From positions 1 through 30,611 of the IMG/VR virus record IMGVR_UViG_3300002144_000745: a stretch of DNA of 30,611 bases; one strand, given 5' to 3'. This stretch comes from a virus. The notes under the pieces are model-generated. The model did not search any database and had not been told where the DNA came from. It worked only from the letters and a program-made list of their open reading frames with translations. Shown piece by piece: positions 1-30,611 of this stretch (positions are counted from its first letter, which is position 1; every line of letters starts with the position of its first letter). The translations under genes and the position numbers were made by a program.

Positions 1-261
1 AAATTGATCAACGTTTTTTTCGTTGCCGTCTACATGAAAAACTGACAACTGTTTAGCTGGATACTTTGCTCTATAGCCGCATAATTCACATGCGGTTTTT
101 TTACGATATCCTTTTTTGTACCATAACGGTGCCACAGGCCTTAATTTTTTCTTTTTTCTGTAACAGGAGTTGCAAACACTTCTATACCTCACTTTATTAT
201 TGGAATAATAGTTGATTGCTACATTGTTAATGTTACATACAGCGCATAGTGGTCGGTCCAT
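1..261 (-). CDS. Zn-finger / HNH-like small protein, partial
   Basis: This minus-strand reading frame starts at the ATG at 261-259 and runs off the left edge with 87 codons and no stop. The N terminus begins MDRPLCAVC, followed by a second C-x2-C (CNSC) about 24 residues later. Further on there is CELCGYRAKYPAKQLSVFHV followed by DGN. Paired CxxC knuckles plus a (D/F)H.DGN segment are what I know from small HNH-like or zinc-ribbon proteins in aquatic T4-like phages. A nuclease role is inferred because the catalytic end is outside the window. A T4-type late promoter lies five bases before the start codon, with no Shine-Dalgarno. It is transcribed divergently from the tail sheath gene. Confidence 0.75.
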   Translation of the reverse strand, partial: MDRPLCAVCNINNVAINYYSNNKVRYRSVCNSCYRKKKKLRPVAPLWYKKGYRKKTACELCGYRAKYPAKQLSVFHVDGNEKNVDQF

Positions 262-276
262 ATAGATATTTATCGG
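262..276 (-). promoter_or_regulatory. T4-type late promoter, minus strand
   Basis: Read on the minus strand this is CCGATAAATATCTAT followed at once by ATG. The TAAATA core (plus positions 267-272) lies five bases from the start codon. With T4 late spacing the first transcribed base would be the A of the ATG. The same 16 bases recur in the opposite orientation at 323-338. Confidence 0.7.
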
Positions 277-322
277 TACAAACCTTTCGAAAGCGCATCC
301 AACTGACAGTTTTTTACTACAT

Positions 323-338
323 CCGATAAATATCTATA
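323..338 (+). promoter_or_regulatory. T4-type late promoter for the tail operon
   Basis: CCGATAAATATCTATA holds the TAAATA core at 327-332, with a predicted start near 338. This gives a leader of about 24 nt that contains GAGGA (349-353), eight bases before the sheath ATG. It is the mirror copy of the promoter at 261-276. Confidence 0.7.
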
Positions 339-361
339 ACAGTTTTATGAGGATATGAAAC

Positions 362-3300
362 ATGGCACTAGTTTCCCCAGGCGTACAAGTTACAGTAACT
401 GATCAAAGTTATTACGCTCCTACATCAGTAGGGTCTGTAGCATACATTCTGCTCGCAACAGAACAAGATAAAATCGCTCCGGGCGGCGTATCGATCGCTC
501 CAGGCACAACCGCAGAAAATGCAGGATCCATTTATAACATCACAAGTCAACGAGACTTAGTGACTACATTTGGTACTCCTACATTTAAAACAACATCTGC
601 AGGGACTCCTATTAACGGTGACGAAAGAAACGAATACGGATTAATGGCTGCTTACAGCTTGTTGGGCGTAAGCAATTCTGTCTACGTACAGCGTGCAAAC
701 GTTGACCTGGGCCAACTAGGTGGTACTACAATACGACCATTAGGTGATCCAACCAACGGCGCACTGTGGTTAGATACGTCTGTTACAAATTGGGGTGTGT
801 ACGAGTGGAACGCAACCACACAAGCATTCTTTTTGGTGTCACCGTTAATTATTAACGATGCTGCCAGTTTGGAATCCAACATTACACCCAACGTTGGCGT
901 TGGTAGTATTGGGCAATTTGCAGTCAACACAGTTGCAAATACCAATCCAATATTTTACAAACCATATGATAACACATGGCAGTTAGTGGGTAATGTAGGT
1001 TGGCAAGCACGTATTCCTACCATCACTGGTAGCAACACCAGTGTGTCAATGACCGCTAATGCTAATATTACTATTAACACTACTAACGTCACTGTAGCAA
1101 CAGGCACTAACATAAGTGTAGTTAGCGCAGCGATCAATTCAGCAGCTATTACCGGCATTACTAGTCGCGTGAATAACAGCAGCCAATTGATTATCCACGT
1201 TACTGAGCTGGCAACAAGCAACGGATCAACTGCTGATGGCAAAATTGCAATCAGCAACGGAAACAACACGCCGTTAAGCGATTTAGGTATCACCGCAGGT
1301 ACTTACAACGGCCCAGCAGTTACTATCAGTCCATACTTCACTGTGCCTGCATATGAATCTGCTAACTTAGCAGCTAATTCCGGAAGACCATCAGGCAGTA
1401 TCTGGCAAAAAGCCAGTGTAATAGGTTCTGGCTTAAATGCAAGCGTAAAACAATATAACAGTGCATCGGATACTTGGGTTGCAAAAACTGTAAACGATTA
1501 TGCTAATGTGTTTGTAGCAACCTTTACATTAGACCCAACAGGTGGCGGCAGTAACTTAACTGAAGGCTCTGTATTTGTTGAATATGATGCATTCGCAGAA
1601 GATACCGGAGTTCAACCGCACATTGGTTCAAGACTATGGTATCGTAATAACACAGGTGCAACTACTGTTACCGGTAGTACATCTAGTCCTATCGCAGCAA
1701 ACGTTGGCGCAGCATTTACTTTAAAAACCAGAGCACTTGCTGGCGTGGTTACTACAACAGAATACACAGTTACTATCACCACAGCAACAGTGGCTGGATT
1801 CGTTGATGCAGTCAGCGCCGCAACTATTCCTTCTGTTACTGCAACGATTGCAACTGATGGCACAATGACATTGACTCACGCATTGGGCGGTGACATGTAC
1901 TTGACAGACGGCGCAGGAACTCCTTTGGCTAACGTGGGTATCGATTCAACTGCCACTGGGGTATACGAAGTATATCAAGAAGATGGTACTGCTATTTCTA
2001 ACGTACTTATTGCTTCTAATTGGGAACCAATTGCTGAACGAAACTTTACAGTGAGTTCATCACAAGTGTTTGTGGCACCGGCAAACGACACTTACTGGTA
2101 CTACAATGCGTTAACTCGCGCTGACATTATGATCAGCAACGGCACAGCTTGGCTTGGCTACGGGGTAGAAACCAATGATATTCGTGGATACAATTTATCT
2201 AGCACTGATGCAACCGGTCCACTTTTTGGTACAACTGAGCCAACAACACAAATTGATGGTACATTACTGGTATACGGTGACTTATGGATTGATACCAGCG
2301 ATTTGGAAAACTATCCTGCACTATACAGATATCAAAGTATTAACGGTATTGATCAGTGGGTTGCGATCGATACATCAGACAACACTGGACAAAATGGCAT
2401 TGTGTTTGCAGATGCACGTTGGGCGACTAGCGGCAGTACAAACCCAGTGACTGCTTCAATTCCTACGATTGCTGCACTGAAATTAAGTTCATATACAGAT
2501 TTGGACGTAATAGATCCTGGACTTTACCCACGTGGTATGCTATTGTGGAACACCAGAGCTAGCGGGTATAACGTAAAACAATACAAATCAAATTACTTTA
2601 CCGCAACTGCATATCCTGGTGAAAGCATTCCAGCAGAAACCGGCACTTGGACATCAGTGAGCGGATATAACACCGCAGGTGTAGTTCCAAATTTTGGACG
2701 CAGTGCACAAAGAGGTGTAATTGTTAGCGCACTACGCAGCGAGATTGACAGCAGCACAGCATTGCGCGAAGAAAGCAATATCTTCAACATCATTGCTTGT
2801 CCTGGCTATCCAGAACTAATGCCTAACATGGTGGCATTGAATGAAGACCGTGACAATACAGCGTTTGTGATCGGTGACACGCCATTGCGTTTGGCAGCAA
2901 CTGGCACAGCACTTCAGGCATGGGCCACTAACAGTGTAGGTGCAGTTGCAACCGGCGAACAAGGGTTGAATACAAGTAGTCCGTATTTGGGTATTTACTA
3001 CCCAAGCGGAATAACAAACGATTTGACCGGTAATCAGATTGTTGTGCCACCGAGCTATGCTGCATTGAGAACGTTTATCAAAAGCGATAATATCAGCTAT
3101 CCATGGTTTGCCCCTGCAGGAACTCGCAGAGGCTTAATTGATAACTTGAGTGCAATCGGTTACATTAACAGCACTAGTGGTGCATTTGTTAGTATAGGCG
3201 TGACACAAGGTCTTCGTGACACAATGTATAACAACAAGATCAATCCGTTTACCGCCTTGCCCGGAACTGGTTTAGTAGTATACGGACAAAAGACGTTAGC

Positions 3301-3673
3301 ATCTGATCCAAGTAGCTTAGACAGAATTAACGTAGCAAGATTAGTCAACTTCTTAAGAAATCAATTGAATATAATTGCTCGTCCGTTTGTATTTGAACCA
3401 AACGATCCGATCACACGTAACGGGGTGTTGGCAGTTGTTAATAGTTTACTAAACGACTTAGTTGCTAAACGTGGTATTACAGACTACTTGAGTGTTTGTG
3501 ATACAACTAACAATACACCAGAACGTATTGCTAGAAATGAACTATATGTGGACATAGCAATTCAGCCAACTAAGGCGGTTGAGTTCATCTACATACCGAT
3601 TAGATTGAAGAATCCCGGAGAGATCCAAGACGGCAATTTAGCATCGGCAACAAACCCAGGAACAGGAGCATAA
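362..3673 (+). CDS. gp18: Tail sheath protein (T4 gp18-like), enlarged
   Basis: This is the contractile tail sheath subunit. The N terminus (MALVSPGVQVTVTDQSYY) and the last ~330 residues, with NRINVARLVNFLRNQLNIIA and a final KAVEFIYIPIRLKNPGEI, are typical of T4-like sheath proteins. At 1103 aa it is much longer than T4 gp18 (659 aa). The extra length lies in the middle. Two stretches, about residues 220-317 and 434-530, look like flagellin-hook-IN-type repeats: beta-rich, with T-x-T-I-type strands followed by an 'INSA.I.GI.S.V' segment. Several short W-rich repeats of the type GALWLDTS / GSIWQKAS / GDLWIDTS / GMLLWNTR lie around them. These inserts would decorate the outside of the tail (inference). 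GAGGA precedes the ATG by eight bases, and the tube gene follows after four bases. Confidence 0.95.
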   Translation: MALVSPGVQVTVTDQSYYAPTSVGSVAYILLATEQDKIAPGGVSIAPGTTAENAGSIYNITSQRDLVTTFGTPTFKTTSAGTPINGDERNEYGLMAAYSLLGVSNSVYVQRANVDLGQLGGTTIRPLGDPTNGALWLDTSVTNWGVYEWNATTQAFFLVSPLIINDAASLESNITPNVGVGSIGQFAVNTVANTNPIFYKPYDNTWQLVGNVGWQARIPTITGSNTSVSMTANANITINTTNVTVATGTNISVVSAAINSAAITGITSRVNNSSQLIIHVTELATSNGSTADGKIAISNGNNTPLSDLGITAGTYNGPAVTISPYFTVPAYESANLAANSGRPSGSIWQKASVIGSGLNASVKQYNSASDTWVAKTVNDYANVFVATFTLDPTGGGSNLTEGSVFVEYDAFAEDTGVQPHIGSRLWYRNNTGATTVTGSTSSPIAANVGAAFTLKTRALAGVVTTTEYTVTITTATVAGFVDAVSAATIPSVTATIATDGTMTLTHALGGDMYLTDGAGTPLANVGIDSTATGVYEVYQEDGTAISNVLIASNWEPIAERNFTVSSSQVFVAPANDTYWYYNALTRADIMISNGTAWLGYGVETNDIRGYNLSSTDATGPLFGTTEPTTQIDGTLLVYGDLWIDTSDLENYPALYRYQSINGIDQWVAIDTSDNTGQNGIVFADARWATSGSTNPVTASIPTIAALKLSSYTDLDVIDPGLYPRGMLLWNTRASGYNVKQYKSNYFTATAYPGESIPAETGTWTSVSGYNTAGVVPNFGRSAQRGVIVSALRSEIDSSTALREESNIFNIIACPGYPELMPNMVALNEDRDNTAFVIGDTPLRLAATGTALQAWATNSVGAVATGEQGLNTSSPYLGIYYPSGITNDLTGNQIVVPPSYAALRTFIKSDNISYPWFAPAGTRRGLIDNLSAIGYINSTSGAFVSIGVTQGLRDTMYNNKINPFTALPGTGLVVYGQKTLASDPSSLDRINVARLVNFLRNQLNIIARPFVFEPNDPITRNGVLAVVNSLLNDLVAKRGITDYLSVCDTTNNTPERIARNELYVDIAIQPTKAVEFIYIPIRLKNPGEIQDGNLASATNPGTGA

Positions 3674-3677
3674 TACC

Positions 3678-4295
3678 ATGGCAGTCTCTTCATTAACAAG
3701 ATTTACAGTACCATTAGGAGGCAATCAGAGTGCTAGCACTCAAGGTCTCTTAATGCCAAAACTCAAATTTCGCTTCAGAGTGAGTTTTGATAATTTTGGT
3801 GTAAGTACTCCCAAGACAGAATTAACAAAGCAGGTAATGAGTTTTGCTCGTCCTCAAGTTACGTTTGACCCAATTGAAATTCCTGTTTATAACAGTCGTG
3901 TTTATCTTGCTGGACGCCCAACATGGCAGGCAGTAACTACAACACTGCGTGACGACGCAGGCGGCAACATTAGCCGTCTAGTAGGCGAGCAGTTGCAGAA
4001 ACAATATGACTTTATGGAACAAGCCAGTGCAAGTTCCGGTATTGACTATAAGTTTATTACACGATTAGAAATGTTAGATGGCGCCAACGGCAATATCGAA
4101 CCAATCGTGTTGGAAACGTGGGAACTGTATGGTTGTTTCTTAACTGATGTAAACTACAACGATGTGGACTACAGCAGTAACGATCCAGTCACTGTCACAA
4201 TGAGTATCCGTTACGACAACGCTATTCAAACAACATCACCCGGCGGCGTTGGTAATGATGTAGGCCGTACAAACGGTACAGTGATTACAGGTTAA
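3678..4295 (+). CDS. gp19: Tail tube protein (T4 gp19-like)
   Basis: This 205-aa protein is the main inner tube subunit that DNA passes through. The pattern KLKFRFRVSFDNFG, a central PRPQV-like loop (FARPQVTFDPIEIPVYNSR), and the C-terminal block WELYGCFLTDVNYNDVDYSS then VTMSIRYDNA fit the T4-like tube family. T4 gp19 is 163 aa, so this one is slightly longer. It lies four bases after the sheath stop and is followed by a strong terminator, so sheath and tube form a two-gene transcription unit. Placement directly after the sheath supports the call. Confidence 0.93.
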   Translation: MAVSSLTRFTVPLGGNQSASTQGLLMPKLKFRFRVSFDNFGVSTPKTELTKQVMSFARPQVTFDPIEIPVYNSRVYLAGRPTWQAVTTTLRDDAGGNISRLVGEQLQKQYDFMEQASASSGIDYKFITRLEMLDGANGNIEPIVLETWELYGCFLTDVNYNDVDYSSNDPVTVTMSIRYDNAIQTTSPGGVGNDVGRTNGTVITG

Positions 4296-4307
4296 TCAAC
4301 TCAACAC

Positions 4308-4333
4308 AAAAGCCCACTTCGGTGGGCTTTTTT
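4308..4333 (+). terminator. Rho-independent terminator after gp19
   Basis: A ten-base-pair stem AAAAGCCCAC/GTGGGCTTTT is closed by a TTCG tetraloop (4318-4321) and followed by a T run. It ends the sheath-tube unit directly before the next late promoter. Confidence 0.93.
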
Positions 4334-4338
4334 ATGGA

Positions 4339-4349
4339 TAAATATTTGT
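4339..4349 (+). promoter_or_regulatory. Late promoter, leaderless spacing
   Basis: The TAAATA core (4339-4344) plus TTTGT runs directly into the ATG at 4350. There is no Shine-Dalgarno, because the sequence upstream is the terminator. Confidence 0.65.
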
Positions 4350-6725
4350 ATGGCCTTATACAATGCAGATTTAAAACCGTTAGAGAATGGCACGACACAT
4401 TCATATGATCATGCCACGCGGCTATTCTTATCGGATAATTTTAGACTAGCACCCAAACAGTCGTTTTTATATTATGTTTGTATTAACGTAAATCAAGATG
4501 CGTTACAAAACATAATAGGCGGATTATCTAGCGATCCGGTCAGCAGCCAAACTTTAATCGAACAATATGAAACTGGCTTAATGGCCAAGCGAGTCGAGCT
4601 CCCCAGATTTAACGTACAGACTCGCAGTCTAAAAGCATATAACAGAAAAAACATATTTCAAACAGGTATCATGTATGATCCGCTGAGTATTACGTTTCAT
4701 GATGACGCTGCCGATACTGTGACTAAATTTTGGAATGATTTTTATACATACTATTATAGAGACAGTGACTATGATACCACTTTGTATACAGTACCGCATA
4801 AATATCAGTCCAGAACCAGAGAAGGCTGGGGATTTACACCACGCAATGGCAATCTAAAACCTTTCATCAGGGACATACAAATATTCAGTTTACACAATAA
4901 ACGTTTTACCGAATACCAATTGATTAATCCTGTTATCACCGCCTGGCGCCATGGCGAGCATGATAGTAGCGCCGGTAACGGCACGTTAGACAGCACAATG
5001 ACTGTGGATTTTGAAACAGTTAAATATCGCACAGGGTATGTAAATCCAGTTGATGTAAACGGCTTTGCTGTTATACATTACGATGATACACCTAGTCCTA
5101 TTAGTAACAGCACTACAAACATATTCACAGATGGCGGACTAATAGGTGCAATTGAAGGAACATCAACTGACTTGGCCAGACCCGATGGCACTGGCAGTGG
5201 TTCAGGAATTTTAAGTTCTATCTTAGATGCTTATCGTTTCTATAATAACATTAAAGATACTGATTTTAGACAAATCGGATCCATAGTATTAGGGCAAGTA
5301 GGAACGCAAATTTTAAATGGCGCAATAAATGGCGCAGTTAACAATGTATTCTTCCCCACATCTGGGTCAACGAGTCAGGTTTCCCCGCCAGCTGGTACAG
5401 TAGCACAGACATCATATGTAGCGCCAGGCAACAATGGGTCAGTAACAATTGGCGGAGTTGCAGCAGGAATAGCAACAGGTGTAGCAGCAAGTGTAGTTAA
5501 TAATGCAGTTAGCGCATTTTCTCAAGGTGTTAAAACGCAATCAGGTCCTCTGCCTAATCCCAGGTATAATACTGTATACCAGACCAGCAGCGGCACTCCT
5601 GCTATTTCTATAGATGCGCAAACTGGCCAACCAGTTACAAGTCAACAAACCGCATACCTTATAAATGCAACAACCGGCGAAATCGTATCTCAATTTCAAA
5701 CCGAAGGTACACAAAACGGTGGTTACTTAGGAGAAGGATCATTGACTACAAACTTGCAAAATTTAGTCAGTAGCACAGACCAAAATGGCAATGTGGTTAC
5801 TACCTACATTTATAACAACGGTGATCGGGCTTCGTTTGACGGCTTTGGTGCTCAATTATCGTTTGAGCCTGGCTCATTTACTAACCCATCAAATACAAAT
5901 ACAAATCCAACGACCCCACAGCAACTTGCTGCACAAGGACAAACCGTTAATACAAATCAAGTCCAGTATGCCGTTGACCCTACAACTGGATTAATTTACA
6001 CCGCAGGCGGCACAACCAGTGCATACGTGACTAATACACTGTCAGGCGTTGGTGGCGCTGTGGCAGGCGGCTACATCGGCAGTCGAGTATTCACTGGTTT
6101 GTCAGGTGTACTCGGAGATGGTGTTGTGGGGCAGACTGTAAGTGCAGCAGTAAGCGGCGTTGCAGGCGCAGTTGCTGGTCAAGCAGTGAATAATTTTTTA
6201 CAACCAATTGTCAACGGCGCAGTGGGCGGGGTAACTCAAGTGTTTGATAATGTCACGGGATCCATTAAAAACGTGGTAGGTAGTTGGTCTGGTAGTGGTG
6301 GATACGATTTTAATAATCCGCTTAATAACTCAGTTTCGCGAGTGTTTAACGGTGACGGCACAGAGACTCGCACCTTTAAAGATGGCAGTACTGGAATTTT
6401 CAGTGGCAAAGATCTTATATCATCCACTGCATCGACCGGCGGCGGCTTATTCAGCGGATTCGGCAACTGGTTTGGCGGCACAGCCGGAGCTAATTCCGAT
6501 AGTAGCATTTTAAACCCTGGGCGCGGAACTGGTTTGCTATTGGACGGATCCAGTAATCTGCTACAAGCTGATTCGGGTGGATTTGTGGTTTCTGGCGCCG
6601 GCGATACGTCATTGTTTGGTTCAATTTTTGGTACATCTTTATCCAAAGGCAGCGTATTTACTGCAGGTCCTGTGAATAATTTATATTCTTCCGGTAGTTA
6701 CGACGATAGTTTTTTCGTAGGTTAA
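4350..6725 (+). CDS. Tube-like/baseplate-region structural protein with long Gly/Ser/Ala-rich C terminus
   Basis: The first ~255 residues resemble the tube-fold family found beside gp19 in aquatic T4-like phages. Visible landmarks are THSYDHATRLFLSDNFRLAP, LPRFNVQTRSLKAYNRKN, ITFHDDAADTVTKFWNDFY, NPVITAWRHGEHD, and a closing VDFETVKYRTGYV. A role as tube initiator or baseplate-proximal tube element is inferred. Residues ~260-791 differ in character: low complexity, rich in Gly, Ser, Ala and Asn. They include two glycine-zipper-like hydrophobic runs (GGVAAGIATGVAASVV near residue 370 and GGAVAGGYIGSRVF near 570) and degenerate D.(Q/T)TG repeats. Total length is 791 aa. The start has no Shine-Dalgarno but a late promoter abuts it. 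The stop codon overlaps the next late promoter. Confidence 0.8.
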   Translation: MALYNADLKPLENGTTHSYDHATRLFLSDNFRLAPKQSFLYYVCINVNQDALQNIIGGLSSDPVSSQTLIEQYETGLMAKRVELPRFNVQTRSLKAYNRKNIFQTGIMYDPLSITFHDDAADTVTKFWNDFYTYYYRDSDYDTTLYTVPHKYQSRTREGWGFTPRNGNLKPFIRDIQIFSLHNKRFTEYQLINPVITAWRHGEHDSSAGNGTLDSTMTVDFETVKYRTGYVNPVDVNGFAVIHYDDTPSPISNSTTNIFTDGGLIGAIEGTSTDLARPDGTGSGSGILSSILDAYRFYNNIKDTDFRQIGSIVLGQVGTQILNGAINGAVNNVFFPTSGSTSQVSPPAGTVAQTSYVAPGNNGSVTIGGVAAGIATGVAASVVNNAVSAFSQGVKTQSGPLPNPRYNTVYQTSSGTPAISIDAQTGQPVTSQQTAYLINATTGEIVSQFQTEGTQNGGYLGEGSLTTNLQNLVSSTDQNGNVVTTYIYNNGDRASFDGFGAQLSFEPGSFTNPSNTNTNPTTPQQLAAQGQTVNTNQVQYAVDPTTGLIYTAGGTTSAYVTNTLSGVGGAVAGGYIGSRVFTGLSGVLGDGVVGQTVSAAVSGVAGAVAGQAVNNFLQPIVNGAVGGVTQVFDNVTGSIKNVVGSWSGSGGYDFNNPLNNSVSRVFNGDGTETRTFKDGSTGIFSGKDLISSTASTGGGLFSGFGNWFGGTAGANSDSSILNPGRGTGLLLDGSSNLLQADSGGFVVSGAGDTSLFGSIFGTSLSKGSVFTAGPVNNLYSSGSYDDSFFVG

Positions 6726-6734
6726 ATAACTATT
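6723..6734 (+). promoter_or_regulatory. Late promoter, leaderless spacing
   Basis: TAAATA (6723-6728) begins with the TAA stop of the preceding gene and is followed by ACTATT and the ATG at 6735. There is no Shine-Dalgarno. Confidence 0.65.
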
Positions 6735-7109
6735 ATGTACAGCACTAACGATCCGACTAATTTAAATACTACCAGCGGTAACAATCCTACCACGCGATAT
6801 TTTAATAATTTTTTTAAACCCACATATGCAGTCAGTCCCGAAACTAACGATGCCATTGTTAGTTATTTTCAGGAACAAACTGGCGATCTAGAAAGTGCAA
6901 GGCTGCTTGCACAAGCAGTATACGATACTGCGCTGTCTCAGAGAGAAGACCCGTTAGCAGTACTAGACCAATTCAGAGCACTACCACAAGGTGGGCTTAG
7001 TCCGTTTTTGGCTCTGTACTTGAACATCAGTCGAGTGCCCACAAGCCTATTGGGAGTGCAAAATACTCCTAGATCAAATCCATTAGTAACCAGAACTATT
7101 ATAGAATAA
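6735..7109 (+). CDS. Conserved small T4-like phage protein, function unknown
   Basis: This 124-aa soluble protein has no recognisable enzymatic motif. From memory it matches a small conserved family of T4-like cyanophages and pelagiphages. The shared landmarks are (Y)AVSPETNDAI, YFQEQTGDLESARLLAQAV, DPLAVLDQFRALPQG and a C-terminal LN(I/L)SRVPTSLLG. The middle is predicted helical. It sits between the tube-like gene and gp4, and its stop overlaps the gp4 start by one base (TAATG), so the two are translationally coupled. A structural or assembly role is plausible from context only. Confidence 0.8.
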   Translation: MYSTNDPTNLNTTSGNNPTTRYFNNFFKPTYAVSPETNDAIVSYFQEQTGDLESARLLAQAVYDTALSQREDPLAVLDQFRALPQGGLSPFLALYLNISRVPTSLLGVQNTPRSNPLVTRTIIE

Positions 7110-7543
7110 TGGGAAAATATGCTCAAGGCAAATTTCAAGTACAAAATGCCGAAAAATATATAGGTAAAGGCACGCCTACATATCGAAGTAGTTGGGAGTT
7201 TGCATTCATGCAGTTCTGTGACAATAATCCAGCAGTGGTACAATGGGCCAGTGAATCGATTCATGTTAACTACCGTAATCCTTTTACCGGAAAAAATACC
7301 ATATATGTCCCGGACTTTTTAATAATATATATCGACAAAAACGGCAAACGCCACGGCGAAGTAATTGAAGTTAAGCCCACCAAAGAAACCACAATGGAAG
7401 CGGCAAAAACCCAACGTGACAAAGCCGCAGTAGCGTTGAACATGTTCAAGTGGGAAGCAGCCAGGAAGTTTTGCGCCACTCAAGGTCTAAAGTTTAGAGT
7501 AGTCAACGAACAAGACATTTTTCACGGTGCCAAAAAGCGTTAA
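7109..7543 (+). CDS. gp4: Head completion protein (T4 gp4-like), PD-(D/E)xK fold
   Basis: The length of 144 aa fits T4 gp4 (about 150 aa), which finishes DNA-filled heads before tail joining. The nuclease-fold signature is visible: SSWEFAFM with E30, VPDF with D69, and EVIEVKP with E87 and K89. This gives the E...D...ExK arrangement of TnsA/PD-(D/E)xK enzymes. The N-terminal GKFQVQNAEKYIGKGTPTYR is typical of the family. It is coupled to the upstream gene by a one-base overlap. A homing endonuclease gene follows after eight bases. Confidence 0.9.
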   Translation: MGKYAQGKFQVQNAEKYIGKGTPTYRSSWEFAFMQFCDNNPAVVQWASESIHVNYRNPFTGKNTIYVPDFLIIYIDKNGKRHGEVIEVKPTKETTMEAAKTQRDKAAVALNMFKWEAARKFCATQGLKFRVVNEQDIFHGAKKR

Positions 7544-7551
7544 ATAGTTGT
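7541..7551 (+). promoter_or_regulatory. Late promoter, leaderless spacing
   Basis: TAAATA (7541-7546) overlaps the gp4 stop codon and is followed by GTTGT and the ATG at 7552. Confidence 0.6.
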
Positions 7552-8208
7552 ATGACACAGAAATTATCACTTTATAAAAAAACACATAACAAAACTGGGT
7601 TGCAATATTTAGGTAAAACTAATAAAGATCCATTTAAGTATAAAGGATCTGGAACAATCTGGAAACGTCATATCGATAAACATGGTTATGATGTTAATAC
7701 TGAAATTCTTCTTGAAACATATGATCACAATGAAATTAAGAAAACAGGAATTTACTATTCGGAATTATGGGATATTGTGAATAGCGATAGTTGGGCTAAT
7801 TTAAAACCGGAGGAAGGTGATGGCGGAAATATGGGCCCAGCAGGAATCAAAAAACAAAGAGAAAAAATGCTAGGCCATGCAAATTGGCTAACATCTCAAA
7901 CTGATGATGCTAAAAAAGCAATAGGCGAAGCACAAAAAAAGATATTGTCAACTTTATCTAAAGAAGAAATGACAGAACGAATGAAAAATTCATGCTGCCA
8001 ACCTGAATCATATACGGCTGAAAGAGCTCGAAAAATAAGTGAATCGAATACTGGTGTGAAGAAAACAAAGACACTAAAATTGTTAGCGGCAGAAACAGAA
8101 AGAAGAAATCGTACACCAGAACAAAAATTAAAATGTGGCGACTATAATCGCGGAAAGACGTGGAAATTAATCAACGGCAAACGTGTATGGATCACAAAGG
8201 AGAATTAA
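7552..8208 (+). CDS. GIY-YIG (Seg-type) homing endonuclease
   Basis: This 218-aa free-standing homing endonuclease cuts DNA at a specific site and so spreads itself between related phages. The GIY-YIG module is at residues 7-75: LYKKTHNKTGLQYLGKT (LYK and YLG being the two signature triplets), FKYKGSGTIWKRHIDKHG with the usual Arg region, and a Glu in GIYYSELWDI near residue 71. The C-terminal part is Lys/Arg-rich, with repeated DNA-binding-like modules ending GKTWKLINGKRVWI. It lies precisely between gp4 and the terminase small subunit. Its 3' end contains the ribosome-binding site of gp16, which looks like the scar of an insertion event. Confidence 0.88.
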   Translation: MTQKLSLYKKTHNKTGLQYLGKTNKDPFKYKGSGTIWKRHIDKHGYDVNTEILLETYDHNEIKKTGIYYSELWDIVNSDSWANLKPEEGDGGNMGPAGIKKQREKMLGHANWLTSQTDDAKKAIGEAQKKILSTLSKEEMTERMKNSCCQPESYTAERARKISESNTGVKKTKTLKLLAAETERRNRTPEQKLKCGDYNRGKTWKLINGKRVWITKEN

Positions 8209-8209
8209 A

Positions 8210-8707
8210 ATTACTAAACGTCTAGAAGAATTATTCAATTTGCCAGACCCAGTGTCTGACAATGCTAGCCCAGAAGAAACCATGGCAAATATCAAAGAAA
8301 AACAAGAAGTTTTTAAAGAGATAGATACTGCAATCGATAAAATTGATGCGGCCTTGCCAACAGTACGCGACTTAACTGCCAGTGATGCAGAGATGGACGA
8401 ACTAGCACAAATTGCCAAAGATAGATTTAATGATTTAATGGATCTTGGTATGAATATGGAAGCACGATTTAGTGGCACAGTATTTCAAACTGCTGGTACG
8501 CTGTTAGGGCACGCCATTACTGCTAAACAGGCAAAAATGGATAAAAAACTGCGTATGGTAGATTTACAATTGAAGAAAATGCGACTAGACCACCAAATAC
8601 AAAAAGATAGTGGCAATGCCGCTGATGAGGATACAATAGAAGGCAAAGGCACGTTGATAGACCGTAATGCGTTGCTAGCAGAAATCCTCAACAAACCAAA
8701 ACAATAA
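8210..8707 (+). CDS. gp16: Terminase small subunit (T4 gp16-like), probable ATT start
   Basis: This is the small terminase subunit that regulates DNA packaging. It is helical and acidic, with a long central coiled coil (DELAQIAKDRFNDLMDLGMN onward, then AKMDKKLRMVDLQLKKMRLD). The order gp4 - gp16 - core - gp17 supports it. The frame is open from a GTG at 8183 that has no ribosome-binding site and lies inside the homing endonuclease gene. A perfect AAGGAG at 8197-8202 is followed seven bases later by ATT ACT AAA CGT CTA (8210). Starting there gives M-TKRLEELFNLPDP and 165 aa, almost exactly the T4 gp16 length (164). I therefore choose the rare ATT start. The alternative is GTG at 8183 (174 aa). 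Confidence 0.75.
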   Translation: MTKRLEELFNLPDPVSDNASPEETMANIKEKQEVFKEIDTAIDKIDAALPTVRDLTASDAEMDELAQIAKDRFNDLMDLGMNMEARFSGTVFQTAGTLLGHAITAKQAKMDKKLRMVDLQLKKMRLDHQIQKDSGNAADEDTIEGKGTLIDRNALLAEILNKPKQ

Positions 8708-8721
8708 TTAGCTAAAAATGC

Positions 8722-8727
8722 TAAATA
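8722..8727 (+). promoter_or_regulatory. Late promoter core with leader
   Basis: TAAATA lies 19 bases before the ATG at 8747. The predicted transcript would start near 8733 and include AATAGGAAC, a Shine-Dalgarno. Confidence 0.5.
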
Positions 8728-8746
8728 TCTAATAATAGGAACAATT

Positions 8747-9259
8747 ATGAAGTCTTTTAAAGCCTATCTAACAGAATCAGTACGTACATATGATTTTAGA
8801 GTACGTATCGCCGGTGATGTAACAACAGAAGCCATTGCGAAAATGAAGTCAGCGTTAGAGTTATATAAAATGGAAAGTATGAGTAAACCAAAGCGGTTAC
8901 CTATCCAAGAAACACATCTATTCCCTAACATGGGACCAGTTGAAGTCAATGTAATTGACGTTAGTGTTGCATATCCTTGCAACGATGATCAAATTCGCAA
9001 TGTGCTGGCTGCTTGTGGTTGTTTTGCAGCCTCATGCATTCGTGTTAACGGAAAAGGCGGCGCATTTGAAGCTATTCTCGACGGCACAGAAGTTAGTAAT
9101 AAAGGCGGCAAAGAAGGCGAAGCAGTTCTCGACGAAGAAGAAATGAAAGCAGAACCTGTTCCCGACGACCTAGTAGGCGAAGCACGTATTCCAAGCCTAA
9201 TTAAAGAACTAGAAGCCACACGCAAATACGAATACCCAACAGCAGGAAGTGAAAAGTAA
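8747..9259 (+). CDS. Head-region protein with capsid-targeting-like N terminus
   Basis: This 170-aa protein belongs to a conserved family of aquatic T4-like phages with no assigned function. It opens with MKSFKAYLTE|S. This resembles the T4 internal-protein capsid targeting sequence (MKTYQEFIAE|A), and LTE fits the (L/I)-x-E site cut by the T4 prohead protease. The body has an alternating pattern (YDFRVRIAGDVTTEAIAKM; VEVNVIDVSVAYPCNDDQI) suggesting a ferredoxin-like alpha/beta fold, then an acidic tail rich in E and K. TAGGAAC precedes the start. The next gene begins one base after its stop. A packaged or prohead-core role is inferred. Confidence 0.75.
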   Translation: MKSFKAYLTESVRTYDFRVRIAGDVTTEAIAKMKSALELYKMESMSKPKRLPIQETHLFPNMGPVEVNVIDVSVAYPCNDDQIRNVLAACGCFAASCIRVNGKGGAFEAILDGTEVSNKGGKEGEAVLDEEEMKAEPVPDDLVGEARIPSLIKELEATRKYEYPTAGSEK

Positions 9260-9260
9260 A

Positions 9261-11138
9261 ATGAGCAACAATATATACGACATCTTAAACAAATTAAACA
9301 GCATTCAACCCGCAGATGATGTTCCTGCTACAGAACCAGTTAAACAAAAATCTAAATTACAGGAAAGCATTGATAGCCTAAGCGAAAAATGGGCAGGTGA
9401 TGCTGAAGTAAAAAGTTTAGAAGAAGAATCAAAAAGATTATCTATCGGTCAACAAATGGCTCGTGATGGTATTACATATAGCGTAGAAAGAGAAAAAGAG
9501 CTAATTGGCATTATTGGTGACTATTTGGCAAAGAACGGCCACAGCGAAAAAGCAATCCGTTATTATCTAAGCTACGACGAGGACTTTGTTCCTGACACAC
9601 TGAGCGAACTACCAAAAGAAGGTGTAGCGGAAGTAGCACCTCCTGGCGCTAAAGCAGAACGTATGATTAAGCATATCAAAAAAGGTTATGCTAAAGATGG
9701 TAAACTAACAGACAAAGAAAAATCTATTGCTTATGCCACTGCATGGAAAGCACACAAAGCAGGCAAAGTAGAAGAAGCAGCCGCTTCTATTAGAACACTA
9801 CTAGATTCTGGCATGACTGCTGAACAGATCAACGAAGGTTGGGAAGACATGTTGAAGGCTGTTAATAAAAAAGATAAAGAAGAAAAAGGCACTGGCAAGT
9901 ACAACAAGAAAGCAATTAGCACAGGAACAGTTTATACACGTAAGTATGATGCTGACGGTATGAGCAACACGGACGACGAAGTTAAGGCCTCTGGCGAAAA
10001 ACGCGGACGCGGACGTCCAAAGAAAAGTGCATTTGAATCTACGATTGATCGTTTAATGGCAGAAGCATATGGCGATGACACCATGCATGAAGGCGATCAT
10101 ACTTACATGCCGAGCGGTGAAGAGATTGCCGGACCAGAAGAAAAAACTATCGGGGCCAAACTCAAAGGCTTGGGCAGAAATCTAATGAACAAGATTGCTC
10201 CGGATGATGAAACTTTACTAAAAGACTTAGAAAAGAAAACTATCGGCGAAGAAGAGGGAGAAGGCGAAGAACTAAACTATGATCAAGACCAATTGCGTCA
10301 AGCAATCGGCGACGAGATGTTTTCTCAAGTCAAATCTGCTGTTGACCAAGGTATGAGTTTAGCTTCAACAGAAATGCCGGACGCTATGTACGATGCATTG
10401 TATGACTATTATACCGAAAACGGTGAAATGCCATATGGTGTTGCGAAAGCACGTGACGGCGACCCTGCTGAATGGATCGAAAATAAGTTAGACGAATTAT
10501 TTGGTGACATGTCAGAAGGTTTTAATTCAGATGGCAGTTATAATACGTCCGACGAAGAAGCCATGGAATTTGATGAAGTTGACGCAGATGAAGACAGTTT
10601 ATCGGAAATGATGAAACTTGCCGGCATGCAAGTTAAAGAAGCAGCCAAGCCAGACTTTTTAGACATCGATAAAGACGGCGACAAAGAAGAAGACATGAAA
10701 AAAGCCGCTGCTGATAAAAAAGCAGGTCCCGAGAAAGGTGTAAATCCTTTTGCTAAGAAAGACGTAGTAGAAGAGTGCGGGATGGAACCATCTTCTATGC
10801 CAATGGGAGAATTAACAATTAGTGGCACACCCGAAGCACTAGCCGCAATGTTAAAGTTGGCCGGCATACAAGCGCCTGCTATGATGCAACAGCCAATGGA
10901 AGAAGAACACGATCCCCGTTACGAAGCAAGCACTACTCCGGACGAGCAAGTAATGCCCGTGCAGGTGTTGACCAAAGGTGGCAACGGCGAAGTTGCTGGC
11001 CAAGAAAAGAGAATGCACAGGGATGGCGCTGCAAGATTCAGTGACAATCCTTTGGCAATGAAGGAAGGCATCGACGACTTAAGTAAAATGGGTCGTGATA
11101 TGATGAAGGCTTACGAAAGCATTAAGATTCAAAAATGA
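9261..11138 (+). CDS. Large acidic head/core-region protein with AT-hook and Ca-loop-like motifs
   Basis: This 625-aa, highly charged, largely disordered protein resembles core or scaffold-region proteins of aquatic T4-like phages. Visible modules are: a helical N terminus; residues ~131-172, an ERMIKHIKKGYAKDGKLTDK block that recurs in such phages; residues ~247-255, KRGRGRPKK, a textbook AT-hook for the DNA minor groove; an acidic middle; two LAG repeats (EMMKLAGMQ and AMLKLAGIQ); and DIDKDGDKEED, which looks like a calcium-binding loop. I start it at the ATG at 9261 with AGGAAG upstream. The GTG at 9249 would overlap the previous gene. It overlaps the next gene as ATGA. No enzymatic function is assigned. 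Confidence 0.75.
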   Translation: MSNNIYDILNKLNSIQPADDVPATEPVKQKSKLQESIDSLSEKWAGDAEVKSLEEESKRLSIGQQMARDGITYSVEREKELIGIIGDYLAKNGHSEKAIRYYLSYDEDFVPDTLSELPKEGVAEVAPPGAKAERMIKHIKKGYAKDGKLTDKEKSIAYATAWKAHKAGKVEEAAASIRTLLDSGMTAEQINEGWEDMLKAVNKKDKEEKGTGKYNKKAISTGTVYTRKYDADGMSNTDDEVKASGEKRGRGRPKKSAFESTIDRLMAEAYGDDTMHEGDHTYMPSGEEIAGPEEKTIGAKLKGLGRNLMNKIAPDDETLLKDLEKKTIGEEEGEGEELNYDQDQLRQAIGDEMFSQVKSAVDQGMSLASTEMPDAMYDALYDYYTENGEMPYGVAKARDGDPAEWIENKLDELFGDMSEGFNSDGSYNTSDEEAMEFDEVDADEDSLSEMMKLAGMQVKEAAKPDFLDIDKDGDKEEDMKKAAADKKAGPEKGVNPFAKKDVVEECGMEPSSMPMGELTISGTPEALAAMLKLAGIQAPAMMQQPMEEEHDPRYEASTTPDEQVMPVQVLTKGGNGEVAGQEKRMHRDGAARFSDNPLAMKEGIDDLSKMGRDMMKAYESIKIQK

Positions 11139-11548
11139 AATTATTTGAACTAGAAGTAGTAGACAGTGTTGAAGTTGGCGACAACTTCGACATTGAGTTG
11201 GGCGATTTGGTTATCGAAAGCCAAATTATTGGGTTTACCTTGGATGGTATTATTATCGAGTCCGATGACGTTACACGAAAACTTCTAGAGCATACAGGTG
11301 CATTGTTTGAAGCAAAGTATCAAGGCCGCGAAGTTACTTTAAACAAGCCTATGCAAGGCGATGTTAAAAAGTTTAAAGTCTATGTTAAGAACAAAAAAGG
11401 TAACGTTGTAAAAGTTAACTTTGGTGATCCTAACATGCGTATTAAAAAATCTAATCCAAAGCGCCGCAAGAGTTTTAGAGCACGCCATAAATGCGATACT
11501 GCTAAAGATAAAACTTCAGCACGGTATTGGAGTTGTAGAAAGTGGTGA
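11135..11548 (+). CDS. Conserved T4-like phage protein with basic Cys-containing C terminus
   Basis: This is a 137-aa protein. Its N-terminal half is acidic and beta-rich (MKLFELEVVDSVEVGDNFDI). The C-terminal ~75 residues are very basic and contain KFKVYVKNKKGNVVKVNFGD followed by RRKSFRARHKCDTAKDKTSA and RYWSCRKW. That C-terminal block is strongly conserved in aquatic T4-like phages as I remember them. The two Cys and one His might bind metal or nucleic acid, but this is a guess. It starts within the ATGA overlap of the preceding stop and ends one base before the next start, so the gene is tightly coupled in the head operon. Confidence 0.8.
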   Translation: MKLFELEVVDSVEVGDNFDIELGDLVIESQIIGFTLDGIIIESDDVTRKLLEHTGALFEAKYQGREVTLNKPMQGDVKKFKVYVKNKKGNVVKVNFGDPNMRIKKSNPKRRKSFRARHKCDTAKDKTSARYWSCRKW

Positions 11549-11549
11549 T

Positions 11550-11942
11550 ATGAAAATCAACGATATTATTGTAGAAGCAGACTCCTCGAAAGCATCTGCA
11601 AAAAAACCTCCTAAGAGATTTCAAGATGCGACTCGTGGCCTACACAGTTTCGGACTGGGCAGCAATTCGACTTACGAAATGTATCGAGTAATGTTGGCAG
11701 CAGCAGCAAGTAACGGGTGTGATGACGTTCCGGATTTTGTTGACGCAGAAAGTTGGATAGGTCGCCAAGGTGTTGCGACACCATATACACAGGAAGAACA
11801 CGACATGCTGAAAAAAGCCTACAAGAAAGTGGGCACGAAGTATGCGGATCTGAATAAAAATAATTTACGCAGTATGGAATTACCGTTGGTTAACAAAGCA
11901 AGTCCAGTTGCTAAACGTAAGACCAACAAGTACGGGGTATAA
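11550..11942 (+). CDS. Conserved T4-like phage head-region protein
   Basis: This 130-aa protein belongs to a family common in aquatic T4-like phages. The landmarks are ATRGLHSFG, YEMYRVMLAAAASNG, DAESWIGRQGVATPYTQEEH, MLKKAYKKVGTKYADLN and the end SPVAKRKTNKYGV. The N terminus MKINDIIVE|A again resembles a prohead-protease-cleaved targeting peptide (I-V-E then Ala), though less convincingly than the genes at 8747 and 23763. The frame is open upstream to 11421, but the ATG at 11550, one base after the previous TGA and preceded by GTGGTGA, is the sensible start. Its stop overlaps the next ATG (TAATG). Confidence 0.8.
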   Translation: MKINDIIVEADSSKASAKKPPKRFQDATRGLHSFGLGSNSTYEMYRVMLAAAASNGCDDVPDFVDAESWIGRQGVATPYTQEEHDMLKKAYKKVGTKYADLNKNNLRSMELPLVNKASPVAKRKTNKYGV

Positions 11943-12151
11943 TGGACGAACTGCAAGAATTAAAAATGCTTGCGGGCATAACCAATCGTCCAAAGTGGCA
12001 AGAGTACAAACCTGGTCAGACTGAGAATATTAGTCACACAGGCACAGAAAAAGCTCAGTTACAGAAAAAACACGATATTAAACCAGGAACTGATGCTTGG
12101 TTTAAACTGTGGTTTAGTCTTCCGTTTATGACAGGCGAGAAGCCGATTTAA
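11942..12151 (+). CDS. Small conserved protein with LAG motif
   Basis: This is a 69-aa protein. The N-terminal helix ELQELKMLAGI carries the LAG motif shared with two other proteins in this region. The C terminus DAWFKLWFSLPFMTGEKP matches, from memory, a C-terminal module seen in several aquatic T4-like phage proteins. It is coupled to the upstream gene by a one-base overlap. Its last 26 bases overlap the 3' end of the convergent HNH gene. The function is unknown. Its small size and exposed motif would fit a peptide that docks onto a head component. Confidence 0.7.
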   Translation: MDELQELKMLAGITNRPKWQEYKPGQTENISHTGTEKAQLQKKHDIKPGTDAWFKLWFSLPFMTGEKPI

Positions 12152-12671
12152 TTGGTACTTCTAATCCTAAGTACTGATACCAACTATCGTGCCGTACATG
12201 TACAGGCCGCATCTTCCATTTATTAATTAAATGAAATTGGTCGGGTTTAAACGGTGGCCTAATCGGCTTCCAAAGTTTAGAACCTTTTTTATGATTGCAC
12301 GGTTTGCACGCAGTGACTGTATTTTCAAAAGTAGTCTTACCGTTTTCACTACGCGGGATAACGTGATCGATGGTTAGTTCTTTGTGTTCAAACGTATCTG
12401 CACAATATTGACACTGGTACAAGTCTCGCAAATACAAGTGATTGCGAGTAAACCTAACAGCTTTTTTAAACTTGAAATATTCTTTACTAACAGCAACGGC
12501 AGGAACTTTCATAGTTAAGTATTCACTATGAATTTCCCAATCATCATATTCCTCGATGATTTCTATTTTGTTTAAAAAATGCAATTTTACAGCATGCTGC
12601 CAGCTGATTACGCTCAATGGCAAAACACTGATTGGATTATAGTCGCTATTCAATAGCAGTAGATCTGACAA
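12126..12671 (-). CDS. HNH endonuclease
   Basis: This 181-aa HNH nuclease has the common Zn-stabilised layout: CQYC (C87, C90), LTIDHVIPRS with D102 and H103, FENTVTACKPC with N117 and C122/C125, then NHKKG. The N terminus LLLNSDYNPISVLPLSVISW is typical of this phage and bacterial subfamily. The start is TTG at 12671-12669, preceded by a strong GAGGTG on the minus strand. It lies opposite to all surrounding genes, between the head operon and the large terminase. This suggests insertion as a mobile homing-type gene. Alternatively it may assist packaging, as HNH proteins beside terminases do in lambdoid phages. Confidence 0.88.
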   Translation of the reverse strand: MSDLLLLNSDYNPISVLPLSVISWQHAVKLHFLNKIEIIEEYDDWEIHSEYLTMKVPAVAVSKEYFKFKKAVRFTRNHLYLRDLYQCQYCADTFEHKELTIDHVIPRSENGKTTFENTVTACKPCNHKKGSKLWKPIRPPFKPDQFHLINKWKMRPVHVRHDSWYQYLGLEVPIKSASRLS

Positions 12672-12747
12672 TTAACACCTCATAAGATTATGAATACTTA
12701 TTCTACACAATCTTTGATAGTTTTGCAAGTGATAATGATACCGAAGT

Positions 12748-12758
12748 TAAATACTATT
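12748..12758 (+). promoter_or_regulatory. Late promoter, leaderless spacing, for terminase
   Basis: TAAATACTATT abuts the ATG at 12759. TAAATACTATT is what strong T4 late promoters look like, and the predicted +1 is the A of the start codon. This also decides the start against the upstream ATG at 12690. Confidence 0.75.
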
Positions 12759-14327
12759 ATGGCTAAATCATTAGAAGGCGTTTTAATTAAAAAACCTCAT
12801 TCTCGGGAATCTTATACCGAGAAGCAGCTCCGCGAATTTGCATTGTGTGCAGATCCAATTAACGGCCCGCACTATTTTATGGAAAACTTTTTCCATATTC
12901 AGCATCCCACCAGAGGCGGCATAGCGTATGTTCCTTACAGTTATCAAACAACACTGGTTGATACATATCATAAAAATCGTTTTAGCATCAGTATGTTGCC
13001 CAGACAAACGGGCAAGTCGACCACTGCCGCAGGATTCCTGTTATGGTATGCAATGTTTGTTCCAGACAGTACCATTTTAGTTGCTGCACACAAATACACA
13101 GGTTCACAAGAGATTATGCAACGTATACGATATGCGTACGAAGCATGCCCGGACCATATACGTGCAGGTGTTACAAGTTATAACAAAGGTAGTTTAGAAT
13201 TTGACAACGGTAGTCGTATAGTTAGTACAACAACAACTGAAAACACTGGACGAGGTATGAGTATTACGCTGCTATATCTAGACGAGTTTGCGTTTGTGCG
13301 TCCTACTATTGCCAAAGAGTTCTGGACTGCTATTAGTCCTACACTGGCAACTGGTGGTAAGGCTATTATTACATCAACACCCAACAGTGACGAAGATCAG
13401 TTTGCATTGATTTGGCGCCAAGCCAACAAGACATTAGATGAATACGGAAATCAGACCCGTTTGGGCATAAATGGATTTAAAGCATTTAGTGCACATTGGA
13501 GCGAACATCCAGATAGAGACCAACAATGGGCAGATAATATGCTAGCACAACTAGGAGAAGAACGTTTCAGACGTGAGATTGGTTGCGAATTTATTATCTA
13601 TGACGAAACGCTAGTCAATCCACTTATGCTAACCGAAATGGAAGGTGTGGAACCTGTACAGAAACAAGGACAAGTAAGGTGGTATAGTTTTCCTAAAAAA
13701 GGAAATGTATATCTGGTTGCATTAGATCCTAGTTTGGGCACAGGCGGAGACTATTCCGCTATACAAGTATTAGAACTGCCCAGTATGAAACAAGTTGCAG
13801 AATGGCAGCACAACAAAACTCCTATTCAACAGCAGGTAAAAATACTCAGCGAAATTACCAAGTACCTAGTAGACGAAATTGGATGCAGCGATACTGACAT
13901 ATATTACAGTACAGAAAACAATACTATCGGGGAAGCAGTATTGGTCACTGTGCAAGAACATGGCGAAGAAAATATCAAAGGTATATTTTTAAGCGAACCG
14001 GCCAAACCTGGGGTTGGTAGAAGATACCGCAAAGGATTCAACACCAGTAACAGAAGTAAACTTACTGCCTGTGCTAAATTTAAAAGTCTTGTAGAAGGCA
14101 AGAAATTACACATAGCAAGTAAACCTTTGGTCAGTGAGATGAAAAACTTTGTTGCCAACGGAAGCAGTTACGCTGCAAAACCCGGCGAACACGATGACCT
14201 TATTATGTCTATGTTGCTGGCAGTGCGAATGGCAGTGCTATTAAGGGAGTTCGATCCTAATTTAGATGAACAATTACGAGACGGGGGTGATGAAATACTA
14301 TTGCCGATGCCGTTTATCATGGTATGA
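12759..14327 (+). CDS. gp17: Terminase large subunit (T4 gp17-like)
   Basis: This 522-aa packaging motor combines an ATPase and a nuclease domain; T4 gp17 is 610 aa. Residues 80-88 hold the Walker A-like LPRQTGKST, and residues 171-178 the Walker B LLYLDEFA with catalytic E176. The coupling segment is IITSTPNS. The RNase H-like nuclease domain shows D323 in VALDPSLGTGGD, E386 in STENNT and D479/D480 in GEHDDLIM. The frame is open from an ATG at 12690. That start would require a leader made of an untypical hydrophobic 23 residues, and the late promoter falls inside it, so 12759 is preferred. The next gene's ancestral start overlaps the stop as ATGA. Confidence 0.95.
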   Translation: MAKSLEGVLIKKPHSRESYTEKQLREFALCADPINGPHYFMENFFHIQHPTRGGIAYVPYSYQTTLVDTYHKNRFSISMLPRQTGKSTTAAGFLLWYAMFVPDSTILVAAHKYTGSQEIMQRIRYAYEACPDHIRAGVTSYNKGSLEFDNGSRIVSTTTTENTGRGMSITLLYLDEFAFVRPTIAKEFWTAISPTLATGGKAIITSTPNSDEDQFALIWRQANKTLDEYGNQTRLGINGFKAFSAHWSEHPDRDQQWADNMLAQLGEERFRREIGCEFIIYDETLVNPLMLTEMEGVEPVQKQGQVRWYSFPKKGNVYLVALDPSLGTGGDYSAIQVLELPSMKQVAEWQHNKTPIQQQVKILSEITKYLVDEIGCSDTDIYYSTENNTIGEAVLVTVQEHGEENIKGIFLSEPAKPGVGRRYRKGFNTSNRSKLTACAKFKSLVEGKKLHIASKPLVSEMKNFVANGSSYAAKPGEHDDLIMSMLLAVRMAVLLREFDPNLDEQLRDGGDEILLPMPFIMV

Positions 14328-14335
14328 CGATTACG

Positions 14336-14361
14336 CCCACTGATGATACCCACTGATGATA
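14336..14361 (+). repeat. 13-bp perfect tandem duplication at the start of the oxygenase gene
   Basis: CCCACTGATGATA occurs twice in direct succession (14336-14348 and 14349-14361). Removing one copy joins an ATG at 14324 (ATGA overlap with the terminase stop) in frame with the downstream oxygenase. With both copies that reading stops after MTITPTDDTH. Confidence 0.9.
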
Positions 14362-14870
14362 CCAACGATCTATTTTCTGTAATAGATTTGTACCCTGTGA
14401 CTATATTGGAACGACTATCCGACACAGACCATGCAACTTCTGCGTGGAAGCGCGAAGACTGGCAAACGGAGTGGAACCGCCGCAGCATAGTCAACGAACC
14501 TGGATCGATTTATGAAGCAATTGATTTGTATGTTAAAAGTAAGTTGCCAGAAATCGAAGAGCTAACTAAAACAAACATTTTGTCGTGTGATACCGGATTT
14601 TGGCTGGATGAACCTGGCTTTACTACGGATCCGCACTTGGATAATGAGGGGGTGTTTATTGCAATGCAAGTGTATCTGACAGAGCACACTGATGTAGATA
14701 TGGCCACTGAGTTTTACAACAACGACAATACTGTGAGGTTTAAACCAGAATACAAACTAAATCATGGGTATTTAATGATTAATAATCCGCATCAACACCA
14801 CGGCATGCCAACACCTGTGCCCAACAATACCTACAGGTTAAGTAGCTACACCTGGTTCTACAAAAAATAA
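14343..14870 (+). CDS. 2OG-Fe(II) oxygenase
   Basis: This 175-aa protein is probably a 2-oxoglutarate and iron-dependent dioxygenase of the small phage/prolyl-4-hydroxylase type. The double-stranded beta-helix signature is visible as TTDPHLDNEG (H98 and D100, iron ligands), NPHQHHGMP (distal His 152 or 153), and NTYRLSSYTWF with R165 to bind 2-oxoglutarate. The substrate is not known; candidates are a virion protein, a nucleic acid or a small molecule. The usable start is the ATG at 14343, inside a 13-bp duplication. The ancestral start was probably the ATG at 14324, overlapping the terminase stop. The gene is followed directly by a late promoter. Confidence 0.85.
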   Translation: MIPTDDTNDLFSVIDLYPVTILERLSDTDHATSAWKREDWQTEWNRRSIVNEPGSIYEAIDLYVKSKLPEIEELTKTNILSCDTGFWLDEPGFTTDPHLDNEGVFIAMQVYLTEHTDVDMATEFYNNDNTVRFKPEYKLNHGYLMINNPHQHHGMPTPVPNNTYRLSSYTWFYKK

Positions 14871-14883
14871 TAAATATATTACC
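14871..14883 (+). promoter_or_regulatory. Late promoter, near-leaderless spacing
   Basis: TAAATA (14871-14876) is followed by seven bases and the ATG at 14884. There is no Shine-Dalgarno. Confidence 0.6.
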
Positions 14884-16281
14884 ATGCTTGAAATAGAAAA
14901 AATATCCGAAAATTTGTTTGACAAAATCCGCAGTCGATTCGCTAATGTCAGCATCGGCGACGAAACTGCCAAAGCCACAGTTGACCCGACCAAGGCTCGA
15001 TTCTTTAACTTTAACTTTGTAGTTGACGATAGAGAGTACGGTAATATCACAATCAGCTTAGTGGATTCACAGAGTTTAAAAGTGTATTACGACCAAGCAA
15101 TTGGCAAAGACATGAGTAAATCAGATCAGTTAGCATGGTATACTTTCCTCAAAGATATAAGATTATTTGCAAAACGCAACCTATTAACATTTGATATCAG
15201 GGACATCGCAAAAAGCGGCCTCAACGTCAAAGACTTACACCACTTAAACAAAGATGCAGATGTATACGATTCGAACGAACTGAACGAAAACAAACTGTAT
15301 GGCACAACACGCAGTAGTTATCAACAGTTAGAATCTGTACGTATTATTGCAAGACATAGCAAGCCGGTGGACGAACAACAACTTGGTGCAAGAGCAAGAA
15401 ATATAAAAGCAATCTACATTGAGAACTCGGAAGGTGAGAGATTTAAACTACCCGAAGGCACCACACTTAACGGCGCCAGAGCATATGCCCGACATGTTAA
15501 AAACGGCGGTGTAATACATGATGAGTTTGGCCAACACGTCGGTCAAATGATCAAAGAGATGGCTGATCTTAAATTGTTTGTTCGCAACATGCGCGGCAAG
15601 ACTTTTGAAGATACAGAAACCATGGCCATGGTAGAAGCAGCAATTGATCATTATGGCGCAATGCACCGAGACCTTTTTGGAATTAGAGGACAAAAAGGAT
15701 ATACTCGTTACCGAGAATCATGGTCAGCAGATCAGGCGGTAATGGATGACATCGACTTAGAAGAATTAAAAGACAGGTTTACACGCAGAGTATTTGACGA
15801 ACGTTTAGTTGATGCGTTACCTGTAGTACAACGTGCTTACCAGGAGCGTAAAAGTCGTGTGGGTGAAGAATTTGAAGCATGGGCTAACAATCTGATCGAA
15901 GACGATGATACCGAAGTAGAAGTCAGTGGCGAAACAATGTTTGCCAATGACATGGACAACGCCACAGGAAACAACGAAATCGACGTTCTACTAGACAAGA
16001 ACGATTTTACGTACACAGTACAAGACGGCAAATATACATTTGACAGCGGTGAGGAACTAGAACGTGCTAAAGACGTTATCGCGGCGTTCGACCCCAAAAT
16101 GCAATTCCCGCCAATGGGTATTGCTAGTCGCAATAATGTATATGGAGCAAGCGGCAACGATTTCGAATTAGGCGGCTACACTGGCGGCGTTATGGAAAAT
16201 GAACAGGTACAACCACCTGCACCAGTAGCAAAAGAATTTGATATTAGTTTTCTCAAAACGTTGGCTGGGTTATCTAAATAA
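14884..16281 (+). CDS. Conserved large T4-like phage protein, function unknown
   Basis: This 465-aa protein belongs to a family I know from aquatic T4-like phages and which is commonly thought to be structural. Landmarks are ENKLYGTTRSSYQQLESVRI, ARHSKPVDEQQLGARARNIK, IYIENSEGERFKLPEGT, NGARAYARHVKNGGV and FGQHVGQMIKEMADLKLF. No catalytic motif is visible. The C terminus is an isolated short motif, FLKTLAGLSK, after a proline-rich linker (QVQPPAPVAKE). The same LAG motif occurs in the proteins at 9261 and 11942, so this tail may be a docking peptide. The stop codon overlaps the late promoter of the next gene. Confidence 0.8.
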   Translation: MLEIEKISENLFDKIRSRFANVSIGDETAKATVDPTKARFFNFNFVVDDREYGNITISLVDSQSLKVYYDQAIGKDMSKSDQLAWYTFLKDIRLFAKRNLLTFDIRDIAKSGLNVKDLHHLNKDADVYDSNELNENKLYGTTRSSYQQLESVRIIARHSKPVDEQQLGARARNIKAIYIENSEGERFKLPEGTTLNGARAYARHVKNGGVIHDEFGQHVGQMIKEMADLKLFVRNMRGKTFEDTETMAMVEAAIDHYGAMHRDLFGIRGQKGYTRYRESWSADQAVMDDIDLEELKDRFTRRVFDERLVDALPVVQRAYQERKSRVGEEFEAWANNLIEDDDTEVEVSGETMFANDMDNATGNNEIDVLLDKNDFTYTVQDGKYTFDSGEELERAKDVIAAFDPKMQFPPMGIASRNNVYGASGNDFELGGYTGGVMENEQVQPPAPVAKEFDISFLKTLAGLSK

Positions 16282-16287
16282 TCAACT
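16275..16287 (+). promoter_or_regulatory. Late promoter, near-leaderless spacing
   Basis: TAAATA (16275-16280) overlaps the end of the preceding gene and is followed by seven bases and the ATG at 16288. Confidence 0.55.
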
Positions 16288-17331
16288 ATGAAAAAAACTC
16301 ATGGCAATTGGACCACGATTGAAATGCCACCTGGGTATCTGGACGATATAAATCAAGATCTGAAGTATCTGAGAAAATCTCACAATTTACCCAGCGAAAA
16401 GAATCACATCACTAATCGGTGTCAGATTCCATTAACTACATTAAACATTGATCACAAAGGCAGAGTATTTTTGTGCAGGTGCGATGGCTGGTTACCGTAC
16501 TCGGCTGGTCATATCACTGAGTTTTTTAGTCTGGCAGATATACACAATGCCGATACGTCTAAGCTGATAATTAAATCTGTGAATGATCAGAAGTTCACGT
16601 ATTGTGCTACTACTACATGTCGGATTGATAAATCATCTAATCTTGTGGATTTGTCTACTTTGGAAATCTATATAGGAATCGATATTAGTTGCAATTATTC
16701 ATGTCCTAGTTGCAGAGAAAGAATAATTTTTGATCAATCTTCGGAATATTTAGACGAAAAAAAACGATGGGCAGACTCGATTATTGATATTATAAAAAAC
16801 GAAACTGCTAAAAGTATAACTGTGATTATAGGTTCTAACGGTGAAACTTTTGTCAGCAAAGTGTATCTTTATATAATCAAAGAGTTAAAAAACTTGGACC
16901 ATGTAAAATTTGTGATTAACACGAATGCTAGTTCCGTAATAGACCACAAGGATTTGTTGGACGATGTGTTTTTTAAAAAAGTAAAACAGTTTTCCGTCAG
17001 CATTGATGCGGCAACAAAAGACACATATGAACACCTGAGGCGTCCGGGAAAATGGGAAAATTTACTCAAAAATCTAAATTATATTAATTCATTTGATTTG
17101 CCTGTCACTGCTAACTTTGTAATACAAAAATATAATTTTAGAGAAATGCTGCCGTTCGTTGATTTTTGTAAACAGTATGGTATGTTGATAAATTTCACTT
17201 TGATGACCGATTGGGGTACATACCACAACGTCAACGAACAATTGGTGCACTTGCCCGAATCTCCTCATTATGACGAATTTCGGCAAATTGTGGATGCATT
17301 ACCCGAAAATTTGGCAAACCAAGTAGCTTGA
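16288..17331 (+). CDS. Radical SAM protein with N-terminal SPASM-like cysteine domain
   Basis: This 347-aa protein has the radical SAM cluster motif CNYSCPSC (C135, C139, C142; Cx3Cx2C), preceded by LEIYIGIDIS. The downstream pattern is typical of the family: IGSNGETF, FVINTNAS, and FSVSIDAATKDTYEHLR. Such enzymes use a 4Fe-4S cluster to cleave S-adenosylmethionine and drive radical chemistry, often on peptides. The N-terminal ~115 residues hold C45, C63, C65, C106 and C111 in CQIPLTTLNIDHKGRVFLC and FTYCATTTC. This looks like the SPASM/twitch auxiliary-cluster region that normally sits C-terminal. Domain order is therefore permuted relative to the usual form. The substrate is unknown. Neighbours are structural upstream and gp32 downstream. 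Confidence 0.85.
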   Translation: MKKTHGNWTTIEMPPGYLDDINQDLKYLRKSHNLPSEKNHITNRCQIPLTTLNIDHKGRVFLCRCDGWLPYSAGHITEFFSLADIHNADTSKLIIKSVNDQKFTYCATTTCRIDKSSNLVDLSTLEIYIGIDISCNYSCPSCRERIIFDQSSEYLDEKKRWADSIIDIIKNETAKSITVIIGSNGETFVSKVYLYIIKELKNLDHVKFVINTNASSVIDHKDLLDDVFFKKVKQFSVSIDAATKDTYEHLRRPGKWENLLKNLNYINSFDLPVTANFVIQKYNFREMLPFVDFCKQYGMLINFTLMTDWGTYHNVNEQLVHLPESPHYDEFRQIVDALPENLANQVA

Positions 17332-17356
17332 CATTTAACACTGATACAAGTATACT
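17328..17356 (+). promoter_or_regulatory. Sigma70-type promoter P1 for gp32
   Basis: TTGACA (17328-17333), a 17-bp spacer and TATACT (17351-17356) lie at the end of the radical SAM gene. A start near 17363 would give a leader of about 120 nt for gp32. Confidence 0.8.
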
Positions 17357-17390
17357 ACGTATGTGCTTAACAAATTTATTACCTTTTATA

Positions 17391-17418
17391 TTGACAGGCT
17401 AAATATAATTGTTATACA
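17391..17418 (+). promoter_or_regulatory. Sigma70-type promoter P2 for gp32, with embedded late-type core
   Basis: TTGACA (17391-17396), a 16-bp spacer and TATACA (17413-17418). The spacer contains TAAATA (17400-17405), so the same segment may also serve as a late promoter. Confidence 0.65.
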
Positions 17419-17470
17419 ATTACACGGTGTACTTGTATATCTAGGCACAATAAAGACCATCTTAACATAT

Positions 17471-17487
17471 AAAGGAAAATTATCATG
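17471..17487 (+). promoter_or_regulatory. Translation initiation region of gp32
   Basis: AAAGGAAAATTATCATG is identical, including the next four bases, to the uvsX initiation region at 20370. It holds a Shine-Dalgarno nine to ten bases before the start codon. Confidence 0.7.
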
Positions 17488-18474
17488 GCAACATCTTTAG
17501 CAGAAATCCGCGCCAAGTTGGCGAATCAAGAAAACCGTTCAGCAGGCGGCAGCACATCCGGTGGAGACAATGGCATCTACGCTCATTGGAACATCGCAGA
17601 AGGAACAACAGCTCGAATTCGATTCCTTCCCGATGCAAACACAAGCAACACTTTCTTTTGGGCAGAACGCCTAATGATCAAATTGCCTTTCGCAGGCATT
17701 AAAGGTCAAGTAGACAGCAAAAATACTTTTGTGCAAGTGCCATGTGTTGAAATGTACGGAGCAGCCTGTCCAATATTGGCAGAAGTTCGTACTTGGTTTA
17801 AGGATCCAGCACTAGAGGATATGGGTCGTAAGTACTGGAAGAAAAAATCTTACTTGTTCCAAGGATTTGTGCGTGATAATCCCATGGCAGACGACAAGAC
17901 CCCAGAAAATCCAATCCGTCGTTTCATTATCAGCCCGCAAATTTTTAACCTGATTAAAAATGCGCTGATGGATCCAGAATTGGAGAACATGCCCACCGAC
18001 TACCAAGGCGGATTAGATTTCAACGTCAAAAAAACAAGCAAAGGCGGCTACGCTGATTACAGCACAAGTACTTGGGCACGTAAAGAAAGCTCGCTGAGTT
18101 CTGAAGAAGCACAAGCAATTGAGCAATACGGCTTGTATAACCTGACAGACTTTTTGCCCAAGCAACCCAGTGATGCAGACTTGAAGATCATCAAAGAAAT
18201 GTTCGAAGCATCAGTCAATGGTGAAGCATACGATCCAGAACGTTTTGGATCGTACTACAAGCCAGCTGGTTTGCGCAATGACACTGCCTCGACATCTGTT
18301 GCACAGGCAGCGCCTGCTCCTCAAGTAAACTCCGCACCAGTAGCACCAGTAGCAGCGGCTGTTGTTGAGGTGGCAAGGGATGAGCCAGTTGTATCAGCGG
18401 CAGTGGCCGAAGCTAAACCTTCTAGCCAACGTGCTGAGGATATCCTGGCAATGATTCGCAATCGTTCGAAGTAA
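17485..18474 (+). CDS. gp32: Single-stranded DNA-binding protein (T4 gp32-like)
   Basis: This 329-aa protein coats single-stranded DNA in replication and recombination and works with UvsX and UvsY. The N terminus MATSLAEIRAKLANQENRS and the core IYAHWNIAEGTTARIRFLPD, KYWKKKSYLFQGFV and PIRRFIISPQIFNLI match the gp32 family. The Zn-knuckle region of T4 gp32 is reduced here to C87 and C95 (VPCVEMYGAACPI), so zinc binding is doubtful. The C terminus is an Ala/Pro/Val-rich linker ending in a conserved-looking helix, SQRAEDILAMIRNRSK. It has two host-type promoters and a good ribosome-binding site, in line with expression before late genes. Confidence 0.93.
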   Translation: MATSLAEIRAKLANQENRSAGGSTSGGDNGIYAHWNIAEGTTARIRFLPDANTSNTFFWAERLMIKLPFAGIKGQVDSKNTFVQVPCVEMYGAACPILAEVRTWFKDPALEDMGRKYWKKKSYLFQGFVRDNPMADDKTPENPIRRFIISPQIFNLIKNALMDPELENMPTDYQGGLDFNVKKTSKGGYADYSTSTWARKESSLSSEEAQAIEQYGLYNLTDFLPKQPSDADLKIIKEMFEASVNGEAYDPERFGSYYKPAGLRNDTASTSVAQAAPAPQVNSAPVAPVAAAVVEVARDEPVVSAAVAEAKPSSQRAEDILAMIRNRSK

Positions 18475-18493
18475 AAATAACTAAGCAGATATT

Positions 18494-19330
18494 GTGTTTT
18501 TAATTACCAGATTCACTCACGGATCTGCTGGCAAATTTTTGAGTTCGATACTCCAGACTAGCGACAAAATTGATCACTGGTCTGGAGTAATCCAATCGAA
18601 CAAATCTAATATTCAATTAATCGATTCTCTTCTAATAGAATATACAAAAAGAAGTTTTCCGGAGAACCATAATAATCACATTATGCTAGAACCCATGGTT
18701 CCTTATAATGTTGACTTGTACAGCGCTGGGTACGCTAGGGGAAACGATGTGCTGTTAGATCACTATCTAAAAAATGCACACGAAAAAAATGATGGACGTC
18801 TAATAGAATGTCTTCGTTCAAAACTTAAACCTAATATTGTGTTTCATAAACCTGATATTCCCGTATTTTGCAATGGCAGTAGCGTTGTTACCATAACAGT
18901 AACCAGTGACAAAGAAAAAAGTTGGTTATACAATACGTTATGGTCTAAACAATTTTTAGAACTTGACGATGAAATACGGTATGTTCCTAGCGATCCGGAA
19001 TATTGCAATTTTAATAGTATAGTCCAAGTGCTAACTTATAAAAACCCGTATAAATTTCCAAAGTCGATGAAAGAACAGTTGTATGAAGAATATGTAGTTA
19101 ATGATCACACAAATCCTTGGTATTTTGATCCTGATAAATTTAGACAATTTGATAAAGAAAATAACTTAGACAATATCTTTATTAACTTAGCTGAAATTTT
19201 AATTAAAGATAATTTTTTGCATGCAGTAGATCGGATTTTTAAAAAATTCGAATTAGGGCAACCTAATTTACCATTAATAAGTATGCTACACTCTATATGG
19301 ATTTCTAGGCAATTATCATATGACAGTTGA
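18494..19330 (+). CDS. AT-rich phage protein, function unknown
   Basis: This is a 278-aa protein I cannot assign. It starts with GTG at 18494 and reads MFLITRFTHGSAGKFLSSIL. The HGSAGKFL segment after a beta-strand resembles the nucleotide-binding loop of kinase or sulfotransferase-like P-loop proteins, but it lacks the final Ser/Thr, so this is only a suggestion. The rest is rich in Asn, Lys, Tyr and Asp (KSWLYNTLWSKQFLELDDE). It overlaps the next gene by 11 bases. By eye the pair is more AT-rich than flanking gp32 and uvsX, which suggests later insertion into the recombination module. No strong Shine-Dalgarno is visible. Confidence 0.65.
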   Translation: MFLITRFTHGSAGKFLSSILQTSDKIDHWSGVIQSNKSNIQLIDSLLIEYTKRSFPENHNNHIMLEPMVPYNVDLYSAGYARGNDVLLDHYLKNAHEKNDGRLIECLRSKLKPNIVFHKPDIPVFCNGSSVVTITVTSDKEKSWLYNTLWSKQFLELDDEIRYVPSDPEYCNFNSIVQVLTYKNPYKFPKSMKEQLYEEYVVNDHTNPWYFDPDKFRQFDKENNLDNIFINLAEILIKDNFLHAVDRIFKKFELGQPNLPLISMLHSIWISRQLSYDS

Positions 19331-20291
19331 ACGATTGGTTCCTCCATATTCGGAAATTCTTAGTCTGACTCATCAAAGTTATATACCGGATACTATAAAA
19401 ATTTCTGATCATTTACTCGGATTTACTTCCTCCGGACAGAACGATATTTTTACTATTCTAAATAATACTGCTGAATACCAAAATTTAAAAATATCAGTAA
19501 TATATCACAATATATTTGATGAAAATATAAAAGCATTATACCCAAATTTGATTCTGAAATTTTCAGCCGACTTTCAAGATTTTTTAAATCTTGCAGTATT
19601 TAAAGACTATCGTGCTCATCCTGCTGTTGCATATAAAAATTTTCTTTGTAGTTTTAACGGATCGGCTCATGTATCTAGGCAACTGCTAACAGCCTGTTTA
19701 TATAAAATGGGCATGTTTAACCCGTTGTATTCGAGTAAAAATTTTAAAAATACTACTGATGACATTGACGGATTGCTATCAGGACTCTCTGACGTTGATC
19801 GGTTTTATAGAAAATTTTTCCTATCTGAAAAATCAGAAAAATTCCTTCAGGAAGTTTATAGTTTCGGCCACGTCAGATTCAGTCATAAGGAAAATATTTA
19901 CAATTTAGAAAGTAAACTAACTGAAAGTTTTTTACACATTGTGAGTGAGACTATGGCAACTAGTTATTGTCCTTTTGTAACAGAAAAATTCTTACATAGT
20001 GTTGTTACCCGCGGGTTATTTTTATCCTACGCTCAACCACTGTGGCATGATCATGTAGAAAAGTATTATGGGTTTAAAAAATATAATAAAATTTTTGATT
20101 ATAGGTTCGATACCATAGCTGATCCTGTAGCACGATTGGTAGAGCTAGTAACTATGATTTCAAAATTTCAAAAATTAAGTTATGATGAATTATACGATCT
20201 CTATTTAATAGAACTAGACACAATCGATTACAATTACAATCATTACTATAGCGGCGACTATTTAAAAAAACTAAAAGAGTCTGAGCAATGA
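19320..20291 (+). CDS. Unknown protein with TEK...GF...FD motif block
   Basis: This is a 323-aa protein of no firm family. Residues ~214-277 contain CPFVTEKFLHSVVTRGLFLS, KYYGFKKYNKIFDYRFDTI and a following VARLVELV. This order (F.(T/S)EK, a strand, GF..., (F)D..(Y/F)D.I, R) is what I remember from an uncharacterised family in aquatic phages that sits near glycosyltransferase-like and radical SAM genes. A glycan-related role is speculative. A segment FLCSFNGSAHVSRQLLTACL near residue 107 may belong to the same fold. It overlaps the 18494 gene by 11 bases, so the two are probably co-translated. Confidence 0.65.
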   Translation: MTVERLVPPYSEILSLTHQSYIPDTIKISDHLLGFTSSGQNDIFTILNNTAEYQNLKISVIYHNIFDENIKALYPNLILKFSADFQDFLNLAVFKDYRAHPAVAYKNFLCSFNGSAHVSRQLLTACLYKMGMFNPLYSSKNFKNTTDDIDGLLSGLSDVDRFYRKFFLSEKSEKFLQEVYSFGHVRFSHKENIYNLESKLTESFLHIVSETMATSYCPFVTEKFLHSVVTRGLFLSYAQPLWHDHVEKYYGFKKYNKIFDYRFDTIADPVARLVELVTMISKFQKLSYDELYDLYLIELDTIDYNYNHYYSGDYLKKLKESEQ

Positions 20292-20294
20292 TAT

Positions 20295-20322
20295 TTGATA
20301 TAAAACTTTTCGGTAATAATAT
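20295..20322 (+). promoter_or_regulatory. Putative sigma70-type promoter for uvsX
   Basis: TTGATA (20295-20300), a 16-bp spacer and TAATAT (20317-20322) lie in a very AT-rich intergenic stretch before uvsX. The match is weaker than at gp32. Confidence 0.5.
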
Positions 20323-20369
20323 ATATTAATATATATAGACAATACTCACAAAAACAGTTAAAATTAAAC

Positions 20370-20386
20370 AAAGGAAAATTATCATG
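20370..20386 (+). promoter_or_regulatory. Translation initiation region of uvsX
   Basis: AAAGGAAAATTATCATG is identical to the gp32 region at 17471, and identity continues through the second codon. Confidence 0.7.
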
Positions 20387-21499
20387 GCAAAACCATTTGA
20401 CGTAAGCAAATTTAGAAAATCAATTACAAAAAGCATCGAAGGACTCAGTGTGGGATTTAACGATCCTACTGATTGGGTAAGTACCAGCAACTATGCGCTG
20501 AACTATCTGATCAGTGGCGACTTTAACAAAGGCATCCCGCTTGGCAAAGTCACTGTGTTTGCTGGAGAATCTGGCGCAGGTAAATCATTTATCTGTGCTG
20601 GCAATTTGGTGGCAAATGCACAAAAACAAGATATCTTCCCCATCTTAATTGACACTGAAAATGCATTAGATGAAAAATGGCTACATGCACTTAATGTAGA
20701 CACCAGTGAAGACAAATTGCTAAAATTAAACATGGCAATGATCGACGACGTGGCTAAAATGATTTCAGAGTTTGTGAAGGAATACAAGACCCTACCGGAA
20801 GAAGGTCGTCCTAAAGTATTGTTTGTATTAGACTCACTGGGAATGTTGTTAACCCCCACAGACGTTAACCAGTTCAATGCTGGTGACATGAAGGGCGACA
20901 TGGGTCGTAAACCTAAAGCACTGACTGCATTGGTACGCAACTGTGTAAACATGTTTGGTGACTTGAACTTGGGATTAGTGTGCACTAATCACACATATGC
21001 CAGTCAAGACATGTTTGACCCCGATGACAAAATCTCAGGCGGACAGGGCTTTATCTATGCATCGAGTATTGTTGTTGCAATGAAGAAGATGAAGCTGAAG
21101 GAAGATGAAGACGGCAACAAGATTGCACAGGTTAAAGGTATACGTGCTGGTTGTAAGATCATGAAAACCCGCTATGCCAAACCGTTTGAAAGTGTTCAAG
21201 TTAAGATTCCATACGAAACAGGTATGAATCCATACAGCGGATTAACTGATTTGTTTGAAGGCAAGTTATTGCTTAAAAAAGAAGGAAATAGTTTAGTCTA
21301 CACCACAGCCGACGGCGAAGTTATCAAGAAGTTCCGTAAAGGGTGGGAGCGCAATGATGACGGTTGCTTAGATACTGCAATGCTGGATATCACGTCCAAC
21401 CCACACAAATTCGACAAACTTGTCGACGAAAAAGCTGATAAAGCCGCAATAGAAGCAGACTTTGCAGCAGTAGAAGAACAAGAGGAAATCTCAGAATGA
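20384..21499 (+). CDS. uvsX: UvsX recombinase (RecA/Rad51-like)
   Basis: This 371-aa strand-exchange ATPase (T4 UvsX is about 390 aa) drives recombination-dependent replication together with gp32 and UvsY. Walker A is at residues 61-68 (GESGAGKS). Walker B is around 145-150 (VLFVLDS). The sensor region is LGLVCTNHTYAS, and the L2-like segment is SGGQGFIYASSIVVAMKK. The C terminus is acidic (AAVEEQEEISE), as in many recombinases where it modulates DNA access. It overlaps the next gene as ATGA, giving translational coupling. It shares its ribosome-binding sequence with gp32. Confidence 0.95.
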   Translation: MAKPFDVSKFRKSITKSIEGLSVGFNDPTDWVSTSNYALNYLISGDFNKGIPLGKVTVFAGESGAGKSFICAGNLVANAQKQDIFPILIDTENALDEKWLHALNVDTSEDKLLKLNMAMIDDVAKMISEFVKEYKTLPEEGRPKVLFVLDSLGMLLTPTDVNQFNAGDMKGDMGRKPKALTALVRNCVNMFGDLNLGLVCTNHTYASQDMFDPDDKISGGQGFIYASSIVVAMKKMKLKEDEDGNKIAQVKGIRAGCKIMKTRYAKPFESVQVKIPYETGMNPYSGLTDLFEGKLLLKKEGNSLVYTTADGEVIKKFRKGWERNDDGCLDTAMLDITSNPHKFDKLVDEKADKAAIEADFAAVEEQEEISE

Positions 21500-21723
21500 G
21501 TTTAGACGTCGAAATTCTAGGCGAATCGTATCAGGCATTAAAGCAGTATATCCCTCAAAAGGATAGACAAGAAGCGTCTGACGCGCTGATGAGTATTCTA
21601 GTAGATGCGCTGACAGATGATGAGGCGAAGGAATTTGCTTCAACTGATGCATATACCAAACGTAGTTACGATGAGTACGCAGATGCCGATGAGGAAGAAG
21701 ACGATTACGGTTATGAAGATTAA
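21496..21723 (+). CDS. Small acidic protein between uvsX and uvsY
   Basis: This 75-aa protein starts within the ATGA overlap with uvsX. The N-terminal part is helical (ESYQALKQYIPQKDRQEASD, then LMSILVDALTDDEAKEFAST). The C terminus is a run of Asp, Glu and Tyr. Similar small acidic proteins occupy this place in aquatic T4-like phages as I remember them. The function is unknown. Coupling with uvsX and the uvsY-like gene suggests a role in recombination, for example as a modulator of filament assembly (inference). Confidence 0.8.
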   Translation: MSLDVEILGESYQALKQYIPQKDRQEASDALMSILVDALTDDEAKEFASTDAYTKRSYDEYADADEEEDDYGYED

Positions 21724-21726
21724 CCC

Positions 21727-22179
21727 ATGTGGTACAACAAAGTAGTAGAAGACCTTGGTAATATACCTATGTTCATTAATTATTATGAAAATGAACTACA
21801 AGAAGCCAAATACGATTGCACAGTCAAAGGCAACTTGGAAAAAAATATTGCTTCTTTGCCTGGTTTAACAGAGCATAGATTTAACCAGCTTCAAGAGATT
21901 GAGGCTGTGTTAAACTATCTCAACATTCAACTGCGAAAGATACGCAGACGTCATTTTCAAAAGTATCTTGAAAACTATGCAAGAGCATTGACTAGTAGGG
22001 ATGCTGAAAAGTATGTAGATGGTGAGGACGAAGTTATTGACTTTGAAACTATTATTAACGAAGTGGCACTTGTTCGCAACAAGTGGCTGGGAGTATTAAA
22101 AGGTCTCGAAAGCAAAAACTTTATGCTGGGACATGTAACCAGACTCAGGTCTGCTGGCATGGAAGATGTCACTCTATAA
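21727..22179 (+). CDS. uvsY: UvsY-like recombination mediator
   Basis: This is a 150-aa helical protein, and T4 UvsY is 137 aa. UvsY helps UvsX displace gp32 from single-stranded DNA. The C-terminal block, with NKWLGVLKGLESKNFMLGHV then TRLRSAGMED, corresponds to the conserved oligomerisation end of UvsY-family proteins. RKIRRRHFQKYLENYARALTS supplies the basic DNA-binding helix. It sits three bases after the 75-aa gene in the uvsX operon, which supports the call. The stop codon is part of a perfect TATAAATA late promoter for the next gene. Confidence 0.85.
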   Translation: MWYNKVVEDLGNIPMFINYYENELQEAKYDCTVKGNLEKNIASLPGLTEHRFNQLQEIEAVLNYLNIQLRKIRRRHFQKYLENYARALTSRDAEKYVDGEDEVIDFETIINEVALVRNKWLGVLKGLESKNFMLGHVTRLRSAGMEDVTL

Positions 22180-22187
22180 ATATTTGC
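22175..22187 (+). promoter_or_regulatory. Perfect T4 late promoter, leaderless spacing
   Basis: TATAAATA (22175-22182) is the full T4 late consensus, followed by TTTGC and the ATG at 22188. It overlaps the uvsY stop codon. Confidence 0.75.
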
Positions 22188-22949
22188 ATGAAAACAATTG
22201 TAATTTGCACAGGGGGATATGACCCGATTCATTCCGGGCACATAGAATATTTTAAAGCAGCCCGAGCATTAGGTGATATGCTTATCGTTGGACTTAATAG
22301 TGATGACTGGTTGACTCGTAAAAAAAGCAGACCATTCATGAACTACGAAGAACGTTTTTTGATAACTGCAAATTTAAAAATGGTAGACAGTGTCATTGCC
22401 TACGACGACACTGATAACAGCAGTTGCGGCGCGATCGAGCGTGTTCTTGAAAAATATCCTGATGCAAAAATAATTTTTGCCAACGGAGGTGACCGGACAA
22501 AAGATAATATTCCAGAGATGAGAATAAAGTCAGACCGTCTAGAGTTTAAATTTGGAGTCGGTGGCACTAATAAAGCCAATTCTAGTAGTTGGATCTTAGA
22601 AGACTGGAAGGCTCCAAAGACAGTCAGACCCTGGGGATACTATCGGGTACTGCACGAAGTGCCGGGTATGAAAGTTAAAGAACTGACAGTGGACCCCGGA
22701 CAAAAACTCAGCATGCAACGACATGCCAATCGAGCAGAGTACTGGGTTGTCAGCGAAGGCTCCGGGGTAGTGTATAGCCAACTACCCAATGGGTACACTA
22801 TGCCTCCGACGGAGATAACCAAACATTCGGAAATTAAAATACCTGTAAGCGAATGGCATCAACTTTCAAATGAAGGAGAAATTCCGTTGAAAGTAGTAGA
22901 AATACAATACGGTAACAGGTGCGAAGAAGAAGATATCGAACGCAAATAA
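22188..22949 (+). CDS. Nucleotidyltransferase-cupin fusion (cytidylyltransferase + sugar-phosphate isomerase-like cupin)
   Basis: This is a 253-aa fusion. Residues 1-~135 are a nucleotidyltransferase of the RfaE/TagD cytidylyltransferase superfamily: GGYDPIHSGHIEYFKAAR with HSGH at 15-18, and RPFMNYEERFLITANL. Residues ~145-250 are a cupin like the C-terminal domain of ManC-type mannose-phosphate enzymes: RPWGYYRVLHE, SMQRHANRAEYWVVSEG (H179 and E184 as metal ligands), and EWHQLSN (H224). Together they suggest activation or rearrangement of a sugar-phosphate. The target could be host surface glycan or a virion glycan, which I cannot tell. The frame is open to 22083, but the late promoter fixes the start at 22188. 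A terminator follows. Confidence 0.88.
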   Translation: MKTIVICTGGYDPIHSGHIEYFKAARALGDMLIVGLNSDDWLTRKKSRPFMNYEERFLITANLKMVDSVIAYDDTDNSSCGAIERVLEKYPDAKIIFANGGDRTKDNIPEMRIKSDRLEFKFGVGGTNKANSSSWILEDWKAPKTVRPWGYYRVLHEVPGMKVKELTVDPGQKLSMQRHANRAEYWVVSEGSGVVYSQLPNGYTMPPTEITKHSEIKIPVSEWHQLSNEGEIPLKVVEIQYGNRCEEEDIERK

Positions 22950-22950
22950 A

Positions 22951-22976
22951 AAAAGGAGCAACAACTGCTCCTTTTT
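22951..22976. terminator. Bidirectional terminator between convergent units
   Basis: AAAAGGAGCA and TGCTCCTTTT form a ten-bp stem around ACAAC. A-tract and T-tract lie on the two sides, so it can stop transcription from both the nucleotidyltransferase gene and the minus-strand micro-gene array. Confidence 0.9.
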
Positions 22977-23031
22977 ACTTACTTGGTTGATTGAACCATG
23001 CTTCCCATTCTTCGTCAGACACAGGCCACAT
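22975..23031 (-). CDS. Putative 18-aa micro-protein
   Basis: An ATG at 23031-23029, overlapping the stop of the preceding minus-strand gene as TAATG, opens an 18-codon frame rich in Trp, Glu and Asp (begins MWPVSDEEWEAWF). It ends inside the terminator stem. The tight overlap and the non-random acidic/aromatic composition favour a real peptide, but it is very short and could be chance. Confidence 0.4.
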   Translation of the reverse strand: MWPVSDEEWEAWFNQPSK

Positions 23032-23183
23032 TACGGATGAACCTCAAACGGATGATCATTAAATGTCGGGGTGTCGGCCGACATGACTTTTTTTGCCAGT
23101 TCGAGGTGTCCCATCCTGGACAGTACACTTGCTGCTCTTGCTTTGCCGATTGCTTCAAAAAACTCTATAATTGCATTAAACAT
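23031..23183 (-). CDS. Small protein (50 aa), micro-gene array
   Basis: This 50-aa frame starts at the ATG at 23183-23181, one base after the previous stop, with AGGAG-type ribosome-binding sequence (CAGGAGTTTAAAATG). It begins with a helix, MFNAIIEFFEAIGKARAASV, and ends with a His/Pro tail. Composition and the MFN(A)I opening are like other small proteins in this array, suggesting gene duplication and divergence. No function is assigned. Confidence 0.65.
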   Translation of the reverse strand: MFNAIIEFFEAIGKARAASVLSRMGHLELAKKVMSADTPTFNDHPFEVHP

Positions 23184-23184
23184 T

Positions 23185-23337
23185 TTAAACTCCTGTGTAG
23201 GGCCTTTTGCCCTGCATTAACATGTGGTATGCGTGTTCCCAATCTTTTTTGTATTCAGATTTTGCCCACTGCATGACTTCTTCGTCGTACTCTGTGCTAC
23301 GGAATACCGCAACGATCTGCTTTAGTAAATTATACAT
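23185..23337 (-). CDS. Small protein (50 aa), micro-gene array
   Basis: The ATG at 23337-23335 overlaps the end of the preceding 36-aa gene. The product MYNLLKQIVAVFRSTEYDEE onward has 50 aa, with an amphipathic N-terminal helix and a Trp/Lys/Glu-rich middle (VMQWAKSEYKKDWEHAYHML). Translational coupling supports it as a gene. The function is unknown. Confidence 0.65.
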   Translation of the reverse strand: MYNLLKQIVAVFRSTEYDEEVMQWAKSEYKKDWEHAYHMLMQGKRPYTGV

Positions 23338-23440
23338 ACCATCTCAGCACTTGCTGAGTACGGCTTTGGCCACTGATGATCATTGCATTAACCAATGCAC
23401 GACCAAACGATTCAACTGCGTTTTTGATCTTAGTAACCAT
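23330..23440 (-). CDS. Small protein (36 aa), micro-gene array
   Basis: The ATG at 23440-23438 lies inside the last codons of the 55-aa gene. The 36-aa product begins MVTKIKNAVESFGRALVNAM and ends in RWYV. It is an amphipathic-helix-type peptide like its neighbours. The overlaps on both sides (11 and 8 bases) suggest an operon read as one message. Confidence 0.6.
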   Translation of the reverse strand: MVTKIKNAVESFGRALVNAMIISGQSRTQQVLRWYV

Positions 23441-23597
23441 AACGTGAACCTCTTAGTGAGCGCTCGTAGTTAATTACCAGCTGTTCTAAGTCTGCGGTGC
23501 AAGTAGGGTTCTTGTTGGTAATATATTGCTCTAATAGAGTCTGCTGTGTATTCTGTGCAAAAACTCGTTGTGCAAGTTCTTTTAGTTTTTTAAACAT
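23430..23597 (-). CDS. Small protein (55 aa), first of the micro-gene array
   Basis: The start is the ATG at 23597-23595, preceded by GAAGGAAA on the minus strand. The 55-aa product begins MFKKLKELAQRVFAQNTQQT and carries LEQYITNKNPTCTADLEQLV, then a basic end. The block '(Y)I..KNP....(D)(L/V)E...' is familiar from small proteins of aquatic T4-like phages. A longer frame from 23636 lacks a ribosome-binding site. The function is unknown. Confidence 0.75.
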   Translation of the reverse strand: MFKKLKELAQRVFAQNTQQTLLEQYITNKNPTCTADLEQLVINYERSLRGSRYGY

Positions 23598-23631
23598 TTT
23601 GTGTTTTTCCTTCGGATTGTGTATTAGTGTA

Positions 23632-23648
23632 AACACTATATTAGTGTT
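23632..23648. promoter_or_regulatory. Inverted repeat, possible operator of the divergent control region
   Basis: AACACTA-TAT-TAGTGTT is a perfect 7-bp inverted repeat, and ATTAGTGT recurs as a direct copy at 23623-23630. It lies in the leader of the minus-strand array, between it and the divergent gene at 23763. Confidence 0.45.
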
Positions 23649-23657
23649 TCTACTTAG

Positions 23658-23663
23658 TATTTA
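23658..23663 (-). promoter_or_regulatory. Late promoter core for the minus-strand micro-genes
   Basis: On the minus strand GATAAATAC contains the TAAATA core. Transcription would start near 23652, giving a leader of about 55 nt that includes the inverted repeat. Confidence 0.5.
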
Positions 23664-23733
23664 TCATGCACTGCAAAATACTAATGGTTTCTACTGATAT
23701 TTGCTACATTTTTAGAGTAATATTTTAAACTAA

Positions 23734-23739
23734 TAAATA
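23734..23739 (+). promoter_or_regulatory. Late promoter core upstream of the 23763 gene
   Basis: AATAAATAC contains TAAATA, 23 bases before the ATG at 23763. A second, degenerate copy ATATACTATT abuts the ATG and resembles the terminase promoter TAAATACTATT, so the true start is unsure. Confidence 0.5.
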
Positions 23740-23762
23740 CTTATTATAACCAATATACTATT

Positions 23763-25160
23763 ATGAGATTTAACGAATTCATCACCGAAGAACAACAAAC
23801 AATGTCCGATGTCGATCAATTGGTCACGGATATGAAGAATGGAGAAATTGCTCCCAGCGTAGTGCAAGCAATCACCAACTACATTAAGAAAAAATTTGCC
23901 GAACAGCCTCCCGAAAAGCAAGAACCTGAAAAACCAATGGATCAGGCTCCGGCAGAAAAGCCTGCAACACCTCAACCTGCACCTGCCGAGCAACCGGAAG
24001 TTGAGCCAGCGGCAACTGCTCTAAAAGAAGCCGCAATGCAGCTACCTGCAGGTGTTACACTGAAACCTGACGAACTGCGTAAGTTTTTGTTAAAAGGTGG
24101 ATTTAAAAGCGAAGAAGTCAACAATATCATAACGTTTGCTTATAGACAAACTATTCAAATTACATGCGAGCAAATTGCTGCCATGAAGATGTATAAAAAA
24201 GGTGCAGCCGACATATTAGTAGGTATTTTCTTATCTGTACCTGGCACACTAAGCCAACGCAACCATATTGCACAAGTGCTGACCAAGACTGGTGTGCTAG
24301 ATTTAAGCAAGTTTACGAAGCCGCACAAAGGCACATTTGATGATTTAATTGCAGTCAAATACAAATCGGATCCTATTGTTTTGAATCTAAAACATGCATT
24401 GAAAAATCGTAGCGACTTACCGACTCAAGTAAGTGCAGCCAGTAAAGGTGCAGGGGAAGATTTAATCAGTATTCTAGGCAATCCAGTTAATAAAATGAGT
24501 CCAGGCGACTTAAACATCGACGGTCACGAAATCGAAATCAAAGGCATGGGTGCACGCCTTAAAGGATTCGGCGGTAGCGCAGTGTACGGCGATCCTACAC
24601 GCATCTATACAGAATGGGCTAATTTAGTAGGCAAGGCACTGGGCCCAGACGGTCTAAGTGTACTTGCCGGCAATAATGTCAGTTTGAAAAAATACTTTCA
24701 CTTTAGTCTTGCTAACTTAGCGGCATTAGACGATGCAATGGATGCAAATAAAGTATCCGGCGCTGGAAAATTAATACGCAGTGCATTTTCTTTATTGTTA
24801 GAAACACTTTACCCATTAAGCGACAGTAAAATGCGTGATATTATTTTACGCAGTTTCAATTCCAAGACTGGAAAGTTTGACGCAACGGAGTTTCGAAAAA
24901 ATTGGTTCTTATTCAGCTATGATTACTACAAACTAGCAACTGCTGATAAAAAAACCGGCGCAACAATGTACGCCATTATGTTCTTTAATCAGGGAACGGA
25001 GGAATATCAGATTGTGACCGATATTAAACAAATAGAATCCAATTGGGACGAGTACCAACTTGGTACCGATTTGTTTAACTGGACTAATCCAACAGGACAA
25101 GCACCTAAGATAACGCTAGGTAAAGAAACCAGAGAACGCCGCACCAGAGCTAAACAATAA
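23763..25160 (+). CDS. Predicted capsid-targeted PD-(D/E)xK nuclease-like protein
   Basis: This is a 465-aa protein. The N terminus MRFNEFITE|E resembles the T4 internal-protein targeting peptide MKTYQEFIAE|A, with ITE as a prohead-protease site. Residues ~45-85 are a Pro/Glu/Ala linker. Residues ~228-270 read GAGEDLISILGNP, then SPGDLNIDGHEIEIKGMGAR. GED...D249...E258-x-K260 is the arrangement of restriction-enzyme-like nucleases. The rest is mixed alpha/beta, with a basic C-terminal end (TRERRTRAKQ). The inference is that it is packaged in the head, trimmed by the protease and ejected with the DNA, where it could cut host or rival DNA. An alternative is a nuclease used only inside the infected cell. 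Confidence 0.7.
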   Translation: MRFNEFITEEQQTMSDVDQLVTDMKNGEIAPSVVQAITNYIKKKFAEQPPEKQEPEKPMDQAPAEKPATPQPAPAEQPEVEPAATALKEAAMQLPAGVTLKPDELRKFLLKGGFKSEEVNNIITFAYRQTIQITCEQIAAMKMYKKGAADILVGIFLSVPGTLSQRNHIAQVLTKTGVLDLSKFTKPHKGTFDDLIAVKYKSDPIVLNLKHALKNRSDLPTQVSAASKGAGEDLISILGNPVNKMSPGDLNIDGHEIEIKGMGARLKGFGGSAVYGDPTRIYTEWANLVGKALGPDGLSVLAGNNVSLKKYFHFSLANLAALDDAMDANKVSGAGKLIRSAFSLLLETLYPLSDSKMRDIILRSFNSKTGKFDATEFRKNWFLFSYDYYKLATADKKTGATMYAIMFFNQGTEEYQIVTDIKQIESNWDEYQLGTDLFNWTNPTGQAPKITLGKETRERRTRAKQ

Positions 25161-25178
25161 CCAGCGATACTATTGAAT

Positions 25179-26249
25179 ATGAAATTAACACCTATTCAAA
25201 ATTTTTCAAATCTTGGGGTATATGTTGACGACTTGGATTTTCAAAATTTAAGTGTAGAGCAATGGGTTGATTTAAAAAATCAACTATATTCTAAATACCT
25301 GTTGATTATTTTTAGAAATGCAAACTTACCGTTAACTGATTATGCAACTAGGATGTCGCAGTGGGGCCAGCATTCCAACGGTCTTAAATACTTCTTTAAA
25401 AAGTATAATCTACCTGCTGCTGAATTTTATTTGAAATTTTCCGAAGGTAATCTGTTGCCACTTTACCGTCATCTATACGATATGGCAGACAAATATAATA
25501 TTTCATTTGATGATTTAGATATTATTGAAAACAGTATAGGAAAAATTGACAAATTATCAGATTCTGATAGTAACCTCATAGTCAACAGGCTTAAAGGTGC
25601 AACTGAAACAAATGAGCCGCGCGATACTAATACAGTATTTCTCGACGGTGAGCTTGCTTGGCATAGCGACGAGAGCATGGATCTTGCGTTTTGTGATACC
25701 ATTGGATTGTATGGAAATAACGCAATGACTGCCAGTGCCACGGGCTTCGTCACTACCAGTGGGTGGTATGAAAGCCAATCTAATAGTTTTAGATCTGAGT
25801 TGGATTCGATGATTGCAAAACACAAATATCAACCAACTAAATTCAATAAAAATCAAGATCCTTTAGAGGAACGAATAATAGCCTGCCAAAATGGATCAGA
25901 TACCGAAATTCCATTGGTTATTAACAGTCCTGGCGGATTTACTGGCTTACATTATCCATTGAATAGCGTTGTTGGAATTGTCGGCATGTCCGAATCAGAC
26001 TCGCGTTCTCTTTTTAACTATATTAATAAAACATTATTTGTCGAAGAGAATATGTATGATCATTGGTACCAACAAGATAACGACTTGGTATTGTTTGATA
26101 ATTCGATAACATTGCATAGAAGATTAGGCAGTACAATTAATCGTGTGGCCTATCGAACCGCATGGTATCTACATGAGCCGACAGCTGATAGATATTTTCA
26201 GCCAGAGTATCAAGAAAAATATCAATTTATATTGTCTGAGTATAATTAA
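25179..26249 (+). CDS. TauD/TfdA-type 2OG-Fe(II) dioxygenase
   Basis: This 356-aa enzyme is related to taurine dioxygenase. The motif WHSDESMD gives the iron ligands H162 and D164. The distal ligand H313 lies in SITLHRRLGSTI, and R326 in RVAYRTAWYLHE would bind 2-oxoglutarate. The long spacing between HxD and the last His is typical of TauD-like proteins and differs from the small oxygenase at 14343. The substrate is unknown; members in phages have been seen but not explained as far as I know. The frame also opens with TTG at 25173, but the ATG at 25179 is preferred. It is the last gene before the tRNA region. Confidence 0.85.
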   Translation: MKLTPIQNFSNLGVYVDDLDFQNLSVEQWVDLKNQLYSKYLLIIFRNANLPLTDYATRMSQWGQHSNGLKYFFKKYNLPAAEFYLKFSEGNLLPLYRHLYDMADKYNISFDDLDIIENSIGKIDKLSDSDSNLIVNRLKGATETNEPRDTNTVFLDGELAWHSDESMDLAFCDTIGLYGNNAMTASATGFVTTSGWYESQSNSFRSELDSMIAKHKYQPTKFNKNQDPLEERIIACQNGSDTEIPLVINSPGGFTGLHYPLNSVVGIVGMSESDSRSLFNYINKTLFVEENMYDHWYQQDNDLVLFDNSITLHRRLGSTINRVAYRTAWYLHEPTADRYFQPEYQEKYQFILSEYN

Positions 26250-26256
26250 ATTTAAC

Positions 26257-26285
26257 TTGACGATAACTCAAAGTTTTGCTATAAT
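26257..26285 (+). promoter_or_regulatory. Sigma70-type promoter for tRNA cluster
   Basis: TTGACG (26257-26262), a 17-bp spacer and a perfect TATAAT (26280-26285) lie 20 bases before the first tRNA. Confidence 0.85.
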
Positions 26286-26304
26286 ATCTACTTAGTTAAG
26301 TGTT

Positions 26305-26379
26305 GCGCCTGTAGCTCAGAGGAAGAGCAAGCGACTCATAATCGCTGGGTCGGGATTTCGAAACTCTCCGGGCGCACCA
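26305..26379 (+). tRNA. tRNA-Met/Ile2 (CAT)
   Basis: The acceptor pair GCGCCTG/CGGGCGC is followed by A-CCA encoded in the DNA. The anticodon arm AGCGA-CTCATAA-TCGCT gives CAT. Whether it is elongator Met or lysidine-modified Ile cannot be told by eye. A second CAT tRNA lies at 30192, so one of the two may be Ile. The T-stem has a mismatch. Confidence 0.85.
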
Positions 26380-26391
26380 AATAATTATTAG

Positions 26392-26420
26392 TTGACAATA
26401 AATTGATTTTTTGTTATACT
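26392..26420 (+). promoter_or_regulatory. Sigma70-type promoter between tRNAs
   Basis: TTGACA (26392-26397), a 17-bp spacer and TATACT (26415-26420) lie 20 bases before tRNA-Leu. Confidence 0.8.
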
Positions 26421-26439
26421 ATGGCATAGTAAGAAATTT

Positions 26440-26524
26440 GCTCGAGTGATGGAACGGTATACATAACAGACTTAAAATTTGTCGCCGAAATGGCTTGTGG
26501 GTTCGAATCCCACCTCGAGTACCA
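26440..26524 (+). tRNA. tRNA-Leu (TAA)
   Basis: The acceptor pair GCTCGAG/CTCGAGT is followed by encoded ACCA. The anticodon arm ACAGA-CTTAAAA-TTTGT gives TAA. A long variable arm (class II) and T-loop TTCGAAT are present. Confidence 0.92.
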
Positions 26525-26545
26525 ATAATTTTAATTTAATGTCCG

Positions 26546-27289
26546 ATGCTAAAAGAACAAGTAACATGGGTGCATCACTGGAGCGATAGAACTTTTAGTT
26601 TTAAAACCACAAGGAGTCAGAGCTTCAAGTTCTATGCAGGAGAGTTTGTCATGATTGGCTTAACAGTCGATGGTAAAAACATTCTTCGTGCATACAGCGT
26701 GGTGAGCCCGCCATGGAGTGAAGAGTTGGAATTTTTAAGTATTAAAATTCCCAACGGCGCATTGACAAGTCAGCTGCAACATATTGTAGTAGGTGATGAA
26801 GTTGTGATTGCACCCAAGTCCACTGGCACGTTGAGAAACGATGCACTGCTTAAAGGTGGTGAACTATGGTTACTGTCAACAGGCACCGGACTTGCGCCTT
26901 TTATGAGCTTGATTAGAGATTTAGAAACACTGGAAACCTGGAGTAAGATCCATGTTGTACACAGTGTAAGACACAGTAAGGATTTAGCCTACTACGCAGA
27001 CTTGTCAACAGCATTTAAAGACCATCCTCAAGATGGCGATCTGCATGACATGGTTGCAGCAGTGTTAGACTATAAAACTATCCTTACGGGTAGAGGAGAC
27101 AGACGTATTACAACTCAGTTGGCGATAGGTGAGATGCCAATCGATGTAGTACGGGACAAAGTCATGCTGTGTGGTAACATGGAGTTTAACCAACAGGTTG
27201 CTGGCTGGTGCGAACATCATGGCATGAAAGAAGGAAGTTTACGAGAGCCTGGGCAATATATAATTGAACGGGCATTTGTAGACAAATAG
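26546..27289 (+). CDS. fpr: Ferredoxin-NADP+ reductase (Fpr-type)
   Basis: This 247-aa FAD enzyme passes electrons between NADPH and ferredoxin or flavodoxin. The full length is close to bacterial Fpr (about 257 aa). FAD-binding RAYSVVSP (48-54) comes first, then LEFLSIKIPNGALTSQLQ. The NADP-binding part has LLSTGTGLAPFMSLIRD (109-125) and MLCGN. The C terminus EPGQYIIERAFVDK is diagnostic for proteobacterial Fpr (Azotobacter/Pseudomonas type, from memory). It sits between tRNA-Leu (21 bases upstream) and tRNA-Arg (17 bases downstream), and has no clear ribosome-binding site. This looks like a host gene picked up together with tRNA genes. It could supply electrons to iron-sulfur enzymes such as the radical SAM protein (inference). 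Confidence 0.92.
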   Translation: MLKEQVTWVHHWSDRTFSFKTTRSQSFKFYAGEFVMIGLTVDGKNILRAYSVVSPPWSEELEFLSIKIPNGALTSQLQHIVVGDEVVIAPKSTGTLRNDALLKGGELWLLSTGTGLAPFMSLIRDLETLETWSKIHVVHSVRHSKDLAYYADLSTAFKDHPQDGDLHDMVAAVLDYKTILTGRGDRRITTQLAIGEMPIDVVRDKVMLCGNMEFNQQVAGWCEHHGMKEGSLREPGQYIIERAFVDK

Positions 27290-27306
27290 GTAACTTGACA
27301 TATTTT

Positions 27307-27381
27307 CTGGCGTTCGTATAGTGGACAATACAGGGAGCTTCTACCTCCTAAACGTGGGTTCGATTCCTGCACGCCGGACCA
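27307..27381 (+). tRNA. tRNA-Arg (TCT)
   Basis: The acceptor pair CTGGCGT/ACGCCGG is followed by encoded ACCA. The anticodon arm GGGAG-CTTCTAC-CTCCT gives TCT. The T-loop is TTCGATT. Confidence 0.88.
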
Positions 27382-27393
27382 TTTAAATTGAGC

Positions 27394-27422
27394 TTGACAA
27401 AAAAAGATAAATAAACTACAAT
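27394..27422 (+). promoter_or_regulatory. Sigma70-type promoter overlapping a late-type core
   Basis: TTGACA (27394-27399), a 17-bp spacer and TACAAT (27417-27422). The spacer contains TAAATA (27408-27413), seven bases before the ATG at 27421. Host-type transcription would start near 27429 and end at the terminator near 27619, giving an RNA of about 190 nt. Confidence 0.75.
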
Positions 27423-27561
27423 GATAAACATGATGACATTAATGAAAACAACGAACGCAACAGCTAGGCATGATATGCCCGGTCGCGGCTATTCGAATGA
27501 TTCCATTAATAGTCAGCCAGAGGGAAAGTTTAGTAGGGTCCAGAAGGACAGGGATGTGTAA
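27421..27561 (+). CDS. Possible 46-aa protein, or non-coding RNA segment
   Basis: This 46-codon frame (begins MINMMTLMKTTNATARHDMP, ends VQKDRDV) has no Shine-Dalgarno. However, TAAATA lies seven bases before its ATG, as at the leaderless late genes. If transcription starts from the sigma70 promoter (about 27429), the first ATG is lost and internal ATGs at 27430, 27433 or 27442 would be needed. The same segment contains hairpin GGCAT/ATGCC and an ATTAATG/CATTAAT pair, so it may be an RNA gene instead. I recognise no family. Confidence 0.35.
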   Translation: MINMMTLMKTTNATARHDMPGRGYSNDSINSQPEGKFSRVQKDRDV

Positions 27562-27591
27562 GTAAACAACTTAACATCGCAAACTTCAAGG

Positions 27592-27619
27592 ACCCTGGAC
27601 TAAACACCCAGGGTTTTTT
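27592..27619 (+). terminator. Rho-independent terminator
   Basis: The stem ACCCTGG (27592-27598) / CCAGGGT (27608-27614) encloses a nine-base loop, followed by TTTTT. It ends the RNA driven by the promoter at 27394. Confidence 0.9.
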
Positions 27620-27639
27620 GTTTTTGAAACAGTGTGAAG

Positions 27640-27860
27640 TATACCAGTAACGAGGACTGGGCAGTGCACTTTAAACATGCTGCAAACGGGCGGACTAGTG
27701 GATGGCTTATCCTTTTGTGGATAAAAAAATACTAGTTATTAAAACACACTGTATCACAGGATCGTGCATTGGTAGTTCAAGCAGGGGAAATGACGCAGTG
27801 TGTTTTAATAAGCACTTTGAGCTGGCGCGGGCTGTGATGCCGCAGACAGAGTGTTAACAA
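27640..27860 (+). ncRNA. Run of stem-loops without ORF, candidate structured RNA
   Basis: This gene-free stretch is packed with pairings. CCAGT/ACTGG closes a 7-nt loop (27644-27660). GCAG/CTGC lies at 27661-27683. A TTATCC/GGATAA hairpin (27707-27724) is nested within ACTAGT/ACTAGT (27694-27736). A perfect 16-bp stem TTATTAAAACACACTG / CAGTGTGTTTTAATAA (27736-27751 and 27796-27811) encloses 44 nt. A GCACT/AGTGT stem (27812-27854) carries an inner GGC/GCC hairpin. T4 encodes two stable RNAs of unknown role in its tRNA cluster (RNA C and D), and this may be comparable. No recognised family. Confidence 0.5.
27736..27811 (+). repeat. Perfect 16-bp inverted repeat around a 44-nt loop
   Basis: The arms at 27736-27751 and 27796-27811 are exact reverse complements. 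The loop includes TGC-ATTGGTAGTTCAA-GCA, which looks like a tRNA D-arm. Confidence 0.9.
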
Positions 27861-27865
27861 TTTAT

Positions 27866-27941
27866 CTCCTATTGGGCTAGCGGCTATGCCTCCTTGTTTG
27901 GAACGAGGAAATCGAAGGTTCGAGTCCTTCATGGGAGACCA
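27866..27941 (+). tRNA. tRNA-Pro (TGG)
   Basis: The acceptor pair CTCCTAT/ATGGGAG is followed by encoded ACCA. The anticodon loop TTTGGAA within CCTTG/CGAGG gives TGG. The T-loop is TTCGAGT. Confidence 0.9.
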
Positions 27942-27954
27942 GTTTTGGTATTAT

Positions 27955-28029
27955 GCATCGTTAGCTCAGTGGTAGAGCGTCTCGTTTACACCGAGAGGGT
28001 CGGCAGTTCGAAACTGTCACGATGTACCA
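27955..28029 (+). tRNA. tRNA-Val (TAC)
   Basis: The acceptor pair GCATCGT/ACGATGT is followed by encoded ACCA. The D-arm is GCTCAGTGGTAGAGC. The anticodon arm TCTCG-TTTACAC-CGAGA gives TAC. Confidence 0.93.
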
Positions 28030-28035
28030 ATCAAT

Positions 28036-28127
28036 GGAAGATGATGCAGCGGGGATGGTCCTGCGACCAGCCTTGAAAACTGGGTTCCGAGAAATCGGAT
28101 GGGGTTCGACTCCTCCGTCTTCCGCCA
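28036..28127 (+). tRNA. tRNA-Ser (TGA)
   Basis: The acceptor pair GGAAGAT/GTCTTCC is followed by GCCA. The anticodon loop CTTGAAA gives TGA. A long variable arm CCGA-GAAA-TCGG marks a class II tRNA. One pair in the anticodon stem is mismatched (C/A). Confidence 0.88.
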
Positions 28128-28138
28128 CTAACTCATAG

Positions 28139-28167
28139 TTGACGCAAATTAGCGTTGACTATACAAT
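28139..28167 (+). promoter_or_regulatory. Sigma70-type promoter before the small basic ORF and tRNA-Lys
   Basis: TTGACG (28139-28144), a 17-bp spacer and TACAAT (28162-28167). The predicted start is near 28174, 19 bases before the ATG at 28193. Confidence 0.75.
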
Positions 28168-28192
28168 ATAGTTTCAACACAAGGAGACAACG

Positions 28193-28387
28193 ATGAAACG
28201 AAAACAAACTGCTAAGGAACGCAACCAGTTCGTTGCCTTAGCATTATTTAGAAAAGCTGGCAGTCACGCTAAGAGTACCAAAGCTCTGCGTAGACAAGAA
28301 AAATCAAGGAATCGTAGCTCAATGGTAGAGCAAGACGCTTTTAACGTCGAGGTTCAGAGTTCAAATCTCTGCGGTTCCACCATATAA
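28193..28387 (+). CDS. Small basic protein ORF running into tRNA-Lys
   Basis: AAGGAG seven bases upstream gives this ATG an excellent ribosome-binding site, behind its own promoter. The first ~38 residues (MKRKQTAKERNQFVALALFR then KAGSHAKSTKALRRQEK) look like a genuine small, very basic protein. From memory they resemble short Lys/Arg-rich proteins of proteobacteria. There is no stop before tRNA-Lys begins at 28308. The frame continues through the tRNA and stops at 28385-28387 (64 aa). Residues beyond ~39 are only translated tRNA sequence. After RNase P cuts at 28308 the message would lack a stop codon. The function is unknown; nucleic-acid or ribosome binding fits the charge. Confidence 0.6.
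   Translation: MKRKQTAKERNQFVALALFRKAGSHAKSTKALRRQEKSRNRSSMVEQDAFNVEVQSSNLCGSTI
28308..28382 (+). tRNA. tRNA-Lys (TTT)
   Basis: The acceptor pair GGAATCG/CGGTTCC is followed by encoded ACCA. The D-arm is GCTCAATGGTAGAGC. The anticodon loop CTTTTAA gives TTT. The T-arm is CAGAGTTCAAATCTCTG. It lies inside the reading frame that starts at 28193. Confidence 0.93.
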
Positions 28388-28455
28388 AAGCACATATTCC
28401 TCAATCTGGATCCGCTATGCCGAAAGGTGCGAGGACAATGTGTGCTTCTATATGG
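28383..28455 (+). ncRNA. Candidate structured RNA hairpin next to tRNA-Lys
   Basis: TATA-A-AAGCACA at the left pairs with TGTGCTT-C-TATA at the right (about 28383-28395 and 28441-28453). A second stem TCCTC/GAGGA lies inside, and then GCC-GAAA-GGT with a GNRA tetraloop. The nested stems give an extended ~70-nt hairpin. It matches no RNA family I recognise, and it could be a processing signal or a stable RNA. Confidence 0.45.
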
Positions 28456-28520
28456 TGAGGCCACCAACGCAGTGCGCAATCAAAAAGTTATTTGCGAGTA
28501 ATTGGCTGGCTATATAATGT

Positions 28521-30074
28521 ATGAGACATCTTTTTCTGTTATTATTTCCATTTTTAGTCAGTTGTTCTGGTTCTAGTGTACAAACCACAGTTAATATTGA
28601 TCAATATGATCAGTGGGCCAGCGGACTAAACCAGCGTAACTATCAAAGTACACCAGGTAGTATCTATCTATTTGTTAACAGTGATTGCCAGGCTTTCATT
28701 GATGTGTTTGGTACCTGTTTTGATAACAATGCCACAGCACCATATATTATACCTCAGTTACCAGTTGGTACAACATACTTAGATCCTAACTATGCTACAC
28801 TGGATAAATGCGCGCCTTGCAACGGTGTTAACCAATTTGGTCAGCAGACTAACATATCAAATCGACTTAGCAATACAGATGCGTTAGTCACTGTGGTAAA
28901 ATTTCCTCCCAAGGCAGCATATTTTGGATATCAAAGTTATGTGTTTACTACATTAAAGTCTAATTATAATACTAATATACCCAAGTTAAGACTACCTAGT
29001 CCCAATGAAACCCGTTGGGAAATATTTGGCAGCATAGGCAATGACGTTAATAACATCATAGTAGAAAATCAGATGGGCGATCCATGGCACGGTTCTATTG
29101 TGATGTACATAACAACAGTAAACTCAACGTTGGCAAACAGCATTAAACAAGATGCTATTAGTCAAGGTATACCGGGTAATTCTATTTTTGTTGAAGCTAT
29201 AGGTGATAATGTCAAGAACGGAACAGACAGTAGTTCAGATGATTTAATTACGTTGATTCGGTACGCAGTCCCTAAAGATGCAGATCAAGGACAAGAATGG
29301 TTGCAGGATGTTGGCAAAAACATTATTGTTTACCGTGTGTCCGCAAATGACAGTACTGTAACCAGATATGTAAAAAATGAATATACCAGACGTACTGGTA
29401 ATATTGAGTTACAATTACAAGAACCATTGAACGAACTAGCGGGTATTTTACAATTGTGGTTTATAAATCAAGGACAGATCAATTCTTCAGTTGATGTAAT
29501 GGGCCGAACCACTGTCGACATTGATGGGATACCCAGAGGGCTTATTGGGGGAGACTGTATCGACAAAGGAACTATTTGTGCAGGTGACAATGCAGACACC
29601 AGCACTTATGCTCATTCGCGTAAGTTTCAATTGACAACAATGCCTGCATTTGTTGCGGGTATAAATCATAATCGTTTAAAAAATGCAAGTTATATTAGTT
29701 TGAGTGTGTATAACATTGACCAAGGTCAAGGTGTAGCAAGTTCATCAGAAACTGACATGGACGCTGTGGGATTTAATAGTGGTACGTTAGATGATTCGGC
29801 CGAGGCAGTTTTAAAAGAATTAGGCTTGTACGAAAAAGCCAGCAACTCGCTTAAACTGGTATTACCTAAAATGTATGTGTCGTTGGTATCGCGCCAATGT
29901 GACATCGCCGAGCAGTATTGTATAGATTTGCAGGGTACTAGTTTGATACCGTTAGAATCAAATATTAATGTTGATGAACGTAGTTATATTAATCCGGGTA
30001 CTACCACAGGAGCAAACTCTAATACAATGGTATATCCTCGTGTTATTATTGCAACAGATTTCCCGACAAAATAA
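28521..30074 (+). CDS. Predicted large phage-encoded lipoprotein
   Basis: This is a 517-aa protein. The N terminus MRHLFLLLFPFLVSCSGSS is a short signal peptide with lipobox LVSC, predicting cleavage before C15 and lipid attachment in a bacterial envelope. The mature part is rich in Asn, Ser and Thr and holds several Cys (DCQAF, GTCFDN, KCAPCNG, GGDCID, TICAGD, RQCDIAEQYCID) that could form disulfides in the periplasm. No enzymatic family is recognised. Small phage lipoproteins block superinfection by hiding receptors or DNA-entry proteins. A role of that kind is possible but this one is far larger. It lacks a Shine-Dalgarno and sits between the two tRNA clusters. Confidence 0.75.
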   Translation: MRHLFLLLFPFLVSCSGSSVQTTVNIDQYDQWASGLNQRNYQSTPGSIYLFVNSDCQAFIDVFGTCFDNNATAPYIIPQLPVGTTYLDPNYATLDKCAPCNGVNQFGQQTNISNRLSNTDALVTVVKFPPKAAYFGYQSYVFTTLKSNYNTNIPKLRLPSPNETRWEIFGSIGNDVNNIIVENQMGDPWHGSIVMYITTVNSTLANSIKQDAISQGIPGNSIFVEAIGDNVKNGTDSSSDDLITLIRYAVPKDADQGQEWLQDVGKNIIVYRVSANDSTVTRYVKNEYTRRTGNIELQLQEPLNELAGILQLWFINQGQINSSVDVMGRTTVDIDGIPRGLIGGDCIDKGTICAGDNADTSTYAHSRKFQLTTMPAFVAGINHNRLKNASYISLSVYNIDQGQGVASSSETDMDAVGFNSGTLDDSAEAVLKELGLYEKASNSLKLVLPKMYVSLVSRQCDIAEQYCIDLQGTSLIPLESNINVDERSYINPGTTTGANSNTMVYPRVIIATDFPTK

Positions 30075-30077
30075 TAG

Positions 30078-30106
30078 TTGACGAATAATACAAATATTAT
30101 TGTAAT
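30078..30106 (+). promoter_or_regulatory. Sigma70-type promoter for second tRNA cluster
   Basis: TTGACG (30078-30083), a 17-bp spacer and TGTAAT (30101-30106) lie four bases after the lipoprotein gene and upstream of five tRNAs. Confidence 0.65.
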
Positions 30107-30191
30107 TAATACTTAGACAGCAGCAAACGATAGAGCAGTTGCAACAAGTTAAGAAATATATATTCCCGAAGCATAAAGTGTGTTTCAATAT

Positions 30192-30266
30192 GGTAAAGTA
30201 GCATAATGGTTGTGCGCCTCCTTCATACGGAGTCCGGTGTAAGTTCGAATCTTACCTTTACCACCA
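30192..30266 (+). tRNA. tRNA-Met/Ile2 (CAT), second copy
   Basis: The acceptor pair GGTAAAG/CTTTACC is followed by encoded ACCA. The anticodon loop TTCATAC gives CAT. The T-arm is GTAAGTTCGAATCTTAC. The sequence differs from the first CAT tRNA at 26305, so the two probably have different identities. Confidence 0.88.
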
Positions 30267-30291
30267 AGTTACAAAGTAAAAACAAGATACT

Positions 30292-30365
30292 GGGTTGTTC
30301 GTCCAATGGTAGGATTCTGGTCTCCAACACCAGCGATTGCGGTTCGAGCCCGTAACAACTCACCA
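30292..30365 (+). tRNA. tRNA-Trp (CCA)
   Basis: The acceptor pair GGGTTGT/ACAACTC is followed by encoded ACCA. The anticodon arm CTGGT-CTCCAAC-ACCAG gives CCA. Confidence 0.9.
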
Positions 30366-30369
30366 ATAT

Positions 30370-30447
30370 GTACACGTGGCAGAGAGGCCCAATGCACTGG
30401 ATTGCAAATCCAAATAACCGTCAGTTCAAATCTGACCGTGTACTCCA
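30370..30447 (+). tRNA. tRNA-Cys (GCA)
   Basis: The acceptor pair GTACACG/CGTGTAC is followed by TCCA. The anticodon loop TTGCAAA gives GCA. The T-arm GTCAG-TTCAAAT-CTGAC is perfect. Confidence 0.88.
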
Positions 30448-30452
30448 AATTT

Positions 30453-30529
30453 GCCCCTGTAGCTCAACTGGACAGAGTGTCGGTCTTCGAAACCGCGGGT
30501 TGGGAGTTCGAATCTCTCCGGGGGCACCA
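30453..30529 (+). tRNA. tRNA-Arg (TCG)
   Basis: The acceptor pair GCCCCTG/CGGGGGC is followed by encoded ACCA. The anticodon loop CTTCGAA within CGGT/ACCG gives TCG. It is a second Arg isoacceptor besides TCT. Confidence 0.9.
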
Positions 30530-30535
30530 GGTTAT

Positions 30536-30610
30536 GGAGTTTGTGATGTAATGGTAGCATCAGAGATTGTGATTCTCTTCGCGTGGGTTCGATTCCCATC
30601 ATTCTCCCCA
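30536..30610 (+). tRNA. tRNA-His (GTG)
   Basis: The anticodon arm AGAGA-TTGTGAT-TCTCT gives GTG. The extra 5' G (30536) faces discriminator C (30607), which is the hallmark of tRNA-His, and CCA follows. Two T/T mismatches occur in the middle of the acceptor stem (30540/30603 and 30541/30602). Confidence 0.85.
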
Positions 30611-30611
30611 A

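Follow-up and report, generated by a model that had tools for sequence, protein, structure and literature searches.

The window, meaning here the whole 30.6-kb stretch of viral DNA analysed, encodes a tail sheath, a tail tube, a gp4-like head closure protein, TerL, gp32, UvsX and UvsY, together with 11 tRNAs, and is a fragment of a jumbo myovirus of the T4 superfamily. Its nearest isolates belong to the PA5oct group (TerL about 53% identical), followed by Phosso and Atu_ph07; a nucleotide search of the phages collection found no near relative, and a TerL scan of GTDB genomes found no relative. The late region also carries metabolic genes, which code for a radical SAM protein (16288-17331), a cytidylyltransferase/mannose-6-phosphate isomerase-like protein (22188-22949) and a TauD-type dioxygenase (25173-26249).

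Nine open reading frames of the window start very close to a TAAATA hexamer (Table 1). A direct scan retrieved the TAAATA-N5..7-ATG arrangement at all nine starts listed in the preliminary description, with a spacer of 5 nt in five cases, 6 nt in one and 7 nt in three, and none of them has a Shine-Dalgarno (SD) sequence between the box and the ATG. As also described, genes with a more distant TAAATA, at 362 (29 nt) and 8747 (19 nt), do have an SD-like AGGA/GGA. The number of starts where the box overlaps or directly follows an upstream stop codon had been given as six and is corrected to five: the box overlaps the stop at 6735, 7552, 16288 and 22188, and 14884 comes directly after one. A sixth overlap was sought at 12759, where no open frame of any namable length ends in the box. 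Among the remaining starts, 4350 is preceded by a terminator and 27421 by a tRNA, and 261, on the minus strand, is divergent from 362. The 46-aa frame at 27421 is the weakest of the nine; it is part of a compact module (27408-27619) associating a tRNA-Arg, a late-type box, this short frame and a terminator-like hairpin, accctggactaaacacccagggtttttt.

Table 1. TAAATA boxes, terminator and control genes of the window
Feature	Position	Strand	Gene or context
TAAATA core, spacer 5 to ATG 261(-)	267..272	-	HNH-endonuclease-like ORF, incomplete at the window edge; diverges from the 327 promoter
TAAATA, SD-led class, spacer 29, SD-like AGGA	327..332	+	tail sheath gene at 362
Intrinsic terminator aaaagcccacttcggtgggctttttt	4308..4333	+	ends 5 bases before the 4339 box
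TAAATA + 5 nt, predicted leaderless promoter	4339..4349	+	tail-tube-like gene 4350-6725
TAAATA + 6 nt, ATG 6735	6723..6734	+	TAA is the stop of gene 4350-6725
TAAATA + 5 nt, ATG 7552	7541..7551	+	TAA is the stop of the gp4-like head-closure gene 7109-7543
TAAATA, SD-led class, spacer 19, aataggaac	8722..8727	+	gene 8747-9259
TAAATA + 5 nt, ATG 12759	12748..12758	+	TerL
TAAATA + 7 nt, ATG 14884	14871..14883	+	virion structural gene; directly after the preceding stop
TAAATA + 7 nt, ATG 16288	16275..16287	+	radical SAM protein; overlaps the preceding stop 16279-16281
gp32-like single-strand DNA binding protein, control	17485..18474	+	SD-led (aaagga), no close TAAATA
UvsX-like recombinase, control	20384..21499	+	SD-led
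TAAATA as TATAAATA + 5 nt, ATG 22188	22177..22187	+	cytidylyltransferase/mannose-6-P isomerase-like; TAA is the stop of the uvsY-like gene
TAAATA 23 nt before ATG 23763, long class	23734..23739	+	
TAAATA + 7 nt, 46-aa ORF, ATG 27421	27408..27420	+	after tRNA-Arg; terminator-like hairpin near 27592-27619

It is the position of TAAATA in the window, not its overall frequency, that is non-random. The hexamer is not over-represented in the whole window (30 found, 38 expected), whereas seven ORF starts have it at a spacer of 4-8 nt, against 0.43 ± 0.64 (maximum 3) when these upstream regions were dinucleotide-shuffled 300 times, a test in which neither the 46-aa ORF nor the one truncated at the window edge is counted. 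The relatives behave likewise. Short spacing is seen in nearly every one of 80 TerL-related IMG/VR contigs, and three large contigs were tested singly, to keep orthologues from being counted repeatedly. At spacers of 4-8, 9-17 and 18-30 nt, respectively, G001 (354 kb) has 36, 6 and 51 sites against 4.7 ± 2.1, 8.5 and 12.4 expected; G003 (202 kb) has 13, 1 and 24 against 2.2, 3.7 and 5.3; and G005 (108 kb) has 13, 4 and 12 against 2.1, 3.7 and 5.7. The genome-wide enrichment of the short distance over shuffled controls, on which the preliminary description had made its proposal depend, is thus present in the large relatives. Simply counting TAAATA-N4..8-ATG and the reversed pattern over whole records proved too blunt in some relatives (22 against 22 in G002), hence the use of ORF-based tests.

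The distance from TAAATA to ATG is two-peaked, with an SD-less peak at 4-8 nt, an SD-bearing peak at 18-30 nt and few sites in between. Pooling 215 records gave 394 distinct sites at 4-8 nt (233 of them at 5), 54 at 9-17 and 274 at 18-30, with genes taken from a simple ORF finder and orthologues and related sequences included in these counts. An SD of at least 4 nt precedes 72-76% of the genes with spacers of 18-24, 44% of those without TAAATA and only 6% of the short class, which is below the 14% of random positions. Short sites use ATG (448), with GTG and TTG at background level, which agrees with leaderlessness although it is weak as a test.

Low GC content (40%), and the fact that TAA is itself a stop codon, could suggest that the pattern merely reflects AT-rich junctions where TAA stops meet ATG. 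Besides the shuffle tests on the window and the three contigs, this reading is contradicted by PA5oct, T4, Atu_ph07 and CBB, which have a lower GC content than the window and yet lack the pattern, and by the single-base variants of equal composition, which are not enriched. The statistics already refute it, and the likelihood left to it is close to nil.

When TAAATA was compared with its 18 single-base variants (19 hexamers), clear enrichment at 4-8 nt was confined to TAAATA itself and TAAGTA. TAAGTA, second at spacer 5 in the pooled relatives (53 sites) and without any such site in the window, is a probable variant late promoter. This hexamer survey also bears on the idea that TAAATA near the ATG would be no promoter at all but an AU-rich element by which SD-less genes are translated. 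AU-rich, unstructured regions do aid SD-less initiation. However, single-base variants with an unchanged A+T content show no enrichment, and TAAATA, with the gA extension common to the short and long classes, is also found 18-30 nt upstream of SD-led genes. It is absent before recombination and replication genes, and the hexamer is identical to the T4-like late-promoter core. A pure translation element is thus very improbable.

T4 late promoters, which depend on gp55, gp33 and gp45 and have the sequence TATAAATA, share with the present boxes the core hexamer, the specificity for virion genes and a gp55 homologue. In T4, the late box spans -13 to -6 (PMC1524935) and the T at -13 is not required (PMC1524935, PMC2988020). 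The window has a single complete TATAAATA, at 22175, and its relatives have gaTAAATA as their consensus instead. G001 encodes a gp55-family late sigma factor (PHROG 12791, E = 2e-81), and homologues are found in 9 of 14 large relative contigs, the window being a fragment without gp55. A gp44-like clamp loader was found as well, and a T4 gp45 query gave no match. In G009 (197766-199568, minus strand), the gp55-like match is split into two pieces about 960 bases apart within one open frame of 615 aa, perhaps because of an intein or another in-frame insertion.

The geometry of the T4 box gives a prediction for the start of transcription. Since this box ends at -6, the +1 position is expected on the sixth base after it, which for a spacer of 5 is the A of the ATG; leaderless late mRNAs are therefore the best reading. 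A gp55-family phage sigma factor would read the TAAATA boxes as T4-type late promoters and would start on the A of the start codon for spacers 4 and 5, and about 3 nt before it for spacers 7 and 8. Of note, a purine is present at the fifth or sixth base after the box at 23/23 spacer-8 sites and 56/57 spacer-7 sites, and position -3, the fifth base for spacer 7, is an A in 84% of spacer-7 and 83% of spacer-8 sites, compared with 55% in other genes. The resulting mRNAs would be leaderless or near-leaderless (5'-AUG or 5'-ACUAUG), devoid of SD and translated by leaderless initiation. SD-led genes would have the identical promoter type with the box 18-30 nt upstream, the choice between both forms being set gene by gene. 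Leader lengths measured in L. cremoris are also two-peaked, with none of 4-14 nt (PMC10986495), as is the TAAATA-ATG spacing in these phages; the near-empty 9-17 nt zone would offer independent support for a poor translation of leaders of about 3-12 nt.

The promoters could also be real while longer read-through mRNAs give rise to most of the protein, through coupling at the overlapping stop codon or through initiation independent of an SD, the leaderless species being incidental. About half of the short-class genes start within 25 nt of an upstream stop and 17% have the stop inside the box, so that translational coupling is possible. Yet 12% of short genes have a terminator hairpin ending just upstream of the box, as compared with 0.8% of genes without TAAATA. 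Gene 4350 is among them: its terminator, which was found by a purpose-written hairpin script and missed by the general terminator scan, lies so close to the box that no space is left for an SD-bearing leader. The SD depletion of the short class, which genes without TAAATA do not show, also argues against read-through, and overlapping stop/start junctions account for 1% of the short class versus 32% of genes without TAAATA. This explanation is thus quite unlikely. In polycistronic runs, genes may additionally be transcribed from promoters lying further upstream.

Leaderless late mRNAs (0-3 nt), produced by T4-type late promoters placed at the ATG, with a longer spacing for SD-led genes and a form specific to each gene, are in our view highly probable. 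On comparative sequence evidence, this proposal of the preliminary description is well supported by the two-peaked spacing, the SD depletion, the conserved A at the predicted +1, the terminators directly before the promoter, the specificity for virion genes and the gp55 homologues.

The short form is not distributed evenly among late genes. TerL and several other virion proteins mostly have it: spacers of 4-8 nt are found in 82/143 TerL orthologues, 95/127 orthologues of the virion gene at 14884 and 39 of the 41 copies of a 77-aa gene located between portal and protease. The portal is short in 8/35 cases, and orthologues of gene 8747-9259 are long in 58 cases and short in 12. The major capsid protein (0/73 short, 73/73 with SD), the scaffold-like gene (0/73 short, 71/73 with SD), the tail tube (0/63, TAAATA lying farther upstream in 59) and the tail sheath (0/30) never have it. 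No short site was seen in 273 orthologues of gp32, UvsX, UvsY and UvsW, including 107 of gp32 and 91 of UvsX.

The absence of the short form from capsid, scaffold, sheath and tail tube indicates that late translation is two-tiered. It speaks against a phase-wide switch, and the earlier suggestion of a general late strategy selecting 70S initiation is not upheld. Capsid, scaffold, tube and sheath are abundant parts of the T4-type virion. Since they avoid the short form, the latter is most simply seen as a compact and probably lower-output arrangement, the output part resting on T4 copy numbers. Promoter and start are packed into 14-19 bases, often with the upstream stop codon inside the box. 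Counter to a lower-output role, some presumably low-copy genes (portal, the 8747 gene) often have the long form.

A phage-encoded ribosomal protein bS21 is present in 7 of the 14 large relatives, for example in G001 (232992-233144, minus strand), where it starts with TAAATA-aagcact-ATG, a spacer-7 late promoter, and in G003 (111767-111931, plus strand), where it has the long SD-led form. A two-tier programme could be imagined in which box position makes low-copy genes leaderless and abundant ones SD-led while the phage tunes the ribosome, for instance by bS21; we regard it as doubtful. IF3, another possible helper, is encoded in only 1 of the 14 contigs; in this 328-kb relative (G010, 275072-275656; L355, L362), IF3-like and bS21 genes are adjacent.

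The short class is essentially absent from eight cultivated relatives, T4 included. Their 49-kb regions contain one short site in PA5oct, one in SCTP-2 and none in Phosso, Atu_ph07, T4, CBB, syn9 and Vibrio 2.275.O. In T4 and the seven others the box lies mostly farther upstream (commonly 18-40 nt), whereas in the window group a 5-nt spacer lacking an SD is the most frequent. On a TerL tree of 164 sequences, the short form is found throughout the clade of about 55% identity or higher, within which PA5oct branches. The label "short" requires about 30 changes on this tree, as contigs are short and counts small, and a single origin does not emerge from it. PA5oct, a Pseudomonas phage of the Arenbergviridae, has a similar gene order, but short spacers are not enriched in it (1 observed, 1.3 expected); its place inside the short-spacer clade suggests that the form has been lost. 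When three further TerL proteins were used to look for a cultivated member of this clade, the searches again led to PA5oct or Phosso. The sole short site of the PA5oct region studied precedes gp262 (L082:44986; NC_071039 144985), with a perfect TATAAATA, cgtgt and ATG and without SD; according to its record, gp262 is a virion protein identified by mass spectrometry.

Leaderless late mRNAs are already known, since most middle and late mRNAs of the Thermus phage phiYS40 are leaderless (reviewed in PMC3594737); the version based on T4-type late promoters would be new. The likeness lies in the leaderless late mRNAs, predicted here from sequence. The phiYS40 host and promoter system are unrelated, and leaderlessness is there a near class-wide rule accompanied by IF2/IF3 changes. 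A leaderless majority of middle and late genes is not found in the window group, which unlike phiYS40 mixes in a large SD-led late class including the abundant virion proteins, with UvsX and gp32 also SD-led. Leaderless genes of bacteria are commonly recognised by a -10 box located some 10-12 bp upstream of their start codon (Zheng et al. 2011, PMC3160421); such boxes are of the host sigma-70 type, whereas a single phage late-sigma hexamer is used here. The late promoters of phiKZ, another jumbo phage, have TATG at the start point, with +1 on the G, and are recognised by a multisubunit RNA polymerase of the phage (PMC4666361) and not by the gp55 system. A literature search, which missed most subscription journals, found no published report of leaderless mRNAs from T4-type late promoters.

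If true, this would be the first known leaderless late expression in the T4 superfamily, across a broad and mostly uncultured clade of jumbo phages. It would provide a natural experiment in which leaderless and SD-led translation are compared behind one promoter type. It would also account for SD-less genes that puzzle gene callers, and it predicts the exact 5' ends of their mRNAs.

Follow-up and report, generated by a model that had tools for sequence, protein, structure and literature searches.

A large predicted lipoprotein of a very large phage belongs to an unnamed bacterial family of exported proteins

Results and discussion

The lipoprotein gene and its surroundings

What does a very large phage do with a lipoprotein of 517 residues? 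The gene that raises this question lies in a stretch of 30,611 bases (an IMG/VR virus record and part of a full genome), referred to here as the window. Genes for tail sheath, tail tubes, head closure, terminase, and UvsX in the window mark a T4-like phage, and its UvsX is closest (60–69%) to those of very large phages such as Atu_ph07, CBB, GAP32, and Munch; judged from these sequences, the source is a very large tailed phage, Rak2/Atu_ph07-like. Just after an ordinary tail tube gene, the window also encodes a 791-aa protein (4350–6725) with a tail-tube-like first part (PHROG) and a long glycine-rich extension. Eleven tRNA genes within 4.3 kb (26305–30610) are interleaved with a reductase-like gene and the lipoprotein gene, and this tRNA-rich stretch is a cargo region. 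The features discussed below are the following, where P0001 denotes the lipoprotein.

25173–26249: TauD/TfdA-family dioxygenase (PF02668), TTG start as listed, just before the tRNA/cargo stretch
26546–27289: ferredoxin-NADP reductase-like gene, without PHROG match
28308–28382, + strand: tRNA-Lys, directly 5' of the lipoprotein gene
28508–28524, + strand: GGCTATATAATGTATGA, identical around the lipoprotein start codon in this and a second phage
28521–30074, + strand: lipoprotein gene (P0001), an ORF of 517 aa plus stop with known full-length relatives
28521–28565, + strand: signal peptide MRHLFLLLFPFLVSC, predicted from pattern and conservation, last residue the lipobox Cys15
28521–29420, + strand: N-terminal mixed alpha/beta region with the signal peptide, residues 1–300, border approximate
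29421–30071, + strand: C-terminal beta-sandwich-like region, residues 301–517, from the predicted model and conservation
30192–30266, + strand: tRNA-Met, 3' of the lipoprotein gene and the first of five tRNAs to the window end

The large ORF noted in a preliminary description of this DNA is real: it begins with ATG at 28521, and an in-frame TAA two codons 5' of this codon makes it the earliest start the ORF can have. The 17 bases of GGCTATATAATGTATGA that span the gene start occur once in the window and are inferred to be a promoter-like or translation-start element. No clear Shine-Dalgarno sequence was found at the gene start, T4-type late promoters (TATAAATA) showed no enrichment across the window (71 versus 62 expected), and a sigma-70 promoter scan gave a result near chance. 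Host assignment through the reductase-like cargo gene failed, as many Pseudomonadota have proteins ~50% identical to its product.

A short signal peptide with a lipobox

The first 15 residues of P0001 constitute a short signal peptide, MRHLFLLLFPFLVSC, whose last four residues are the lipobox L-V-S-C. Of shuffled versions of the first 45 residues, 0.01% (~1 in 10,000) passed a rule combining the lipobox with a hydrophobic core, as did 0.05% of random draws from the composition of P0001. The lipobox is also retained in the second phage copy (MKHLLLLLLPLLVSC). The earlier proposal of an LVSC lipobox and an envelope anchor is thus supported at the level of sequence, with a type II signal found by both pattern and conservation. 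By the textbook rule, serine at position +2 of a lipoprotein predicts sorting to the outer membrane; P0001 has serine immediately after Cys15 and is most likely an outer-membrane-anchored lipoprotein.

Read by eye, nearly all complete relatives (described below) carry an export signal. Those of beta-, zeta-, campylo-, and actinobacterial origin have a lipobox, and the alphaproteobacterial and Nevskia sequences have an ordinary cleavable-type signal instead. On these alignments the lipid anchor is common in the family but not universal, and the anchor may therefore not matter for the chemistry of the protein.

Conserved cysteines and polar residues

P0001 contains nine cysteines (residues 15, 56, 66, 97, 100, 346, 353, 460, and 467), or 1.7% of residues, and asparagine, serine, and threonine together make up 24.7%. 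The description of the protein as Cys-rich with several cysteine pairs holds for the pairs and overstates the abundance. Pairs 56/66, 346/353, and 460/467 are retained in nearly all family members covering those positions; the full pair 97/100 is confined to the phage copies.

About 15 polar residues are near-invariant: N69, N70, R115, D120, Y134, Q138, R165, N177, E225, R247, E296, D356, D359, Y363, R487, and Y489. Their conservation suggests a binding or catalytic site. Motifs of the N-terminal region are NN69-70, RL115-116, DA120-121, PP129-130, and Y134-x-[GS]-x-[QR]138; the C-terminal region holds Cys pairs 346/353 and 460/467 together with invariant D359, Y363, S426, R487, and Y489.

A widespread but patchy bacterial family

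Sequence searches of Pfam, PHROGs, NCBIfam, PADLOC, and the PDB with P0001 gave no match, nor did comparison with 50,697 annotated phage records, and an exact 8-mer scan of genome contigs found no relative. A tblastn search of plasmids returned one end-to-end relative, protein P0002 of Streptomyces sp. HUAS 15-9 (residues 36–512, 25%, E 7e-23). A degenerate motif built from these two proteins, DA..x5PPxxxYx[GS]xQ[ST], was then looked for in 84,980 genomes and yielded 17 loci, all of which encode the family as judged by tblastn with either protein; complete members aligned across most of their length with E values of 2e-163 to 8e-26. P0001 carries the family core motif DAx[IV]x5PPxxxYx[GS]x[QR] along with the three retained Cys pairs.

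The closest relatives, two near-identical copies in Neisseriales/Burkholderiales MAGs (L008/L009), share 55% identity with P0001 over residues 29–509. Less similar copies occur in a Pseudoxanthobacter-named MAG (46%), Xanthobacteraceae and Sulfurovum (~40%), a Zetaproteobacterium (39%), Nevskia (31%), and streptomycetes (25%), and a Chloroflexi MAG holds two distant copies. Full-length bacterial relatives thus occur in at least three phyla and distant ones in a fourth, with several copies on long contigs or beside ordinary chromosomal genes. Neighbors of the bacterial copies showed no common theme. Directly upstream of the Xanthobacteraceae relative lies a co-oriented gene (contig L015, 6259–6984, − strand) whose 241-aa product is probably exported, fits no known family, and is a possible partner.

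Whole genomes were sampled from the Pseudomonadota (2 carriers among 398), the taxonomic families of the Neisseriales MAG (2 of 23) and Sulfurovum (1 of 150), the phylum of the Chloroflexi MAG (1 of 201), and the class to which the Xanthobacteraceae MAG belongs (1 of 289); all carriers were seed genomes. The protein family is widespread yet very patchy, as expected of a horizontally moving accessory gene. We conclude with near certainty that P0001 is a member of this unnamed bacterial family of exported proteins (for example, WP_263217204.1), with which it shares end-to-end homology, Cys pairs, motifs, and an export signal; the family has copies in bacterial genomes, whereas the phage copies add Cys pair 97/100 and have a shorter signal peptide. 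The family is absent from the curated databases Pfam, NCBIfam, and PHROGs.

A second phage copy and the origin of the gene

One further viral contig carries the gene: IMGVR_UViG_3300021961_005311 (L001), of 7.6 kb. Scans of viral contigs with P0001, family profiles, and motifs found no other. The second copy is 87% identical over about 161–163 residues, the contig ending after 161 residues. Upstream of the gene, the contig has UvsX (83%), several other genes common to the window, and tRNAs; the TauD-like and reductase-like cargo genes are absent from the corresponding interval. Over 161 codons, dN/dS between the two phage copies is 0.07 (NG86) or 0.14 (YN00), and 59 of the 83 differences fall at third codon positions, showing, on these partial sequences, that the lipoprotein gene is under purifying selection in two related phages.

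In the family tree, the phage pair is sister to the Neisseriales/Burkholderiales pair (100/100) within the Pseudomonadota sequences; several other branches are long and unsure, and this join is not among them. This nesting indicates that the phage gene is most likely a captured bacterial gene, and the branch leading to the phage pair is long (0.58), implying that the actual donor is not among the sampled sequences. Its simplest interpretation, in which we are confident, is one capture from a proteobacterium that preceded the divergence of the two phages. Reverse transfer, from phage to bacterium, is less likely, the bacterial sequences being far more diverse. Phages often carry captured host genes; a captured 517-residue envelope lipoprotein from a family missing in the curated databases, kept in two of them, is uncommon.

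Two other genes of the window have a counterpart or a similar-looking gene on this contig. The gene at 22083–22949 joins a cytidylyltransferase-like domain to a cupin of the mannose-6-phosphate-isomerase type (by Pfam, in the window copy); its product, possibly a sugar-nucleotide enzyme, has a counterpart at L001 3043–3807, and a radical-SAM protein (PF04055; 16288–17331) is similar in kind, by eye only, to the product of L001 98–1243.

A predicted fold like that of DUF1254/DUF1214 proteins

AlphaFold2 was run twice, on 15 and on 18 sequences, and produced models of mean pLDDT 71.1 and 73.7; the better one is middling, with residues 331–345 under 50. After re-alignment, the same four PDB chains stood apart in both runs: 6ans, 3u07, 3vb9, and 2p3y, with Z scores of 10.9, 9.6, 8.1, and 7.9 in the first (next 5.7) and 13.5, 10.2, 9.7, and 9.5 in the second (next 6.1). 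The matches span about residues 43–514, and 6ans aligns over 248 residues at 3.7 Å. To identify these chains, we gathered and aligned DUF1254 proteins of the same genomes, and the resulting DUF1254/1214 profile, run against the whole PDB, retrieved exactly these four.

In sequence, no link between the two groups was found. Neither P0001 nor any of 15 family members gave a Pfam match to DUF1254/DUF1214 at E values up to 10, hhalign of the family against DUF1254/1214 returned a probability of 0.1% (E 0.79), and motifs of the collected DUF1254 proteins (WS..Y, NWLP, R.Y.P) are missing from P0001. DUF1254/DUF1214 proteins (PF06863/PF06742; 6ans, 3u07, 2p3y, 3vb9) thus share the overall fold of the predicted model (residues 44–513) but have sequence motifs and a Pfam signature of their own. 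Since the absent Pfam match and the hhalign result allow classification by fold only, we file P0001 as folding like DUF1254/DUF1214, according to the model, and not as a member. The preliminary view that the protein has no known domain accordingly stands for sequence and is revised for predicted fold, and its implication of a phage-specific protein is contradicted by the full-length bacterial relatives, the nesting of the phage copy in a proteobacterial branch, and this DUF1254/DUF1214-like predicted fold. At low Z, the C-terminal half also resembles capsid proteins, galectins, and glycan-binding modules, similarities that we do not read as kinship.

Foldseek added two predicted structures from giant viruses, Terrestrivirus A0A3G4ZK60 (E 2e-18) and A0A5J6VH68 from a Megaviridae sample (E 1e-14). 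These match P0001 at TM about 0.4–0.55, with 15% identity in the structural alignment; they are uncharacterized and come from viruses of eukaryotes. A motif shaped on the Chloroflexi copies had no match in viral contigs, leaving structure as the sole basis of this putative kinship. The literature found on DUF1254/DUF1214 establishes no function; a fungal DUF1214 protein has been modeled as a jelly-roll hydrolase, with a proposed role in cell-wall glucan (PMC4634964). P0001 thus offers a defined, testable entry to a fold with four solved structures and no function established in the literature found.

Proposed role and alternatives

As a considered guess by analogy, we tentatively favor an envelope-facing binding protein or enzyme that would alter the envelope of the infected cell. 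During infection, the Sec and lipoprotein machinery of the host would very probably export P0001 and acylate it at Cys15, Lol sorting (serine at +2) would place it on the outer membrane, and pairs 56/66, 346/353, and 460/467 would form periplasmic disulfides in a mature protein expected, from the model, to fold like DUF1254/DUF1214 proteins. More speculatively, N69, N70, R115, D120, Y134, Q138, E225, R247, E296, D356, D359, Y363, R487, and Y489 could together make up a ligand-binding or catalytic site. Its ligand would most plausibly be an envelope glycan or other envelope polymer; this enzyme or glycan step draws on fold analogy and conservation only. The phage might thereby change the surface that other phages see, or alternatively prepare the cell to support its own growth or release. 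Of the roles suggested in the preliminary description (receptor masking, altered adhesion, lysis), none is singled out by these findings.

One way in which an envelope change could possibly pay is the exclusion of other phages. A narrower proposal is superinfection exclusion in the manner of T5 Llp, with P0001 at the outer membrane blocking the receptor of the phage and its relatives; this is the best-known job of phage lipoproteins (PMC9586334). We consider it rather unlikely, even though the signal peptide, the lipobox, and purifying selection in two phages would suit it. The relatives known for P0001 are envelope proteins of bacteria, encoded outside phage contexts, which argues against a pure Llp-type receptor plug, and the invariant polar core points to a conserved chemistry or ligand in place of a receptor-specific plug. 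Like P0001, T5 Llp and TP-J34 Ltp are phage-encoded and have a signal peptide II, but Llp and its kind are far smaller (small meaning under about 150 aa); the contrast with small exclusion lipoproteins drawn at the outset is borne out at 517 aa, and no Llp-, Ltp-, or Cor-type entry appeared among the PDB sequence and fold matches. Similarly doubtful is an auxiliary metabolic or stress gene that restores or boosts an envelope or nutrient function of the host. P0001 shares the cargo region between tRNAs with the TauD-type dioxygenase and ferredoxin-NADP reductase-like genes, and its relatives are bacterial and rarely present, as niche functions would be; yet it is linked to no pathway, and the second contig has the lipoprotein without either cargo gene in the matching interval.

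Two other readings are considerably less probable. A lysis or release factor that attacks the envelope at a late stage of infection, in the manner of spanin lipoproteins, would agree with the outer-membrane prediction, but spanin lipoproteins are small, bacterial carriers retain the gene, and no holin, endolysin, or spanin partner was recognized beside P0001 in this partial phage genome. A virion structural protein whose N terminus merely resembles a signal peptide is the least credible: structural genes do occur in the same window, and the beta-sandwich region resembles many capsid and fiber domains at low Z, but the bacterial relatives have export signals, the second phage keeps the lipobox, and the gene sits among tRNAs, away from the structural block.

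Returning to the favored envelope-altering protein, a broader and rather unlikely extension is that an ancient superfamily of exported proteins with the DUF1254/DUF1214 fold, nameless in Pfam, NCBIfam, and PHROGs, circulates among bacteria of several phyla, very large tailed phages, and giant viruses of eukaryotes, and that in phages it would represent an undescribed class of large enzymatic envelope-remodeling or exclusion lipoproteins. P0001 offers a way into the question of how the host surface is remodeled by very large phages.
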